DNA of 64,000 nucleotides. Source: Lentisphaerota bacterium (GTDB lineage Bacteria; Verrucomicrobiota; Lentisphaeria; Victivallales; Victivallaceae). The notes beneath the pieces are model-generated. The model made no database searches. It saw nothing but the letters and a program-made list of their open reading frames with translations, and was not told where the DNA came from. The stretch spans positions 1 through 64,000 of the forward strand of contig SUVV01000003.1 in NCBI GenBank assembly GCA_015061805.1, in the 5' to 3' direction. Below, piece by piece: positions 1-64,000 of this stretch (position 1 is the first letter of the stretch; each line of letters starts with the position of its first letter). Both the position numbers and the translations under genes were made by a program.

Positions 1-1
1 C

Positions 2-78
2 GGGGCAGTAGCTCAGTTGGCTAGAGCATCACACTGGCAGTGTGAGGGTCGAGAGTTCGAGTCTCTTCTGCTCCACCA
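2..78 (+). tRNA. tRNA-Ala (anticodon GGC)
   Basis: The cloverleaf can be folded by eye. A 7-bp acceptor stem at 2-8/68-74 includes the G3:U70 pair that identifies alanine tRNAs. The anticodon stem TCACA/TGTGA closes the loop CTGGCAG, giving anticodon GGC, and a T-arm with TTCGAGT follows. A73 and CCA are encoded. It decodes GCC. Its last bases form the left boundary of the island. Confidence 0.95.
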
Positions 79-85
79 GACTTCC
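71..85. other. Candidate attL core of the island
   Basis: CTCCACCAGACTTCC is the last 8 bases of tRNA-Ala plus 7 flanking bases. It recurs exactly at 32,852-32,866, beyond the last island gene. A tRNA 3' end duplicated at both edges of a recombinase-bearing segment is what site-specific integration leaves. The match could instead come from two copies of the GIY-YIG module, which follows both sites. Confidence 0.55.
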
Positions 86-117
86 AAAAGCCGTCAGATT
101 TTCTGACGGCTTTTTTT
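86..117 (+). terminator. Rho-independent terminator after tRNA-Ala
   Basis: A 9-bp GC-rich stem (GCCGTCAGA/TCTGACGGC, 90-98 and 102-110) with a 3-base loop is followed by seven T. The same hairpin is repeated at 32,871-32,898 and half of it at about 246-262, so it is also part of the dispersed GIY-YIG module. Confidence 0.85.
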
Positions 118-540
118 ACGTCTGGGCAAGCCATCCCGCGAACAGCGGGTGGATTGACAAGGCGTAAAGCGGATGCAAAGCAGCCGCAGGAAGTCTGTCC
201 CGCCGTAGCCTTGGCGAAGGCGGACAATAACGATATTATATCCAGAAAATCTGACGGCTTTTTTTACGTCTTGGCAAGCCATCCCGCGAACAGCGGGTGG
301 ATTGGCAAGCGTAAAACGACAGCGAAGCTGGCGGGGAAGTCTGTCACGCCGGAATGAAATGAAGGCGGACTGCAACCTTAAATTTGAGTGTCCGAGCAAG
401 TCAGCGGGTGGATTGGCAAGCGTAAAACGACAGCGAAGCTGGCGGGGAAGTCTGTCCCGCCGGCTTGTCACGGCGTAGTTTTACGAAGACGGAAGCCTTG
501 GCGAAGGCGGACTACAACATTATGTATCGGGAAAGAGGTT
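118..540. repeat. Tandem non-coding repeat units of the GIY-YIG module
   Basis: Three partly degenerate copies of one unit (about 118-226, 245-375 and 400-515) lie head to tail. Shared blocks are CGTCTGGGCAAGCCATCCCG, CGCGAACAGCGGGTGGATTG, GCGTAAA, GGAAGTCTGTCCCGCCG and CCTTGGCGAAGGCGGAC. Several are inverted repeats that could fold. A single copy of the unit precedes the second GIY-YIG gene at 32,900-33,005. Open frames here look incidental. Confidence 0.75.
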
Positions 541-545
541 CGTTT

Positions 546-794
546 ATGAAAAACTTCCATTACGTTTATATTTTAATAGATGTTGCAACAGAAACGCATC
601 ATTATGTAGGTTCAACGCAAGACCTGCAAGCCCGTCTTGCAAAACATAATGCCGGAGAAGTTCCCCATACTTCAAAATTCAAGCCGTGGCGTATCCAAAC
701 GGCTATCGCGTTTGACAACAAGGAAAAAGCTGTTGCTTTCGAGGATTATCTGAAAACTGGTTCAGGCAGAGAATTTTCCAAGAGGCATTTTTGA
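546..794 (+). CDS. Small GIY-YIG nuclease-like protein (left copy)
   Basis: This 82-residue protein is a single minimal GIY-YIG domain of the UvrC/YhbQ-like type. The signature reads YVYIL then HYVGST, followed by the catalytic-type Arg in ARLAKH and Glu in FEDYLKTGSG. These domains cut DNA in repair or mobile-element settings; the role of this one is unknown. The ATG at 546 is preferred because AAAGAGG lies just upstream and because the right-hand copy starts the same way. It is nearly identical to the protein at 33,039-33,287, and both sit in the same repeat module at the two ends of the island. Confidence 0.85.
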   Translation: MKNFHYVYILIDVATETHHYVGSTQDLQARLAKHNAGEVPHTSKFKPWRIQTAIAFDNKEKAVAFEDYLKTGSGREFSKRHF

Positions 795-880
795 GCTTTC
801 CGTTGTTGTCGTCCATCCGACCCGCTGGAAATGAGTCTAAACCTCTAAAATCGCCGTTTTCTATAACTTTTACAGATTTA

Positions 881-913
881 GAGGGGGACTTGCCCCGCTC
901 TCAAATCCCCCTC
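881..913. other. Inverted repeat between GIY-YIG gene and recombinase
   Basis: GAGGGGG (881-887) pairs with CCCCCTC (907-913) around a 19-base loop. It lies between the convergent GIY-YIG gene and serine recombinase and may act as a terminator, though no clean T-tract follows. Confidence 0.35.
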
Positions 914-977
914 AAACCAAAAGTTGAGTTTGCTTAACTCTATACATACCATTTTTTAATTCTGCGAACTTGCATCC

Positions 978-2681
978 TCACGGCAGAAATAACTTTCGCT
1001 GCTCTTCCCAGCTTTCCGGAATACCCTTACGGAGTTTATCCAAGGTCAAAGTTTCCGGCTGACGGTTTTCCCAGATGAGTTTCACTATATCCGGAGCAAG
1101 GTTCGCCAATTTAAGTGTTCTGCCAAGATATGAGCGATCCATTTTCAACTTATCGGCAATCTCCCGCATTGTTGAGGCTTTGCCGGAAGTCAATTGTGCC
1201 ATTTCCTGATGAGCTTGCAACATTGCCGTTTTAAGCGGTGTCACAGGCTGTTCCGGAACATCTTCACTTTCCACTTGGATTTCCAGTTTACCGCTTGACC
1301 GGCGCAGCAGACACGGTACAGTAATAACGCACTCCAACATTTGATTGCCGTCAGCGATTTCAAAACCCGCTCCTGCTTCTTTGAGAAGTCCTGCCAAACC
1401 TGCCGCTTCAAAATTGATTTGTATTTTATCCTCAAACACCACCACCTTGCTTATTAGCGTATGAATGAGTTTATGCTGCTCCAAGGGAAACATCTGACTC
1501 CATACGCTGTGAATACTGTTCAACACCTGTTCCGTTTGCGGTGCAGTCAGTACTCCGGCAAAATCCTCATTGCAAATCCGTGCCAATACCGCCGGTGTAC
1601 GGAACAACCGCCCCACCTGGGCAAGCAGTACCTTTTCCAGATGCTCCGCTGGAACACGATGCACCGGACACGCAGCATTGGCTCTGCGGTCATCTTTCTG
1701 GCAGACATAGTAAACATATTCTCTGCCGTTTTTCTTGACCGCCTTGGAAAGAAACATCGGAGCATTGCAGTTTCCGCAATAGACCAAACCTGCAAATGGT
1801 TTTATGGAGTTGCTTGTCCGTTGTGGCGTGCCGCGTTTATTTGCCTTGAGTGCCGCCTGGACCTTCTGCCACAGTTCCGGAGAAATTATTCCCTCATGCT
1901 CGGCATCATAAACTTTACCCTGATAGCGGAGTTTCCCTATATAAATAGGATTAATAAGCATATCGCGCAGAACCGGAAGTTTTATAGGATTGCCACCGTG
2001 AGCAATTCCTTTTTTAGATGTCCACGCCTTGGTGCGAATATTGCGTTCCTCCAATAACCGCTGTACTTGTTTCAGAGAACCGGTGCGGACATATTCCGAA
2101 AAAATCAACTTTACCGATTCTGCTTCTTCCGGATTGATGATGATTTTCATTGCTTCAGAGTCTGCCTCATACCCCAATGGAAGCAGTCCGCCGACATATT
2201 TTCCCTTGCGTTTTGAAGCGGAAAGTTTATCTTTGATACGCTCGGCGATAATTTCCCGTTCATACTGGGCAAAAGTCATCAAAATATTGAGCATCATCCG
2301 TCCCGTTGAGGTCGCAGAACTGATGTCCTGCGTGACCGCACAGAAGCCAACTCCGTGTTTATTGAATTCTGCCAGCACCGTGGCAAAATCTATCAACGAG
2401 CGGCTCAAGCGGTCGATTTTGTAAACCACCACAATATCCACCTTGCCAGCCCGGACATCTTGCAATAAACGCTGTAACGCCGGACGATTGGTGTTGCCAC
2501 CGGAAAAACCGCCATCATCATAGGACTCATTGATCAACTGCCAGCCGTTGGATTTTTGACTGGCAATATAATTTACTGCCGCATCCCGTTGAGCATCAAG
2601 GGAGTTAAAATCCTGTTCCAACCCATCTTCGTGACTCTTCCGGGTATATACAGCACATCTTTTAGGTTCAATAACTTGCAT
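978..2681 (-). CDS. Large serine recombinase (island integrase)
   Basis: This 567-residue protein is a large serine recombinase, which integrates and excises DNA through a Ser-DNA intermediate. Residues 8-150 form the resolvase catalytic domain, with the nucleophile Ser16 in YTRKS and the motif YKIDRLSRS near residue 88. A recombinase domain (about 165-280) and a zinc ribbon with Cys302, Cys305, Cys327 and Cys338 follow. The C-terminus has an HTH-like stretch (MREIADKLKMDRSYLGRTLK). Length and domain order are normal and the gene looks intact. It lies about 0.9 kb inside the left boundary and is probably the integrase. The upstream DUF2924 gene ends 4 bp before it, so the two are co-transcribed. 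Confidence 0.95.
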   Translation of the reverse strand: MQVIEPKRCAVYTRKSHEDGLEQDFNSLDAQRDAAVNYIASQKSNGWQLINESYDDGGFSGGNTNRPALQRLLQDVRAGKVDIVVVYKIDRLSRSLIDFATVLAEFNKHGVGFCAVTQDISSATSTGRMMLNILMTFAQYEREIIAERIKDKLSASKRKGKYVGGLLPLGYEADSEAMKIIINPEEAESVKLIFSEYVRTGSLKQVQRLLEERNIRTKAWTSKKGIAHGGNPIKLPVLRDMLINPIYIGKLRYQGKVYDAEHEGIISPELWQKVQAALKANKRGTPQRTSNSIKPFAGLVYCGNCNAPMFLSKAVKKNGREYVYYVCQKDDRRANAACPVHRVPAEHLEKVLLAQVGRLFRTPAVLARICNEDFAGVLTAPQTEQVLNSIHSVWSQMFPLEQHKLIHTLISKVVVFEDKIQINFEAAGLAGLLKEAGAGFEIADGNQMLECVITVPCLLRRSSGKLEIQVESEDVPEQPVTPLKTAMLQAHQEMAQLTSGKASTMREIADKLKMDRSYLGRTLKLANLAPDIVKLIWENRQPETLTLDKLRKGIPESWEEQRKLFLP

Positions 2682-2685
2682 AAAA

Positions 2686-3111
2686 TTACTCCGTAGTTAT
2701 TCCAAAGAATGTTTTACCATTCCATAATACGCCGGTGATTGCTTTTGCCACACCGGAAAGCGAACGGTAAAGCGTTCCGTTATATTCATATTTATTGCCT
2801 CTCACAGTGACCTCGTAGCGTGTTCCGTGCCAATCCCGGAAGATTTTTGCGCCATCCCGCAGAACGCTTTTCTTCGGTCTGGCTTTGGGAGCATCTGAAG
2901 TCAATACCACTTGCAAATCTGCATCAAGTCCGCCATAAAAAAGTTCCTGCACCCGATACGATAATCTGCGGCACAGGAATTCTTTGCTGGAATTGGGTGG
3001 TTCATTACCGTAGAGGTCACGCCATTTTTCGCATAACTCCGGACGGCTCATATTGGCAAGTGCCAAGAGTTGCCGCCTTACCGATTCATCTTTTGAATTT
3101 TGAGTTTCCAT
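2686..3111 (-). CDS. DUF2924 family protein
   Basis: This 141-residue protein resembles the DUF2924 family, which is commonly found just upstream of large serine recombinases in phages and integrative elements. Recognisable parts are the early ELCEKWRDLYG segment, the NSSKEFLCRRLSYRVQEL block, and the C-terminal core RDWHGTRYEVTV, then YRSLSGVAKAITG and WNGKTFFGI. The last part is the small DUF2924 fold. Its biochemical role is unknown; co-occurrence suggests a recombinase accessory factor. AAAGGA lies just before the ATG, and the gene forms a two-gene unit with the recombinase. Confidence 0.85.
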   Translation of the reverse strand: METQNSKDESVRRQLLALANMSRPELCEKWRDLYGNEPPNSSKEFLCRRLSYRVQELFYGGLDADLQVVLTSDAPKARPKKSVLRDGAKIFRDWHGTRYEVTVRGNKYEYNGTLYRSLSGVAKAITGVLWNGKTFFGITTE

Positions 3112-3196
3112 AATTTTCCTTTCTGTAAAGTTAAGTATTGGGACTGGTTATATATAAGCGTGTTATGCCCGATATAGCCAGTCTGGTTTGCTATAA

Positions 3197-3292
3197 TTAT
3201 CCCGCTATTTTTTGCTCCTGCACAATGCGGAGCAAAACTGTACGCAGGATGTCAGCAATAATATCTATTTTTGATTTTTCAGAATTTTGCAT
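3197..3292 (-). CDS. Possible 31-residue small protein
   Basis: An ATG with a good ribosome binding site (AAAGAAAGGC) opens a 31-codon frame reading MQNSEKSKIDIIADILRTVL and then LRIVQEQKIAG. It is amphipathic and helical in character and sits just upstream of the DUF2924-recombinase pair on the same strand. Its leader resembles that of the DUF2924 gene. No known family is recognised; it could be a leader peptide or a chance frame. Confidence 0.4.
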   Translation of the reverse strand: MQNSEKSKIDIIADILRTVLLRIVQEQKIAG

Positions 3293-3339
3293 AATATGCC
3301 TTTCTTTAAGATAAATAGTTGATAATATTCCCCTGTGCG

Positions 3340-3371
3340 ACTGGATATGCGGCAATAGTACGCTTTATTAG
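3340..3371 (+). promoter_or_regulatory. Shared upstream element A, copy 1
   Basis: ACTGGATA, six variable bases, then AATAGTACGCT, followed by an AT-rich TTTATTAG, lies about 50 bp before the HARE-HTH gene. The same blocks at the same spacing lie upstream of 10,869. Conserved spacing before two unrelated genes suggests a promoter or operator. Confidence 0.55.
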
Positions 3372-3419
3372 TGTCAGAGCGAAAATATGCTCATAACCAA
3401 TCATATAGGAGAAGTTAAG

Positions 3420-3914
3420 ATGAATGAATTCAAAGCTGGAGACCGTGCTATAGCCAAAGTCGGTCGCAATGAAATCAATGTGGAGATCCTCGCAGTGGAG
3501 GAAAAAAGTTACCTTGTCCGGAACAATGCCGGAAAGGAGTTTCACGCAGTACGGTTGACTGCGTTGCCGGATACCGATGAGGGAGTCGGTAATACCGACA
3601 CCCCTGCCACCGAGCCGGAGAAAATCACCGAAGATGATACTCCGAACCCTGCTCCGGAATGTGCCACGCAAAAACCGGAGAAAAAACGCTCACTGCTTGA
3701 TGCCGCAGTAGGAGTTCTGCGGCTTGCCAAGATGCCGATGAACACCCGCGAAATCATCGAAGCGGCTATCGAGCTGAAACTCTGGCAGCCAACCGGAGCA
3801 AAAACACCCGAACAAACGCTTTACGGCGCAATCGTCCGTGAAAACAAGACCAAAGAACATCCCAGAATCGTCAAAAGCAACATCAAGGGCAAGTTCATCT
3901 ACACCGGAGAGTGA
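3420..3914 (+). CDS. HARE-HTH (winged helix) domain protein
   Basis: The 164-residue product has two parts joined by an acidic Pro/Glu/Thr-rich linker (about residues 58-95). The N-terminus (KAGDRAIAKVGRNEINVEIL, then HAVRL) looks like a small beta-barrel of KOW or Tudor type. The C-terminal 75 residues match the HARE-HTH winged helix: SLLDAAVGVLRLAKMPMNTR, then EIIEAAIELKLW and KTPEQTLYGAI, ending in GKFIYTGE. HARE-HTH domains accompany restriction or chromatin enzymes and are thought to read DNA modification. The ATG is chosen for the AGGAG 6 bases upstream. It is probably a DNA-binding regulator or modification sensor of the island. Confidence 0.75.
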   Translation: MNEFKAGDRAIAKVGRNEINVEILAVEEKSYLVRNNAGKEFHAVRLTALPDTDEGVGNTDTPATEPEKITEDDTPNPAPECATQKPEKKRSLLDAAVGVLRLAKMPMNTREIIEAAIELKLWQPTGAKTPEQTLYGAIVRENKTKEHPRIVKSNIKGKFIYTGE

Positions 3915-3941
3915 GTGGTACGCATTGGGCAAAACCGAAAA

Positions 3942-4010
3942 CCTCGCACGAGGCTTTTGAACTTTTGCCACAGTTGGTCTGCTTTATCCCCCCACGTGGG
4001 GGATTTTCTG
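3942..4010 (+). terminator. Two hairpins after the HARE-HTH gene
   Basis: CCTCG-CA-CGAGG (3942-3953) is followed by CTTTTG. A perfect palindrome, CCCCCACGTGGGGG (3989-4002), is followed by ATTTTCTG. Either could end transcription from the HARE-HTH gene. No convincing gene was seen in the rest of 3915-4224; an 82-codon minus-strand frame there has no family-like features. Confidence 0.5.
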
Positions 4011-4224
4011 TATTTTCCCAGTTGACAACCAACTCAAATTAGTATGCCGAGTCCTTCCGCGCGCCCTCATAGCAAATCCCTTTTCAGGGGAACCGTGAAG
4101 ATGCCCGGAAAGCCCCGTAGAGCGAATTTTATCAGCCGACCTGCCATGTCTCCGTCTTGCGTGTTTCGAGCGCACAATGCCCCTTAAAACGCGTTTGTGG
4201 GCGAACAGAAAACTTTTTTCAGTG

Positions 4225-5763
4225 CTATTCAAAAAACTGCGGATTTATTTCCAGTTTCGGACCGGGTTTTCTGCCTTTTTTGCCCCCGGTTGACTCCTGC
4301 GGCAGATACCGGCAGTAGTTGCGTTCAATGAGAACTTGCAACGCTTCTTCAACTTCGCTTTTGAGCAATCCGATACTGTTCTCCAACTCCCGGATAGAAA
4401 CCGGACGTGGTCTGTCAGACAGATTCCTGTGCCAGTAAGAGATTATCTTCCGTGCGTTATCCGGAATATTGGTCTGCCGCATAGCATCGTTACAGCGTTT
4501 GGCACTTGCCATGAAATAGTGCATCAGTTTAACCGCGTTATCCATATTTTTTATGGAAATACGCTCACCATCATCTATTACCGCCAACAGCAATGCCAGC
4601 CGCAATAATGATGTCGGATAGCGGATAGCAAAATCCTGCATATTGGCATATTTTCCATTCGGAGAACTTTCTGCTTCGACCTCGTGATAAAAATCACGCC
4701 ACACATTCAGAGCTGCTTTGTCCAGAGTATAATAGTAAGCATCATCTGAATCATAAGCTCTATCCAGCAGGTCATAAATCAAAGCATTATACTTTTCCTC
4801 GACCTCCCATGGGATTTCGTAATCATCATCCGCCCGGAGCAGATTACCATTTTCATCACGTTTACCGACCCAGCTTTCAGGGTAACAAAAGAGACATCGT
4901 GAAGCCAGACCGCTGTCAAAAAATGATACGGAAGTTCCGATTTTTTTGAGGAAGTCTGTCTGCAGCATCAGTAACATTCCGATACAGGGGCGGTCGATAT
5001 GATCATCGCCAGTACCGACCCGCCGTCTGATCAAAGGCTGTTCGCCATCATACGGACGAAGCAGAAACTCTTCCCGCCCCTCTCCGGAATTGCTGTAAAC
5101 ATTGCCCAGCAACATCTTGACCAAAAGTCGGGCATCATCGCTGAATATCCCGGCAGTTCCTCCGGTTTCGCTCATCAATTTGAATAACGCCTCCGGAGTG
5201 GCATCATCGGCAAGAAACCACGGGTTGCGTGGCATTTCACCGATTTCATGTTCAAGCATTGCCAATTCGTCCGCAAATTCCTTACGCTTATTTCCTTTCA
5301 AGCCCGGTTTACTCAATGCTGTTTCCAGATTTTGCATCAAAGCAAGATTACGGCGGTATTCTTTGATTTTTTGTTTGTATGCAGGATCTTTTTTCTTCAT
5401 CCAACTGTAAAACGGCAAGAGTGCCGGTCGGAAGGTGACAGATTTACGTTCTCCCCGGGCAGCAAAAACCAACGCATATAAATTAGCCCGCCCGATAAAG
5501 CCGCGTTTACGCTGAAAATAGGCATTGCGTCCGATTGCCATTCCCACAGCGGCAAGAACAGCTGTCGCAGACATTGCTACCGGGACTTTGCGGGAAAGAG
5601 AGATCCCTTCAGCCATATTCCGGAGAACTGGCGGTAATGCTTCCACAGGAAACGGCGGAGGATCATCCAGTTTCAGCGTATCTTTTATCGGCTGCCATTC
5701 CTGATATTTGGTCTCCTCCGGAATGGCACTTTCAATGGTTTTGATCGTATCATCAATATTCAT
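4225..5763 (-). CDS. DUF3987 (YfjI-like) replication protein
   Basis: This 512-residue protein belongs to the DUF3987/YfjI group found with primases on phages and integrative elements. The ATPase-like core starts near residue 65 (MSATAVLAAVGMAIGRNAYF), and the P-loop region reads ARGERKSVTF, where canonical members have GxGKS; the first glycine is altered and KS is kept. A probable Walker B-like stretch is WFLADDATPEALF. The C-terminal 80 residues (SIRELENSIGLLKSEVEEAL then QVLIERNYCRYLP) look like a winged helix. It likely works with the primase 55 bp upstream in island replication. Its leader carries a double TTTTGTCGA repeat. Confidence 0.75.
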   Translation of the reverse strand: MNIDDTIKTIESAIPEETKYQEWQPIKDTLKLDDPPPFPVEALPPVLRNMAEGISLSRKVPVAMSATAVLAAVGMAIGRNAYFQRKRGFIGRANLYALVFAARGERKSVTFRPALLPFYSWMKKKDPAYKQKIKEYRRNLALMQNLETALSKPGLKGNKRKEFADELAMLEHEIGEMPRNPWFLADDATPEALFKLMSETGGTAGIFSDDARLLVKMLLGNVYSNSGEGREEFLLRPYDGEQPLIRRRVGTGDDHIDRPCIGMLLMLQTDFLKKIGTSVSFFDSGLASRCLFCYPESWVGKRDENGNLLRADDDYEIPWEVEEKYNALIYDLLDRAYDSDDAYYYTLDKAALNVWRDFYHEVEAESSPNGKYANMQDFAIRYPTSLLRLALLLAVIDDGERISIKNMDNAVKLMHYFMASAKRCNDAMRQTNIPDNARKIISYWHRNLSDRPRPVSIRELENSIGLLKSEVEEALQVLIERNYCRYLPQESTGGKKGRKPGPKLEINPQFFE

Positions 5764-5780
5764 TTTGTGTTAAAATCCTT

Positions 5781-5800
5781 ATTTTGTCGATTTTGTCGAT
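5781..5800. repeat. Tandem TTTTGTCGA repeats before the DUF3987 gene
   Basis: Two head-to-tail copies of TTTTGTCGA with a shared boundary lie in the 55-bp gap upstream of the DUF3987 start. The same 9-mer, doubled, lies upstream of the sigma-factor gene (8,932-8,952), with single copies at 8,906 and 10,736. Iteron-like or operator use is inferred. Confidence 0.55.
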
Positions 5801-5818
5801 GGTTTTTTATACATTTTC

Positions 5819-6781
5819 TCATTTTTTCACCTCAGGGTTAAGATAAAGTAACCGCTGCCGTACTCCGTTACTGCTGCGGATCGCTCCGGGAGTTCGTGAA
5901 CTGCGGCTTTCGTTTTTGCACGCTCCGTCACAGCCGAGGAGTTCCAGATTGTTGCGAAAGAGTGTATCTTCCACTTTTTTAGTCCACTCTTGGGCATTTG
6001 CACAGTTCACTGCAAGCAGACAATGGATGGATTTGTTTCCGGAAAATGTCAACGCCGCAATCGGCAGACCTTTATCCAGCATCGCCATAAAAAAGGCGTA
6101 TTGCTGAAGCAGAGGTTTGTCATCAAATTCCAGTACCGCATAGCGAAACTTTGCCACACACGCATCGGAAACAAAACTTGGAACATTGTTTGCTTTCATC
6201 ACCGGTTTCCCGGTCAGCGGATTCGGGCGAAAGAATTCTGCCACGCACGGACGGGCAAGATGCTCTTTTACGCTTTTTATGCACCGCTGCTGCTCGGCAG
6301 CATTGGCAAGAGGTGTACCGACAAAGAGCATATCATCAGGATCATACAAAGACTCCAATACCGCACAAAAATCTTTTTCATCGGATTTTTCCAACAGGCG
6401 GTATGGAGAACGCTCCCACAATTCGCAATCCAGTTCCATTTCAGAATAGTTACTGTATGGCTGGATGATGCTTGCAAATGCTTTTTCTCCATCAAATCTG
6501 TCCGGCTGGCGGTAGGCTTGCACCGGTACTGTTCCGGAATCCTGCTTTGCATAGAACAGCAATGTGCCGATGGTGTGATTGCCATTCAAATTCTGCCACG
6601 CCCGCCGTATCTGATTTTTGTCCTGATACCTGGTTGTCAAGCTCCACTGCTCAAAGACATCATACGGCACACCGCAGTTTTTCAAAGCAATACAGATGGC
6701 GTTCCATGCTCTGGTATCATCGGCTCTGCGCTTATCGATCAGCGGCAACACAGACATTGCGCTTTGATAGTCGTTATTCAT
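5819..6781 (-). CDS. AEP-like primase with PriCT-2-type domain
   Basis: This 320-residue protein has an N-terminal PriCT-2-like module (RAWNAICIALKNCGVPYDVF, then EQWSLTTRYQDK, WQNLNG, TIGTLLFYA) and a C-terminal archaeo-eukaryotic primase-like half. Probable catalytic motifs are the acidic LEFDD, the SGNKSIHCLL motif (usual form sGgkS-H) and the RTPGAIRSSNG block after DGACKN. AEP enzymes make RNA or DNA primers. I chose the internal ATG at 6781 because GGGAGGG lies 4 bases upstream; a start 21 codons earlier has no such site. It lies directly before the DUF3987 gene and after an iteron-like region. Confidence 0.75.
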   Translation of the reverse strand: MNNDYQSAMSVLPLIDKRRADDTRAWNAICIALKNCGVPYDVFEQWSLTTRYQDKNQIRRAWQNLNGNHTIGTLLFYAKQDSGTVPVQAYRQPDRFDGEKAFASIIQPYSNYSEMELDCELWERSPYRLLEKSDEKDFCAVLESLYDPDDMLFVGTPLANAAEQQRCIKSVKEHLARPCVAEFFRPNPLTGKPVMKANNVPSFVSDACVAKFRYAVLEFDDKPLLQQYAFFMAMLDKGLPIAALTFSGNKSIHCLLAVNCANAQEWTKKVEDTLFRNNLELLGCDGACKNESRSSRTPGAIRSSNGVRQRLLYLNPEVKK

Positions 6782-6929
6782 TTGTCCCTCCCACTTAACA
6801 TTTGGCAGGAACTGGCGGCTTTGCGGATAAGAAATTTCCCGCAACGGACTCTTTCTGGTGTCAACATAAACACGCTCCTTGAGTTACGGAAGATGCTCCA
6901 TTGCACCTTCCTGCCGCTGAAATAGGAGC

Positions 6930-7070
6930 GTGTGAACTGATGTGAACCAAAAGCAGTTGCGTAAAAATAAAAAAATCCACGAAAGTAGTTGACTTTCAGG
7001 GAAATAAAATTTGAAAATTTTTAGAGAAAAGTTGCCGTGTGAACCGCGAGTGAACTGAAAACAGTGTGAC
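6930..7070. other. Candidate replication origin (iteron-like repeats around an AT-rich stretch)
   Basis: Five GTGTGAAC-like copies lie here: 6930-6937, 6941-6948, 7037-7045, 7048-7057 and 7064-7070. They flank a very AT-rich stretch at 6961-7030. The site is in the 436-bp gap upstream of the primase and DUF3987 genes. Iterons with an AT-rich unwinding region beside replication genes are the classic plasmid or ICE origin layout. A 10-bp imperfect dyad (GGCTGCTACC/GGTAACAGCC) lies at 7118-7143. No gene was seen in 6782-7217. Confidence 0.45.
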
Positions 7071-7217
7071 AAAGAATTGTGGATGGATTGCAAAAAAGAC
7101 CGCTGATGGAATTTTGAGGCTGCTACCCATTGTGGTAACAGCCGAAAAATTACGGCGGTGGGACTTTTGCAAGACGCCGCAAGGCGAGTCAGAATGTTTT
7201 GAGTTTACTCGAATAGC

Positions 7218-8168
7218 TTAACTGATTTTACTCTTGGGAGTGCCGGCATCGAGGATTTGAATACGCATTTGTTCCGCTGTCATTTTGATGTCGGAATGTT
7301 TTTCAAAAGCATTCAAAACATCCTCACAGCGGAAATATCGCGGGCGTTTGGGTTGCAGCTGAATACTTTCAGCGTTTTCCAGTTGCCGGGAAAGCCACAT
7401 CGCCAATGCCCGGACATCTTTATCGCAGGGATTATGATCAAATTCCACTGTCAGCACACGCCTTGCCGCATCGGTCAGAGTGATATAGTGTTCTTCGGCA
7501 GCACTCCGGAGTGCATTCATCCGGCGTGACTGTAACTCAAGCATAAGGTCGGCAGTACGGTTGTACTCCTGAGCATCTTGCAATTCACTTTCCAGTTCGG
7601 CAATGCGGTCTGGCCACTTCTGGGTAAGCAGATATTCGTTCCAGGAAATGAAAAATTGTTTAGCTATACTCAACGCCCAATCATTGACGCAAAGATAAAT
7701 ATAATCCCGTATCAGGGCAAAGGTATTGCGGAGTTCATCTGAACCGTACCACACTTCATCAGATACTTTTTTATACAGTTCCAACTCCCATATCGGAAGC
7801 AGATTGATATACGGATCGAGTTTTTCCATTGGTTCAGGAAAGATTTTCAGTATGACTTCCGGGAAAATGTTTTTGCAGATGTCCTGATACTTCTCTAACG
7901 GCATTGTAGTCATATCCGGAACTTCCACATCTTCCATACCGCATTGATTGCACAAAATATTGGCAATATGACACCCCATATGCACTGGCGGATATTCTCC
8001 GGCAAGATACTGATCCAGTTTCGGAGTATGTACTTTTTCCGCTTGAGCCAAAGTTTGCAGATACTTCAGCAACTCAATGGCGATGGAATCATCATATCGT
8101 GGAGAATTATATCTTCTTTGAGCAAAGATCTTCATCAAGTCTGCAGCAATGGATGTTATTTCAAGCAT
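7218..8168 (-). CDS. Unknown island protein, 316 residues
   Basis: I do not recognise a family. The protein is soluble, with no signal peptide or membrane segment, and mostly helical. A Cys pair lies in the middle (ILCNQCGMEDVEVPD), a likely coiled coil near residues 190-225 (RIAELESELQDAQEYNRTAD), and a basic C-terminus (YFRCEDVLNAFEKH) that could bind DNA. Its start overlaps the stop of the sigma-factor gene (ATGA), so the two are translationally coupled. By position it may be a replication or regulatory partner. Confidence 0.7.
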   Translation of the reverse strand: MLEITSIAADLMKIFAQRRYNSPRYDDSIAIELLKYLQTLAQAEKVHTPKLDQYLAGEYPPVHMGCHIANILCNQCGMEDVEVPDMTTMPLEKYQDICKNIFPEVILKIFPEPMEKLDPYINLLPIWELELYKKVSDEVWYGSDELRNTFALIRDYIYLCVNDWALSIAKQFFISWNEYLLTQKWPDRIAELESELQDAQEYNRTADLMLELQSRRMNALRSAAEEHYITLTDAARRVLTVEFDHNPCDKDVRALAMWLSRQLENAESIQLQPKRPRYFRCEDVLNAFEKHSDIKMTAEQMRIQILDAGTPKSKIS

Positions 8169-8860
8169 TATGACAGTTCCTCTTGGGTTCGTGGTTCAAC
8201 GATATATCGGCGGTCGGGGACGGGCAAATAACGGTGTTGCAGCTTGCCCCGCAGTTTTTCAAATATCTTCTGCCGTGTTTCAGCAAGGTAATTTTTAGAA
8301 ATCCGCAGTTTACGGGCAATTTCCCGGTCATCCGGTTCAAAGTTATCAAAAAATGAGTAATGGATAATATTCTGTTCGAGTTCGGAAAGTTCACCGATAG
8401 CACGGTGCAGAAAATCATAGTTGCGGTCTTCTGCAAGGTTATCGGTAGTGCCGACAAGTTCAATATCCACATCTTCTGCCCGATCCCAGACCACATGCTT
8501 TTTAACATTGGCAAGTATATACCGTTCAATGACTTTTTTCATATATGCGGCAAACGGTACTTTCTGTCCGACCTTGAAGCGGCTGAACTTTGTCACCATT
8601 GCCATATTACCCAAGCCGACATAGTCTTCCATTGATAAGCCATAATATCTGCGGTAGGTGTCCTTTGCCATGCCGAGGATCATTGCCAGATGAGAGCAGA
8701 TCAACGTTTCACGGGCGTTTTGATACAATACGCTCCCCTCCGGCTGTTTCAAGTCGGATAAGACGGAGTTGTATTGAGTCTCCGTAAGCTCCGGATACTT
8801 CGCCAATTCCAGAGAATAGCGGTGCAGTCCCGGATGTTCATCTGCGTTGATATTTATCAT
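8168..8860 (-). CDS. Sigma-70 family RNA polymerase sigma factor (island-encoded)
   Basis: This 230-residue protein has the two core domains of a small sigma factor. Region 2 runs from about residue 50 (LICSHLAMILGMAKDTYRRY) through DYVGLGNMAMVTKFSRF to PFAAYMKKVIERYIL. Region 4 (about 150-205) reads LSELEQNIIHYSFF, then PDDREIARKLRISKNYLAET, a helix-turn-helix for the -35 box. No region 1.1 or anti-sigma partner is seen. The ATG at 8860 has GAAAGG upstream. An in-frame ATG 9 codons earlier lies in a repeat remnant and is less likely. Seven copies of one promoter-like element lie elsewhere in the island, making this protein a candidate for reading them. It starts a minus-strand operon with the 316-residue protein. 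Confidence 0.85.
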   Translation of the reverse strand: MININADEHPGLHRYSLELAKYPELTETQYNSVLSDLKQPEGSVLYQNARETLICSHLAMILGMAKDTYRRYYGLSMEDYVGLGNMAMVTKFSRFKVGQKVPFAAYMKKVIERYILANVKKHVVWDRAEDVDIELVGTTDNLAEDRNYDFLHRAIGELSELEQNIIHYSFFDNFEPDDREIARKLRISKNYLAETRQKIFEKLRGKLQHRYLPVPDRRYIVEPRTQEELS

Positions 8861-8867
8861 AAAACCT

Positions 8868-8952
8868 TTCGATCCGCCTTCGCACAAGGCTACGGCGGGA
8901 CAAGCAAAATCGACAAATTTCCCTTAATTACTTTCGACAAAATCGACAAAAT
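8868..8952. repeat. GIY-YIG-module remnant and TCGACAAAA repeats upstream of the sigma gene
   Basis: On the minus strand, 8869-8905 reads like the module's CGCCGTAGCCTTGGCGAAGG core with one extra pair of bases. Next to it lie CGACAAA-type repeats at 8906-8918 and a double copy at 8932-8952. A shorter version of the same composite (CGATCCGGCTTC, then GACAAGCAAAATCGACA) lies at about 10,698-10,747, so the hipBA unit is bracketed by the two. Confidence 0.6.
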
Positions 8953-8995
8953 ACCCCAACATACACTTACGAAATATAATATACACCCCGCAAGT

Positions 8996-9010
8996 GGACA
9001 TTTTGTGTCC
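8996..9010. promoter_or_regulatory. Dyad GGACA-N5-TGTCC
   Basis: A perfect 5-bp inverted repeat around TTTTG lies between hipA and the sigma gene, close to an AT-rich stretch (AATATAATATA, 8973-8983) that could be a minus-strand -10. It may be an operator for the sigma-factor operon. Confidence 0.35.
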
Positions 9011-9048
9011 TATTGGATTGCGAACGGAAAAATTTTTTGAAATACTTT

Positions 9049-10287
9049 TTACTCGGCTACCTGTAAGCAGAGGTGCTTGACCTGCCAGGCAATGCTGCCA
9101 TAAACGGTTGACGGATGCACTGCATTGAGTTCCCGGTCAAGTTTATCGGCAATGGCTGGCAATTTTGCCGCCATGGAATCGAGCTCGGCAAGTACCATCT
9201 TGGGGTTGAGTCCGCACTCTTCTGCCATTGCGGAAAAATGCTTTTTTTTCAACATTCCCATACGGCTTTCGCCGCCGACACTCATAGCAAAACAGCGTGA
9301 CATCGTTTCGTAAACCATAGTACAGAGCAAATCATACGCAGGAGCAAATGACGGAACTCCATTATTATAAAGCACCGCATAATTTTTTGCGTGGGCATCA
9401 CAGTTCCCGATAAGAAAATTGAAAATCAGCAAGCGGATAAACTGCAAGCGGCTCATCGCAGATATATGCATATCACTCATACATTGCAGACAATCTTTAA
9501 CTCCCGGACCGCCGTCTTCTTCATATTTCAGATGGGGCGGCACATTGAGCAACTGACAGAAGTCCTCCTGATGCAGCCGCCGTGTAATGCCGTTTTTTGT
9601 ACTGCGGTCAAAGCGTTCCACCATATAAAAAACATCGTCATCAATGGTCAGAATATCGCATTCTGCGACCAGCATCCCCATTGCTTTTGCCAGTTTCATA
9701 CAGAAATATTCATTGTGAACACTGCTTTGAAAATTCGGGATTACGGGCTTAATGATGTGAGTTGACGGAGTTCCGTAAAGGGGCAGAGAAATCTCGCCAT
9801 TTTGTACACACGCCACCAGTTTTTCCTGCGAACCTGCTCCGGAAATACGGACGCCTTCATCGCCCACATCCAATGGGCGTTGTCCGAGGTTATCGAGGAT
9901 TTTATAGGCTTCTTCAGCTGAAAGTTTCCGGTAAACGGGATCATTTGCCGACTGTGGCGTTTCGCCCTGCGGATAAAATGAGACCGCCCCGGCACAGTCT
10001 GCACCGATTTCTTTGAGCAAGCGGAAAGTATTGCCCGGCGATACATGAAGAATCATCGCCACGGTGTTGCGGATGCGTTCATCCGGGAGCAGATTTGAAA
10101 AAAATCCTTCCACTTCAGGATCAGGGAAAACGCCTTCCTTCAGCGGAAGATTTTTTGACAGCGGATAAGCTCCCGGCGTATTCAGAAATTCCGTATCGTA
10201 GGCAAAGGACATTACGCCGTTGTCAGTAAACAGCGTGCCGATTTTATTTTCATTCAAGAATACATCCAGCTGATCGTGAAAATCCAT
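9049..10287 (-). CDS. hipA: HipA-family Ser/Thr kinase toxin
   Basis: This 412-residue protein is a full-length HipA kinase. HipA of E. coli phosphorylates GltX and induces dormancy; the target here is unknown. The N-terminal HipA_N domain (residues 5-105) contains YPLSKNLPL and FFSNLLPDE. The kinase half has the SGAGSQEK loop (149-156), the catalytic GNCDAHAKN (294-302) and the metal-binding PAYDLL (316-321), so key residues are present. The gene lies 6 bp after hipB on the same strand, the normal toxin-antitoxin layout. It probably stabilises the island. Confidence 0.93.
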   Translation of the reverse strand: MDFHDQLDVFLNENKIGTLFTDNGVMSFAYDTEFLNTPGAYPLSKNLPLKEGVFPDPEVEGFFSNLLPDERIRNTVAMILHVSPGNTFRLLKEIGADCAGAVSFYPQGETPQSANDPVYRKLSAEEAYKILDNLGQRPLDVGDEGVRISGAGSQEKLVACVQNGEISLPLYGTPSTHIIKPVIPNFQSSVHNEYFCMKLAKAMGMLVAECDILTIDDDVFYMVERFDRSTKNGITRRLHQEDFCQLLNVPPHLKYEEDGGPGVKDCLQCMSDMHISAMSRLQFIRLLIFNFLIGNCDAHAKNYAVLYNNGVPSFAPAYDLLCTMVYETMSRCFAMSVGGESRMGMLKKKHFSAMAEECGLNPKMVLAELDSMAAKLPAIADKLDRELNAVHPSTVYGSIAWQVKHLCLQVAE

Positions 10288-10293
10288 AAGTCA

Positions 10294-10521
10294 TTACTCC
10301 TCAAAGGGGCTGTAAATATGTATATCCACACCCAAAGTTTCCAGAACACTCAAAATCTTACCCAGCTGACAAGTCGCTTTCCCACTTTCCAGATCGCCAA
10401 TAAACCGTACTCCGGTATTGGACAAGCCAGCCAATTGTGCCTGAGTAACGCCCTGGGCTTTCCGCAATTCCCGAACCTTATTACCAATAGCTTCGCAGCT
10501 CAATAATGCTTCTTTGCTCAT
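10294..10521 (-). CDS. hipB: HipB-like Xre-family antitoxin
   Basis: This 75-residue HTH_3 protein has the helix-turn-helix IGNKVRELRKAQGVTQAQLA, then GLSNTGVRFIGDLESGK, as in HipB antitoxin/repressors. The ATG at 10,521 is preferred because GGAG lies 6 bases upstream; an ATG four codons earlier overlaps that site. Three matching palindromes just upstream are its likely operators, giving the usual autoregulation of hipBA. Confidence 0.88.
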   Translation of the reverse strand: MSKEALLSCEAIGNKVRELRKAQGVTQAQLAGLSNTGVRFIGDLESGKATCQLGKILSVLETLGVDIHIYSPFEE

Positions 10522-10539
10522 AAAAAACTCCATATTTTC

Positions 10540-10553
10540 TTACCGTTCGGTAA
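10540..10553. promoter_or_regulatory. hipBA operator 1
   Basis: TTACCGTTCGGTAA is a perfect palindrome with a 2-bp centre, 19 bp upstream of the hipB start. Its sequence matches two further sites 50 and 100 bp away. Confidence 0.75.
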
Positions 10554-10589
10554 CAATATAACACAAAAAAGTAAAAAATCAAGTAATTC

Positions 10590-10603
10590 TTACCGCTCGG
10601 TAA
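10590..10603. promoter_or_regulatory. hipBA operator 2
   Basis: TTACCGCTCGGTAA has the same palindromic arms and starts exactly 50 bp after operator 1. Confidence 0.75.
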
Positions 10604-10639
10604 CAAAATATTCAAAAATAAGTGTATCGCAAGCAAATC

Positions 10640-10653
10640 TTACCGTTCGGGAA
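10640..10653. promoter_or_regulatory. hipBA operator 3
   Basis: TTACCGTTCGGGAA has one arm degenerate by a base and starts exactly 50 bp after operator 2. Three sites at five-helical-turn spacing would place HipB dimers on one DNA face. Confidence 0.7.
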
Positions 10654-10792
10654 TTTTCATTCGGTGATCTATAGATATCTGAATTATTTTTTTTATCCTT
10701 CGATCCGGCTTCATTGCATTACGCCGTGACAAGCAAAATCGACAGAAATAACAATTTTATTGCGAGAAATATCCATATATTATTGCAACTCA

Positions 10793-10825
10793 ACTGGATA
10801 AGTGCAAATAGTACGCTAATATATG
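10793..10825 (+). promoter_or_regulatory. Shared upstream element A, copy 2
   Basis: ACTGGATA, six bases, then AATAGTACGCT and AATATATG lies about 45 bp before the CxxC protein gene. The two conserved blocks match positions 3340-3364 with identical spacing. Confidence 0.55.
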
Positions 10826-10868
10826 TATAGTGCAAAGCAAAGCGTTAACCTACAAGGAGATACAGAAA

Positions 10869-11099
10869 ATGGATGAATTTTTCAGTAAACGAAAATGCGA
10901 CCGATGCGACAAATCACTGGCAGACGGCTTTTCAATGAGCAGATTTGATACCAGTGCATTATGTTTTGACTGCCTTGAAGAGGAGCGGCAGCATCCGGAC
11001 TACCAGAAAGCGGTGGATGCCGAGCTTGCGGCGCTTCGCTCCGGCAACTGCAATTTTGAGGGCATCGGATGGCCCGGCAAAAACGGGAGGGTGAAATAA
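10869..11099 (+). CDS. Small CxxC zinc-ribbon-like protein
   Basis: This 76-residue protein has two CxxC pairs (CDRCDKSL and CFDCLEEE, about residues 10 and 33) that probably bind zinc, followed by a conserved-looking tail HPDYQKAVDAELAAL, then SGNCNFEGIGWP. I know similar small proteins from integrative elements of gut bacteria, without an assigned function. The ATG has AAGGAG 9 bases upstream. Its stop overlaps the next start (TAATG), so the two genes are translated together. Confidence 0.75.
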   Translation: MDEFFSKRKCDRCDKSLADGFSMSRFDTSALCFDCLEEERQHPDYQKAVDAELAALRSGNCNFEGIGWPGKNGRVK

Positions 11100-11299
11100 T
11101 GCCAGATCCCAAGACCAACATCTCCGTGCAGCTTACCGGTACTGATGGAAATATTTTTTGCGTAATCGCCAAAGTCCGTGAAGCACTCCGCCGTAATGGT
11201 CGCTCCGACCTCATTAAAGAATTCACCGATTATATCACCGGCAGCAGTTCTTATGAAGAAGCTCTCTGCCGCGTAATGGAATATGTCATCGTAAAATAA
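11099..11299 (+). CDS. Unknown small protein, 66 residues
   Basis: The start overlaps the preceding stop codon and GGGAGG lies just upstream, so translation is likely. The sequence (NISVQLTGTDGNIFCVIAKV, then REALRRNGRSDLIKEFTDYI) reads like a small beta-hairpin plus amphipathic helices. Similar short proteins accompany the CxxC protein in mobile elements, but no function is known to me. Confidence 0.7.
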   Translation: MPDPKTNISVQLTGTDGNIFCVIAKVREALRRNGRSDLIKEFTDYITGSSSYEEALCRVMEYVIVK

Positions 11300-11415
11300 C
11301 AACTTTGTTGTAATAAACGGCTTGCCTAATTGGCAATTCGGATCAATGTTATAACGCCCGCCAGAGACTCGTACAGCGCAACGAGCCGCAACACCCTCCA
11401 CGGTGCACACCCGCT

Positions 11416-11442
11416 GGCAGACCGGGCAAAGTCTGCCGTTTT
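11416..11442 (+). terminator. Terminator after the two-gene CxxC unit
   Basis: GGCAGAC/GTCTGCC (11,416-11,422 and 11,431-11,437) is followed by GTTTTC. It lies 117 bp after the last stop. The gap also has a small TTGCC/GGCAA hairpin near 11,322. Otherwise 11,300-11,594 shows no gene. Confidence 0.55.
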
Positions 11443-11594
11443 CATTTGTTCAGAATCGTCGTAAATATCTTCCAATTATTCTATAAAAATCGAATATTTT
11501 ATTTGCAATTTACAAATCCATAATATATATTTTCAGCAAGACATTATAGTTGAGAATCAGGGTTTGTGTGAAATTTTCAAAAAGGAGTGATATC

Positions 11595-11837
11595 GTGGAG
11601 ATACTTTATAAAAAATTATGGAAAGTGCTGATTGATCGGGATATGACGCAAACTGATCTGCGTAAAGCGGCAGGAATCAGTTCCTCTACACTTGCACAGA
11701 TGAATAAGAATATTCCGGTTACTACAGCCGTGGTGGAAAAAATATGCAAAGCTCTTCAATGTAAACCTGATGATATTTTGAATACCAAAGAGCTTCGTTC
11801 AATCAAGCCCCGCAAAATATCAGAGTATAAAAAGTGA
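11595..11837 (+). CDS. Cro/C1-type HTH regulator
   Basis: This 80-residue protein has a compact HTH (KLWKVLIDRDMTQTDLRKAA, then GISSSTLAQMNK) and the typical tail CKALQCKPDDIL, matching the small YozG/Cro group. The GTG at 11,595 is preferred for AAAGGAG 7 bases upstream. It is 19 bp ahead of the AddB-like gene in the same direction and is probably the operon's regulator. Confidence 0.85.
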   Translation: MEILYKKLWKVLIDRDMTQTDLRKAAGISSSTLAQMNKNIPVTTAVVEKICKALQCKPDDILNTKELRSIKPRKISEYKK

Positions 11838-11856
11838 ACAACAGCAGAGGATTTAT

Positions 11857-14340
11857 ATGAATATTACTTTTGGAATGTTTCTCGATGGAACTCAGTGGTC
11901 GGAAAAATCCGCTTCACTGGGCGAAATCATCTGTGGTCCCGGCGCATTTCTGGCACTGTTGGAACAGCGTACCGGACTCTCCGGTGTTGAAGTTTCTCTT
12001 CCTGAGCGCATCAATGAGTACCGGGCAAAAATTGAAGCAGTCAATCCCCTGTGGTGCCGGGCATCTTTTCAGCTTGACAGTTGGTCTACCGCCAAACAAA
12101 TGCTCGCTTCGCGTGATGAACTTTATCTCAACGGCTGGAATGGTGCTGACGGCAACAGTAATCGCCTGAAAGCTCTTGCCCGGATTGAAAAATCTGCTCC
12201 ACCGCTTTCCAGTGGTATACCTGACCGGATGAAACGGCTGTTGGCAGAGCTGGAAAAATTCACCTTTTCTGATACGCTCTGTATCCGGGATAACTTTGAA
12301 CTGCTGCCTTTCTATTGGCAAAAAATAATCAATCAGCTTGGAAAATGCGGCATGAAAATCATCGTTCTGCCGCCGGAAGAGAATTCTTCTCCTGAAATCA
12401 TTAAAGTTTCCGGAAATAACGAATATGTTCTTGCCACCGAACTCTGCCGTTATCTGAGTGCGGGAGATAACCAACGTGTTGCACTTATCTGCGAGGGAAA
12501 ATCGGAAGTGCTTGATGGTATTCTGCGCCGTTTCGGCAAAGGTATGATCGGTAATACTCAATCCTCCCGCTGGCGGGAATCGCTGCAACTTCTGCCGTTA
12601 TGGCTGGAAACATTGTGGAAGCCATTCAATCCGCTGCGTTTTCTGGAACTTCTGACATTGCCGCACTCCATTATTTCCGCTAATGTGGCAAGAGCGTTGA
12701 TCAAGGCTTTACAAAAAGCACCCGGCATCAATGGCATCGAATGGTCGCAGGCGTTGGAAAATATCAAAAACGATATTCAGAAAAACACGAATGGATTTTA
12801 CAAAAATACCAAAGCAGAAATTGAAAAGATTGCTGCTCTGCAAAAATTTATTGAACAGGAGTGTTTCACCATTGACCCCAATACCGGTGCACTGGAAAAA
12901 ACTTTGATTGAACGTTGTGAATATCTGGAAAAACACCTCGCGCCACAAATTGAAAAATTCCCGGAACTTGCGATCCCAGTCACCCATGCCGGGATATTGA
13001 AAAAAATTGCTGCAAATAAAGGTATCATTAACAAAGTGGCTTTGGCAAGAATGCTGGATTCGATAGTGAGTACCGGAACTGCTCCCGGTACTGACAAGCG
13101 ACAGGTTACTGATTTTGCCGTATTTTCCCATCCGGGAATGATTTCTGGCAAATTTGATACGGTTTTGTGGTGGAATTGTATTGACCGGGGACATTCAAAG
13201 GGAACAGCATGGTCCGCGGATGAAATCGACGTGATGCCCGGTTTCAACCGTTCCAAAGAGCGGAAACTGGAAAATAATGCGTGGCAGATGGCAAAAAACG
13301 CAGCACAAAAAGAGTTTATTGCTTTTATTCCGCAGCAGATAGAGGGTGAAACCGTTTTTCATCATGCCCTTCTTGATGATCCAGCAATCGTCAGCATAGA
13401 ACCGGTTCCATCAGAGAAACTTGTCACCTCAAAAGGCATCTGGCAATTGGGAAGCCGGAAAAAGAAATTGACTCCAGGAAAACAGACCTCAAATTCAACT
13501 GTACCTTTGGATTGTGGCGCTGAGATCAAAGTTGCCCGGCGTCTCTCTTATTCCCAGTTGAATACCTTCCTTTCCTGTCCGCGGCAGTGGCTGTTTCAGG
13601 ATTATCTGGCATTGCAGAAGCCTGCAGCGATGACCCTGCCGACCGGAGCACCAATGTTGGGAACTCTGGCTCACAAAGTTGTTGAAACGCTTTATTGCGG
13701 AACTGAAAAAATTTCTGCAGATGAGGCAAAACGTGATGCAGGAAGAATCTTCGATAAGCTCATTCCCGCAATGGCGGCGGAACTTCTGCTGGGCGGTCGC
13801 AATATAGAACGGGATCGTTTCCGGAAAACTCTTGTTGATTCAATTTATTCTCTGGTCAGCGAAATCAACCGCAGAAATTTGCGGGTAAAAGGGTGCGAAA
13901 CCAAGCTTTCCGGCAACTTTGAAGGAATTGATTTTATCGGTTTCAGCGACATCCTTTTGGAAGATAAAAACGGCAAAGCATTTGTGATCGACATGAAGTG
14001 GTCAACTTCCGGTTCTTATGAAAAAAATCTGAAAGAGAACAAAGCCTTGCAGCTGGCAACCTACTCCTGGCTGCTCTCCCCGGAGAATATGGATGTTGAG
14101 TGTGCCTATTACCTTTTCCCGAAGCAAAAATTCATACATCAACCCGATGCCGATTGGCAGACTCTGTGGCAGAATGCCCGGCAATGCTGGGCGGAACGGA
14201 TGGCTGCCCTGCGTTCAAATAAGTTGGAAAAAGGTATTTCAGATGAGAAAAAATTGCAAGATTCGCCATTACCTTTGAAGTTGACTGCCGGATGTGATTA
14301 TTGTGACTTTGCGGCACTTTGCGATATTATTGGGGAGTAA
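11857..14340 (+). CDS. AddB-like PD-(D/E)XK nuclease with Fe-S cluster motif
   Basis: This 827-residue protein resembles AddB/RexB. The C-terminal nuclease has SYSQLNTFLSCPRQW (about 561-575), GTLAHKVVE (about 601), the metal motif GFSDILLED ... VIDMKWS (about 695-715), and QLATYSWLL (about 731). A CxxC...C cluster (CDYCDFAALC, about 812-821) plus the Cys in SCPRQW makes four Cys for a 4Fe-4S clasp, as in AddB. The N-terminal half is helicase-like in size, but I see no Walker A motif. AddB also uses its N-terminal half mainly for DNA recognition. Its stop is 4 bp before the AddA-like gene, so a heterodimer is expected. Confidence 0.85.
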   Translation: MNITFGMFLDGTQWSEKSASLGEIICGPGAFLALLEQRTGLSGVEVSLPERINEYRAKIEAVNPLWCRASFQLDSWSTAKQMLASRDELYLNGWNGADGNSNRLKALARIEKSAPPLSSGIPDRMKRLLAELEKFTFSDTLCIRDNFELLPFYWQKIINQLGKCGMKIIVLPPEENSSPEIIKVSGNNEYVLATELCRYLSAGDNQRVALICEGKSEVLDGILRRFGKGMIGNTQSSRWRESLQLLPLWLETLWKPFNPLRFLELLTLPHSIISANVARALIKALQKAPGINGIEWSQALENIKNDIQKNTNGFYKNTKAEIEKIAALQKFIEQECFTIDPNTGALEKTLIERCEYLEKHLAPQIEKFPELAIPVTHAGILKKIAANKGIINKVALARMLDSIVSTGTAPGTDKRQVTDFAVFSHPGMISGKFDTVLWWNCIDRGHSKGTAWSADEIDVMPGFNRSKERKLENNAWQMAKNAAQKEFIAFIPQQIEGETVFHHALLDDPAIVSIEPVPSEKLVTSKGIWQLGSRKKKLTPGKQTSNSTVPLDCGAEIKVARRLSYSQLNTFLSCPRQWLFQDYLALQKPAAMTLPTGAPMLGTLAHKVVETLYCGTEKISADEAKRDAGRIFDKLIPAMAAELLLGGRNIERDRFRKTLVDSIYSLVSEINRRNLRVKGCETKLSGNFEGIDFIGFSDILLEDKNGKAFVIDMKWSTSGSYEKNLKENKALQLATYSWLLSPENMDVECAYYLFPKQKFIHQPDADWQTLWQNARQCWAERMAALRSNKLEKGISDEKKLQDSPLPLKLTAGCDYCDFAALCDIIGE

Positions 14341-14344
14341 CATT

Positions 14345-17300
14345 ATGGAAAATATAAATTTGATAAAAGCCAGTGCCGATTCCGGTAAAACTCATCGTCT
14401 TATGGAACTGCTGAGTGAAAAGCTCTCTGCCGGAGTAAGTCCGGAAGGGCTGCTGGCGACGACCTTTACCGTAAAAGCCGCCGCCGAACTTCAATCCCGT
14501 ATCCGTCAGGAACTGCTCAAAGGCAGCAGTCCGGAAATGGCATCACGCGTATTTGACGGTCTCATCGGCACGGTCAACGGTGTGTGCGGACAACTTTTAA
14601 GCGAATATTCCATTGAAAGCGGACTCTCTCCGGCATTGGATGTACTGCCGGAAGATAATGCCGATACGATCTTTGCGGCGGCGATCCATAATGTCATCGA
14701 AAAACACAAGGACGGTTTGGAAGAAATTGCTTCCCGCCTTAATCTTAACCCCCTGAAAGAGAATTTTTACGGTCAAACGTCGGATTGGCGCAAAGATGTC
14801 CGCAAAATAGTCAACCTTGCCCGCAGTAACGCCATTGACAAGGTCGGACTGCAAATGTGTGCTGAAAAATCCTGTGCCGCATTGCAAGAGATATTTCCCG
14901 GAAACATTAGCCTTTCTTTGAAAGACATCACCGATCAGGTGTCGCAATATAAAGATCTTGATGCGCAAGGTGGAAATACCAAAAAGAGCGTTGAATCGAT
15001 CAAAAATTTCTGTAATTTTCCCACTTGGTCAGGTGCCGCAGGCTTGGCGAATTGTACATATACCAAGACCAAAGATCCGGATTTCGAGTCTCCGATTGGT
15101 ATAATCAATGAGATAGGTAAACAGGTCCTGAACAGTAAAGAACTTTTTGACGATGTTACCGCAATGATCCGTGGGGTGTTTGCCTGTGCGGCGGAAGCAT
15201 TGGAAGCATACGCCGAATACAAAAAAGCCTTCGGGCTGGTTGACTTTGTGGATCAGGAGAGCCGGGTATTGGATCTCTTGAATAATAATGAAAGTTTCCA
15301 AAAGTTGATGGCACAGCGCATCAATCAGATCATGGTCGATGAATTTCAGGATACCAGTCCCATTCAGCTGGCGTTGTTTTTGAAATTAAATGAGTATTCG
15401 CAAAACGGTTCAGTCTGGGTGGGAGACCCCAAGCCGGCGATCTACGGTTTCCGGGGCACCGATCCGGAACTTATGGAAGCGGTTGCAGCTGGAATCAAAA
15501 ATGTTCAAACTCTGGAATATTCCTGGCGTTCAAAAAAGAATCTGGTCAACTTTTCCAACGAAATATTCAAAAGGGCATTTGCCAACACTCCCGAAAACGA
15601 AGTGGTATTGGGTATTCCCCCCAAGCGCAAAGAAGAAGCCAAAGGCGGCAAACTTGAAGCGTGGCACATTATCGGCGGTAAAGCTGAAGACCGCATAGCG
15701 GCATTGGCAAAAGGTATTGCCGGATTGATCCGGGACAAAGGTGTTTCTCCCGGGGATATCGGAGTATTGTTCTGGAGCAACAAAGAGTGTGCAGACCTTG
15801 CCAATGCTCTTGCAAAATGGAATATTTCTGCTTCAGCTCCGGCTGGAAATCTTCTTGAACAAACAGAATGTCAACTGGTCATGGCGGCGTACCGGTACTG
15901 CATTGACCACAGCGACACGGCGGCATTGGTGACGTTGACCGCGCTTTACGGAGAAGAACCGGATTGGCTCAATAAAATCTGCAAGGCAAAACAGGAACAG
16001 CTTGCGCTTCCGGAAGCCGAGCGGAAAACGTGTGATCCCTTTGCCGGTATCAAAGAGGCACAATGGCTGAAAAAACTGGTCAAACCGAAAGATTCCACGC
16101 CGTTGGAAATTTTGGAGCATGTCATTTCAGTTCTTGAACTGGACAAAAAAATCGCTGCTATGAGCAATCCGGATCTGCGGATGAGCAATCTGGATGAGTT
16201 GCGGAAAGTCTGCAACGACTACATGAATCAGGCATTGGTTAACCGCTCTGCGGCGACACCCGCCGGATTTGTGGCGATGCTTGCCAATGATGAAAAGAAA
16301 TCCGCCTCCGGCTTCGGAGAAAACACGGTCAACATTATGACCTATCACAAGTCAAAAGGTTTGGAATTTCCGGTTGTGATATTGGGTTCTCTGGATTCCG
16401 AGGGCAAAAGCAATGCCTTTGATATCAGAACTGTCGGGGCAGAAAAATTTGACATCAATGATCCGTTGGCGAACCGGACTATCCATTACTGGCCGTGGCC
16501 TTTCGGTAATTTGAAGAATGTTGCCGGACTGGATGCCATTCTGGCAAATAATCCGCTTCAGCAATATGTTAAAGAGCGGGAAATCGAAGAGGGTAAACGG
16601 CTCTTTTATGTCGGGTTGACCCGGGCGCGGGATCATATTATTTTTGCGATGGAGAAAAAGATTCCCAAAAAAGAAGATCCCTATTTGGCAATCAACTGGC
16701 TGGATAGTCTGACAAATGAAAATATCTTCCATTTCCCGAAGCCGGAGGACTGCATTGGAAAAATTGAAATTGGGGTCAAAGAAGATAAAAACGACACAAC
16801 CTGCGAATCTACTGTCAGCGAGAACAAAGAGTTTGAGATCGAAACAAAAATTTTGACGCCGTTGGAAGATATTGTACCGTTGCCGTCTCCGGCAGTTTAC
16901 GCTGATGAAACGGTTTTCTGCGAGGGGAAACCGGCAAGAAAGAGTCCCAGTTCCGAAAAGGTAGATGGGGTTGCTTTTCTGCTTACTCAATGGGATTACT
17001 TTACCGGGAAGATCAAGTGTGAAAAGGGAAAATTCAATCAGCTGGGCAGTGCGTTCCACGATTATATTGCATTGAATCCGCAAAAGAACGGCAAACTTTA
17101 CGCCCAAAGGCTGTTGGAAAATTACGGAACAGCTCAATCCGTTGAACCAGAGGTTTTGGTGGAGTGCTGTCAGAATCTGTACAACTGGCTCAACTCCGCC
17201 TATCCCGGAGCGAAAATTTCCTGCGAAGTCCCCATGACCTATCACAATGCCGAAGGAACTTTGTATCAGGGCTTTATCGATATGCTTCTGGAACTTCCGG

Positions 17301-17494
17301 AAGGTTTCGTCATCATCGACCACAAGACCCATCCTGCCGCCCACGACGCCGAAAAATACGCCGCTTCCTGCGCCGGACAGTTATCGCTCTACCGCCAGGC
17401 CGTCGAAGCCGCCACCGGCAAAAAAGTTCTGCAAACCATCATCCACCTCCCCAACCTCAGCAGATGCTATGAAGTAAAAATAAAGGATAAGTGA
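14345..17494 (+). CDS. AddA-like UvrD/Rep helicase fused to PD-(D/E)XK nuclease
   Basis: This 1049-residue protein has the order of AddA. SF1 helicase motifs are a P-loop ASADSGKT (residues 9-16), MVDEFQDTSPIQ (about 329), VGDPKPAIYGFRG (about 358), TYHKSKGLEFPVV (about 675) and FYVGLTRARDH (about 754). The nuclease at the end has AFHDYIA (about 903), GFIDMLLE (about 976), IIDHKTHP (about 989) and QLSLYRQ (about 1011). The P-loop has Asp where AxxGSGKT proteins usually have Gly. Housekeeping AddAB processes broken ends for recombination. Here the pair sits in an island with a GmrSD-like gene 1 bp downstream, so antiviral DNA degradation is a plausible role. GGGGAG precedes the ATG. Confidence 0.88.
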   Translation: MENINLIKASADSGKTHRLMELLSEKLSAGVSPEGLLATTFTVKAAAELQSRIRQELLKGSSPEMASRVFDGLIGTVNGVCGQLLSEYSIESGLSPALDVLPEDNADTIFAAAIHNVIEKHKDGLEEIASRLNLNPLKENFYGQTSDWRKDVRKIVNLARSNAIDKVGLQMCAEKSCAALQEIFPGNISLSLKDITDQVSQYKDLDAQGGNTKKSVESIKNFCNFPTWSGAAGLANCTYTKTKDPDFESPIGIINEIGKQVLNSKELFDDVTAMIRGVFACAAEALEAYAEYKKAFGLVDFVDQESRVLDLLNNNESFQKLMAQRINQIMVDEFQDTSPIQLALFLKLNEYSQNGSVWVGDPKPAIYGFRGTDPELMEAVAAGIKNVQTLEYSWRSKKNLVNFSNEIFKRAFANTPENEVVLGIPPKRKEEAKGGKLEAWHIIGGKAEDRIAALAKGIAGLIRDKGVSPGDIGVLFWSNKECADLANALAKWNISASAPAGNLLEQTECQLVMAAYRYCIDHSDTAALVTLTALYGEEPDWLNKICKAKQEQLALPEAERKTCDPFAGIKEAQWLKKLVKPKDSTPLEILEHVISVLELDKKIAAMSNPDLRMSNLDELRKVCNDYMNQALVNRSAATPAGFVAMLANDEKKSASGFGENTVNIMTYHKSKGLEFPVVILGSLDSEGKSNAFDIRTVGAEKFDINDPLANRTIHYWPWPFGNLKNVAGLDAILANNPLQQYVKEREIEEGKRLFYVGLTRARDHIIFAMEKKIPKKEDPYLAINWLDSLTNENIFHFPKPEDCIGKIEIGVKEDKNDTTCESTVSENKEFEIETKILTPLEDIVPLPSPAVYADETVFCEGKPARKSPSSEKVDGVAFLLTQWDYFTGKIKCEKGKFNQLGSAFHDYIALNPQKNGKLYAQRLLENYGTAQSVEPEVLVECCQNLYNWLNSAYPGAKISCEVPMTYHNAEGTLYQGFIDMLLELPEGFVIIDHKTHPAAHDAEKYAASCAGQLSLYRQAVEAATGKKVLQTIIHLPNLSRCYEVKIKDK

Positions 17495-17495
17495 A

Positions 17496-20315
17496 ATGAG
17501 TAATGAAAACAACAACAACAACTATTGGTCTATTCAGAAATTATTGAAAAACAGTTCATCTATCGGAGTTCCACATTTTCAGCGCGGCTATGTATGGAAC
17601 GAAGCCAATATTTCTGCCCTTCTTGAATCGTTGTATTTTGATACCCCCTGCGGAAATATTGTACTGTGGAAAATCCCAGAAATGGATAAAAGTAAAAGTG
17701 AAGATTACGGTGTGCCGTTGACTGCTCAAAATGATAAAAACAAAATTGAACAATTTATTATTGATGGTCAGCAGCGTACCCGCAGTTTGCTGTCCGTATT
17801 TTGTCCCGGTAAAGATTCCACAGAAGCTACTGGAAATGACACTGAAAGCAATAATTCTGAAGATAAAAACGATAGTGATCAGTCTGATGAAAATGCAACT
17901 GATGCTCAAAAACATATTCCCTATGTGTGGGCAGTAAATTTGGCAAGATTCGCTGAAACAGTATTGGATGACAAATACAAAGACCTTTTGGATTTCCCCT
18001 CGCACAATCCAGCAGGACTTTTTGTAAAAATTCGTGATCCCCAAAAGCAAAAAGAGGCATATATTGAATATGTCAAAGAAAAAATAGAGAATGTGAAAAA
18101 GCAAAAAGAGAATGCGACGGAGCCCAAAGATGGTTCGGAAGCAAAAAACGATGAAAAAAAGAAGAAGCAAACTATCACCTTTTCTCCGGAATACAGATGT
18201 CAATATAACTTCATTCCTTTGAGCTTTTTCTTTAACTTGGATAATCCGAAACAAGTGTCTGTTAAGGTTAATATGCAATATTCTGTTGAGGAATACTCTC
18301 CTTTATCCAGATCTGCGGAAGACTATATCTCTGAAAAGGAATCTGAAGAGATAAAAGTACTTTTTGATGAGTTGCCGGACAACGCAGTTTTTATAAAATA
18401 TAAAAATACATCTGGTGAAAAAAATCCAGAAAACTTAAAAAGCCTTCTTGATGATTTGAAAAGTAAGCTGGCAAAAATGTTAACAAGAGAACTGGCGGTC
18501 CGGGTACTTGAGACCACTGATCTCAGCGATGTGATCCATACATTCATCCGTATCAACAGCGGTGGAAAAGCTGTTCAGGAAGAAGAAAAAACTCTTGCCC
18601 GGTTGGTTCAGTTATCTCCTGAAAAAACTGATGACAAAGAAAAAAAAGGTGCTTTTTCTGTACTGAAAGATTTGTTTAATAAAATTCACCCGGGAGAAGA
18701 TGGGGAAATAAATGAACACCTGCAGCGTTTGAAAGAAAACCGTTTCGGCTTTCGTCTGTTTATCCGGGTTTTTGTTCTGGCTGCCAACTATCATACTGGC
18801 AAGGCAATGGGAACCCAAGCCATGTCCTTTTCTGCCATTCAGAATAATGAACGGCTGGAAAGTGAAGAAGGACAAGAGAAAATACCGGAAATTTGGGAAT
18901 GTGTAAAAAGTGTTACACTGGCGGTTTATGATCTTTTGACAGAAAAATTACACTTCGATACGCTGGCATTTCTGCCGGACAGCCGCTCTTTGCGACCTGT
19001 ATTTATGTTGTTGATAAAGTATCCGAAGTTCATGGAAGATAACAAGATCAAAGACGCATATAAGCCGCACATGGCATATATCCTGCTCAGTCTTTTACTG
19101 GGAGCAGGAGATTCCGAAATAGATATTATGAACTTTGTGACCCAAATCCGTAATTCTCCGCTTGACGGCTGTTCACTGCTCAAACTACTGACGACAGCTC
19201 CTCGGGAAGAAATTACCGTAGATAAAATCCGTACAATTATCGGTCTCAATAAGGTGGATTGTCCCGAAGACAAGTTCATCGAAGCAACATTTTTGAAAGA
19301 CTGCAATGCCTTGATGACCATTTGGGAAAAAATCCGCAATGCCGGAAATGAAGGATGTTTGGAAGATAACCTCAAGAAGAAATTTCCAAATGTCAACGCT
19401 TTAACTAACCGCTACATCTTACTGCTCTATGTTTTGGAAAGGCATTTGGGAGCTGTTGACTTCCACGGAAAAAGCCTTGAAAACATCCTGGATGAAAATG
19501 GAAAACCATTAGATTTCAGTCGTTTTAACGGCAAGCGCGAGATCCAAGCCAACATGAAATCTGTTTGCGGTCAGTCTGAAAATCCACCAGAAAAGCAGCA
19601 TATAGTTCCTTATTATTGGCTGCACAACGGAAGTGAAGATACTGAGCCGACAAAGGGTCGAAAATCCAACGATTATGCGAATAATATTGGTAATATCACT
19701 TACATTTCACGCGAGCTGAATCATTACGAAACCGGCGGTTTGGGAAGATATTGGCTCAATCTTGAAGCTGCGGATCCTATTTTGCTGGGGGGACATATTA
19801 TTTCTGAAGATGCAAAAACACTTTATAACTCAATGACACCCAATACAACGATTTCAATGGCTGAAAACTCGAATTTTGACATTTGGGTTACACAGCGGCG
19901 AGCAGATATTGCAAAAGCATTCTGCACTTGGGTAGAAAAATTAAGACAAGAAGCCCTGGAAAAAGCATTGTCTGAAAAAATTCCTCACGCCAGAAGATTG
20001 ATTCCACCTTGTGCTGAAAAGCAGAGAAAAGCTGAAGAAAGTAAAACCGTTTTTAAGTATCAGTGGGCTGATATTATGACCGAGGTTTGGCAGTGGAAGG
20101 ATCTGGGCTTTGAAAATCAAAAATTACTGGCTGCACTGCATAATCAAGCCCAGTGTTACATCAAATTAACCCAAGATGGAAACAATTCTTATGAGTTGTT
20201 TATGCGTAAACAGGACCAAACGGTGGCAAGTAAAGTAGGTGCAAAAGAATCAAACGAAATTATCTCAGAAGCTTTGGGAAGATTCCGTTATGATAAAAAG
20301 AAAAAAGAGCAATGA
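17496..20315 (+). CDS. DUF262/DUF1524 (GmrSD-like) protein
   Basis: This 939-residue protein has an N-terminal DUF262 ParB-like nucleotidase domain, with VPHFQRGYVWN near residue 25 and the hallmark FIIDGQQRTRSLLS (about 86-99). Near residue 700 is a DUF1524-like HNH region: QHIVPYYWL, then NIGNITYISRELN. A charged low-complexity stretch (about 110-145 and 185-225) separates parts of the N-terminal domain. GmrSD and SspE proteins with this pairing use NTP hydrolysis to restrict modified phage DNA. The gene begins 1 bp after the AddA-like stop and overlaps the next gene by 4 bp. It is more AT-rich than its upstream neighbours. Confidence 0.85.
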   Translation: MSNENNNNNYWSIQKLLKNSSSIGVPHFQRGYVWNEANISALLESLYFDTPCGNIVLWKIPEMDKSKSEDYGVPLTAQNDKNKIEQFIIDGQQRTRSLLSVFCPGKDSTEATGNDTESNNSEDKNDSDQSDENATDAQKHIPYVWAVNLARFAETVLDDKYKDLLDFPSHNPAGLFVKIRDPQKQKEAYIEYVKEKIENVKKQKENATEPKDGSEAKNDEKKKKQTITFSPEYRCQYNFIPLSFFFNLDNPKQVSVKVNMQYSVEEYSPLSRSAEDYISEKESEEIKVLFDELPDNAVFIKYKNTSGEKNPENLKSLLDDLKSKLAKMLTRELAVRVLETTDLSDVIHTFIRINSGGKAVQEEEKTLARLVQLSPEKTDDKEKKGAFSVLKDLFNKIHPGEDGEINEHLQRLKENRFGFRLFIRVFVLAANYHTGKAMGTQAMSFSAIQNNERLESEEGQEKIPEIWECVKSVTLAVYDLLTEKLHFDTLAFLPDSRSLRPVFMLLIKYPKFMEDNKIKDAYKPHMAYILLSLLLGAGDSEIDIMNFVTQIRNSPLDGCSLLKLLTTAPREEITVDKIRTIIGLNKVDCPEDKFIEATFLKDCNALMTIWEKIRNAGNEGCLEDNLKKKFPNVNALTNRYILLLYVLERHLGAVDFHGKSLENILDENGKPLDFSRFNGKREIQANMKSVCGQSENPPEKQHIVPYYWLHNGSEDTEPTKGRKSNDYANNIGNITYISRELNHYETGGLGRYWLNLEAADPILLGGHIISEDAKTLYNSMTPNTTISMAENSNFDIWVTQRRADIAKAFCTWVEKLRQEALEKALSEKIPHARRLIPPCAEKQRKAEESKTVFKYQWADIMTEVWQWKDLGFENQKLLAALHNQAQCYIKLTQDGNNSYELFMRKQDQTVASKVGAKESNEIISEALGRFRYDKKKKEQ

Positions 20316-20773
20316 ATACCGCAAAAAAAGTCCAGGAATTTGAAGAGGTGCGTCAGCGTTACGCCGAACTGCGCAGAGAACAGAAAAAACTGATACGGGA
20401 GTATTTGAACTCCAAAGGATTTGACGTTTCCTGCGCTCAGGGGATCGGAGATTATACCTGCGGCGGCAAGTTCAAGGTCCCTTATGATCTTTCCAACTGG
20501 CAGTGGCTGTATGTCAAAGAAAATGGCAAAAAAGTCATGATGATCAGTTTGCAGACATTCGATCAGGATAAAAACTCCAAAAACTATCACGTTCTGATGG
20601 ATCGTCTGGGGATCTTTGTCTACGGCGATGCCGAAACTCCGAAAGAATCCTACCACGAAATGAAACAGACTGATATTGATCTGCCCATGACAAAAGAAAA
20701 ATTGGAACAACTAGCTGAACTTGTGAAAGCAAATATGCCGTTTGCCAATCAGAAATCCCCCTCTGATCGCTGA
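20312..20773 (+). CDS. Unknown small protein ending the AddAB/GmrSD-like operon
   Basis: This 153-residue soluble protein starts with a likely coiled coil (VQEFEEVRQRYAELRREQKK), then a mixed core containing GIGDYTCGGKFKVPYDLSNW and MISLQTFDQDKN. No family is recognised. Its ATG overlaps the DUF262 gene's stop (ATGA), so it is made with that protein and probably acts with it. Confidence 0.75.
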   Translation: MNTAKKVQEFEEVRQRYAELRREQKKLIREYLNSKGFDVSCAQGIGDYTCGGKFKVPYDLSNWQWLYVKENGKKVMMISLQTFDQDKNSKNYHVLMDRLGIFVYGDAETPKESYHEMKQTDIDLPMTKEKLEQLAELVKANMPFANQKSPSDR

Positions 20774-20854
20774 AATAAGGAGAAAAAGCAATAAATCAAT
20801 GCTGATTTTTTGAGCAGCGTTACAACGGCATCGACAACATGACAAAAAATCCAT

Positions 20855-20880
20855 AAGTTTTTAAAAAACGTCATATAGGA
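20855..20880 (+). promoter_or_regulatory. GTCATATA promoter-like element, copy 1
   Basis: A T-tract, an A-tract, CGTCATATA and GG lies 39 bp upstream of the 51-residue protein gene. This is the first of seven copies of the element in the island. Confidence 0.6.
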
Positions 20881-20918
20881 AAGGAGATCTTATCAACCAT
20901 CAATAGAAAGGATGAAAT

Positions 20919-21074
20919 ATGAAGCATTGCTGCGAGCAGATGACCTATATGGTCGAAGAGGAAAACAGTATCGTTTTTGTATCGAGAACCAAAGAGTACG
21001 GCGTTCCGATCCTGGACGGCGGCAGCTCTTTTCTGATTATAAAATATTGCCCCTGGTGCGGTAAAGAACTTTGA
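20919..21074 (+). CDS. Small Cys-rich protein (DUF6980-like)
   Basis: This 51-residue protein begins MKHCCEQM and ends IIKYCPWCGKEL, with EYGVPILDGGSSF between. The CC and CxxC pairs probably bind one zinc. I recognise the pattern from a widespread uncharacterised family, probably DUF6980. GAAAGGA precedes the ATG. It starts a two-gene unit with the next gene. Confidence 0.75.
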   Translation: MKHCCEQMTYMVEEENSIVFVSRTKEYGVPILDGGSSFLIIKYCPWCGKEL

Positions 21075-21087
21075 GGCGGAATTCTAT

Positions 21088-21573
21088 ATGGAAACTTGTG
21101 AACTTGAAAAAATCCTGAATGATATCAGTGATCTCAAATATACCACTGAATGCAGCAATACAATATTTTCAGGATGTGAAGTGGCAATGCATTATAATAG
21201 AGATGGTAGATGGACGGTTTGGTTGACAGACAGTATTGATGCTGTCGATGGTTTTTATCATGCCGCAGGAGCATACCGGTATGTCGATGGAGAACTTGGA
21301 GAGGATGTTTTGGAAGTATCCGAATGTGATTGCGACAAGTTTTGCGGCGACAATGCTTTCAGCACTTGCGGTAAAACTTTGGAAGAGGCCGTAAATAAAC
21401 TTGCTGCCAAAGTGGCAATTCTGCGGCAAAATCCTGATTATATTCTTGTTTTTCCCGGGGAAGAGATAATGCCACAGGAATTTTTGAGCGAAGAAGAGTA
21501 TTTGGATTTAAAAAATGAGGTAGAAAAAGATTATGAGCTGTGGCGCTCAATGAAAGAGCAGAAAAAATCATAA
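21088..21573 (+). CDS. Unknown acidic protein, 161 residues
   Basis: No family is recognised. The soluble, acidic protein contains a WTVWLTDSIDAVDGFY segment, a Cys-rich patch (VSECDCDKFCG), and a helix typical of small immunity or phage-associated proteins (TLEEAVNKLAAKVAILRQNP). It follows the small Cys protein by 13 bp and is probably co-transcribed. Confidence 0.7.
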   Translation: METCELEKILNDISDLKYTTECSNTIFSGCEVAMHYNRDGRWTVWLTDSIDAVDGFYHAAGAYRYVDGELGEDVLEVSECDCDKFCGDNAFSTCGKTLEEAVNKLAAKVAILRQNPDYILVFPGEEIMPQEFLSEEEYLDLKNEVEKDYELWRSMKEQKKS

Positions 21574-21589
21574 TTTTGAAAAATCCCAT

Positions 21590-21617
21590 TGTTTTTTAAA
21601 AATGTCATATATGAACG
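21590..21617 (+). promoter_or_regulatory. GTCATATA promoter-like element, copy 2
   Basis: TTGTTTTTTAAAAAT then GTCATATAT and GAACG lies 43 bp upstream of the repeat-protein gene. The copy at 22,981 also shares the following CAAAACAGTTT. Confidence 0.65.
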
Positions 21618-21660
21618 GCAAAACAGTTTAATCCCGGAATCGCCAAAGGAGAACATTTAC

Positions 21661-22971
21661 ATGAATGTGTTTGATAAATTAAAAAACGAAGATTGGATAG
21701 ATATTTTAAGAGAACAGCCGCAGTTAGCTGACAAGTGCGACAAGTGGAGAAAATTTAATGGCGAAGATTGGAGTTTCCTTTTGCGAGAACAGCCACAGTT
21801 CGCCGACAAGTGCGACTGGAGCAAATTGGATGGAAATGCTTGGAAATGGCTTTTACAAGAACAACCGCAGTTCGCCGACAAGTGCAATAAGTGGGGTGAA
21901 TTTGATGCCGGAGATTGGAGCTTTCTTTTGCGAGAACAACCTCAATTAGCGGACAAATGCAACAAGTGGAGGAAATTTGATAGCGTAGATTGGAGCCACC
22001 TCTTGTGTGAACAGCCGCAGTTCGCCGATAAATGCGATGAATGGGATAAATTTGATGCCGTAGATTGGCGCGAACTCTTGCGCGAACAGCCACAGTTCGC
22101 CGATAAATGCGATGAATGGGATGAATTTGATGCCAAAGATTGGAGCAGGCTTTTGCACAAACAGCCGCAGTTCGCTGATAAGTGCAACAAGTGGAGAAAA
22201 TTTGATAATAAAACTTGGAACGGGCTTTTACAAGAACAGCCGCAGTTCGCTGATAAGTGCAACAAGTGGAGAAAATTTAAAACCGAAGATTGGATATATC
22301 TTTTAATAGAACAGCCACAGTTCGCCGATAAGTGCGACAAATGGGATGATTTTGATGGCTATGATTGGAGCAGGCTTTTGCGAGAACAACCGCAGTTCGC
22401 CGATAAGTGCGACAAGTGGAGAAAATTTGATATCTACAGGTGGCACAAGCTTTTACAAGAACAACCACAGTTCGCCGATAAGTGCGATAAGTGGGACGAG
22501 TTTAGCGGTTTTTTTTGGCGTGAAATCTTGCGAGAACAGCCGCAGTTCGCCGATAAATGCGATGAATGGGATGAATTTGATGCCGTAAATTGGCGCGAAC
22601 TCTTGCGCGAACAGCCGCAGTTCGCCGATAAATGCGACAAGTGGGGTGAATTTGATGCCGAAGATTGGAGCCGTCTCTTGTACGAACAGCCGCAGTTCGC
22701 CGATAAATGCGACAAGTGGGGTGAATTTGATGCCGAAGATTGGAGCTTTCTTTTGCGAGAACAACCTCAATTCGCGGACAAGTGCAATAAGTGGAGAAAA
22801 TTTAATGGCGGAGATTGGAGCTGTCTCTTGTACAAACAGCCGCAGTTCGCCGATAAATGTGACTGGGAAAAATTGTATCGCAGGGCTTTGAGAGAACTTT
22901 TGCAAAAACACCCTGAATTTGCTGAAACTGTTACTCATATTTCAGTATCAGATGGGAGTAATGCCAAATAA
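21661..22971 (+). CDS. Tandem-repeat protein (W/LL/QPQFADKC repeats)
   Basis: This 436-residue protein is almost entirely 16 repeats of about 25 residues plus a degenerate seventeenth. The unit is roughly DKWxxFDxxDW, then xxLLREQPQFADKC. A few units are 24 residues (CDWSKL variants). Constant Trp, Leu-Leu, Pro, Phe and Cys suggest a helical solenoid of alpha-alpha hairpins used for binding. No enzyme motif, signal peptide or membrane segment is present. The repeats are 72 or 75 bp at DNA level, so copy number can change by recombination. Variable positions cluster before and after the DW. A diverged relative of the repeat closes the protein at 27,328. AAAGGAG precedes the ATG. Confidence 0.85.
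   Translation: MNVFDKLKNEDWIDILREQPQLADKCDKWRKFNGEDWSFLLREQPQFADKCDWSKLDGNAWKWLLQEQPQFADKCNKWGEFDAGDWSFLLREQPQLADKCNKWRKFDSVDWSHLLCEQPQFADKCDEWDKFDAVDWRELLREQPQFADKCDEWDEFDAKDWSRLLHKQPQFADKCNKWRKFDNKTWNGLLQEQPQFADKCNKWRKFKTEDWIYLLIEQPQFADKCDKWDDFDGYDWSRLLREQPQFADKCDKWRKFDIYRWHKLLQEQPQFADKCDKWDEFSGFFWREILREQPQFADKCDEWDEFDAVNWRELLREQPQFADKCDKWGEFDAEDWSRLLYEQPQFADKCDKWGEFDAEDWSFLLREQPQFADKCNKWRKFNGGDWSCLLYKQPQFADKCDWEKLYRRALRELLQKHPEFAETVTHISVSDGSNAK
21670..22905 (+). repeat. 72/75-bp coding tandem repeat array
   Basis: About 16 copies lie within one gene. Blocks such as CAGCCGCAGTTCGCCGATAA recur nearly unchanged while the segments between vary, so identity is concentrated in part of each unit. 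Confidence 0.85.
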
Positions 22972-22980
22972 AAAATCCCC

Positions 22981-23010
22981 TTGTTTTTTAAAGAACGTCA
23001 TATATAAACG
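22981..23010 (+). promoter_or_regulatory. GTCATATA promoter-like element, copy 3
   Basis: TTGTTTTTTAAAG, AAC, GTCATATAT and AAACG lies 57 bp upstream of the 86-residue ankyrin-like gene, right after the repeat-protein stop. Confidence 0.65.
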
Positions 23011-23066
23011 ACAAAACAGTTTGTCAAGTCAAACTGGGGTAATTTAATAGAAATGGGGAGTGCAAA

Positions 23067-23327
23067 ATGAATGTGCTGGACTTTTTCAGTGCGGTTTCAG
23101 AGGGAGATTTGGAAAAGGTAAAAGAGTTTTATGCCAATGGCGGAAAGGTGGATTTGAATCATAATCTTACCTATGCTTGCGGTGCAACCTGGATCATCCC
23201 TCTGCCTCTGGTTACGGCATTTCAAAAAGGATATGATGACATCGCAAAATTTCTTATTGAAAAAGGTGCCGATCCGGATGCTTATTGCAAAAAGAATAAT
23301 ATTACCCCAAGAGAAGTGAAACGATAA
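23067..23327 (+). CDS. Short ankyrin-repeat protein
   Basis: This 86-residue protein has two ankyrin-like helix pairs: FFSAVSEGDLEKVKEFYANG, then PLVTAFQKGYDDIAKFLIEK followed by GADPDAY. Ankyrin repeats bind proteins; no catalytic part is present. The ATG has GGGGAG upstream. It has its own GTCATATA element and is followed by a terminator, so it forms a single-gene unit. Confidence 0.8.
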   Translation: MNVLDFFSAVSEGDLEKVKEFYANGGKVDLNHNLTYACGATWIIPLPLVTAFQKGYDDIAKFLIEKGADPDAYCKKNNITPREVKR

Positions 23328-23390
23328 ACAGCAAAACTGTTTTTCACGGAAGAGTGAATTTTAAACTGAATTGATCTTCAGTATCAGCGG

Positions 23391-23427
23391 CTGCCGCCCG
23401 ACGTTAAGTTGAGCGGCAGTTTTTTTG
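23391..23427 (+). terminator. Terminator after the short ankyrin gene
   Basis: CTGCCGC/GCGGCAG (23,391-23,397 and 23,413-23,419) is followed by eight T. It separates this unit from the next. Confidence 0.85.
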
Positions 23428-23461
23428 TCTTTTTTCTGCCATCTATAAAAATTTTTTGGGT

Positions 23462-23489
23462 GTTTTGAAAAAAACGTCATATACAGGCG
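23462..23489 (+). promoter_or_regulatory. GTCATATA promoter-like element, copy 4
   Basis: GTTTTGAAAAAAA, CGTCATATA and CAGGCG. It is the first of two elements in tandem before the second ankyrin gene. Confidence 0.6.
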
Positions 23490-23530
23490 TATTATCTTTT
23501 TGAGATCAGCAGAAGAAAAAATTTTTTGCA

Positions 23531-23559
23531 TAATTTTTTTAAATCGTCATATATGAATG
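23531..23559 (+). promoter_or_regulatory. GTCATATA promoter-like element, copy 5
   Basis: TTTTTTTAAAT, CGTCATATAT and GAATG, 36 bp before the ankyrin gene start and about 69 bp downstream of copy 4. Confidence 0.6.
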
Positions 23560-23594
23560 TGAACAGGAAAACACAAACCAAAAGGAGATTTCTT

Positions 23595-24281
23595 ATGGAT
23601 GACTGGACGATTGCAAATACGTGGGGAGTTCTTGACCGCTTTGCCGAAGAAAAAGCCAATGCTGAATTTATTTCTGCATGTAAAAACGGCGATCTCAGCA
23701 AAATCGAATTTGAATTGCAGCATGGCCGCGATCCCAATCTCGCGATTTTGAAAAAATCACCGCTCTGGTATGCTAAAAACAATCCAGAGGCAATCAAATT
23801 GCTGTTGGAATATGGCGCCGCGCCGGAATTGTATGAATTTTACCATTTTTGCCGGAGATTTTTTAAAGACGAACTTCTGGAACTTTGCAAACTGTATCTG
23901 ATCAATGCCGACGGTCGGGATATTTTCAAACGGCTGCAGAACGGAAAACGTGAACTGGAAAAACGGTACGACGTATGCCGCCAAGCCGGTTATAAAACCA
24001 TTATGGAATATAACCGGAATGCTGATTTGCAGTTCAAAAAATATTTTATGGTCTTTCCTTTTATTCACATCTTGCACGATGAAGAACTGAAACTTCTTGT
24101 CGATATTGCCAACAAAGGTCGGGCGGCAGATATCCACGTTGCCATCGGCTCGGTGGATGACGAATTACCTGTTGAGCTGGCAATGTCCTGTCAGGAAAAA
24201 ATTTCTGCCCCCCTCGGAGCAAATACCCTGCAGGATTGGTATTGTTCCAGTTACTCTGTAAACTCTTTTTCCCGGATGTAA
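23595..24281 (+). CDS. Ankyrin-like protein, 228 residues
   Basis: The N-terminal 100 residues hold ankyrin-like helices (EFISACKNGDLSKIEFELQH, then GRDPNLAILKKSPLWYAKNN and PEAIKLLLEYGAAPEL). The rest is not recognised: RDIFKRLQNGKRELEKRYDV, then LHDEELKLLVDIANKGRAAD. AAAGGAG precedes the ATG. Two GTCATATA elements lie upstream. A binding role is likely; the partner is unknown. Confidence 0.75.
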   Translation: MDDWTIANTWGVLDRFAEEKANAEFISACKNGDLSKIEFELQHGRDPNLAILKKSPLWYAKNNPEAIKLLLEYGAAPELYEFYHFCRRFFKDELLELCKLYLINADGRDIFKRLQNGKRELEKRYDVCRQAGYKTIMEYNRNADLQFKKYFMVFPFIHILHDEELKLLVDIANKGRAADIHVAIGSVDDELPVELAMSCQEKISAPLGANTLQDWYCSSYSVNSFSRM

Positions 24282-24294
24282 AAATTTTTTGAAT

Positions 24295-24322
24295 GATTTT
24301 TAAAAATTGTCATATAGAGGCG
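24295..24322 (+). promoter_or_regulatory. GTCATATA promoter-like element, copy 6
   Basis: GATTTTTAAAAAT, TGTCATATA and GAGGCG, followed by TAAACTCAACAC and a strong AGGAGG. The downstream leader is nearly repeated before the gene at 27,867. Confidence 0.65.
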
Positions 24323-24357
24323 TAAACTCAACACAGCAATTAAAACAGGAGGTTATT

Positions 24358-24960
24358 ATGAACAAAACAGTCAAGTCTCAACTTGTCCCGATGGTCGTTG
24401 AAAGTACCGGACACGGCGAACGCGGTTACGATATTTATTCGCGTTTGCTCAAAGATCGCATCATTCTGCTGGGAACTCCCATTGATGATGATGTCGCCAA
24501 TCTGGTTATTGCCCAGCTGCTGTTTCTGCAGGCGGAAGACCCGAAAAAGGATATTGATCTTTATATCAATTCCCCCGGCGGCTCCGTCACTGCCGGACTT
24601 GCCATTTACGACACGATCCAGACCGTTTCCTGCAATGTCAAAACTTTCTGCCTCGGTCAATGCGCCAGTATGGGGGCTGTTCTGCTCGCTGCCGGAACTC
24701 CGGGCAAACGTTTCGCTCTGCCTCACTCCCGCATCATGATCCACCAGCCCTGGGGCGGAGCGGAAGGAACGGCCGCTGACATTGAAATCCAGAGCAGAGA
24801 AATCCTGCGTCTGCGCTCCATGCTCAATAATATCCTTGCCCGGCATACCGGAAAAAATCTCAAAACCATTGAAAAAGATACCAACCGTGACTTTTTCATG
24901 TCCGCTTCCGAAGCCGCTGACTACGGCATCGTCGATTTAGTTATCAGCAACAATAAATAA
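24358..24960 (+). CDS. clpP: ClpP-family serine protease (island copy)
   Basis: This 200-residue protein has the full ClpP fold and triad: Ser in CASMGA (about 102), His in HQPWGG (about 128) and Asp in KDTNRDFF (about 175). The start [19 protein letters not shown] and the [12 protein letters not shown] oxyanion region are canonical. ClpP rings degrade proteins delivered by AAA+ unfoldases. No N-terminal propeptide like that of E. coli is obvious. It is followed 15 bp later by a tandem AAA+ ATPase, which is not ClpX- or ClpA-like in order but could supply substrates. The ATG follows AGGAGG. An extra ClpP on a mobile island is unusual. Confidence 0.92.
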
Positions 24961-24975
24961 TAAGGAGATAAAACG

Positions 24976-27309
24976 ATGAATACTTCAAATGACAATAAGA
25001 AAAACACCAATACCGCAGCAGCCGAATATGAATGTCTTTTCGGCAAAGGTGTCGATCTCTTCAAAAACTACTACGCTGTCCTCGGCATCCGCAATATTCT
25101 CAAAACGATCGGTGTCCGTACCAGCCATGATTCTGATTGGTTCAAGGCGGTTGCAGAATTCATTACCAGTTCAGAAGTTTCTGAACTTTACGACAGCATC
25201 ATCTCTCCCCGGAAACGCCGGGCGATATGCACCAAAACAGCTTACAGAAACCCTCCGGAACTCACCGAAGACGATCCTGACGATGTCATTTCCTATTTGA
25301 GCAAAAATGTTCTGTACCGCAAAAAAATGTGGCAGAAAATGCTTGCGATCTATGAAGTGCGTCTGGAAGAATACAAAACCGCTCTTGAAGCTGAAGACCG
25401 GAAAAAATCTGCCGTTGAAATCCGTTTCAAGGAGATGGAGGAACTTTTCTCCCTCTCTGAAAAAGAAGTCCATGCCCTGATGGCGGTCTTCCTCTCTGAA
25501 ACCAACAACGCAGAATACGGCGATTTCGACATCAACCGTTTCCGTTCCGGCGAAAAGGTCAGCGCACTGGCAAAAATCATCGGCATTCCGGAAGTTGAAG
25601 CCGCCGCCTTGCTCGACGACAACAACAATATCCGTAAATACGGTCTGGTGGATAATGACCTTGATCTTGACCGGACGTTTCTCGCCTATCTTTCCGGAAT
25701 TTGTTCCAAACCGCTGGCAGAACGTTTCTGGGTGAAATATGAGGGCGAAGTCCTCCCCTGGAACTTTCACGGCAAACTTGCGGAAAAACACGGCGAACTC
25801 CTCAAAAAGATGATTTCTGCCAAAGATGACAACGGACTTTCGGTGCTTCTCTACGGTGTGCCCGGTTCCGGAAAAACCAGTTTCGCCGCCAGCCTTGCCG
25901 CCGATATGGGCAAAGAACTCTACTTCATCGCCCAGAACGATGATGATTCCCGCCGCATGAGTTACAGTCCGGCATTCCGTTACGCCGCCCTCGCAGTTGC
26001 CCAGAAACAGCTTGATCCGGCAAAAAGTATTCTCGTTATCGACGAATGTGACAAACTTGTGGAAAACACCGGTCTCGGCGGCAGTTTCATCTCCTGGCTC
26101 ATGGGCGGAGATATGGCAGGTGGTCGGGACGGCGAAAGCAAAGGACAGCTCAACAGTGTTATCGACAACAACCGCCACACGATCCTGTGGATCTGCAACT
26201 CCAACCGCAGTGCCATCGATCCCAGTTCGCGCCGCCGCTTTGATTACAATATCTTCTTTGACGAACTCTCCACCACTGCCCGCACCTACATCTGGCAGAA
26301 TGCCTTGAAGTTCAACCACTGCGAAAACAAACTGGATGATTTTTTCATTCGGCGCATCAGCAGCCGTTATCCGGTGAATCCCGGCGGCATTGCTCTGGCG
26401 GTAAAAAATACGGCGATGCTGTTCCGCAAAGATCCGCAGATAAATTTTGAACATGAAATCATGACCTTTCTCAAGGCACATTGTTCGCTTCTTGGAATTC
26501 AGGAGTCTCCCGATGAGCTGCTGGAACCCGCCCGGGATTACTCGCTGGATGGCTTGAATATCCGCAGCGGTATCAAACTGCCCCGCTTGATCGAGGTGTG
26601 CCGGAACTTTTTGAAAAATGCTTCCGACATCCGGCTCAACCGGGATCAGCCCCGGATGAATCTGCTCCTTTTCGGTGTTCCCGGTTCCGGTAAAACTGAA
26701 TTTGTCAAATATCTTGCCAAACAGCTCGGTAAAAAATTGCTCATCAAAAATGCCGGTGATTTGCTGAATATGTATGTCGGCGGCACTGAACAGCGCATCG
26801 CCGCCGCCTTTGCCGAAGCGGAACTCAATGGAGATATCCTCTTTATCGACGAAGGCGATTCATTGCTGGGTGCGCGGGACAGCGCCTTGCGCAGCTGGGA
26901 GGTAAGTCAGGTAAATACGCTTCTTTCTGAAATGGAACGCTTCAAAGGTATTTTCATCGTTGGAACCAATCTGATCCAGAAACTCGATCAGGCGGCATTG
27001 CGGAGATTCAGTTTCCGGCTGCACTTTGACTATCTGACCAATGACGGCAAGGAGATTTTTTTCAATACCTATTTTACCAAACCGATGGGGCTGCCGGAAC
27101 TCAATGAGGAGGAAAAGAAAAAACTCGGTTCCATTGATTCCATGACCCCCAGTGATTTCCGCAATGTGAGACAGCAGTTCTTCTACCTTGCCGATGAGAA
27201 TTTGAGCAATTCCGAAATCATCGAAGCACTGGCAACCGAAATTACCAGCAAAACTTCCGGAGCCAACTATAAAGGGCTGGGCAGTGTGGTCAACAAACTT
27301 GGATTTTAA
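24976..27309 (+). CDS. Tandem AAA+ ATPase next to ClpP
   Basis: This 777-residue protein has an unassigned helical N-terminal half (1-280, likely coiled coil near 130-160) and two AAA+ modules. The first has P-loop YGVPGSGKTSF (about 293) and Walker B ILVIDECDK (about 352). The second has FGVPGSGKTEF (about 566), Walker B ILFIDEGDSL (about 621) and a sensor/Arg region ending LRRFSFRLHFDYL. I see no clear IGF-type ClpP docking tripeptide and no ClpX zinc domain. Both modules keep Walker residues. The gene lies between clpP and the 146-residue gene in one operon, AAGGAG before the ATG. A dedicated unfoldase role is inferred from position only. Confidence 0.85.
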   Translation: MNTSNDNKKNTNTAAAEYECLFGKGVDLFKNYYAVLGIRNILKTIGVRTSHDSDWFKAVAEFITSSEVSELYDSIISPRKRRAICTKTAYRNPPELTEDDPDDVISYLSKNVLYRKKMWQKMLAIYEVRLEEYKTALEAEDRKKSAVEIRFKEMEELFSLSEKEVHALMAVFLSETNNAEYGDFDINRFRSGEKVSALAKIIGIPEVEAAALLDDNNNIRKYGLVDNDLDLDRTFLAYLSGICSKPLAERFWVKYEGEVLPWNFHGKLAEKHGELLKKMISAKDDNGLSVLLYGVPGSGKTSFAASLAADMGKELYFIAQNDDDSRRMSYSPAFRYAALAVAQKQLDPAKSILVIDECDKLVENTGLGGSFISWLMGGDMAGGRDGESKGQLNSVIDNNRHTILWICNSNRSAIDPSSRRRFDYNIFFDELSTTARTYIWQNALKFNHCENKLDDFFIRRISSRYPVNPGGIALAVKNTAMLFRKDPQINFEHEIMTFLKAHCSLLGIQESPDELLEPARDYSLDGLNIRSGIKLPRLIEVCRNFLKNASDIRLNRDQPRMNLLLFGVPGSGKTEFVKYLAKQLGKKLLIKNAGDLLNMYVGGTEQRIAAAFAEAELNGDILFIDEGDSLLGARDSALRSWEVSQVNTLLSEMERFKGIFIVGTNLIQKLDQAALRRFSFRLHFDYLTNDGKEIFFNTYFTKPMGLPELNEEEKKKLGSIDSMTPSDFRNVRQQFFYLADENLSNSEIIEALATEITSKTSGANYKGLGSVVNKLGF

Positions 27310-27327
27310 AATAACATGGAGGAAAAT

Positions 27328-27768
27328 ATGACTGAAATCAAAAAAATCATCGCCGGCATCACCAACATCAAAGATTATGACATTTCCAATGATTTTGATT
27401 GTGATGAAATTGAAGCATTGCTTGAGGAAGGTATCATCAAGGGAACAGATCTCGAAAGTTGGCGGGCCTCGGATTTGATTATTGACAGAGTTATCGGTTA
27501 TGACGCTTATCCTTTTGAAAAGTTTTCACCTGATGAGCAGCTCCGTCAGCTGCTTTACTGCGCCATTGAGCCGTCAGCGTTCCTGAAAAAAGCTGATCTG
27601 GATTTCTACGATGCCGATGAATGGCTCTTTCTGCTGCAGCTTATTCCTCACCTTTCAGACCGGGCGCCCTGGGAAATGCTTAAAGCGGAAGGTTCGGAAG
27701 AAAACTGGAAAGAGTTGCTTGAAAAGCATCCGGAATTTGAAAAATATGCTCCGGCAAAGGGAAATTGA
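27328..27768 (+). CDS. Small protein with a diverged LL/HPEF repeat
   Basis: This 146-residue acidic protein is not a known family. Its C-terminus, DADEWLFLLQLIPHLSD, then NWKELLEKHPEFEKYAP, matches the LLQKHPEFAETV unit that ends the 16-repeat protein at 21,661. The two therefore belong to the same solenoid family. The ATG at 27,328 has GGAGG 5 bases upstream; an earlier in-frame ATG overlaps that site. It lies 18 bp after the AAA+ stop. Confidence 0.75.
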   Translation: MTEIKKIIAGITNIKDYDISNDFDCDEIEALLEEGIIKGTDLESWRASDLIIDRVIGYDAYPFEKFSPDEQLRQLLYCAIEPSAFLKKADLDFYDADEWLFLLQLIPHLSDRAPWEMLKAEGSEENWKELLEKHPEFEKYAPAKGN

Positions 27769-27805
27769 TGCCAAAAAAACTTTACCCGTAAAAATTTTTG
27801 GGCAA

Positions 27806-27842
27806 GTTTTTTAAAAAAGTCATTTATTGGCGTAAACTCAAC
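27806..27842 (+). promoter_or_regulatory. GTCATATA promoter-like element, copy 7 (variant)
   Basis: GTTTTTTAAAAAA, then GTCATTTATT and GGCG, with one changed base in the core. The following TAAACTCAACACGCCAAT and AGGAGG copy the clpP leader almost exactly. Confidence 0.6.
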
Positions 27843-27866
27843 ACGCCAATAAAAAAGGAGGTCATT

Positions 27867-28457
27867 ATGGCAAAAGTATTGCAGTTTATGAATGGAAGAA
27901 CTCTTTACGAGGCTGAACCGGTAAAAATCGAGCGCAAAAAAATCTATGGTTACAAGGAGATCTCTGCACTGGATTCGACCAGGAATGAATGCCGGCAGTG
28001 TTATCTTGATGCTTCCGGTTCGATCCTGATCCCACCGGGAGCGGTGAAACTTTCTGCGCTGGATGAAGATGGCAACACCGTTGAACGCAACGAAATGATC
28101 CTGGTCGATGCCAATGGTAATCCTCCGGAATATTTCCCATCATCTTTCGATGCTCCGGTCATGCTGGAACAGACGGTGAATGAAGAAGATTTTCTGGATC
28201 ATCTCTGGAAAGGTGTGTACCAGATCAAAAATACTGAACTGGCAACGGTTGTGGGGGAAAAAATATATGCATTCCCTTTCAGTTACCGTGGCGGGCACAC
28301 CTGTGATGAAGGATTTCTGCTGGCGGCAAACGGTGAATGTTTTCTCTTTTGCGGAGAAAAACTGGAGTTTCCCTTTCTCAATGCTCCGGACTCCGGCGTA
28401 TTGGATGATGTTGAGGAAAGCTGTGAAGACGATGACTTTGAATTTGATATGATGTAA
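27867..28457 (+). CDS. Unknown protein, 196 residues
   Basis: No family is recognised. It is probably a beta-rich soluble protein (RQCYLDASGSILIPPGAVKL, then AFPFSYRGGHTCDEGFLLAA) with a strongly acidic C-terminus (VEESCEDDDFEFDMM). AGGAGG precedes the ATG. It begins a run of close genes leading to the ligase and helicase. Its long leader is nearly the same as that of clpP, so both may be co-regulated. Confidence 0.7.
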   Translation: MAKVLQFMNGRTLYEAEPVKIERKKIYGYKEISALDSTRNECRQCYLDASGSILIPPGAVKLSALDEDGNTVERNEMILVDANGNPPEYFPSSFDAPVMLEQTVNEEDFLDHLWKGVYQIKNTELATVVGEKIYAFPFSYRGGHTCDEGFLLAANGECFLFCGEKLEFPFLNAPDSGVLDDVEESCEDDDFEFDMM

Positions 28458-28468
28458 AGGAAATTCTT

Positions 28469-29158
28469 ATGCGTAAAATCAATATTGCCAATGATAAAAA
28501 GCGGGATGCTCTGATCGGATTTGAATTGAACCGAACCAAAGATTCCTGTCATTACCGTACTGCTTCCGGGAAAGAGGTCTCTTCCGGACGTTTTCTGCGT
28601 TATTCCGGAGAAACTGCCACGGAAAAACTTTTTGCCAAGTATGCCGATTTTGAAAACGCACTTATCAGCGGTGATCCGGAAATTGAAATGGAACTCGTCG
28701 GGAAAAAGCTGGATGAGCTGGCAAAAGTTTATCTTTCAGCCGATGACAAAGTGGTTTATTCGGCACGCCTGATGGAAAACATCTACACTCCTGACGGCAG
28801 TAAAAAGGAGAGTAAAGAAGCGGTTCCCCAACTTGCCAATATCGCCGATGAAGTATTGCCGTTGCGCTGGACGGGGAAAATGTTTGCCAAAAATCAAGCT
28901 TTGCGAAAATTTGTTTTTGCCCGCACCTATCAGCTGCGCCATGTCAACGGATTGACTTTCGACTTTCTTTATGAAATGGCAAAGAAACTCCATGACAGCG
29001 ATTCAATGATGCTGCTGGGCGGTGGTGAAAAAGGCAATGCGCCTCTGGTGATGACCAACAATGGAACGCCTTACCGGGGATTTCTGGAAGGCAGGATAAA
29101 CGGAGACAGTTTTTGTCTGCTGCTTCATTTGACCAATTTGGAACTGAAAGGATTTTGA
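28469..29158 (+). CDS. Unknown protein, 229 residues
   Basis: No family is recognised. The sequence is helical with basic patches (RWTGKMFAKNQALRKFVFAR, then TYQLRHVNGLTFDFLYEMAK). It lies 11 bp after the previous gene and 3 bp before the ligase, so co-expression and a shared nucleic-acid role are plausible. GGAAA precedes the ATG. Confidence 0.7.
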   Translation: MRKINIANDKKRDALIGFELNRTKDSCHYRTASGKEVSSGRFLRYSGETATEKLFAKYADFENALISGDPEIEMELVGKKLDELAKVYLSADDKVVYSARLMENIYTPDGSKKESKEAVPQLANIADEVLPLRWTGKMFAKNQALRKFVFARTYQLRHVNGLTFDFLYEMAKKLHDSDSMMLLGGGEKGNAPLVMTNNGTPYRGFLEGRINGDSFCLLLHLTNLELKGF

Positions 29159-29161
29159 ATC

Positions 29162-30523
29162 ATGTGTACCCAATTCAACGAACTTGCCCAAAAAGCAATC
29201 AACTACAAAAGACGGATCGCCGGAAATTATATGCTTATTGAACCGGATAATATGAAGTTCAGACTTCACGGAGAAACTTACGCCGTTACCCGCAAAATCG
29301 ACGGCTTGATGCAGCTGATCTCTTTTGAAAACGGTAAAGCTGTCATGGCCGGTACCGGAGGCGTCATCCGGGAAAATATGCCCTGCCTTGAAGAATTTGC
29401 GTCGGTGCTTGATAAAAAAGGTGTCAAATCGGCATTGATCGCCGCCGAACTCTATGTACCCAATCCGGATGACCGCCCCCGCTGCTATGATGTCAACTCT
29501 GCCTTGGGCGAAACGGACGATGTTTCCCGCTGCCGCCTTGCCCCCTTTGACCTGCTGGAACTCAACGGCGGGGAAATTTCCGGCAGTTACCAGGAATTGC
29601 ATCACCGGTTGACAGAATTGTTTTCCGGCGCAGAAATGGTTTCTCCGGTGGAACTGCGCATGGCGTACAGCAAAGATGAAGTAAGTGAAATCTTTGACGA
29701 ATGGGTAACCGGAGAAAATGCGGAAGGTCTGGTTATTCACTCTGAATCGCCGATCGTCTGGAAACTCAAACCCCGGCACACCATTGATGCCGTCATCGCC
29801 GGTTACAGCATGGAAAAAGAAGAGATCCGTAATCTGCTTGTTGCAGTCCGGGAAGAAAATGGATTATTCCGTATTTTCGGCAAATGTTCCAGCGGTCTCA
29901 ATGAAGAAAAAAAGGCGTACCTCAAGGAAAAACTCATTCCGGAAAAATCCAATTACATCCACGTTGATGAACAGCAATTCGTATTTCAAATGGTCAAACC
30001 TGAAATCGTGGTGGAAGTTTCAGTAAATGAGCTGTTGGGAGAAAATTTTGCCGGAACATTGAAGAAAAATCAACTGCTTATTCTTGAGAACGGCATCTGG
30101 GAATCCCGCGGCAATGTTCCCGGAGTTTCCGCGTTGGGCATGAAAATTGAACGTTTCCGTCCGGATAAAAGTTCTGATATCAGCGATATAAGGTGTTCGC
30201 AGCTTTCCAATCTGGTTCCGTTTCCTTTATCTCCGGAATTGCCGGATAAATTACCGGGAAGCACTCTGCTTGACCGCCGGGTGTTCCGTAAAACTTCCGG
30301 AAGTAAAGTTTTTATTCAGAAATTTCTGATTTGGGCAAGCAACAAGGCTGACTTCGGATATGGTAAATATATCTTTTTCCACACCGATTACAGTTCCGAC
30401 CGGAAAGAACCGTTGAAACGGGATATCAAAATAGCTGATTCCGTTGAAAAAGTACGGGGATTTATGGAAAAAGCCATCGCTGAAAACATTAAGAAAAATT
30501 ATATTGAAATTGGAGTAAACTGA
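29162..30523 (+). CDS. ATP-dependent DNA/RNA ligase-like nucleotidyltransferase
   Basis: This 453-residue protein has the covalent nucleotidyltransferase motifs: motif I RKIDGLM with the adenylated Lys (about residue 47), III AAELYVP (about 95), IV AEGLVIH (about 188) and V WKLKP (about 200). An OB-like segment follows (FRIFGKCSSG, then VDEQQFVFQMV and EIVVEVSVNEL). These enzymes seal nicks after adenylation. Substrate, DNA or RNA, cannot be told. The C-terminal 90 residues (FIQKFLIWASNKADFGYGKY) are not typical of small ligases. It lies in a 5-gene run with a DUF932-like protein and a helicase. Confidence 0.8.
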   Translation: MCTQFNELAQKAINYKRRIAGNYMLIEPDNMKFRLHGETYAVTRKIDGLMQLISFENGKAVMAGTGGVIRENMPCLEEFASVLDKKGVKSALIAAELYVPNPDDRPRCYDVNSALGETDDVSRCRLAPFDLLELNGGEISGSYQELHHRLTELFSGAEMVSPVELRMAYSKDEVSEIFDEWVTGENAEGLVIHSESPIVWKLKPRHTIDAVIAGYSMEKEEIRNLLVAVREENGLFRIFGKCSSGLNEEKKAYLKEKLIPEKSNYIHVDEQQFVFQMVKPEIVVEVSVNELLGENFAGTLKKNQLLILENGIWESRGNVPGVSALGMKIERFRPDKSSDISDIRCSQLSNLVPFPLSPELPDKLPGSTLLDRRVFRKTSGSKVFIQKFLIWASNKADFGYGKYIFFHTDYSSDRKEPLKRDIKIADSVEKVRGFMEKAIAENIKKNYIEIGVN

Positions 30524-30525
30524 TT

Positions 30526-31647
30526 ATGGTCGCACCAGCTGAAGTCAAACCGAATTTCACTGCTCCGGTTTCTATCGAGCCGGATGAAATGAGCAATTTC
30601 TGTCAACGCTTTGAATTGACAAAAGTGAAATTTTCTGAAATTGAACCCATTACACAACAGGAGAATTCAAAATATAACCTGCTGGGTATCCGCGTAGGCA
30701 ATGATGCCTTTCATGTTTCACCGCGTTTTCTCAAAAGCCTGATGTATATGTTCGGATTCGCCTGCAATATTTTTGAATATTTTTCTCCCGATGAATTGTT
30801 TGAAAGGATCATCAGCAGACATCAGGATCAGACGATACAGGTTTGTTTTGATCAGAAAGAAAAAATTGTTATGGCAGCAACTAAAAGCGATAATCACCTT
30901 TTTCCCCTTGCCAGAGTTGTTGATGCTGTACAGCAGAATGACAAACTCCTCAAAGTAAAATATCGTCCCCAAGATGGTATTCTGGAAACTTTTATTGAAC
31001 AGCCGAATAAATGGAATTTGAGAATGGACAGCGGCTATCAGGGTCGTATACGTTTTTCCACTCCGGTAGACTGCTGGGGAGACAGCAGAATCGAGCTGGG
31101 AATGATGCGGGAAATCTGTTCTAACGGAGCGGTCGTGACTAAAGATATATTTGCCAGTAAAGTCATTGTAGAAAAAGAAAATGGCACTCATTTGAGACAG
31201 CTTCTGGAAACATTTCGCAATGATCGTGCTTTTGCTGCTATGCAGAAGCGTCTGGCAGAAGCCCGCCATATAAAAATCAGCGCGGCGGAATATCTTAAAG
31301 CCATACAGCTTTTTATATTATCCGGAAATGCAGTGGCGGAAAAAGTCGTTGAAAAGATGGAAGAATTTGCGAATTATCCGGAACAGTATTATCAATGCGA
31401 TTCTTTTGAAAAAATTCCGGCTGCCCGGCGCAAAGATATCCCTGTGGAGTTGAGTTTGCTCAATTTGCTCAATATGATCAGCGAAGTTATGACCCATCAT
31501 TACTACGGTGACAATAGTGAACTTGAAAGATTTTATACTTCGCTTATGACCAAACCGACCGATCTTGAGGGAGTATATACCATCAATCAGCCGGTTAAAG
31601 ATCTCTTTTTCAATCACTTGAAACACGGAGTGCAGTATGCAAGTTGA
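30526..31647 (+). CDS. DUF932-like protein
   Basis: This 373-residue protein resembles phage and plasmid DUF932 proteins. Likely landmarks are FHVSPRFLKSL, a beta-rich middle (KWNLRMDSGYQGRIRFSTPV), then the conserved MMREICSNGAVVTKDIFASK. The resemblance is partial, so the call is tentative. Function is unknown; such proteins accompany replication and recombination genes. Start follows GGAG after the ligase stop, and its end overlaps the helicase start by 11 bp. Confidence 0.6.
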   Translation: MVAPAEVKPNFTAPVSIEPDEMSNFCQRFELTKVKFSEIEPITQQENSKYNLLGIRVGNDAFHVSPRFLKSLMYMFGFACNIFEYFSPDELFERIISRHQDQTIQVCFDQKEKIVMAATKSDNHLFPLARVVDAVQQNDKLLKVKYRPQDGILETFIEQPNKWNLRMDSGYQGRIRFSTPVDCWGDSRIELGMMREICSNGAVVTKDIFASKVIVEKENGTHLRQLLETFRNDRAFAAMQKRLAEARHIKISAAEYLKAIQLFILSGNAVAEKVVEKMEEFANYPEQYYQCDSFEKIPAARRKDIPVELSLLNLLNMISEVMTHHYYGDNSELERFYTSLMTKPTDLEGVYTINQPVKDLFFNHLKHGVQYAS

Positions 31648-32698
31648 ATATCGTGAATATCAGCAAAGAAGTATTGATAAGGCGTTGTCTTTGTTCAAAG
31701 AAGGAGTCAATTCCGTTCTGTTGGAAGCTCCGGTCGGTTCGGGAAAAACGATCATGGGATTGAAAATCGTGCAGGGATTGATGAAGAGTTCCCCAAATAA
31801 ACTTTCCTGCGCATGGGTCGCTCCGCGTCATTATCTGCTTGATCAACTTATGGAATCCAACGACAATTTTGATCTGCCGATAAAAACAGTTTCGATGTTT
31901 ACCAAACCGGAAAATGCAGAACAGTTTGATATTGTGGTGATCGACGAAGCTCACCACGAAGCCACCAGCAGTTTTATCAACTTGTTCACCCGGATGCGCC
32001 CAAAATATCTTTTGGGGCTTTCGGCAACTCCTTTGCGGACGGATAAAATAAAGTTGGCTTTTTCCGCGACGGTCAACGAATGCAGCATCCATCAACTGAT
32101 CCAAGACGGTTTTTTAAGTAAATTCAACTCCTATATCATTGAAAGTTTTTCTCCTGAAAATGTGGCAAAGCATTATCTTGCCCGGGAAAAGGAGTGGGGA
32201 AAAACCCTGGTTTTCATGCCGACATTGGCGGAGTGTGCCAAATTTCAATCATTGATCCGCGAACAGGGCAGAAATTGCCTGTTTATCAGAAGTGGGGATG
32301 AAAGGGCAAGGGAACAGTTTGAAAACGGGGCGTGTCAACTGGCGGTGAATTGTCAACTTTTGACCGAAGGTTTTGATATGCCGGAATTGCAGACCGTATT
32401 TGTGCGCAATTCTTCACGGCTGCCGATGATTCAGATGGCAGGACGGGTACTGCGCAGGCATTGTGATAAAGCGATCGCCAATATAGTACAGTCCAAAGAC
32501 ACCTGTTTTCAGGCTAAAAAAATGGCGGAACCGGAACAGATCTTTCATTGGCGGAAAGATTGTTTTGTCTCCTTGAAAGGGCGGCCGGATATTATTTTTC
32601 AGGTTTTGCGTGAAACCTTGCGTCGCCGCAAAGCACTTCCGGAAAGAAAAGATGTTTCGTGTCGTGAGTTTGATAAAACTTTTTACGTTTCAGCGTGA
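31637..32698 (+). CDS. SF2 DEAH-type helicase
   Basis: This 353-residue compact SF2 helicase has Q-like YREYQQRSI, P-loop APVGSGKT (about 31-38), DEAH in VVIDEAHHE (about 101), SAT in GLSATPLRTD (about 128) and the domain-2 motifs TEGFDMPE and QMAGRVLRR (about 268). It resembles the COG1061/ComF-like and RAD25-type core. The last 50 residues are basic. It unwinds or translocates nucleic acid, perhaps supporting the ligase. It is the last island gene before the right repeat. Confidence 0.88.
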   Translation: MQVEYREYQQRSIDKALSLFKEGVNSVLLEAPVGSGKTIMGLKIVQGLMKSSPNKLSCAWVAPRHYLLDQLMESNDNFDLPIKTVSMFTKPENAEQFDIVVIDEAHHEATSSFINLFTRMRPKYLLGLSATPLRTDKIKLAFSATVNECSIHQLIQDGFLSKFNSYIIESFSPENVAKHYLAREKEWGKTLVFMPTLAECAKFQSLIREQGRNCLFIRSGDERAREQFENGACQLAVNCQLLTEGFDMPELQTVFVRNSSRLPMIQMAGRVLRRHCDKAIANIVQSKDTCFQAKKMAEPEQIFHWRKDCFVSLKGRPDIIFQVLRETLRRRKALPERKDVSCREFDKTFYVSA

Positions 32699-32851
32699 AA
32701 CAAGATCGATTTTCATGGTTTCAGTAAGATATGTGGAGGAGGATGCAGCTTGACCCGTTGTGGGAAGTGCTGCGGTAAAAGTTGCAGTTACGAAATTTGA
32801 GTATCCGAAAATGTTCCGAAAGTTAGAGGGAGTTTGTTTTTAGCGTCCATA

Positions 32852-32866
32852 CTCCACCAGACTTCC
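32852..32866. other. Candidate attR core of the island
   Basis: CTCCACCAGACTTCC is identical to 71-85 but is not part of a tRNA here: the bases before it do not pair as a T-arm or acceptor. It therefore looks like a duplicated tRNA tail. The 150-bp gap before it (32,699-32,851) holds no gene I can support. Confidence 0.55.
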
Positions 32867-32870
32867 CAAA

Positions 32871-32898
32871 GCCGTCAGAAAATCTGACGGCTTTTTTT
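32871..32898 (+). terminator. Hairpin copy at right boundary
   Basis: GCCGTCAGA/TCTGACGGC with loop AAA and seven T matches the terminator of tRNA-Ala except for the loop bases. Confidence 0.75.
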
Positions 32899-33038
32899 AC
32901 GTCTGGGCAAGCCATCCCGCGAACAGCGGGGGGATTGACAAGCGTAAAGCGGATGCGAAGCGACCGCAGGAAGTCTGTCCCGCCGTAGCCTTGGCGAAGG
33001 CGGACTGCTGCGTCATATATCAGAAAAGAGGTTCGTTT

Positions 33039-33287
33039 ATGAAAAACTTCCATTACGTTTATATTTTAATAGACATTGCGACAGAAACGCATCATTACGT
33101 GGGTTCAACGCAAGATTTGCAAACCCGCTTTGCCAAACACAATGCGGGAGAAGTGCCGCACACCTCAAAATTCAGACCGTGGCGTATCCAAACAGCAATC
33201 GCCTTTGACAACAAGGAAAAAGCTGTTGCTTTTGAGGACTATCTGAAAACCGGTTCCGGCAGAGAATTTTCCAAACGTCATTTTTAA
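33039..33287 (+). CDS. Small GIY-YIG nuclease-like protein (right copy)
   Basis: This 82-residue near-twin of the protein at 546 keeps YVYIL, HYVGST, the Arg in TRFAKH and the Glu in FEDYLKTGSG. Only a few residues differ, such as IDIATE for IDVATE and FRPW for FKPW, so both appear intact and selected. AAAGAGG precedes the ATG. It is an integral part of the right boundary module. Confidence 0.85.
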   Translation: MKNFHYVYILIDIATETHHYVGSTQDLQTRFAKHNAGEVPHTSKFRPWRIQTAIAFDNKEKAVAFEDYLKTGSGREFSKRHF

Positions 33288-33595
33288 TCTTATCGTCCAT
33301 CCGCCCCGCTTGAAATGAGTCGAAACCTCTAAAACAGGCGTTTTCTATAACTTTTACAGATTTTTCAGGCATAAGATTTGCCAGTTGCAATATCGCTCTC
33401 CACCTGACTTTTTTAACATTTTTTTTCAAAACGATATCGGGAAATGAAGTTGAAAAGTTGAGAATATATGATATTGTAATACGTCGTTCGTTTTTTGGGG
33501 TTATATATTAAGGATTCAGGCGTTTTTAATATAACAGATCCCGAAATTTGCGATTAACTCCGGTAATTTTACCGGACAGCTGCGGAGATAGCTAA

Positions 33596-34006
33596 ATGAT
33601 CCGTTTTTGTTTTATTCTTACTATCCTGCTTATGTTCACAGCAGGCTGCAAAACGGCAGGAGAATACCATTCTCAACTGACAATGCAGGATTCCGGACGA
33701 ACACTCTCACTGAAACCAGGAGACACTGTCCGAATTGCCCTGCAAAGCAATCCAACGACAGGATTCAGCTGGATCGAAGCAGAGAACCCGGATCCTGATG
33801 TGATCCGTTTGACGGCAAAACGATTTGTTTCTGCACAAAAACAGAAAGAGCTTGTCGGGGCACCCGGTGAGACAGAATTTATCTGCGAAGCTGTTGGCCC
33901 CGGAGAAACAGAGATTCGCCTGAATTATAAACGTTCGTGGGAAACCGTTGCGCCGGACAAAACATTCATATTAAAGATCATTGTTCCGGTACGGTCCCGT
34001 TTATAA
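33596..34006 (+). CDS. Chagasin-family (I42) lipoprotein
   Basis: This 136-residue precursor has a lipoprotein signal (ILLMFTAGC, Cys18) and the chagasin signature. SNPTTGFSW is the classic NPTTGF loop of cysteine-protease inhibitors, followed by GETEFICEAVGPGETEIRL and RSWE. Inhibition of papain-type proteases is inferred from the family. It probably sits in the outer membrane or periplasm. GGAG lies 8 bases before the ATG. It is the first normal chromosomal gene beyond the island. Confidence 0.88.
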   Translation: MIRFCFILTILLMFTAGCKTAGEYHSQLTMQDSGRTLSLKPGDTVRIALQSNPTTGFSWIEAENPDPDVIRLTAKRFVSAQKQKELVGAPGETEFICEAVGPGETEIRLNYKRSWETVAPDKTFILKIIVPVRSRL

Positions 34007-34133
34007 ATCATTTCTGCAAATGGACTCTGCCGTTGTGTGTGATCAATTGCGGCCGGCGAACAGTAATACATCCCGTTTTCACACTGATTGGCAAATAAAA
34101 ATCAGTCTGCGTTTAATACACAGCATTCTTTTT

Positions 34134-35204
34134 TTACCTTGCACCAAAGGGCAAGGACAGTTGAATACCGCTCGCATTGTCTGCCGGATGGGCAACTCCG
34201 ACACCGACCAATCGGACCGGACGTTTTCCGGCTTCGGTTTTTACCAGCAGATGAAGCGCTGACCGGGCGATTTCACTGCCGGAAGTCACCGGCTCTTCCA
34301 ACAGCACCGAGCGGGTGACGGTTTGAAAATCATCATATTTGAGTTTGATAAAAACCGATTTGCCGACAAATCCGGCAGTTTCCGCCCGCTTTGCCACCCG
34401 GTTGGCAAGAGAACGGATCAATATCCGCAAGCGCCGCAAATCAGAACAATCTTCATACAAAGTCACTTCCCTGCTGACACTTTTCGGGTTGCATTCCGGT
34501 TCGACCGGGCGGTCGTCCACGCCCCGGACGATGCTGTAATAGAATCCTCCGGCTTTACCGAAAATATTTTTCAATGTTTCCAACGGCAGTTTCCGCAGAT
34601 CAGCCCCGGTTCGGACGTTGATCGAATGAAGTTTCGCCGCGCTAACCTTGCCGATACCGTGAAATTTACTGACCGGGAACGGGTCGAGAAAATCCTGCGT
34701 TTCAGCCGGGCTTATCAGCGTCAATCCCGCAGGTTTCCGGAAGTCCGAGGCACTTTTCGCCAGAAATTTATTGTAAGAAACCCCGGCGGAAGCGGTAAGC
34801 ATGCACTTTTCAAAAATCCGCTGCTGCAAAATCGATGCAATATTTGAAGCATCTTCCAGAGTGTCGCACAGCGCGCTCACATCCAGATAGGCTTCATCGA
34901 TGGAAACCGCTTCCACCAGCGGCGTGAGTTTGAAAAATTCCTCTTTGATCTGACGGGAAACTGCGCTGTAACGCCGGAAATCCGGTTCAATCAAGACCGC
35001 ATGGGGACACAAACGCAATGCCGTACGCGTCGGCATCGCTGAATGGATCCCGTACTTACGCGCTTCGTAGGAACAGGTGGAAACCACTCCGCGCCGCTGC
35101 GGTGCGCCGCCGACCAGAACCGGCTTGCCCCGGTATTCCGGGCGGTCACGCTGTTCAATGGAGGCAAAAAAAGCATCCATATCGATATGGATGATCTTAC
35201 GCAT
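34134..35204 (-). CDS. dinB: DNA polymerase IV
   Basis: This 356-residue Y-family polymerase has HIDMDAFFASIEQ with the first metal-binding Asp, SIDEAYLDV with the second acidic pair, and a helix-hairpin-helix (KFHGIGKVSAAKLHSINVRT). It bypasses lesions at stalled forks. The little-finger domain continues to residue 356; no clear beta-clamp motif was seen at the end. Its start overlaps the end of rodA by 8 bp, so it is co-expressed with that cell-shape gene. Confidence 0.95.
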   Translation of the reverse strand: MRKIIHIDMDAFFASIEQRDRPEYRGKPVLVGGAPQRRGVVSTCSYEARKYGIHSAMPTRTALRLCPHAVLIEPDFRRYSAVSRQIKEEFFKLTPLVEAVSIDEAYLDVSALCDTLEDASNIASILQQRIFEKCMLTASAGVSYNKFLAKSASDFRKPAGLTLISPAETQDFLDPFPVSKFHGIGKVSAAKLHSINVRTGADLRKLPLETLKNIFGKAGGFYYSIVRGVDDRPVEPECNPKSVSREVTLYEDCSDLRRLRILIRSLANRVAKRAETAGFVGKSVFIKLKYDDFQTVTRSVLLEEPVTSGSEIARSALHLLVKTEAGKRPVRLVGVGVAHPADNASGIQLSLPFGAR

Positions 35205-36357
35205 CGTAATTCCAGCCGTGAAGACGGATCGACTGCATCAATCCCAATGCCGCCATGGTGATAACAATAAATGAACCGCCGTAACTTACCAGCGGCAAAG
35301 ATAACCCGGATACCGGCGCCACACCGATACTCATACCGATATTGATGAAAACATGAAAAAACAGCAATATCGCCGTACCCGATGCCAGAAGCCTGCCGTA
35401 AGTCGGCGCCAGAAATGCGGTTCGCAATATGGTGTAAAACAATGCCGCATAGAGCAGCAGCAGCGCCAGAACTCCGCAAAATCCGGTTTCTTCGGCGATT
35501 ACCGAAAAAATAAAGTCATTATGCGCCGCCATCTGCGGCAGAAATCCCAAGGCATTCTGAGTGCCGTTGCCCAGACCTTTGCCGTAAAGTCCTCCGGAAC
35601 CGACCCCCAACCGTGCCTGATAGGGCTGGTGACCGCGATTCTGGATATCAAACTGCGGATCGAGGAAAACCCGGATCCGGTCACGCTGGTATTTGCGGAG
35701 CAAAACCGGATTTTCTCTGGAGTAATCCAGAAATCCGACCACCCCGATAAGCAACGCCGCCACCACGCCGATCAACACATATTTCCACCGCACCCCGGCG
35801 ATGAACAACATGGAAAAATATATCGGCAACAGCAACAGCGCACTGCCCAAATCCGGCTCAATGACGATGAGAAAGAAAGGCATGCCCAAGACAAACAAGG
35901 TCAACAGAAAGGTCTGCCAGCGGCGGATCTGCCAACTGCGCGAAGCAAACAATCCGGCGAGCACCATGATCAGCGCCACTTTCGCCGGCTCCGACGGCTG
36001 CAAACGGTAACCCCCGATCACCAGCCAACGCGTGGCATGGTTGATCTCCTTACCCCATATCAGCACCGCCCCGAGCAGGCAAAGGCATAGCAGATAAAAG
36101 ATGATTGAGGCGATGCGGAATTCGATTTTCCGGTAATCCATCGCCGCAATGATGATGTAAAGTACCGTCCCGACGGCGATCCACTGCAGCTGCTGGTGAA
36201 AAAAATTCGCCGCCGAAGCCGTTCCGATCTGAATCCCGATCGAACGGATGAATACCGCGCCCGTAACCAGCAGAATGGAAACAACAGCAAGCTGGAGATA
36301 ATCCAACTTGCTCATTACTTCCCGCAACCAGGACACGTTGAATGCCGGACGGTACAT
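35197..36357 (-). CDS. rodA: RodA peptidoglycan glycosyltransferase
   Basis: This 386-residue SEDS protein has about ten membrane segments. It polymerises glycan strands for rod-shaped growth with a partner PBP2. Signature stretches are RWLVIGGYRLQPSEPAK, IEPDLGSALLLLPI, and LIGSSVS-like SIGVAPVSGLSLPLVSYGGS. The start is uncertain: an ATG 14 codons later (MSKLDYLQLA) also fits the membrane topology. purA stops 19 bp upstream and dinB overlaps downstream, so the three form one minus-strand unit. Confidence 0.93.
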   Translation of the reverse strand: MYRPAFNVSWLREVMSKLDYLQLAVVSILLVTGAVFIRSIGIQIGTASAANFFHQQLQWIAVGTVLYIIIAAMDYRKIEFRIASIIFYLLCLCLLGAVLIWGKEINHATRWLVIGGYRLQPSEPAKVALIMVLAGLFASRSWQIRRWQTFLLTLFVLGMPFFLIVIEPDLGSALLLLPIYFSMLFIAGVRWKYVLIGVVAALLIGVVGFLDYSRENPVLLRKYQRDRIRVFLDPQFDIQNRGHQPYQARLGVGSGGLYGKGLGNGTQNALGFLPQMAAHNDFIFSVIAEETGFCGVLALLLLYAALFYTILRTAFLAPTYGRLLASGTAILLFFHVFINIGMSIGVAPVSGLSLPLVSYGGSFIVITMAALGLMQSIRLHGWNYDA

Positions 36358-36376
36358 TTTATTACAACCGGAAGGG

Positions 36377-37657
<1,281 letters not shown>

Positions 37658-37715
37658 AGTTAGTCCCTCCAATATAAATAATTTGTTAATATCATCAAAA
37701 AACACTTGAAAGCAT

Positions 37716-37744
37716 AATATATACCCCATGACAACTTTTTACAA
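37716..37744 (-). promoter_or_regulatory. Sigma-70-type promoter for purA-rodA-dinB
   Basis: On the minus strand, TTGTAA (37,739-37,744) and TATATT (37,716-37,721) are separated by 17 bp, about 60 bp before the purA start. Confidence 0.65.
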
Positions 37745-37763
37745 GCAATATTTGCAATGTTTG

Positions 37764-37792
37764 TTGACTTTTTGCCGTTTATGGAATATTTT
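37764..37792 (+). promoter_or_regulatory. Sigma-70-type promoter for the UPF0126 gene
   Basis: TTGACT (37,764-37,769) and TATTTT (37,787-37,792) with a 17-bp spacer, about 35 bp before the start. It is divergent from the purA promoter. Confidence 0.6.
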
Positions 37793-37827
37793 ATAAAAAT
37801 TGCAAATCAGAATATGGAGAACTCATC

Positions 37828-38460
37828 ATGGGGAACTGGATAATTTTATTGCTCGACCTCTTTGGAACAGCAGTTTTTGCCATCACCGGAGCCGTTCAGG
37901 GCATCCGGCGGCATCTGGATATTTTCGGAGTGACGGTACTTGCCTGCTGCGTCGGAGTCGGCGGCGGCATCACCCGAGACTGCATCATCGGCTGTACTCC
38001 GGTCGCAGCATTTCAGAATCAGCACTACATTCTCATCTGCATTGCAGTCGGCATACTCTCCTACATGAGCGCCGGATTCCTGATCAAGAAGCGCAACATA
38101 GTAAAGTTCTGCGATGCGATCGGACTTGGAGTTTTCACCGCGATCGGCGCCCAGAAAGGGATGGATTTCGGATTGACCTTCACCGGTATCGTGCTGTGCG
38201 GAGTTTTCACCTCGGTTGGCGGCGGAATCATCCGTGACGTCCTGACCGGAAAAATTCCGGTGGTATTGAAAAGCGATTTTTACGCCACGGCTTCACTTAT
38301 CGGCGGAATCGTTTTCTGTCTGCTGCTGCCGCTTAAACTGCACTTTTTCCTCAACTTTCTGATCGTTGCCGCTCTGGTCACGGCGATACGGCTGATCGCC
38401 ATCCGCTACAATCTCCAACTCCCGGCGGCGGGCAGATTCAACAACCGTTCCGTCCACTGA
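37828..38460 (+). CDS. UPF0126/TRIC-like cation channel protein
   Basis: This 210-residue membrane protein has about six to seven segments and two similar halves, each with a glycine-rich turn and R/D (GVGGGITRDCIIG and SVGGGIIRDVLTG). That is the mark of YicG/UPF0126 bacterial TRIC-family channels, which pass monovalent cations. GGAG lies 9 bases before the ATG. It is a single-gene unit. Confidence 0.9.
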   Translation: MGNWIILLLDLFGTAVFAITGAVQGIRRHLDIFGVTVLACCVGVGGGITRDCIIGCTPVAAFQNQHYILICIAVGILSYMSAGFLIKKRNIVKFCDAIGLGVFTAIGAQKGMDFGLTFTGIVLCGVFTSVGGGIIRDVLTGKIPVVLKSDFYATASLIGGIVFCLLLPLKLHFFLNFLIVAALVTAIRLIAIRYNLQLPAAGRFNNRSVH

Positions 38461-38476
38461 CGGAGAAACGCAAAAT

Positions 38477-39418
38477 TCACCGTCTGTCCCCGGAAAAGGA
38501 ATGTTTTATCGTCATCCGGTTGCCGGAATAACGGTAATAGTATCCCTGAAGCAAAGGACTTTTGCCGAAATCTTTGAATCCGGGCAATTCAAATCCAACG
38601 TCCCGGTGCATCACCACGCATGAATCATCCCAGTTGCCGAAACAGCGGAAATTCTTCCGTCCGAGATCAACGGTAACGTCGGCGGGAAACCAGCCATATT
38701 TTTCCAGATAAAATTCGCTCCAGACGTGATTGCTGCCATCAACTCTCCTGCCGACGACATGCCGGGCAGGAATACCGGCGCACCGGAGCAATGAGATGAA
38801 TATTGACGAAAGATTGCCGCAATCACCGCCGCCGGAACGGATTATTTTATCCAGACTGTGCAGTCCGGTGTTGGGGTTCAGATACTTGAAATTCCCCGTA
38901 ACATATTTGTAACAATTTCTGATATATTCCAAAGTCCCGGATGATTTGCGCCGGAGGTCATCTGATATCCGTTTTATTTCCGGATGAGCCGGGGCGATCC
39001 ATGGCAGATTTGGACGGGTGAATTCCGGATATTTGCCGGAAGGAGAAGGAACACTTTTGATTTTTTTCCAATTGGTTTGCAATTTATAAAGTGTAACATC
39101 AAAACGATATTGAAGTGGATTCTCCATCTTGTTTTTTCTGCCGGAAAACAAAATCACCCTGCCGCAATTATCCCGCAGAGCAACACTTTTGCCCCGGAAA
39201 CGTCCGGAAATTGAAACTTTCTGATAGATATTATCCTCCGGTTGAGCAATGACGAATGACCATTTCCCCGGCATCCCTCCTTCGGCTACCGGCAGGATAC
39301 TGCTCACAACAGAATAACGCCCGGCAGGATAACGTTTTGCTGCAGTTGTCCGGGCGGCAGCCGGGACGGGCAATGCCGCCAGAAAACAGATCAATATGAA
39401 AACCCAAATACTTTTCAT
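38477..39418 (-). CDS. Secreted transglutaminase-like protein
   Basis: This 313-residue protein has a signal peptide (ILICFLAALPVPAAA) and a transglutaminase-like core with Cys in GGGDCGNLSSIF (about 199), His in SNHVWSEFYL (about 232) and Asp in WFPADVTVD (about 246). Such domains act as cysteine proteases or amidases in the periplasm. Its start shares one base with the stop of the MlaA fusion gene, so both are co-translated and may work at the envelope. Confidence 0.85.
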   Translation of the reverse strand: MKSIWVFILICFLAALPVPAAARTTAAKRYPAGRYSVVSSILPVAEGGMPGKWSFVIAQPEDNIYQKVSISGRFRGKSVALRDNCGRVILFSGRKNKMENPLQYRFDVTLYKLQTNWKKIKSVPSPSGKYPEFTRPNLPWIAPAHPEIKRISDDLRRKSSGTLEYIRNCYKYVTGNFKYLNPNTGLHSLDKIIRSGGGDCGNLSSIFISLLRCAGIPARHVVGRRVDGSNHVWSEFYLEKYGWFPADVTVDLGRKNFRCFGNWDDSCVVMHRDVGFELPGFKDFGKSPLLQGYYYRYSGNRMTIKHSFSGDRR

Positions 39419-41514
39419 TATTTTTTCTCCGCATCCGTAAAAAATGGAGTCAGCAGAAAAGCCTGCACCGGCAGATAGTAGAGATTGCCCAGATGGCCGC
39501 CGTGACTGAACCAGGTGAGTTTTGAAGCAAAAGCCTCATCCAGATAGCGCCGCTCGTCGTCGTTGAGCAGAAAATCATCGTAATTGTGAATGATCTTCAC
39601 TCCGGGATGATTTTTGATGGCATCGGCAAAATCTTTCAGTTCCGACCTGGCAAGAAGTTCATTCACACTCCTGCCGGGGTAATCACGCTGCAGAAATTTT
39701 TCAGCGTATTCCTGCATCGTCACCCGGTCGATGGCTTCGTAGAGTTTGTGGCGCCGCCCCCAACTGTAGGCCGGAAGTCCGGGCAGCGGTTTTTCCCGGT
39801 GGGAAGCCAGCAGAACATCCCGCAATGCAAGGCGCAAGTAGAATCCGGCAAAGATCCGGGCGACATCATCTCCGATATCGATCCGGTAATTTTTATTCTC
39901 TTTGTCTCCGGCAAAAGTCTGATAACGTTTGGTGAACAAAATAAATGCCTTACCGCAGGCATCGTGCAGTTTTTTCAGCAATTGCGTTTTGCTCCAATTG
40001 GCTGAAGTTCCGGCAAGTTCGTCGATACGCGCCATTGCATGACGGAGCGAAACCGGCGGATTGACGGCGATGAACTGATCGATGCCAAGTTCCGCTTTTT
40101 TTGTTTCCAATTCAGCGATTTTCAAGGTGTGAAGCCCGCCGAGGCTGTATCCGGCAAGCGTGATGCGGCAGTTTTCCGGAATCAGTTTCCGCTTACGCAT
40201 ATCGGAAAGCGCTGATTTCAAAAGAGTACGGACCCGTTCGGCATCATCAGGCAGAAATCCCGGCAGCTTACCCTTGCTGTCGGCAACGATGAAGTTCCAG
40301 TTGAAAGTACTGTCAAAAACGGCAACTTTGCAATCTTTACGGTGGAATATTTCAGCGAAAGCCACCGCGCTTGCGGTATTGATCGAACCACCGATACCGG
40401 GCAGGATCAGCACCAGTTCCTCACGTCTCACCGCCGGCTTTTTCTTATCGGTATTCCGCTCGTAATAACTGTAACGGGCGCGGGGACGGCCGGGGACAAG
40501 TTCAAGTTTGTAAACCGAACGCTTACCGTTGAAAGATGAATCAAAAAGTGAACGCGGCATATACCATTTGTCATAGTCGGTCTGGGGCTGGAACATCATC
40601 ACCCGCAACGAATCTGTCACCGGATTGCGGGAGTTGAAAAAGGCAAGTTCATGCCAGTTTGCTTTTATTCCGTCCGGTTTCGGACGGCGCACTTCCGGAG
40701 AAACTGCCGGAGCCGGAAGCGGATTTTCTCCGGCTTTGGAATTTTTATACATGGCGATCTGCTGTTTGATGTAACGGTAGAACCACATTTTTATCTGCAG
40801 TTCCTTGCGCAGAAGCATCATCTGCCGGAAACTCTTATAGGGGTCAAGCGCATCATCTGTCACTGACGAATATGCCGAATGCGCGATCACCATCCGGTTC
40901 AAAAAGGTGGCATAACCGGCATAGGGGATATAGGTTTTGATGTCAAAGGCGCTGTCAAAAAACATTCCGAGCATATCTCTGCCGTTGAGTGCCGGAACGA
41001 TCGGCAGCATGAAAGTATGCCCGGAACCGATTCCCCAGTGAGCAAAGGTCGAACCGAAATCAGCCTCGCTGGACGGGATATGGAACCAACTCTGCGCCAC
41101 ATCAAAAATACCGACGATACCGACGGTGGTATTCAATAAAAACCGCAGAGTTTCATCTCCGGCGGCGCCCCACTCCGCCCGCAAAAGCGAACTGAACAAA
41201 CGCGCGGGGTATTCCAGATTCACGCAAACATTGTTGAAGTGTTCAACAAATGGCCGGGGAAAGATCGAAGTATATACCCGCCCCACCGGGTCAGCCACAT
41301 AATCCATCAGAAAATCGGTACAGGCGAACATGGAACGGTTCCACGGTTCACATGGATCGTCCCCTCCGAGCATGGTTTCGACATCGGTCGGAGTCCATGC
41401 TTCCGGATGAGCCTCCGGATATCTCTCCGCCGGATGATGACAACCGGCAACGCCCAGAAGCACGAGCGCCGCAAATATAATGAGAACCAGACGGTTCCCC
41501 AACCCCCTGATCAT
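39418..41514 (-). CDS. MlaA/VacJ lipoprotein fused to an alpha/beta hydrolase
   Basis: This 698-residue lipoprotein has a lipobox (LLGVAGC). Residues about 50-260 match MlaA, with DPCEPWNRSMFACTDFLMDY, then RFLLNTTVGIVGIFD and EADFGSTFAHWGIGSGHTFM. MlaA extracts mislocalised phospholipid from the outer membrane's outer leaflet. Residues about 370-690 are an alpha/beta hydrolase with LILPGIGGS and nucleophile loop AGYSLGG (about 453-459). A single chain carrying both is not the standard MlaA form and suggests lipid capture coupled to cleavage. Between lies a charged linker. It is co-transcribed with the transglutaminase gene. Confidence 0.85.
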   Translation of the reverse strand: MIRGLGNRLVLIIFAALVLLGVAGCHHPAERYPEAHPEAWTPTDVETMLGGDDPCEPWNRSMFACTDFLMDYVADPVGRVYTSIFPRPFVEHFNNVCVNLEYPARLFSSLLRAEWGAAGDETLRFLLNTTVGIVGIFDVAQSWFHIPSSEADFGSTFAHWGIGSGHTFMLPIVPALNGRDMLGMFFDSAFDIKTYIPYAGYATFLNRMVIAHSAYSSVTDDALDPYKSFRQMMLLRKELQIKMWFYRYIKQQIAMYKNSKAGENPLPAPAVSPEVRRPKPDGIKANWHELAFFNSRNPVTDSLRVMMFQPQTDYDKWYMPRSLFDSSFNGKRSVYKLELVPGRPRARYSYYERNTDKKKPAVRREELVLILPGIGGSINTASAVAFAEIFHRKDCKVAVFDSTFNWNFIVADSKGKLPGFLPDDAERVRTLLKSALSDMRKRKLIPENCRITLAGYSLGGLHTLKIAELETKKAELGIDQFIAVNPPVSLRHAMARIDELAGTSANWSKTQLLKKLHDACGKAFILFTKRYQTFAGDKENKNYRIDIGDDVARIFAGFYLRLALRDVLLASHREKPLPGLPAYSWGRRHKLYEAIDRVTMQEYAEKFLQRDYPGRSVNELLARSELKDFADAIKNHPGVKIIHNYDDFLLNDDERRYLDEAFASKLTWFSHGGHLGNLYYLPVQAFLLTPFFTDAEKK

Positions 41515-41517
41515 CGC

Positions 41518-42468
41518 CTATTTACCCAATTTAGATTTTTCCATATCGTAGTCGATGCCGGAATTCCAGACCGGAGCGGCGCCCCGGGTCTGCTGTTCAA
41601 GGAAGCCGAACGCGGGGCCGGGAAGCAGGTCATGACCGCCCTCAAAAACAGTTACCCGCGCCATGCCGGAAACCCGGCGCAGCAGAACTTTATAGGGACC
41701 ATAGGCGCGGTCTTCTTCGCCCTTGTACTGCAAATGTTCAGGAATCGCTTCATTCTTTTCGATGAAATCGATATCCTCAGCGGAAATGCGGTCTTCCGGA
41801 GCAGCGAGCAGATTGAATGCCCGGAGCGTATGACCGACCGGAACACTTCCTTTGTGTCCGTCATGGATACCGGTACCGATATCGACGATGGTCTTGCCGA
41901 TCGCAGAAGCCAGATAAGTCACCGGAGAACGGCGTTTCGCCTGCGCCGCCGCCGATGAAGAAACCGAAGGATCTCCGTCACAGGCGCTTTCAATATGTTC
42001 AAAATAGTTGCGATTTGAACGCTTGCATTCATCGTGCCAGCGGGCGATATCGCTGATGGGACACCATGCCGAAACCGCCGTCCAGATCTGCGGAGCGCGG
42101 CCGGCCATCAGCAAAGAAGCATGACCGCCGCCGGAACCGCCGATCAGATAAATGCGGGATTCATCGACTTTGCAGACACTTTTGACATATTCGACGGCGC
42201 TTTCGATATCGGAGACCACCAGATCGGAACCGCACGCCTTGCGGTTCCAGTTGGGACCGCGAAACAGCGGATAAATGCAGTGCCAGTTGCGCTGTTCGCA
42301 ACGGGAACGGTAGGGTTCCCAAGACTGGGTGAGGTCGGCGCTCCAGGTGTGCAGAGCCACCAGAAGCGGCCGGGGTTCATCACCGGAAGCGGGCATAAAA
42401 AGCGCAGGCTGGCGGGTTTCGTCCAACTTGGAAATAAACGTCACTTCATACTGTTCATTCATAGCCAT
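41518..42468 (-). CDS. Alpha/beta hydrolase, S9/esterase type
   Basis: This 316-residue hydrolase has RPLLVALHTWS, the nucleophile elbow GGSGGGHASL near residue 112, and a late FEGGHDLLPG with the likely catalytic His. It resembles prolyl-oligopeptidase or acetylesterase domains. No signal peptide is seen, so it is probably cytoplasmic. It ends 3 bp before the MlaA-fusion start, suggesting one operon. A minus-strand TTGTAA/TATATT promoter lies upstream. Confidence 0.82.
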   Translation of the reverse strand: MAMNEQYEVTFISKLDETRQPALFMPASGDEPRPLLVALHTWSADLTQSWEPYRSRCEQRNWHCIYPLFRGPNWNRKACGSDLVVSDIESAVEYVKSVCKVDESRIYLIGGSGGGHASLLMAGRAPQIWTAVSAWCPISDIARWHDECKRSNRNYFEHIESACDGDPSVSSSAAAQAKRRSPVTYLASAIGKTIVDIGTGIHDGHKGSVPVGHTLRAFNLLAAPEDRISAEDIDFIEKNEAIPEHLQYKGEEDRAYGPYKVLLRRVSGMARVTVFEGGHDLLPGPAFGFLEQQTRGAAPVWNSGIDYDMEKSKLGK

Positions 42469-42507
42469 ATTACCTTATTTTGGATGAATTCTGTTATATT
42501 TCCCATA

Positions 42508-42536
42508 AATATAATGTGTTACGGCCGATTTTACAA
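42508..42536 (-). promoter_or_regulatory. Promoter for the hydrolase-MlaA operon
   Basis: On the minus strand, TTGTAA (42,531-42,536) and TATATT (42,508-42,513) with a 17-bp spacer, about 40 bp before the hydrolase start. Confidence 0.65.
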
Positions 42537-42546
42537 TAGTTTCAAC

Positions 42547-42575
42547 TTGATAAATCGCTAAAATGTGGTTATATT
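42547..42575 (+). promoter_or_regulatory. Promoter for dgt-kinase
   Basis: TTGATA (42,547-42,552) and TATATT (42,570-42,575) with a 17-bp spacer, 30 bp before dgt. It is back to back with the preceding promoter. Confidence 0.65.
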
Positions 42576-42605
42576 TTCCTGTGAACAGAATTTCAGGAGT
42601 TTTTT

Positions 42606-43937
42606 ATGGCAGAAATGGAATGGATCAAGTTGTTGTCACCGCACCGGCTCGGCAGTCAATTGCCGGGTAAGATCACCCCGGAACGTTCTCCGTTTCAGCG
42701 GGATTTTGACCGGATAATATTTTCCGGAAGTTTCCGGCGGCTTCAGGACAAAACCCAGGTTTTCCCGCTGGCGCAGAATGATTATGTCCGCACCCGGCTC
42801 ACCCACAGTCTGGAAACCAGCAGTATCGCCCGCAGTCTGGGAACTGCCGCCGGAGTATTCATCTGCCGGGAATTCGACACCGGGGGCGCCCACCCCAGCG
42901 ATATCGGCGCCGCCGTCGCCGCAGCCGCCCTTGCCCATGACATCGGCAATCCGCCGCTGGGCCACGCCGGTGAAGAGGCGATCCGCTACTGGTTCACCGA
43001 CACCGCCGAAGGAAAGAAACTCCACGAATCCATGACCCCGGCTGAAATCGCTGACATCAGCCGTTATGACGGCAACGCTCAGGGATTCCGCATCATGTCC
43101 CGCCTGGAAATGCCGGACAATTACGGCGGCATGCAGATCACCTGCGCCACCTTGGGCACATTTGCCAAATATCCGGGAAATTCTTTGAGCGACTGGAAAA
43201 AATGCGGATTTTTTCAACAGGAAGCGGAACTTTTTTCCGAGGTCGCCGAATATTGCGGAATGATAGAAAAAACTCCCGGCACCTGGTGCCGTCATCCATT
43301 GAGTTTCCTGCTGGAAGCCGCCGATGACATCGCTTACCTCACGGTGGATTTTGAAGATGCTTCCCGGCTCGGTATGATCGATTATTCCTGTCTTGAAGAA
43401 CTTTATTTGAACATAATCGATTCTCCGCGCTCTTCTGAATATGTCAAACAACTCGCCACCAAAGAGCGCAAAGCCGAATTCCTCCGCGCCCAGGCGATCG
43501 GCGTCCTCGTCCGGGCGGCGGCAGACTGTTTCATCGCCCACCACGATGAATTGATGCGGGGAGAATTCAACGCTTCCCTTACCGAATTGATCCCGCAGGC
43601 GCCGCTGCTCAAAAATATCCGCGAACGCAGTGTGCGCGATATTTACAACCACCGGAGCGTGGCAGAGGTGGTCGGAGCCGGATTTGAACTGGTTCAGGGT
43701 ATGCTGGATATTTTCATCCCCTGTGTCAACGAGATGGCGCTGGAGTGCGCCGGAAAAACCAAAGCCAGTTACCGGAGCCGCCGGGTTTCCGCATTGCTTC
43801 CGGTGCTTCATTACCCGCGCCCGGATGAGGTGGATTCCACTTATTCAAGACTGTTGCGGGTACTGGACTACGTTTCTGGCATGACTGACCGTTACGCCGT
43901 AAATCTTTACCAGAAACTTAAGGGGATTTCACTATGA
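42606..43937 (+). CDS. dgt: Deoxyguanosinetriphosphate triphosphohydrolase
   Basis: This 443-residue HD-domain enzyme cleaves dNTPs, preferably dGTP, to nucleoside and triphosphate. Metal ligands lie in RLTHSLETSSIARSLG (first His) and LAHDIGNPPLGHAGEEAI (HD pair), with a further Asp in AADDIAYLTVDFEDA. AGGAG precedes the ATG. The stop overlaps the kinase start by 4 bp, an uncommon pairing that suggests linked regulation. Length is normal. Confidence 0.94.
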   Translation: MAEMEWIKLLSPHRLGSQLPGKITPERSPFQRDFDRIIFSGSFRRLQDKTQVFPLAQNDYVRTRLTHSLETSSIARSLGTAAGVFICREFDTGGAHPSDIGAAVAAAALAHDIGNPPLGHAGEEAIRYWFTDTAEGKKLHESMTPAEIADISRYDGNAQGFRIMSRLEMPDNYGGMQITCATLGTFAKYPGNSLSDWKKCGFFQQEAELFSEVAEYCGMIEKTPGTWCRHPLSFLLEAADDIAYLTVDFEDASRLGMIDYSCLEELYLNIIDSPRSSEYVKQLATKERKAEFLRAQAIGVLVRAAADCFIAHHDELMRGEFNASLTELIPQAPLLKNIRERSVRDIYNHRSVAEVVGAGFELVQGMLDIFIPCVNEMALECAGKTKASYRSRRVSALLPVLHYPRPDEVDSTYSRLLRVLDYVSGMTDRYAVNLYQKLKGISL

Positions 43938-44929
43938 GCGATGAAGATTTCAAAATCGTTTCCGGCGATATCATTGGCGGCTATGTCATAATCAAGGAAC
44001 TCGGCAGAGGAAACAACGGTGTCGTCTACCTCGCCCGGCAGCGGATCCTGGAACGGCTGGTCGCCTGCAAAGTGCTGCTCCCGGAATATATGAAAGAACC
44101 CGGATACGCAGAAGCATTTTTCCGGGAAGCCCGTACCGCCGCCCAGATATCCCATCCCAATATCGTTCAGGCGCTGGATGTCGGCAATGATAACGGCAAA
44201 TGCTTCTTTGTCATGGAGTTCATCGACGGCGAAATGCTCGAAGATATCCGCATCAGCAAACCGGAACAACTCACTCCGAAGTTTCTCCTGACAACCGCCA
44301 TCCAGCTGGCAGGCGCCCTTGAGTATGCCTGGAACACCCGCCGGATGATCCACGGCGATATCAAACCGGAAAATATCATGATCCAGCGCAACGGCAATGG
44401 CGCCAAACTTGCCGACCTCGGTCTGGCACGGGTCGCCGGAAGCAATACTTCGGATGAGATCATGGCAACGCCGCTTTATGTTGCTCCGGAGGTCATCACC
44501 CAAACCGGAGAAACCGATCCCCGCAGTGATATCTACAGTTTCGGCGTGATGCTCTATGAACTCTCCTGCGGCGAACCGCCTTTCAACGGCAAAATGGACG
44601 ACTTGCTCAATATGCACATCTCGCAGGCACCGCAGCCGCTGCTTCAGCGCAACCCGGATATGAATGTCCGTCTGGCATCTCTTATCGACCGGATGCTGGC
44701 AAAATCTCCGGCAGACCGCCCGCAGTCATGGCAGGAGGTCAGAGAAACTCTGGAAACCATCCGGAAAGAACTTTGTCCCGAAAAACCGGAACAGTTGCGC
44801 AGCGCCATTATCGAAAAACCGAAAAAGCACCTCAATAAACCGATGCCGCAATGGGCAAAAATGCTTATCGCCATCGCGGCGGCATTTGCGGCGATATTGA
44901 TCATGGCATTGCTGAAAAACAGCTTTTAA
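43934..44929 (+). CDS. Serine/threonine protein kinase with C-terminal membrane anchor
   Basis: This 331-residue Hanks-type kinase (about residues 15-280) has the G-loop GRGNNGVVYLA, Lys in VACKVL, the catalytic HGDIKPENIM where most kinases have HRD, ADLGLAR in place of DFG, and APEV. A hydrophobic tail (MLIAIAAAFAAILIMALL) anchors it, with the kinase in the cytoplasm. The HGD form predicts altered loop-phosphorylation control. Translationally coupled to dgt; its 3' end overlaps the convergent PHP gene by 4 bp. Confidence 0.92.
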   Translation: MSDEDFKIVSGDIIGGYVIIKELGRGNNGVVYLARQRILERLVACKVLLPEYMKEPGYAEAFFREARTAAQISHPNIVQALDVGNDNGKCFFVMEFIDGEMLEDIRISKPEQLTPKFLLTTAIQLAGALEYAWNTRRMIHGDIKPENIMIQRNGNGAKLADLGLARVAGSNTSDEIMATPLYVAPEVITQTGETDPRSDIYSFGVMLYELSCGEPPFNGKMDDLLNMHISQAPQPLLQRNPDMNVRLASLIDRMLAKSPADRPQSWQEVRETLETIRKELCPEKPEQLRSAIIEKPKKHLNKPMPQWAKMLIAIAAAFAAILIMALLKNSF

Positions 44930-46338
44930 CAGCCCCAGAATTCCTCTTCCAATTCAGAGAATTCCTGTTGAAGCGCAGCAAATGCCGCTTTGTCCGGAGC
45001 ATAGTTGATGTGCCGGAAGTCGGTGATTTTTCCAATCCGTTCAGCGTAAGGCATGTTGACAACCTGATGATATTCCGGGTCAGCGGTTCCGCAGTCGAGC
45101 GCTTCAAACATGAGTTGAGCCTCTTTTTTGCAGAGCTCGTCGTGGCGCGGATAGTAGGTTTCACGCAGGAAATGATAGAAACTTACCAGATCCAATGTGC
45201 CGGAAGTCCGGTGGATCTTTCCGGAATGAGTGCTGACAACAACGTTGAGATTGGCAAGCAGAGATTCCCGGAGTGAAGCAAAATCATTTTTTTCAGCGAA
45301 AATCACGGTTGAATTGACGGCAAGTGCACTTGTCCTGTGAGCATCATTGTTGCCGACTGCCGGGATCCGGCGCCCGGAAGCGATGCAGAGGTCGCTGTAA
45401 AGCGCATGGGTTTCATCGCAGTTCAACTCCCCTTCGCCGAAAAGTTCGATACAGTCAAAAAGTTGTTTTTCCAACACATAATCGCGGATACAGCGGGGCA
45501 GAAACAGTCGGGAATAGGGACGCCAGAAAGGATGACAGAAAACATTCACCCCGCCGCTTTCACGGACAAAATCCGCAACGATATGGTAAGATGCCGCCAA
45601 ATAGCGCAGATAATCATCTTTGAATTTCGGAACGATCTTCAAATATTTCTCCAACGCCCGATCGAATTCCGGTTTTCCCCGTCCAAGCCGGTCTGCAACG
45701 GAATTTTTGCCGCCGAAATTCAAATTGTGGATGGTATGCAGATCCGGCAGATGAACCTCCTCCGAGGGATAGACGCGGAAGTTTTCCGTACATTGAACCG
45801 CAAAGCCGGCGGCTTTTACCGACGGATAATATTGGCGGTGATCGGAAATTGAAATAAAATCCATTCCTTTGGCATGATTCAGCGCGGCATAATATTCCGG
45901 AGAGAGCAGTTCGCGCTGGGCGCAACAGCCGGAGTAGCCGCTGTGCAAATGCAGATCGCCCCGGAACGGACGGAGTTTAAGCCAGGATTCGGGGACAGCA
46001 AAAACTTTGAATTCATACACAACTTTTTCACCGATCCGCAACTGAAATGAGCAGACGCCGACACCATGAAAACGGTAATTGAAGCGCAAAACGCCGTTTT
46101 CATCGATCACCTTTTCCATCGGTTCAAAATGCGGACGCTTCATGTCGTAACCGTTGAAACAGGTGTATCCGGGCATATCGCCATTGATAAAAAGTCCGTC
46201 CGGGCCGACCCCTTCCAAAACGGGTTCGCCATTGAAACTCCGCAAATCGGAGTGCGGGAATCTGCCGCGCACGGTGATTTCAGTACACTTATCTGCGGCA
46301 ACGATACGGGGAGAAACAGTATAGAGTTCCGGAAGCAT
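44926..46338 (-). CDS. PHP-domain phosphoesterase-like protein
   Basis: This 470-residue protein has a beta-rich N-terminal part (1-125) followed by a PHP domain. Metal ligands are in FRGDLHLHSGYSG, ISISDHRQY, VFCHPFW and GNNDAHR. PHP proteins hydrolyse phosphate esters; the substrate is unknown. No signal peptide is seen. The ATG at 46,338 is favoured since AGGA lies upstream and an earlier ATG adds 12 residues of poor quality. It runs alone on the minus strand. Confidence 0.8.
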   Translation of the reverse strand: MLPELYTVSPRIVAADKCTEITVRGRFPHSDLRSFNGEPVLEGVGPDGLFINGDMPGYTCFNGYDMKRPHFEPMEKVIDENGVLRFNYRFHGVGVCSFQLRIGEKVVYEFKVFAVPESWLKLRPFRGDLHLHSGYSGCCAQRELLSPEYYAALNHAKGMDFISISDHRQYYPSVKAAGFAVQCTENFRVYPSEEVHLPDLHTIHNLNFGGKNSVADRLGRGKPEFDRALEKYLKIVPKFKDDYLRYLAASYHIVADFVRESGGVNVFCHPFWRPYSRLFLPRCIRDYVLEKQLFDCIELFGEGELNCDETHALYSDLCIASGRRIPAVGNNDAHRTSALAVNSTVIFAEKNDFASLRESLLANLNVVVSTHSGKIHRTSGTLDLVSFYHFLRETYYPRHDELCKKEAQLMFEALDCGTADPEYHQVVNMPYAERIGKITDFRHINYAPDKAAFAALQQEFSELEEEFWGC

Positions 46339-46480
46339 GATATATTTTCCTGTTGACAGTTTGTTGATCATCACCTTAAAATAGCATCTGAAAATAATTT
46401 TGCAAGATTACACGGCAATCTTTTGCCCAAAGAGCATCTTGACAGCATCATCAATCATCCGCTCAAAAAAACGCAACTCC

Positions 46481-46507
46481 TTGAAAAAAAAAAACATACA
46501 CTATATT
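46481..46507 (+). promoter_or_regulatory. Possible promoter for the nucleotidyltransferase cluster
   Basis: TTGAAA (46,481-46,486) and TATATT (46,502-46,507) with a short 15-bp spacer, about 47 bp before the start. Confidence 0.4.
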
Positions 46508-46553
46508 ATGTAAAAACATTTAAAATTGCAGGCAGAATTTTTCCGGAGCATTT

Positions 46554-48056
46554 ATGAAAATTATAATTCAAGCAGGCGGCAAAGGGACAAGACTGGAAGG
46601 TTTGACCAGAAATAAGCCGAAGTGTCTGGTGCCGGTAAATAATCTGCCTATTATCTTCTACGCATTTCAGCAGTTTAAAGATGCCGAATTTACGATCATT
46701 GCTGATTACAAAATCGATGTTTTGGAAAAATACCTGAATGCATTCGGTTCGCAATACAAATTCAAAATTGTCAAAGCCCCCAAAAAAGGGACTGTTTCCG
46801 GTATCAAGGAGGCCATCGCCGACTACGCTGATGATGAACCGTTTATGGTCATGTGGTGTGATTTGATTCTGTCAAAAGATTTCCAATTTCCCACGGCGAA
46901 AGGCAATTACATCGGAATCTCTAAAGATTTTGAGTGCCGCTGGTCTTTCATTGACGGCAAGTTTGTGAAAACGCCGTCAAAAGAAAACGGGGTTGCCGGA
47001 TTATTCATTTTTGAAAACAAAAAACTTCTCAAAGATATTGAAACCGAAGGTGCTCTGGTCGGCTGGCTGCACAAGCAGAGCATCGAATTCAACCGGCTTG
47101 ACCTGTATGGATCAAAGGAGATCGGAACACTGCTTTCTTATTCTGACAACAATGATTCAACTCCACGCTGCCGTCCTTTCAACTCTTTGGAGTTCAACGG
47201 AGACATCATCGTAAAACGGGGGATCAACGAGCAGGGACAAAAAATCGCCGTTGATGAAATTGCCTGGTATAAACATGTCAAAGAACTTGGATTCAATAAT
47301 ATTCCCGAAATTTACGAATATGAACCTCTGAAAATGAAACGGGTTCAGGGAAAGAATATTTTTGAATACGATTGCCTGACCAAAACCCAGAAACGTGAGA
47401 TTTTGGAAAAATTGATCGTCGCTCTTAAGGAGCTGCATGATCTGGAACCTTTGCAGCCGGCAAACTTGAATGATGTAGAAGACAATTATTTGACCAAAAC
47501 CTTTGAACGGTTGAAAAAAGTTGAAAAACTGGTACCTTTTGCCGATCAGGAATTTATTAAAATCAACGGCAGATACTATAAAAATGTCTTCTTCTGCAAA
47601 GATGAATTGACCGAAGCGATGCGGAAATATTATCCCGAAAAATTCGCCTTGATCCACGGGGACTGCACTTTCTCCAACTTGATGTTCGATACCTTTGACA
47701 TGAAAGCCATTCTGATCGATCCCCGGGGATATTTCGGTAAAACCAAACTTTACGGAGATGTCGATTACGACTGGGCAAAACTGTACTATTCGCTTGCTGG
47801 CGATTATGATCAGTTCAACCGCAAAAAATTCACTCTGGATATCCGCGAAAAGGATGTGGAATTTGCGATCAAGCCCAACAATTGGGCTGATATGGAAGAG
47901 TTTTTCTTTGAATGTCTGCCGGAAACTGCCCATCAGAAAATCAAACTTATCCACTCCATAATCTGGCTCTCTTTGACAACTTATGCTTGGGAAGATTATG
48001 ATTCAATCTGCGGAGCATTTTACAACGGCATCGTCAAATTAGGGGAGATTTTGTAA
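46554..48056 (+). CDS. Fused nucleotidyltransferase and aminoglycoside-phosphotransferase-like kinase
   Basis: This 500-residue protein joins two enzymes. Residues 1-215 are a sugar-type nucleotidyltransferase (IIQAGGKGTRLEGLTRNKPK, then VMWCDLI). Residues about 230-480 are a choline/aminoglycoside kinase-like fold with HGDCTFSNLMFD and IDPRGYFG (catalytic Asp and metal site). A similar pairing makes activated polyol or choline phosphates for surface glycans. The next genes (HAD and a glycosyltransferase-like protein) fit. It is the first gene of a three-gene unit. Confidence 0.85.
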   Translation: MKIIIQAGGKGTRLEGLTRNKPKCLVPVNNLPIIFYAFQQFKDAEFTIIADYKIDVLEKYLNAFGSQYKFKIVKAPKKGTVSGIKEAIADYADDEPFMVMWCDLILSKDFQFPTAKGNYIGISKDFECRWSFIDGKFVKTPSKENGVAGLFIFENKKLLKDIETEGALVGWLHKQSIEFNRLDLYGSKEIGTLLSYSDNNDSTPRCRPFNSLEFNGDIIVKRGINEQGQKIAVDEIAWYKHVKELGFNNIPEIYEYEPLKMKRVQGKNIFEYDCLTKTQKREILEKLIVALKELHDLEPLQPANLNDVEDNYLTKTFERLKKVEKLVPFADQEFIKINGRYYKNVFFCKDELTEAMRKYYPEKFALIHGDCTFSNLMFDTFDMKAILIDPRGYFGKTKLYGDVDYDWAKLYYSLAGDYDQFNRKKFTLDIREKDVEFAIKPNNWADMEEFFFECLPETAHQKIKLIHSIIWLSLTTYAWEDYDSICGAFYNGIVKLGEIL

Positions 48057-48057
48057 A

Positions 48058-48426
48058 TTGTTGGAGTTTTCACCTCTTGCCAAAACCTGGTTATTCGATG
48101 TTGACGGCACACTGGTCAAGCATAATGGTTACAAAATCGATGGCTATGACACTCTGCTGGATGGGGTTTCCGAATTTTTTGAAAACGTATCTCCTGACGA
48201 CAAAATCATTTTATTGACCGCCAGAAAAGAGGAATATCTGCCTGCGCTGAAAGATTTCCTCAAGGAAAATAATATCCGTTATGATATTCTCCTGACTGAT
48301 ATGCCAATGGGAGAACGCATTTTGATCAATGACAGAAAACCCAGCGGATTGAATATGGCGTTTGCCGTAAATAAAAACCGGGATGAAAAACTGGATATCC
48401 AGTATAAAATAGACGAAAATTTGTAA
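48058..48426 (+). CDS. Small HAD-family phosphatase
   Basis: This 122-residue HAD protein has WLFDVDGTLVKHNG (DxDGT, both Asp), LLTARKEEY (Thr) and the late NDRKPSGLN with the Lys and acidic region. The start is TTG at 48,058, two bases after the upstream stop, as GGGGAG lies well placed. It probably removes phosphate from a sugar-type intermediate in the same pathway as the neighbouring fusion enzyme. Confidence 0.8.
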   Translation: MLEFSPLAKTWLFDVDGTLVKHNGYKIDGYDTLLDGVSEFFENVSPDDKIILLTARKEEYLPALKDFLKENNIRYDILLTDMPMGERILINDRKPSGLNMAFAVNKNRDEKLDIQYKIDENL

Positions 48427-48444
48427 GTAATCAGGAGTAACATC

Positions 48445-49482
48445 ATGTTTATCAAAAAAGAAAAATATAAAATGAGTTGCGGGAAATACCGTCTCTGGAC
48501 TCTTTTCAATATCCCGATCGTCGGATACTGGTATTGCGAAAATGGAACTGATAAAACCAAACATTGGGTGTTTCCGCTGTTCCGGAAAATGACATTTGAA
48601 AACCGGCGGGTAATGTATTTGAAAATAAATATCAATGACTTTTATGCGTTTGATTGTTTCCAGCATTGGGTGGATACTGCCCATAAAATGAATGCAATCA
48701 TTGTTATTGTATGTGACAGCGAAACTGTTGCAGAAAATATAAAAAAGCGCATAACGTTTCACAATATTGAATTTATCTGGCTCAAAAGCAGAACCAGCCG
48801 TTTGTCTGATTTGGTCAAAATCACCTCTGATCCATCCTGGTCGCGGGCCGCTTGCGCAAAGTTGACATGCTTTGACCATGCCAGAGAACATAATATTTCA
48901 AATTTCTGGAAAATAGATGCTGATGATACCAAGTTATGCTGTGACGCTTCGCAGGTGGCGAACATACTCACCAATGCAGAAAATGTTGCTGAAGAACAAT
49001 CGATAAATGCATTTTCTCTGGATATGCATTTCAGTTTTTTCCATTCAAAACACTGGTCATTCGGAGTCTGCTATATCAACCGGATGGACAATTTATTTGA
49101 CTGCATAAAAAAACATGGAAACGCATGGACGGATTATTATTCATCTTTCTTCAATGGTCACTACAATTTAGACTGGTTTTTCTCATTTTTAATGGAACAG
49201 GGCACTTTTAATATAAAGACGTTCTACGTTGATGAATTGTATTTTATCCACTACAAAGAGTATTATGGAAGAAATCTCTACTTCTGGAAAGATCAAAAAT
49301 GTACGCACCCCTTATTAAAAGCAGTTGATTCTGAATATGCAGAAACAGCAGTCAGTACCGATGCCATCGCCATCACGACTCCAACTCCGCTTGAATCAAA
49401 GAAATTTGTTAAAGAAAACATCTTTCGTACCAGTTGTATGAATGAGAATTTGAATAAAATCATAAATCATAAACGCGTATAA
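48445..49482 (+). CDS. Glycosyltransferase-like protein
   Basis: This 345-residue protein has a DxD-type motif in FWKIDADDT (about residue 156) inside a GT-A-like context (NISNFWKIDADDTKLCCDAS), suggesting a nucleotide-sugar enzyme. The N-terminus is basic and aromatic without a signal peptide. The family match is weak. Position after the nucleotidyltransferase and HAD genes, in the same direction, supports a cell-surface polysaccharide role. AGGAG precedes the ATG. Confidence 0.6.
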   Translation: MFIKKEKYKMSCGKYRLWTLFNIPIVGYWYCENGTDKTKHWVFPLFRKMTFENRRVMYLKININDFYAFDCFQHWVDTAHKMNAIIVIVCDSETVAENIKKRITFHNIEFIWLKSRTSRLSDLVKITSDPSWSRAACAKLTCFDHAREHNISNFWKIDADDTKLCCDASQVANILTNAENVAEEQSINAFSLDMHFSFFHSKHWSFGVCYINRMDNLFDCIKKHGNAWTDYYSSFFNGHYNLDWFFSFLMEQGTFNIKTFYVDELYFIHYKEYYGRNLYFWKDQKCTHPLLKAVDSEYAETAVSTDAIAITTPTPLESKKFVKENIFRTSCMNENLNKIINHKRV

Positions 49483-49536
49483 AAATTCATTTTTATAACA
49501 TCACGATATTCTTCGTGTTTGCAGAGTAAAATGACA

Positions 49537-49577
49537 AAAAGGCTGCGGCAAAACAAGTTGTTTTGCCGCAGCCTTTT
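49537..49577. terminator. Strong bidirectional terminator
   Basis: A 20-base arm AAAAGGCTGCGGCAAAACAA and its exact reverse complement face each other with a single base between, giving A-tracts and T-tracts on both sides. It lies between the convergent glycosyltransferase-like gene and purT and can end both. Confidence 0.9.
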
Positions 49578-49590
49578 ATAATGTAAGGTA

Positions 49591-50769
49591 TTACAGTTCG
49601 ATTTCCAGTTTGGAATGGATCCGTTTGACCTTTTCCAGCGCTTCTTCAACGGTGGCGGCGCGGGCAAGCACAACACCCAGACGGCGTTTGCCTTTGAGTT
49701 CACCTTTACCGAAAATACGGATATCGGTATCAGGTTCAGCAAGAACTTCTTCCAGATTGCCGAAACTCACCGCATTGGAATTTCCGTAAACCTTGATCGC
49801 CTTGCTGGCAGAAGGTCCGTGGAAAGCGATGTTCGGGATCGGCAGTCCGAGAATGGCACGGGCGTGCAGATCGAATTCCGACAGATCCTGTGAAATCATC
49901 GTGACCATACCGGTATCGTGGGGACGGGGACTGACTTCACTGAAAATGACATCATCGCCGCAAATAAAGAGTTCCACACCGAAGATACCGCGTCCGCCGA
50001 GCGCAGAGGTGATCTTACCGGCGATCTCTTCGGCTTTTTTGCGGGCGACCGGACTCATCGGCTGGGGCTGCCAGGATTCCTGATAATCACCGTCGACCTG
50101 ATGGTGTCCGACCGGTTCAACGAAACTGGTTCCGTTGACATGGCGGACGGTGAGCAGAGTGATTTCAAAATCGAAGTTGACGAAACCTTCGACGATGACC
50201 CGACCGGCACCGGCGCGACCGCCGGACTGGGATTCATCCCATGCCGATTTGATCTCATCTGCGGTATGGATGGTACTCTGACCGTGACCGGAACTGCTCA
50301 TGACCGGTTTTACTACGCAGGGCAGACCGATCTCTTTGACGGCGGCGGTAAACTCTTCATAGGTTGAAGCGAAACGGTAGGGAGAGGTGGGCAGCCCCAA
50401 CTCTTCCGCGGCGAGGCGGCGGATACCTTCACGGTTCATCGTAAGCCAGGTGGCACGGGCAGTGGGGATGACATTGAAGCCCTCTTCCTCCAGTTTGATC
50501 AGTTCCGGGGTGGCGATGGCTTCGACTTCGGGAACGATGTAGTCCGGTTTTTCCAGTTCGGCGATCCGGCGCAGTTCAGAAGCATTGAGCATGTCGACCA
50601 CATAGGAACGGTGAGCCACGTGCATTGCCGGGGCATTGGGATAACGGTCGATCGCGACAACTTCAACCCCGAGGCGCATCATGGCGATTGCCACCTCTTT
50701 ACCGAGTTCTCCGGAACCGCAAAGCAGTACTTTGCATGCACTGTCAGTCAACGCTGTACCAAGTTTCAT
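49591..50769 (-). CDS. purT: Formate-dependent GAR transformylase
   Basis: This 392-residue ATP-grasp enzyme makes formyl-GAR from formate, ATP and GAR in purine synthesis. It has [20 protein letters not shown] near the N-terminus, the ATP-grasp core [35 protein letters not shown], and HDTGMVTM near the C-terminal half. Length and order are normal. A purine-salvage partner was not seen nearby except purA, 12 kb away. GGAGAA lies before the ATG. Confidence 0.95.
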
Positions 50770-50782
50770 TGTTTTTTCTCCT

Positions 50783-51748
50783 TTATTTCATTGATCTTCG
50801 ATATTGAATGATGCCGTCGGCAATACCCTTTGCCAGAGCATCTATGTAACCTGAATTATTCAAACGGCGTTCTTCCGCCGGATTGCTGATAAAGCCCATT
50901 TCCACCAGTATTCCCGGCACGTTCAAATCCCGCAGCACCACGAAATTGGCGCGCTTCACGCCCCGGTCGGGCGCTCCGGTGCGGCGGAGAAGCTGCCGCT
51001 GAACCGAATAAGCCAGAGCCAGATTGTTTTCATCGAACCAGTTCCCCCGCTTATTATCCCGCTGAACCACCTTTGCTCCGCTGGACGGCGCATGAAGCGG
51101 GGTCAGACAAAAAGTTTCAATGCCGTAAACCGAACGGTCTTTGGCAGAGTTGACATGCAGAGAAACAAAAAGGTCGCTCTTGTGACTGCGCTGAATCGCC
51201 GCTACCCGTTCCAGAGGCAGTTTGATATCACTGTTCCGGGTGAAACGGACCCGGAAACCGTAACTCTTCAGAATTTCTCCCAGACGTCGCCCGACCTTCA
51301 GCGTGATATTCTTTTCTCTGGAAAACGCGCCGATGGCACCCGGGTCACTGCCGCCATGGCCCATATCGATCGTGATGGTGGAGATCGGATGCTTTTTCAA
51401 CGTGGCAGGATAAAGCAGCGGCCGGAAACTTTTGTGCCAGTCAAATCCGGTCACATAGGGGGTGTTTCCGATATATGCCACCGGGAAATTCAAATCGACC
51501 TTGATGCCGTTGATCTCACAGCGCCTTGCATTGCGGCTGACCCGGCACCGGAAACGGGGAGAAATGAAGTCATGGGCTTTACCTATGCGGCGGGCGCGGG
51601 CGCCATTCAGCGCCATCAGCCGGATAAAATCAAAACTGCGCCGTCCGCTGACCGAAGATTCCGGCACGACAGCGCTTCTGCCCCGGCAATTTGCGGTCAG
51701 AATAAAAATCGCAGACAATAATATTGTAATCTTCCGGCAAATCATCAC
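50783..51748 (-). CDS. N-acetylmuramoyl-L-alanine amidase (AmiA/C-type)
   Basis: This 321-residue exported protein has a signal peptide ([13 protein letters not shown]) and an amidase_3 catalytic domain from about residue 150. Motifs are [12 protein letters not shown] (zinc His), [14 protein letters not shown] (zinc Glu), SLHVNSA (second His) and [11 protein letters not shown]. It cuts the lactyl-amide bond in peptidoglycan for daughter-cell separation. Its start overlaps the thiD stop by 4 bp. It ends 13 bp before purT. Confidence 0.92.
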
Positions 51749-52626
51749 TTCAAATTCACCGATTCAAGTTGAATACTGTTCATATAATCGTTGCCGGGAG
51801 GATACATGGCATAAAGATCGTTGCCGATACGGATATTTTCGACCAGCGATCCCATGACGAAAGAACGGCTTTCGCAAACGGCCTCTTTCCAGGATAATTC
51901 CAGCGCAAAAGAGGCGGCAAGCGCCGCAGAAAGCGTACATCCGGCACCGTATGAGGCAGAAACCGGTACATTCGCTTTGAGTGAAGATATCTTCCACAAT
52001 TCTCCGTTGCGGCAGACCACATCGGTGATCCGGGGCAGATTGCCCTTTGCCGCATTGTTGCCGGCATCGCCGCCCTTGAGCAGAACCGGAGTGCCGAACT
52101 GTTTTTGAAGTTCTGCCGCCGCGCGGATCTGATCGTCGATACTCCGGATCTCTGTTCCGAGGAGAAGTTCGGCTTCACGAATGCCCGGAGTTATCCACCC
52201 GGCAAGCGGCAAAAGCTGCTGTTTCAGCGCCGCGACACCATCATCATCCAGCCAGCGCGAACCGGCAGAAGAGTATATTGCCGGATCGCAGACCAGGGAT
52301 AATTTATATTTTTTCACCGCCGAAGCCAATGCTTCCACATTTTCCGCACTGCCCAGCATCCCGGACTTGACGGAAACGGCACCCAGACCGGAGATCACCG
52401 CCTCGATCTGAGCGGCGACACTTGCTCCGGGAAGCAGATCGACCCGTCCTGCCAAACGCGGATTCGGGCTGGCAACCGCCGTCACGACACTGCAGCCGAA
52501 GACTCCGAAGGCATTGAAAGTGCGCAGATCAGCCTGTATTCCGGAACTGCCGCAGGCATCACTTGCGGAAACGGTCAACGCCGCCGGATAAGATTTTTCT
52601 GATTGTTTTTTTCTTTTCTTTTCCAT
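51745..52626 (-). CDS. thiD: Hydroxymethylpyrimidine/phosphomethylpyrimidine kinase
   Basis: This 293-residue PfkB-like kinase phosphorylates HMP twice for thiamine synthesis. Signatures are SDACGSSGIQADLRTF, SVKSGMLGSAENV, TPGIREAELLLG and SYGAGCTLSAALAASFA, where GAGCTLSA is the anion hole with GxGD-type Asp replaced by Cys. That replacement is common in ThiD. AAAGG precedes the ATG. It is translationally coupled to the amidase. Confidence 0.9.
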   Translation of the reverse strand: MEKKRKKQSEKSYPAALTVSASDACGSSGIQADLRTFNAFGVFGCSVVTAVASPNPRLAGRVDLLPGASVAAQIEAVISGLGAVSVKSGMLGSAENVEALASAVKKYKLSLVCDPAIYSSAGSRWLDDDGVAALKQQLLPLAGWITPGIREAELLLGTEIRSIDDQIRAAAELQKQFGTPVLLKGGDAGNNAAKGNLPRITDVVCRNGELWKISSLKANVPVSASYGAGCTLSAALAASFALELSWKEAVCESRSFVMGSLVENIRIGNDLYAMYPPGNDYMNSIQLESVNLK

Positions 52627-52710
52627 ACACTTGCCTTTAGAGAGTTTGTGCGTTATATTGTACATTGAACTAAATTACATCCAAATCGGCAAAAAAACAA
52701 ACTGTTATCT

Positions 52711-53979
52711 ATGAGTTCAGGCAGAATATTGAAAATATTTTTGGTTATCGCCATGTTCAGCGCGGCAATCCTGCCTTTGCCGGGGGGGATCGTACTGCGT
52801 TCAAATTACATTCTGGAACAGGATAAATTCGGTTCCGGCGATGCCGATTTCCTGCGTGCCGCGTTGCGCCGGATCGACCGCTGGGCAAAAAACAGCAAGG
52901 TCAAATCCGCCAAAGTCAGAGTTCACATCCGCTGCGGCGAAACGCGCTGGGGATTTCTGGAATCCGGAAACAGGCAGATCGTTTTTTTCAAAGGCAATTC
53001 TGACGATTGGAAAAAATCTTTTGAAATGCGCCAAGTCATCTACGGAATTCTTTTCCGTGCCCGTTTTGCCCAGATACAGCCGAAAAAACCGGAAACTCTG
53101 CCGCTGCCGGTCTGGATGACCGCCGCAGTGGATGAGGCAGTGGCAAGCCGCAATTCCAATGAACAATATCACTCCGGCAACAAAAATTATCAGGCGCTTC
53201 AACTGATCATGAAAAAACGCTCCGTCCTGCCCGGATTCGCCGGATTGTGCCAGTTTGAATTCCTGCCGTCCGATCCGGCTTCCCGGCAGATTTTCCGCCA
53301 GATGTCGATGCTTCTGATGGAAATCGCTTCGAAAAACGGACTTTTGAAACAGATGGTAAGTGATCATGCCGACAAACGCAAACCTGATAACTGGACCGGA
53401 CTCTACTCTTCGCCCCGCGAAGCACAGATAGCATTGACCGATCTGGCGGCGGATTTCCTCTGGAATCAAAGGACGCCGCTTCCGGAAATACTGCTCCGGG
53501 AAAACTTGAAATCTCTCCAAAAAATCACCATGCCGGAACTCGACAGCACCAATGTCCCCACCGGTAAAATGCTGGTACTGGATTTTGAGGAAGCCCATTT
53601 ACTGCTGAAAAAATCCGACCGCCCGGACAGCACGGAGATCCGCAACTACTATTCGCGGCAATGGAATAAACTTGCTTCACGACAATCGGATGATATCCGG
53701 CAGATCTGCTACAATATCGCCCGGACAGTCCGCGAACTGGGAATTTCCGGAGATGCCCCGGAAAATTTCAAACAGCTCTATTCCGAACTGCAGAGACGCC
53801 TCGCCCATCAGAGTAATATTTCACGGGAACTTATCCGCAACTCGTTTCACACCCTGCCGCTGACCCGGCTCTACGATCTGGATTTTTCCAATATTGAGAT
53901 TTCCGCCCATGCCGCCTCGACCGGAGCGATCGACCGCATCATGGAGGAGTCAGAGAAAAAATATTTTGAAAACTACTGA
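52711..53979 (+). CDS. Exported protein, possibly a degenerate peptidase
   Basis: This 422-residue protein has a signal peptide (ILKIFLVIAMFSAAILPLPG). The middle has LPLPVWMTAAVDEAVASRNS, like the LPxWLxEG stretch of gluzincin (peptidase MA) proteins. The expected HExxH is absent: the equivalent region reads MRQVIYGILFRA. It may be a non-catalytic relative. No ribosome site is visible before the ATG; the divergent thiD gene shares the 85-bp promoter gap. Confidence 0.65.
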   Translation: MSSGRILKIFLVIAMFSAAILPLPGGIVLRSNYILEQDKFGSGDADFLRAALRRIDRWAKNSKVKSAKVRVHIRCGETRWGFLESGNRQIVFFKGNSDDWKKSFEMRQVIYGILFRARFAQIQPKKPETLPLPVWMTAAVDEAVASRNSNEQYHSGNKNYQALQLIMKKRSVLPGFAGLCQFEFLPSDPASRQIFRQMSMLLMEIASKNGLLKQMVSDHADKRKPDNWTGLYSSPREAQIALTDLAADFLWNQRTPLPEILLRENLKSLQKITMPELDSTNVPTGKMLVLDFEEAHLLLKKSDRPDSTEIRNYYSRQWNKLASRQSDDIRQICYNIARTVRELGISGDAPENFKQLYSELQRRLAHQSNISRELIRNSFHTLPLTRLYDLDFSNIEISAHAASTGAIDRIMEESEKKYFENY

Positions 53980-54059
53980 TTTTTGATCTTTCAATATGGA
54001 AAAACCGGTGATGCGGATGTAAATTTTATTCTGTAAATATTCAATATAGAGGTGAGTTT

Positions 54060-54989
54060 ATGATCGAAGAAAAACTTATTATCATCGGCAACGGCCCCGC
54101 CGGATGCACTGCCGCAGTTTATGCCGCCCGTGCCGGATTGAAACCGCGGATGTTTGCCGGAGATTCTCCCTGCGGCCTGCTGGCGCTGACCAGCGATGTG
54201 GAAAATTTCCCCGGATTCCCCTCCGGAATTTCCGGACTTGATCTGGTCATGGCAATTCAGGAACAAGCTGAAAAATTCGGCGCTGAAACCGATTACGACA
54301 CCATCACGTCCATCGATTTTGATCCGGTAAACGGTCACATCCTGACTGCCGCAGACGGCAGAGTTTTCAAAACCCGCGCCCTGATCATCGCCACCGGAGC
54401 CACACCGCGCAAACTGGGAGTCCCCGGCGAAGACCGGCTGTGGGGCAGAGGTGTTTCCGCCTGTGCCACCTGTGACGGAGCCTTTTTCAAAGATATGCCG
54501 GTCGCGGTTGCAGGCGGCGGAGATTCCGCCATGGAAGAGGCGATTTTCCTCACCCGTTTTGCTTCACACGTCCATCTGATACACCGCCGTGACACCTTCC
54601 GGGCATCCGCGATCATGGTGGAGCGCGCCCGCAAAAATGAAAAAATTACCTTTCACCTCAACTCCACCGTTGAAGAAATCTGCGGAATTTCCGAAGTTGA
54701 AAGCGTGAAAATCACCGATAAAATTTCCGGAGAAAAGAGCATTCTCAATGTTCGCGGCTTCTTTGCCGCCCTGGGTCATGTCCCGGCAACAACACTTTTC
54801 AAATCGGCCGGAGTTGAAACCGATGACAACGGTTACATCAAAGTTGCCGCCGACAGCAGTGCAACCAATATTCCCGGCGTATTTGCTGCCGGTGACTGCA
54901 TGGATCCCCGCTACCGTCAGGCAATCATCGCCGCCGGAAACGGTGCAAAAGCGGCATTGGATGCGGAGAAATATCTTGCCGGAGAATAA
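54060..54989 (+). CDS. trxB: Thioredoxin reductase
   Basis: This 309-residue FAD/NADPH enzyme reduces thioredoxin. It has the FAD site IIGNGPAGCTAAVYAARAG, redox-active CATCDGAFF (about 137-145), the NADPH loop VAGGGDSAMEEA, and GVFAAGDCMD near the C-terminus. AGAGGTGAG precedes the ATG. The stop overlaps the start of the next gene by 14 bp. Confidence 0.96.
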   Translation: MIEEKLIIIGNGPAGCTAAVYAARAGLKPRMFAGDSPCGLLALTSDVENFPGFPSGISGLDLVMAIQEQAEKFGAETDYDTITSIDFDPVNGHILTAADGRVFKTRALIIATGATPRKLGVPGEDRLWGRGVSACATCDGAFFKDMPVAVAGGGDSAMEEAIFLTRFASHVHLIHRRDTFRASAIMVERARKNEKITFHLNSTVEEICGISEVESVKITDKISGEKSILNVRGFFAALGHVPATTLFKSAGVETDDNGYIKVAADSSATNIPGVFAAGDCMDPRYRQAIIAAGNGAKAALDAEKYLAGE

Positions 54990-55647
54990 TACCGACTGCA
55001 GAATCATCCGCAACCGCAGACGGCGCCATACCGCAATGCGTATCGCCGCCGACGGAGCGGTGGAAATTCTGGCTCCGCCGGGAGTTCCGGAAGAATTTCT
55101 GACCGGGCTCCTGACCCGTTGCCGTGACGATATCGAACGCCTGCGGGAAAAGAGTTCCGCACTTCAACCGCCGCCGCTTCACTTTGAAGAGGGCGATTCT
55201 TTTGCTCTGCTCGGCAAATTCCATCCGCTTCATCTCTCCAGACGGTTGCGGATTTTTGATGGTTCGCGCTTCATCATCCCCGACGGCAGCACAGAAGAAA
55301 AATCTGCCGCGCTGATTCAACTCTACCGGGAAATCGCCGGGGCATATCTTCTGCGCCGGGCGGAATATCTGGAAAACTTCACCGGATTGAAAGCCGCCAA
55401 ATGGCGTATCAGCAGTACCGATGCCCGTTGGGGTTCCTGCAACCGCGCAGGAACCATCGCCCTCTCCTGGAAACTGATCCAATGCCCGGCAGAAGCAGTC
55501 GATTACGTTATAATCCATGAACTTTCTCACCTGAAACACCTGAATCACTCCGCCAGTTTCTGGCAGACGGTTGAGCGTTACTGCCCGGAGTACCGCCTGC
55601 GGAGGAACGAACTCAGGAATTTTGCCCGGAATTTGCCGCGGCTTTGA
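54976..55647 (+). CDS. YgjP-like (M48/DUF45) metallopeptidase
   Basis: This 223-residue protein has the DUF45 metal site HELSHLKHLNHSASFW (HExxH plus third His), with ARWGSCNRAGTIALSW before it. Members are zinc peptidases of uncertain substrate. I chose TTG at 54,976 because GGAG lies 7 bases before it, inside the end of trxB; an ATG 5 codons earlier has none. The 3' end overlaps recD2, convergent, by 35 bp. Confidence 0.82.
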   Translation: MPENNTDCRIIRNRRRRHTAMRIAADGAVEILAPPGVPEEFLTGLLTRCRDDIERLREKSSALQPPPLHFEEGDSFALLGKFHPLHLSRRLRIFDGSRFIIPDGSTEEKSAALIQLYREIAGAYLLRRAEYLENFTGLKAAKWRISSTDARWGSCNRAGTIALSWKLIQCPAEAVDYVIIHELSHLKHLNHSASFWQTVERYCPEYRLRRNELRNFARNLPRL

Positions 55648-57787
55648 GTTTTTCCGGAAACCGGGAAAAGCGGGGGCGCTGACGGACATTTTTCACCGCC
55701 ATCTCCACCGCTTTGCGACTGCCGATGAGAATCAGCAATTTGCGGGCGCGGGTCATACCGGTGTAGAGCAGATTACGCTGCAGCATCATATAATGCTGGG
55801 TCAGCAGCGGCAATATCACCACCGGAAATTCACTGCCCTGTGACTTGTGTATGGTCACAGCATAAGCCAGAGTCAACTGATCGGCATCATCAAAGGAATA
55901 ATCGACCGGACGATCTCCGTCAAACGCGACTACAAAGAGTTTGCGGGAATTATCGATCTCCGCAATACGCCCCATGTCCCCATTGAAAACATTCTTGTCG
56001 TAATTATTGGTGGTCTGCATGACTCGGTCACCAAGTTTGAACACCCGGCTGCCGAATTGAAATTCCTGTTTTGCTCCATGGTTGAGCAGATCTGCAAGCT
56101 GTTCATTCATCGTCACCGTGCCGCAACTGCCCCGGTTCATCGGACAGAGGATTTGAACATCATTCATGGGGTCAAAGTTGAATCTTTGCGGAATCCGTTC
56201 CGATACCAGTTTGGCGATCACCTCGGCGCAACGCTCCGGATCATCCTGTTCGATCCAGTAAAAATCAAGCAATTCTCCGGATGAAGCCGGACTTTTTTCC
56301 GGCAATTCACCTTGATTGACCCGGTGAGCATTGACGATGATCCGGCTGCCGGAAACCTGACGGAATATCCGGGTCAAACGGGTAACCTGGAAAAATCCGC
56401 TGTCAATCAAATCATTCAGCACCCGTCCGGGACCGACCGAAGGTAACTGATCGGAATCTCCCACCAGCACCACCGAACACCCCTCCGGGATCGCCTGAAA
56501 CAATTGATATGCCAAGATGATATCCAGCATGGAAACCTCATCGACAATCAGCATATCGCATTTAAGCGGATTACTGCTGTCACAATTGAACTTCCCGGTA
56601 GCAGGGTCAAAGATCAGCAGGCGGTGAAGCGTCTTGGCTTCACCCCCGGAACTTTCGCTCATCCGCTTGGCGGCACGCCCGGTGGGAGCGGCAAGGGCAA
56701 GTTTTATCCGGGCCGCTTTTGCCCGGCGAACCAATTCACCGATGACGGTGGTCTTACCGACACCGGGACCGCCGGTGATGATGGTCAGCGGAGTCTTGAA
56801 TACCGCCTGTATTGCCTGATGCTGTTTTTCATCCAGCACCAGGTCAGCACGGGAAGCGACCTTTGCCAGACGCTGTCCGGCAAATTTCCGGGAACCGGCA
56901 AGCCGGGAGATGATCCGGGGCAGATTGTTTTCTGCGATAAAGAGCCACGGTGTGTAACAGCAGCCGTTTTCCACGATAAGCAAACGGCGGCTGACCGCAT
57001 TTTCCAACCCGGAACGGGCCGTAGCCGGCGGCACTCCGGCAAGTTCAGCAGTTCGCCGCAACAGTTCATCTGCCGGCGCGCAGACGTGTCCCTCGGAGAT
57101 CATGTTGTTGATGGTGAATATCGTTGCGGCACTCATCCGTTCGATGGAATCCGGCGCGAAACCCAATTCCCGGGCAACCGCATCGGCTTTCAGAAATCCG
57201 ATGCCGTTGATATCCTCTGCCAGACGGTAGGGATTGGCCCGGACGATATCGACTGTATGTTCACCGTAACAGCGAATGAGCTTCTGACAGTAGCCGGGGG
57301 TAAGTCCCAATCCTTGCAGGAATATCATATCTTCCCGGTTGCTCCGGGCGTTTTTCCACACCTTGGCGATGGTCTGGGCTTTCTGCTTGCCGATTTTAGG
57401 CACTTCGCACAAACGGCCGGGATAGAGATCGAGGATCCGGATGGTTTCCTTGCCGAAATGCCTGACGATTGCGGCGGCGGTCTTGGGACCAATACCGCGA
57501 ATCTGGTAACGCAGAAACCGTTCGATCCCGGCAATGGTGCCGGGCGGGACGACCCGGCTCTCCTCGACCCGGAACCGCAGACCGAACGTTTCATGTTTTT
57601 CAAAACGGCCGTCAGCTTCAATGGACTGCCCCTCGGCGCATCCGGGAATAACGCCGCAAATGGTCAAGCGGCGCTCATCATCGCTCAAGATATCCGCAAC
57701 ACAAAAACCCGTATCCGGATTCTGAAAACGGATACGGGTGATTTCGCCGGTAAGCCGGGTTTTGGTCAAAAACTGGATATCCGGCAT
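55613..57787 (-). CDS. recD2: RecD2-type DNA helicase
   Basis: This 724-residue 5'-3' SF1B helicase has an OB-like N-terminus (RIRFQNPDTGFCVADILSDD), helix-hairpin-helix segments (GIGPKTAAAIVRHFG, then VPKIGKQKAQTI), P-loop GGPGVGKTTV (about 338), DEVSMLD, GDSDQLPSVGPG and the late TIHKSQGSEF. RecD2 acts outside RecBCD in genome stability. The island's AddAB-like pair is separate from it. Nothing unusual was seen. Confidence 0.95.
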   Translation of the reverse strand: MPDIQFLTKTRLTGEITRIRFQNPDTGFCVADILSDDERRLTICGVIPGCAEGQSIEADGRFEKHETFGLRFRVEESRVVPPGTIAGIERFLRYQIRGIGPKTAAAIVRHFGKETIRILDLYPGRLCEVPKIGKQKAQTIAKVWKNARSNREDMIFLQGLGLTPGYCQKLIRCYGEHTVDIVRANPYRLAEDINGIGFLKADAVARELGFAPDSIERMSAATIFTINNMISEGHVCAPADELLRRTAELAGVPPATARSGLENAVSRRLLIVENGCCYTPWLFIAENNLPRIISRLAGSRKFAGQRLAKVASRADLVLDEKQHQAIQAVFKTPLTIITGGPGVGKTTVIGELVRRAKAARIKLALAAPTGRAAKRMSESSGGEAKTLHRLLIFDPATGKFNCDSSNPLKCDMLIVDEVSMLDIILAYQLFQAIPEGCSVVLVGDSDQLPSVGPGRVLNDLIDSGFFQVTRLTRIFRQVSGSRIIVNAHRVNQGELPEKSPASSGELLDFYWIEQDDPERCAEVIAKLVSERIPQRFNFDPMNDVQILCPMNRGSCGTVTMNEQLADLLNHGAKQEFQFGSRVFKLGDRVMQTTNNYDKNVFNGDMGRIAEIDNSRKLFVVAFDGDRPVDYSFDDADQLTLAYAVTIHKSQGSEFPVVILPLLTQHYMMLQRNLLYTGMTRARKLLILIGSRKAVEMAVKNVRQRPRFSRFPEKLKAAANSGQNS

Positions 57788-57794
57788 ATTTGAT

Positions 57795-58604
57795 CTACTT
57801 GACCTGAACAGCGATCTTCATCTCTTTGCCGGAAACATGACGGAGAATGACTTCACCTTTGCCCCGGCGGACAGCTTCGATCTCAATTTCGGCATCATAA
57901 CGCACCAGCGGCCAGATACCATCCCGGTCGTGATCGATGGCGACCCGGCAATTTTTACCGGCAGAAACAAGCTGCCATTTGGCAAGTTCGGTTTCTTCCA
58001 GTTTGAATTCGACATCTTTTCCGGGAGCAAGGGTCACTGAATAGGTGACATTTTCCAGATCTTTCATCCGGTAACGGCGCTCATTGACCAGGGGGACAGT
58101 GCCGTCAGTTCCGGCGATGACCGGCCGGGGGAGTTCAAACTCGGCTTCGACATCTTCAAAGATGATGGTTGAACCTTGCGCGGCGGTCAGCGAAATCGCG
58201 ATCCGGGCGGCTTCAGCGGGGATGTTCAACAGCGCACGCACCTTGCTTTTGCGGGTCTGGGCACTGAAGCGGATACCATCGGCGGGAACATCAAGTTTCT
58301 TGCCGCGGCGATCATAGATATAGTAACTGATCCTGCCGATACCGCTGCCGCGGACTTCGGCCTGAAGTTCCAATCGGCTTCCGGCGACCGGATATTGCGT
58401 GGAAACGAGTTCAGCAGCGCCGGTCAATTCGACGGCATAATCTCCGCCGCCGTCATAGATCGGTTTCACTGAACCGGATTGCAGAATCCAACCGGGAATA
58501 TTTTTCTCAGAGGAACCTTTGAAATCTCCATTCAACGGGAGATCGGTTCCGGCGATAAGCGCACAGGCAAACAGAACTGACAACATGGAAAATATTTTTT
58601 TCAT
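57795..58604 (-). CDS. Secreted protein of unknown function, carbohydrate-binding-like fold
   Basis: This 269-residue protein has a signal peptide (IFSMLSVLFACALIAG). The residues 20-150 section (LPLNGDFKGSS, then GWILQSGSVKPIYDGGGDYA and LELQAEVRGSGIGRISYYIY) looks like a galactose-binding jelly roll used by secreted glycan-active proteins. The last 90 residues are a beta-sandwich. No catalytic residues were recognised. The ATG follows GAAAGGA. It lies 8 bp before recD2 but is probably a separate unit. Confidence 0.6.
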   Translation of the reverse strand: MKKIFSMLSVLFACALIAGTDLPLNGDFKGSSEKNIPGWILQSGSVKPIYDGGGDYAVELTGAAELVSTQYPVAGSRLELQAEVRGSGIGRISYYIYDRRGKKLDVPADGIRFSAQTRKSKVRALLNIPAEAARIAISLTAAQGSTIIFEDVEAEFELPRPVIAGTDGTVPLVNERRYRMKDLENVTYSVTLAPGKDVEFKLEETELAKWQLVSAGKNCRVAIDHDRDGIWPLVRYDAEIEIEAVRRGKGEVILRHVSGKEMKIAVQVK

Positions 58605-58761
58605 ACTCAGATTCCTTTCGTTTAAAATTTTTCCGGTCATCCGTAATATAAATTAAAATCCCGCAGATTTCAAGAGAAAAAACAGAAAATTTATTAAGAA
58701 AATAGAAATAAAAAAGCCATCTCCGCTCCTGCAGATGCATTGCAAAACAAGGTATCAAAAG

Positions 58762-58794
58762 GAGTGCTGCAGAATTCAAGATTTTGCAGCACTC
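58762..58794. terminator. Inverted repeat, possible terminator
   Basis: GAGTGCTGCA and TGCAGCACTC form a perfect 10-bp stem with a 13-base loop (58,762-58,771 and 58,785-58,794). The 499-bp gap 58,605-59,103 otherwise holds no clear gene, only the promoter below. Confidence 0.4.
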
Positions 58795-58947
58795 AGGAAG
58801 TTGCATGCCGCCGCCGGAGGCTCTCCTCATAACTTCCGGAAGAAGCACACATTTTTCAATCTAAATGATTTTTCGGATATTTCAATACCGCCATACCGGG
58901 AACCGGAAATTTTGTCACATTTTTCTTCCTCTGCGGGATTGTGACGG

Positions 58948-58975
58948 TTGCAAAAAATTTTATTCATGCTATAAT
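58948..58975 (+). promoter_or_regulatory. Strong promoter for the metallophosphoesterase region
   Basis: TTGCAA (58,948-58,953) and a perfect TATAAT (58,970-58,975) with a 16-bp spacer. An in-frame ATG at 59,026 lies about 50 bp downstream, before the TAG discussed for the phosphoesterase. Confidence 0.7.
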
Positions 58976-59025
58976 ATACCCGTGTATAATATTATCATCA
59001 ACATAAGATACCAAAACTATCGATC

Positions 59026-59961
59026 ATGAACAATTTTTTCACTCACAGTGTCACCACGGAGAAAAAACCGTGGACTCATTTGAATTTCGGTGACCGCTAG
59101 GGGATGGACTTCACTTTCGGCATCATCTCCGACCGTACAGGAAGACCGACTCCGGGAGTTTTTGAAGGCGCTATTGAAAAATTCAACCGGCTTCGCCCGG
59201 AATTTGTCATCAGCGTCGGCGACTTCATCGAAGGCGGCTGTATGGAGGATTTTTCTGCGCCGTTTCTGCGGAAACAATGGGATTACATCAAACCGGAGAT
59301 CGAAAAATGCATCCCGCCGTTTTTCTACGTCGCCGGAAATCACGACTACGCACCGCCGGAAAAATCCAACAGCAGCGGAGTCTGGAATGATCTCTTCGGG
59401 GTGTCCTACTACTACTTCATCTACAAGAATGTGTTGTTCCTCTGTCTGAACAGCAATTATGCCCTATCCGGTTTCGGCGAAGAACAAATCGAATGGGCTC
59501 TGAAGGTTATAAAAGAAAAATGCGATGTCCGCTGGACTTTTGTGTTTCTTCATCAGCCTGCCCGCTGGCTTCAGGAAGAGTTCGCCAAAATCGAAGATGC
59601 ACTCTACGAACGCAACTACACCGTGATTTCCGGCGATCTGCACCATTACACAAAGTATGTCCGCAACGGCAGAAAATATATCATGCTCGGCACGACCGGC
59701 GGCGGCGATATACTGGTGGGTCAGGGACAACGCGGTGTCCACTTCGGCGAATTCGATCACATCACCTGGGTTTCCATGTGCGGCGAACGTCCGGAATTCA
59801 CCAACATTGCCATCTCCGGGATCTATGATGAAAATGTAGTTACCACGGAAAAAATCACCTGGCTTACCGCCAAATATTTCCGCGCTAACAAAAAAATATC
59901 CCCGGAAGAAGCCAAGCGCCTCCGCGCAAGCGGCATTGATATCGAAGAAACCGAATTCTGA
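59026..59961 (+). pseudogene. Metallophosphoesterase with in-frame TAG in the N-terminus
   Basis: From ATG 59,026 the frame reads MNNFFTHSVTTEKKPWTHLN, then FGDR, TAG at 59,098-59,100, then GMDFTFGIISDRTGRPTPGV and FEGAIEKFN. Related proteins I recall read PWTHLNF-(ND)-F-FAIVSDRTG through this point without a break, so the TAG lies in conserved coding sequence. The remaining 285 codons from ATG 59,104 are a calcineurin-like enzyme (VGDFIEGG, AGNHDYAPP, GDLHHYTKY) and may be made by restart. TAG could be a sequencing error, a real nonsense change, or be read through. Metal ligands downstream look intact. Confidence 0.6.
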
Positions 59962-59977
59962 AAAGATGAAAGTAACA

Positions 59978-60133
59978 AGCAACGCGATTTGAGGGTTGCA
60001 AACAACGTGACTTGCTGACTTGGCGTCTCGATAGTCGGACAAGTCGGACATGTCAGACTCGTCGGACGGGAGAGTTGGTATGCAGTGTCCCCTCCGAGAG
60101 CAGTTGGAGCAACGCGATTTGAGGAGTGCAAAC
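59978..60133. repeat. Dispersed direct repeats with a GTCGGAC array
   Basis: AGCAACGCGATTTGAGG and a following TGCAAAC occur twice (59,978-60,003 and 60,108-60,133). Between them lies a 9-bp array, GTCGGAC/GTCGGAC/GTCAGAC/GTCGGAC (60,034-60,067). No gene is supported in 59,962-60,249. Confidence 0.7.
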
Positions 60134-60214
60134 CGCAAAACTTGTGTATAATCAACGACCTTATTGTTCTACAGCCCAACGACAGGAGCGAGATCGCTCC
60201 GTGTACAAAAAAAA

Positions 60215-60240
60215 AGCGTCCTTGGCAGGACGCTTTTTTT
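60215..60240. terminator. Terminator after rpsS
   Basis: AGCGTCCT/AGGACGCT with loop TGGC is flanked by an A-run and a T-run. It lies 10 bp past the rpsS stop and works on either strand. Confidence 0.9.
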
Positions 60241-60249
60241 GCCGGCAGA

Positions 60250-60516
60250 TTACTTACCGGACATAACACCGTGTTCTTTGAAGACACGGGTCGGGGCGAA
60301 TTCGCCGAGTTTGTGACCGACCATGTTTTCAGTGACGAACACCGGGACAAAAGTTTTGCCGTTATGCACATTGAAGGTGTGTCCGACAAAATCCGGAATG
60401 ATCAAAGACCGACGGCTCCAGGTTTTGACCGCAGTTTTGTTGGCATTGGTCATTTTGGCAACCTTGTCGATAAGATACTGATCGACAAACGGTCCTTTTT
60501 TGATGGATCTGGCCAT
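60250..60516 (-). CDS. rpsS: Ribosomal protein S19
   Basis: This 88-residue protein carries the S19 core: [20 protein letters not shown], then [20 protein letters not shown] and [20 protein letters not shown]. It binds 16S rRNA at the head of the 30S subunit. The stop of rplB overlaps its start. It is followed at once by a terminator, whereas rplV and rpsC normally come next. Confidence 0.97.
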
Positions 60517-61343
60517 TACTTCTTCCTCCGTTCAACAATGAAGTTCTTGGAACCTTTACGCGGATTGCGGGTACGTTTGCCTTTGGCAAGTTTGCCCCAC
60601 GGAGAGACGGGATGACCGCCGCCGGACTCACGACCTTCACCACCACCCATCGGATGGTCGACCGGGTTCTGAGCAACACCGCGGACGTGCGGACGGAAAC
60701 CTTTGTAACGTTTCTTACCGGCTTTACCGAGTTTGGTGTTCATCTGGTCAGCGTTACCGATCTGGCCGATCATCGCGCGGCAATCCAGATGGATCATGCG
60801 GACTTCGCCGGAGGGCAACTTGATCTGGGCATAGTTTTCTTCTTTACCGCGAAGGGTGGCAACCTGACCGGCGGAGCGGACAAGTTTGGCACCGGTGCCC
60901 GGGGTCATTTCGATACAGCTGATCTCGATGCCGACGGGGATGTCGCGGAGTTTGAGGCAGTTGCCCGGTTTGAGTTCGGCTTTGGCGCCGTTCATAACCG
61001 TATCACCGACCTTGAGACCGACGGGAGCGAGGATATAAGCCTTTTCGCCGTCAGCGTAGTTGATCAGAGCGATGTTAGCGGTACGGTTGGGATCGTACTC
61101 AATGGTAGCAACTTTCGCTGCGATACCTTCTTTGGCACGATAGAAGTCAATCATACGGTAACTGCGCTTGTTGCCGGCGCCGCGGAAACGGGTGGTAATA
61201 CGACCCTGATTGTTACGGCCGCCGGAGGATTTTTTACCCTTCACCAGGCTTTTTTCGGGAGCGACTTTGCTGAGAGCAGCATTATCGATCACGGACATAT
61301 GCCGGCGTGAGGGAGTCGTCGGATTGTAACTTTTGATAGCCAT
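60516..61343 (-). CDS. rplB: Ribosomal protein L2
   Basis: This 275-residue protein has the L2 peptidyl-transferase region ([20 protein letters not shown], preceded by [10 protein letters not shown]) and the N-terminal [13 protein letters not shown]. It helps join subunits in the 50S. The gene lies 16 bp after rplW and touches rpsS. Confidence 0.97.
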
Positions 61344-61359
61344 GTTATCTTAAACTCCC

Positions 61360-61641
61360 TTAAATGATTTCAATACTGCCTTCGGCGAGGGTGACGACAG
61401 CACGTTTCCAATCCGGACGGCGTCCCATTTTCATGGTACGACCGGCGCGTTTGGCTTTGCCGGCATAGTTCATCACGTTGACCTTGGCGACTTTGACCTT
61501 GAAAAGTTCCTCAACGGCGCGGGCGATTTCGATACGTCCGGCATTGGGGTTGACTTTGAAGGTATACTTGTTTTCCTGCATCAGCGCGTTGCACTTTTCG
61601 GTGACAACGGGCGCGATAATAACATCAAAAGCGTTATTCAT
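61360..61641 (-). CDS. rplW: Ribosomal protein L23
   Basis: This 93-residue protein has the L23 opening DVIIAPVVTEKCNALMQENK and the core AVEELFKVKVAKVNVMNYAG. It lies at the exit tunnel and binds trigger factor and SRP. It starts 15 bp after rplD. Confidence 0.96.
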   Translation of the reverse strand: MNNAFDVIIAPVVTEKCNALMQENKYTFKVNPNAGRIEIARAVEELFKVKVAKVNVMNYAGKAKRAGRTMKMGRRPDWKRAVVTLAEGSIEII

Positions 61642-61656
61642 CTTGATATCTCCTTA

Positions 61657-62286
61657 TTACGCCAGTCGTTCGATAAAGGCATCCAGCGCATCTTTGCTGA
61701 AGACCAACTTTTTGAAACGGAGAAGTTCGTAGACGTTGACAGTGCCGGAACGACGGAGAACGAGGTTCGGAATGTTGCCGGTCGCGCAGACGGTGGCTTC
61801 ATCATATTCACCAACGGTGAGCATAATGGTATCATTCTGAATCTTGAGGTTCTTCAGGACAGCATAGGCGCTGCGGGTCTTGTGATCCGCGATCGCGAAC
61901 TTGTCAAGCACCATGACATCACCTTCAGCGATGCGTTCAGAGAGAGCGCGCTTGAGGGCGAGAGCCAGAACTTTCTTGTTGACCTTCTTGGCGAAGGAAC
62001 GGGGCTGGGGTCCGAAAATGGTACCGCCACCGACCCAAACGGGTGAACGGCCGGAACCGGCACGGGCACCGCCGCGGCCTTTCTGACGCCAGGGTTTTGC
62101 ACCACCGCCGCGAACCAGTCCGCGGGTCTTGGTGCAAGCAGTACCGGCGCGGGCACCGGCAAGATAGGCGACAACGGCATCATGAACAGCCTGTGCGCCT
62201 TTTTCCATCTCGATTACGCCTTCGGGGATGATGTATTCACCGACCCGGGCACCGCTGCAATCGAGGATATCCAAAGTATTAGACAT
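61657..62286 (-). CDS. rplD: Ribosomal protein L4
   Basis: This 209-residue protein has the L4 loop GGGAKPWRQKGRGGARAGSG and the later LEVLDK-like VMVLDKFAIADHKT. In E. coli L4 also represses the S10 operon at a leader; whether that holds here cannot be seen. It lies 14 bp after rplC. Confidence 0.96.
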   Translation of the reverse strand: MSNTLDILDCSGARVGEYIIPEGVIEMEKGAQAVHDAVVAYLAGARAGTACTKTRGLVRGGGAKPWRQKGRGGARAGSGRSPVWVGGGTIFGPQPRSFAKKVNKKVLALALKRALSERIAEGDVMVLDKFAIADHKTRSAYAVLKNLKIQNDTIMLTVGEYDEATVCATGNIPNLVLRRSGTVNVYELLRFKKLVFSKDALDAFIERLA

Positions 62287-62300
62287 TGTATTGCCTCCTC

Positions 62301-62942
62301 TTATTTAGCTGCGGGCTTTTTCAGCGCGCTCTTGACTGTAAGCAAACCGCCGTTGGCACCGGGGATGGCACCTTTGACGAGGATAACATTTTCCTCAGCC
62401 ATGACACGGACGATCTTGAGATTCTGCACGGTGCAACGGTCATTGCCGTAGTGTCCGGGCATCTTTTTGCCTTTCAGGATCCGGCCGGGCCATTCACGGC
62501 AACCGATAGAACCGGGGCGGCGTTCCCAGTCGCCACCATGGCTGGCACGTCCACCTCCGAAGTTCCAGCGTTTGACAACGCCCTGGAAACCACGACCTTT
62601 GGTCGTACCGGTCACATCCAGATACTCTCCGGCGGCGAAGATATCCGCCTTGAGGACAGTACCGGCTTCCACAGTCTCCGCGGTGCGGATTTCACGCAGC
62701 ACCGCCGGCAGTGTCGCGCCGGAGACACCGGCTTTGGCCAAATGGCCCTGACACGCCTTCGTAACATTTTTTGCTTTGCGAGTGCCGTAGCCCAACTGAA
62801 TGGCGCTGTAGCCGTCGCGCTCGACAGTCTTGACCGCAGTGACAACGCAGGGACCGACTTCGATAACCGTCACCGGAATCAGAACGCCGTTCTCGTCGTA
62901 GACCTGAGTCATGCCGAGTTTTTTACCGATTAAACCTTTCAT
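62301..62942 (-). CDS. rplC: Ribosomal protein L3
   Basis: This 213-residue protein begins MKGLIGKKLGMTQVYDENGV and has the conserved GRGFQGVVKRWNFGGGRASH. It is an early 50S assembly protein. GAGAGGAG precedes the ATG. A 109-bp gap with two hairpins separates it from rpsJ. Confidence 0.97.
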   Translation of the reverse strand: MKGLIGKKLGMTQVYDENGVLIPVTVIEVGPCVVTAVKTVERDGYSAIQLGYGTRKAKNVTKACQGHLAKAGVSGATLPAVLREIRTAETVEAGTVLKADIFAAGEYLDVTGTTKGRGFQGVVKRWNFGGGRASHGGDWERRPGSIGCREWPGRILKGKKMPGHYGNDRCTVQNLKIVRVMAEENVILVKGAIPGANGGLLTVKSALKKPAAK

Positions 62943-62984
62943 TTTTCTCCTCTCAAGTTAGTGAGAAAACACACCTGATACTCA

Positions 62985-63038
62985 CTCCCAATCGGCCGGG
63001 AGCGTCGGTATCGGATTTCCGGGCACCTCACCCGGAAA
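62985..63038 (-). promoter_or_regulatory. Two dyads in the rpsJ-rplC gap
   Basis: TTTCCGGG/CCCGGAAA (63,016-63,023 and 63,031-63,038) and CTCCC/GGGAG (62,985-62,989 and 62,998-63,002) lie in the gap just before rplC. They could form a leader RNA, a pause site or a partial terminator inside the operon. Confidence 0.4.
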
Positions 63039-63051
63039 CCCCGGGACCTTT

Positions 63052-63375
63052 TCAGAATCCCGTTTTGATCGAAATGTCCACACCAGCGGGCAGGTTGAGT
63101 TTTTTCAACTCATCCACGGTACGGGCATTGGGATTAACGATATCCAGCATACGTTTGTGAGTGCGGATTTCGAACTGCTCCATGGACTTTTTGTCGACAT
63201 GGGGAGAACGGTTGACAGTCCACCGTTCGATGCGGGTCGGAAGCGGAATCGGACCGGCGACAACAACGCCGGTACGTTTGGCAGCATCCAGGATTTCGTT
63301 AACGCTCTGATCCAGAATCCGGTGTTCATAAGCCTGAAGCCGGATGCGGATACGCTGACTTTTCGCCGTAGCCAT
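63052..63375 (-). CDS. rpsJ: Ribosomal protein S10
   Basis: This 107-residue protein has [20 protein letters not shown], then [20 protein letters not shown] and [11 protein letters not shown], as in S10. It is also the NusE antitermination factor. It lies 3 bp after fusA. Confidence 0.97.
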
Positions 63376-63378
63376 AAC

Positions 63379-64000
63379 TTATTTTTTCTCCACGATTTTA
63401 TCTTGAACTTGCTTTGGAACCTTCTCAAAGTGCGCCGGCTCCATCGAATAAGAGGCACGGCCGCGGGAAAGCGAACGGATCGCCGTCGCATAACCGAACA
63501 TTTCGGCAAGCGGAACATTGGCGTTGACGCGGGTGAAACTGTTGTCGCCGGCATTGATTTCAGCAATGGCACCGCGACGACTGGTCAAGTCACCGATAAG
63601 GTCACCCATGTTTTCATCGGGGGTGGTAAGTTCGACCTTCATGATCGGCTCGAGGAGTTCGATACCAGCCTTCTTGGCGGCATCTTTGAACGCCATGGAA
63701 CCGGCGATCTTAAACGCCATTTCCGAGGAGTCGACCGGGTGATAGCTACCATCAACGATTTCAACCTTGAAGTCGATCACGGAGTAACCGGCGAGCACAC
63801 CGCTGGCGGCGGCTTCACGGATACCGTTTTCGATCGGCTTGATATATTCTTTGGGGATGTTACCGCCAACGACTTTGTTTTCAATGGTGATACCGGCACC
63901 GCGTTCCTGCGGGATCAGGTTGATGATACAGTGACCATACTGACCGCGGCCGCCGCTCTGACGGACGAACTTCATATCGGAAGTTGCCGGCTTGCAGATG
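63379..64000 (-). CDS. fusA: Elongation factor G, C-terminal part (cut by window end)
   Basis: About 207 residues cover domains IV and V of [23 protein letters not shown], then [20 protein letters not shown] and the domain V stretch [16 protein letters not shown] and [13 protein letters not shown]. The frame stays open past the right edge (residues read CKPATSD before the internal Met), so the N-terminal GTPase is outside the window. It is followed by rpsJ. Confidence 0.95.

Follow-up and report, generated by a model that had tools for sequence, protein, structure and literature searches.

In a gut bacterium, seven promoter-like sites, nearly identical to one another, stand ahead of the passenger genes of a mobile DNA island. 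Our preferred reading, to which we give a probability of roughly 0.56, is that these sites belong to a portable, host-read promoter-like cassette of the cargo, separate from the sigma factor gene in the core of the same island. The island lies in the window, the whole stretch of 64,000 nucleotides analysed here.

Seven near-identical sites ahead of passenger genes

The original prediction listed seven intergenic sites, and each was recovered at its place. They share an ungapped 20-bp form, TTTTTnnAAAnnGTCATATA, whose octamer GTCATATA is exact in six sites and is replaced by GTCATTTA in the site at 27,806:

20858..20877, plus strand, site 1, TTTTTAAAAAACGTCATATA, 41 nt upstream of the Cys-rich 51-aa gene
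21592..21611, plus strand, site 2, 49 nt upstream of the repeat-protein gene
22985..23004, plus strand, site 3, 1 mismatch, 62 nt upstream of the first ankyrin gene
23464..23483, plus strand, site 4, first of a tandem pair, 2 mismatches (both in the T tract; octamer exact), 111 nt upstream of the second ankyrin-like gene
23534..23553, plus strand, site 5, second of the tandem pair, 41 nt upstream of the start codon
24297..24316, plus strand, site 6, 41 nt upstream of clpP
27807..27826, plus strand, site 7, octamer GTCATTTA, 40 nt upstream of the 196-aa gene

The cargo comprises the following genes:

20919..21074, plus strand, Cys-rich 51-aa gene
21661..22971, plus strand, repeat protein, 436 aa, DUF285-like repeats, matched in 47 of 198 genomes, one of them the host
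23067..23327, plus strand, ankyrin-like gene 1, 86 aa
23595..24281, plus strand, ankyrin-like gene 2, 228 aa, weak matches below the Pfam cut-offs
24358..24960, plus strand, ClpP protease, 200 aa
24976..27309, plus strand, double-AAA ATPase, 777 aa, with a 51.5% identical relative behind an element in genome G080
27867..28457, plus strand, 196-aa protein that matches no family, with relatives in G080 (63%), G128 (47%) and G154 (29%)
28469..29158, plus strand, 229-aa protein, matched strongly in G080 (where a stop falls close to its end) and G128, and weakly or partially in G152 and G154
29162..30523, plus strand, ATP-dependent DNA ligase-like protein, 453 aa
30526..31647, plus strand, 373-aa protein, conserved in the cluster
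31637..32698, plus strand, SF2 (ResIII/DEAD) helicase, 353 aa

All seven sites are intergenic, in a stretch of which only 9.8% is intergenic, and they precede the Cys-rich, repeat-protein, ankyrin, clpP and 196-residue genes, as had been proposed. Measured from the octamer to the start codon, the gaps of sites 1 to 7 are 41, 49, 62, 111 (first of the tandem pair), 41, 41 and 40 nt, so that six sites fall at 40-62 nt, while the distance from the previous stop varies from 13 to 206 nt. A near-fixed distance to the start combined with a variable distance to the previous stop is as for promoters. The further claim that the sites are not of the TTGNNN form did not hold in four of the seven, where a TTG stands 18-19 nt before the TATA position, that is, 16-17 nt before CAT[A/T]TA; these four sites have a copied left flank in common.

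The set is far from what base composition would produce. The octamer GTCATATA occurs seven times in the window, against 0.71 expected, and none of 100 shuffles reached seven; one of these copies (33012) has no tracts and is outside the set, and site 7 has GTCATTTA. A scan that required the tracts (score at least 8, octamer with at most one mismatch) returned seven sites, compared with a mean of 0.05 and a maximum of 1 in 300 block-wise first-order Markov sequences, and a mean of 0.01 and a maximum of 1 in 500 third-order Markov copies of 20.2-28.0 kb. Across the whole host genome (2.29 Mb), the set lies in the cargo region, and the remainder yields no more than lone partial matches. The pattern TTTTN{3,10}GTCATATA hits seven places, namely six sites of the set and C14:78027, and TTTTTNNAAANNGTCATATA with at most one mismatch also hits seven, six sites of the set and C26:11697 (octamer TTCATATA). 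With up to three mismatches, TTTTTTAAANNNNGTCATATA has 25 host matches and its reversed control 39; the five matches with at most two mismatches are all sites of the set, and two of the 20 with three mismatches are the remaining sites. On whether the element is common on the chromosome, this genome-wide search therefore answers no, in favour of the original prediction.

It would be unusual for a plain housekeeping promoter to be so nearly absent from the rest of the host's DNA.

We then aligned, without gaps, eleven sites from three genomes (seven from the window, three from G080 and one from G128). T is invariant at -12 to -10 (11/11), A is found in 10 of 11 sites at each of -5, -4 and -3, GTCAT[A/T]TA is present in every site, and G occupies +13 in nine. 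No second conserved box at 16-18 bp spacing was found in these eleven sites: none of the columns from -20 to -13 exceeds 0.8 bits, and columns -23 and -22, which reach 1.05 bits, lie at the position of the flank copied among sites 4-7. Sites 4-7 have a common left flank and sites 6-7 a common leader, and these copied flanks fit cassette duplication.

The rigid 20-bp register, close to two helical turns, and the common G at +13 could also suit an operator, that is, a binding site for a cargo-borne or host-encoded DNA-binding protein in which the promoter box is only a part. Linkage of the sites to the cargo, rather than a spread over host promoters, points the same way. The site is not palindromic, however, and AAA, ligase and helicase domains are all that Pfam identifies in the window cluster proteins, several of which have no match; we regard an operator as quite unlikely. 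PADLOC matches are restricted to AAA, helicase and GmrSD families. No relatives of the sigma factor, the 196-aa or the 229-aa protein were found in viral contigs, none of the 229-aa protein in plasmids, and none of the ligase in phages.

Distribution of the element and of the sigma gene in related genomes

Exact copies of the element occur in 3 of 197 Lentisphaeria genomes. G080 (97% complete) has three sites and G128 (88% complete) one, in both cases with the same ligase/helicase cluster, and G062 (84% complete) has sites as well. A sigma relative was not detected in G080, G128 or G062; because G128 and G062 are incomplete, its absence there is weaker evidence than its absence from G080. The contigs examined around the relative of the 196-aa protein in G154 (29%) and that of the 229-aa protein in G152 hold no element, and linkage to the cargo is thus not universal. 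At 29 repeat-protein loci outside the host, the element was found in the G128 locus only; it is also present at a repeat-like gene of G080 that is outside those 29 loci. The element therefore does not track the repeat-protein family as such: the family occurs in 47 of 198 genomes and the element at few of the loci examined.

Beyond the cargo, TTTTNAAAN{1,4}GTGATATA was found at nine chromosomal places in 5 of 18 relative genomes (reversed control, 0), and G102 has a chromosomal one-mismatch match at C27:75070 that runs into TATAAT, in a stretch without long open frames. Such scattered sites are expected of an ordinary host promoter type. A loose search of the 198 relatives with TTTTTTAAANNNNGTCATATA and at most two mismatches matched 124 genomes, with a reversed control of the same order, and was left unused as evidence.

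Some matches to the TTTTTTTGAAA form in G062 and G126 fall within small open frames or remnants. In G062, the T tract of one site lies within a few bases of the repeat gene's first codons and another site stands directly ahead of a truncated GmrSD remnant, which, together with the copied types into which the left flanks fall, might indicate that the element marks junctions where cargo cassettes are exchanged. Yet the near-fixed distance is to the next start codon and not to the previous stop, and, by eye, the deletion through which G062 lost site 1 and most of the Cys-rich gene has no element at its end. We see only a slim chance that the element is such a boundary.

The original prediction also held that the island's sigma factor reads the sites. 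At E <= 1e-3, 22 of 198 genomes match this protein, G080 and G128 not among them, and 16 of the 22 were set aside as holding distant sigma factors only (24-34% identical, E 2e-8 to 9e-4; G003 included). Around the sigma relatives of G102, G039, G104 and G012, no site with a tract score of at least 7 was found in the examined stretches of 3.3 to 35.6 kb; except for G102's, the sigma-bearing contigs are short or end near the cargo side. The G102 core holds one weaker, one-mismatch match (octamer GTCATACA), 65 nt upstream of its HARE-HTH gene. By eye, this match overlaps the first codons of a small opposite-strand gene, and we take it as chance because of this overlap and because the window has none there. 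In G126, a 92% sigma is accompanied by an element 105 nt upstream of a cargo-type (repeat/150-aa-like) gene. Since G126 carries pieces 82-98% identical to the window island (G000), the two were counted as one lineage. Sites and sigma occur together in G000 and G126, and in G080, G128 and G062 the sites are present with no sigma detected; a naive test of this overlap over the 198 genomes gives P = 0.007, which becomes 0.10 with G000 and G126 as one lineage.

These distributions bear on the possibility of a private regulon, one in which the cargo would be turned on by the island sigma through the GTCATATA sites. In its favour, the protein truly belongs to the sigma-70 family, the host genome has the set nowhere but in the cargo (the lone partial matches on C14 and C26 aside), G126 has both partners, and the weak match in the G102 core could be added. 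But G080 and G128 have the element and the cargo cluster without a sigma relative having been found, sigma relatives lack a comparable site in the examined stretches of G039, G104 and G012 and have only a weak one in G102, the sites have no conserved second box at 16-18 bp spacing, and no element precedes the sigma or core genes of the window. We consider this reading unlikely. The proposal that the sigma reads the sites is therefore unsupported: of the self-contained regulon, the promoter-like set in the cargo and the sigma-70 gene in the same island are supported, and the link between sigma and sites is not. A private control circuit is not established and, as far as sequence comparison goes, the sites appear to travel with the cargo and not with the sigma gene.

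The sigma gene in the island core

The genes and repeats on the core side of the island are:

978..6844, minus strand, core genes: serine recombinase (978-2681), DUF2924 (2686-3111), DUF3987 (4225-5763) and PriCT-2 primase (5819-6844)
3387..3914, plus strand, HARE-HTH protein, 175 aa, conserved in the G012 (87%), G102 (50%) and G039 (37%) islands
5782..5799, plus strand, pair of TTTTGTCGA repeats immediately upstream of the minus-strand DUF3987 gene
7218..8168, minus strand, 316-aa partner, its start overlapping the sigma stop
8168..8860, minus strand, sigma-70 family protein, 230 aa, ATG at 8860
8934..8951, minus strand, pair of TTTTGTCGA direct repeats, lying after the palindrome and before the sigma start
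8996..9010, minus strand, palindrome GGACACAAAATGTCC upstream of sigma, adjoining TATATTAT

The small sigma-70 gene at 8168-8860 proved to be a genuine family member, scoring 51.7 bits against the TIGR02937 cut-off of 42.9 over residues 49-207. In Pfam, neither region 2 (19.3 bits, cut-off 24) nor region 4 (14.8 bits, cut-off 24.1) reaches its threshold, and sequence matches in the PDB include RpoH and FliA, among others. The predicted model of the 230 residues is all helical (mean pLDDT 73.1, pTM 0.53), with residues 1-121 forming one confident block and residues at about 146-210 another. The 316-aa partner adjoins sigma in five other loci and was not found in the G012 contig. The sigma gene is part of the integration/replication core. 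A 121-aa minus-strand frame considered as a further core gene probably just shadows the HARE-HTH gene on the plus strand.

The upstream region of sigma has its own signals. Besides the features listed, a further TTTGTCGA begins at 8917; a search for direct repeats in other sigma islands gave nothing element-like among the families listed. The palindrome, which is unlike the element, is kept in the window and five other loci and not in G102. Its 15 bp are identical to a palindrome beside a host chromosomal WYL-regulator gene on contig C32, outside the window. A general SOS box is unlikely, with three places in the host genome versus two for the control. WYL-domain regulators are described for defence loci (BrxR, CapW) and for DNA-damage responses (PafBC, SiwR), and the palindrome common to the sigma gene and the WYL gene is the point of likeness to these systems. 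One could envisage a relay in which a host WYL-type regulator, which may sense DNA damage, would control the island sigma via the GGACAnnnnnTGTCC palindrome; sigma would then read the cargo sites in the G000/G126 lineage, and another factor would read the same sites in other hosts. We deem this relay very unlikely; if true, host stress would switch on the passenger genes and core replication together.

The preferred reading and known systems

In the reading that we prefer, a promoter-like cassette would have the 20-bp TTTTTnnAAAnnGTCATATA at its core, TATAnn serving as -10 box and the T and A tracts lying in the spacer. This cassette would have been copied ahead of several cargo genes and would move between genomes together with them. 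We infer that the sites act as promoters, most likely read by each host's form of RNA polymerase, with the housekeeping sigma or a host factor; with a host-supplied reader, the cargo would retain its expression signal no matter on which element it travels. The island sigma would be a separate part of the core, with a different upstream region and an operator-like palindrome, and most likely controls core genes.

In the TcdR/TetR group, the sigma factor is tied to its targets. Passages of two papers describe this group in clostridia as locus-encoded sigma factors that switch on neighbouring cargo (PMC4885068, PMC7892561). The island resembles these loci in having a small sigma-70 family gene beside genes possibly under its control, but here the sites accompany the cargo in genomes that yielded no such sigma, and relatives of the sigma stand in stretches with no comparable sites. 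In this bacterial class, ordinary sigma-A promoters have, by eye, the form TTGnnn-16-TATATT. The element has in common with them a TATA box before the start and a T/A-rich spacer, a build also seen in the scattered GTGATATA sites, and differs in its GTCA before TATA, the lack of a conserved -35 box and its linkage to cargo. The recombinase, DUF2924, DUF3987 and PriCT-2 order, complete in G102 and G039 too, is that of integrative elements that combine a primase/helicase replication module with a serine recombinase, to which this island adds the sigma-70 family gene, the HARE-HTH gene and the 316-aa partner. The text returned by our literature search contained no report of the motif or of the island arrangement.

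Taken together, these results separate a sigma gene from a repeated promoter motif, two features that are easily merged when they are on one island. Kept in the replication core with a host-type palindrome, the sigma gene is a candidate switch for excision or replication of the element. The analysis suggests that, across genera of a little-studied bacterial class, passenger genes bring along a promoter-like signal of their own, one that is portable and duplicated and is distinct from the element by which they are moved.

Form and rarity of the seven intergenic sites

Seven sites of a 20-bp promoter-like form, numbered 1 to 7 from left to right, lie on the plus strand between 20,858 and 27,826, and all positions assigned to them by the original prediction were confirmed in the window. 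The common core described for them holds for six sites, which carry the octamer GTCATATA, but not for the seventh octamer, GTCATTTA, which differs by one base; the statement that they lack the TTGNNN form was incorrect, as four of them have a TTG 18-19 nt ahead of the TATA position. A tract-requiring search returned seven sites, versus at most one in any simulated sequence (300 block-wise first-order and 500 third-order Markov sequences), and 7/7 sites are intergenic, the intergenic share of that stretch being 9.8%. When the octamers of these sites, of three from the Lentisphaeria genome G080 and of one from G128 were aligned (n = 11), T was found at -12 to -10 in 11/11, A at each of -5, -4 and -3 in 10/11, GTCAT[A/T]TA at the octamer and G at +13 in 9/11, and the spacing register of the 20-bp form is rigid. 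Because sites 4-7 share their left flank and sites 6-7 their leader, the seven are partly mutual copies, and not seven independent inventions. The leader after site 7 (27827-27849, TTGGCGTAAACTCAACACGCCAA) forms a short and perfect inverted repeat; the one after site 6 is similar otherwise, but its inverted repeat is imperfect. A lone GTCATATA without tracts is located at 33012-33019, 19 nt ahead of a GIY-YIG gene and directly after the repeat CCCGCCGTAGCCTTGGCGAAGGCGG, a variant of which also lies just ahead of the sigma gene.

Searched genome-wide, the form is near-absent from the rest of the host genome (2.29 Mb, 34 contigs, of which the window is C16; 91% complete), which would also fit a less likely reading, an operator or the target of a special factor instead of a plain host promoter. 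The first pattern gave five matches with at most two mismatches, all sites of the set, and 20 with three mismatches, including the two remaining sites; its reversed control gave 39 matches in all. TTTT followed after 3-10 nt by GTCATATA occurs at seven places in the host, six of them sites of the set, and the same proportion (6/7) was obtained with the refined form TTTTTNNAAANNGTCATATA at one mismatch or fewer, site 4 differing from it at two positions. Among the 197 Lentisphaeria genomes covered by the class search, exact TTTTTNNAAANNGTCATATA is present only in the host (four copies, all in the window), G080 (two) and G062 (one). At least one match with no more than one mismatch was found in 67 of the 197 genomes, mostly scattered, as were those of the reversed control. 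Clusters are found in the host, in G080 (contig C21, 2538-3829) and in G062 (contig C4, 688-1908).

The island core and its sigma gene

The island is organized as follows:

2-78: tRNA-Ala, at the left end of the window
Minus strand, in order from the left end: large serine recombinase, DUF2924, DUF3987, PriCT-2 primase, 316-aa protein (7218-8168), sigma factor (8168-8860), HipA/HipB pair
3387-3914, plus strand: HARE-HTH gene
From 11.9 kb, plus strand: PDDEXK, UvrD, GmrSD and small genes, followed by the cargo with the seven sites

As proposed, the sigma gene encodes a true sigma-70 family protein (230 aa), with a TIGR02937 match above cut-off and, among PDB sequences, matches to RpoH and FliA; both Pfam sigma regions score below their cut-offs. 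Structure prediction gave a model made up of helices only, in which two blocks are confident (pLDDT 73, pTM 0.53). The HARE-HTH protein is a component of the island core (87% identity in G012, 50% in G102, 37% in G039). Its domain is known also from an RNA polymerase delta subunit, and with the sigma factor the core may hold two transcription-related proteins. Upstream of hipB (10540-10655), TTACCGnnCGGTAA is perfect at 10540 and 10590 and imperfect at 10640, with a 50-bp spacing; these window sites look like candidate hipB operators, and similar copies occur in G012 (locus L064, contig C57).

Upstream of the sigma gene, the window shares a conserved region with five other loci. Beside TATATTAT, this region contains a palindrome, GGACA-N5-TGTCC in the window, G126, G012 and G039 and CTGACA-N5-TGTCAG in the two G104 loci, which was not found in G102. 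One to three TTTGTCGA repeats follow it in the window, G126, G012 and the G104 loci, and the same repeat lies ahead of the window DUF3987 gene. Paired TTTTGTCGA repeats in opposite orientation precede DUF3987 (5782-5799) and sigma (8934-8951), and the G126 and G104 loci have comparable ones at the start of sigma. They are possible iterons or sigma-related sites; their count in the window alone, 5 versus 1.56 expected, was reached by 3/100 shuffles and is not far above chance. The 316-aa gene, which overlaps the sigma stop codon and adjoins sigma in five other loci, encodes a candidate anti-sigma factor or initiator, 25-32% identical where sigma keeps 43-51%, the close G126 copy excepted.

The window palindrome 15-mer (8996-9010) recurs identically in the host at C32:19514 (L234), 47 nt ahead of the gene of a WYL-domain regulator of 324 aa; the WYL counterpart in G012 is preceded by a variant that differs at one base (L221, G012:C3:53757). 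On the divergent side of the C32 palindrome, promoter-like TATATTAT is followed by short frames that open with MWK and close on an LPF-type motif similar to beta-clamp-binding peptides. These features suggest that the sigma gene may be controlled by a host regulator and may work for the core.

Distribution of the sites relative to sigma and cargo

At E <= 1e-3, the sigma protein matches in 22/198 genomes, 16 of which were set aside as distant. The six close holders (relatives 41-92% identical) are the host, G126, G104 (two copies), G012 (cut short), G102 and G039; the four named records in which sigma relatives occur come from MAGs of Lentisphaeria or Lentisphaerae, and the host is accordingly taken to belong to this class. 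Core order is full in G102 and G039 and partial in G104. The G012 core (L064) is decayed, with no match to the 316-aa gene, DUF3987 or PriCT-2 and a sigma cut to ~97 aa, and retains recombinase, DUF2924 and HipAB at ~92-100% identity; a 3.1-kb G126 contig holds only HipA, sigma and the 316-aa gene. No site with a tract score of at least 7 was found in the sigma-relative stretches (L061-L066 and L012, 3.1 to 35.6 kb), a negative result that is strongest for G102, since most other stretches do not extend far into the cargo.

The G102 core displays one GTCATATA without tracts and a weaker match, TTTTTAGAAACAGTCATACA. The latter lies 65 nt ahead of the HARE-HTH gene, which would fit the original prediction that the island sigma reads the cargo sites as a private regulon, but by eye it shares bases with the first codons of a small minus-strand gene and has no counterpart at the same place in the window. 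G080, G128 and G062 (97%, 88% and 84% complete) carry sites with no sigma match detected at E <= 1e-3. Sigma and element occur together in the host and G126, which share island pieces; their overlap has P = 0.007 naively and 0.10 with these two genomes taken as one lineage.

Relatives of the 196-aa cargo protein were found in 3/197 other genomes (G080, G128 and G154). Matches to the 229-aa protein are strong in G080 and G128 and weak or partial in G152 and G154; among 387 genomes sampled from the phylum, it matched only in the host and G080. G080 has the AAA, 196, 229, ligase, 373 and helicase genes in the same order as the window (51-76% identity). Its three elements precede the AAA gene by 57 nt, a repeat-like gene by 44 nt and a MoxR-like AAA/DUF2201 pair by 48 nt. 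G128 has one element 52 nt ahead of the 196-aa gene; none was found in the cargo contigs of G154 (5.9 kb) or G152 (14.6 kb). G062 carries 153- and 161-aa genes ~93% identical to those of the window, and its contig of 3.2 kb contains four matches that resemble the element. In G126, GmrSD (82%) and the 153-aa gene (90%) are present together with a portion of the Cys-rich gene; a different contig of this genome has an element 105 nt ahead of a 275-aa repeat/150-aa-like gene. Some G062 and G126 matches, of the TTTTTTTGAAA form, fall inside small open frames or remnants. In L213 (G062:C4) and L214 (G126:C137), genes that reach 93% identity with their window counterparts lie beside truncated GmrSD, LRR-like and Cys-rich remnants, scrambled as if the cargo region were a recombination hot spot. 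From these comparisons, the sites appear to travel with the cargo and not with sigma, which weakens the unproven proposal that the island sigma reads them, and we consider it unlikely.

A proposed cargo-carried promoter-like cassette

The promoter-like site set is confirmed and sharpened as an observation. We propose that the cargo genes bring with them a promoter-like cassette that is portable. Its -10 region would be GTCA-TATAnn and its spacer would hold the T and A tracts, without a conserved -35 box. On the chromosomes of relatives, a related build with GTGATATA occurs at scattered places (nine in 5/18 genomes; reversed control, 0), and a form of the host polymerase is therefore favoured as the reader. 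We give this reading, a cargo-carried cassette probably read by a host polymerase form, a probability slightly better than even (about 0.56). Such a shared promoter cassette is ordinary in kind and new in detail.
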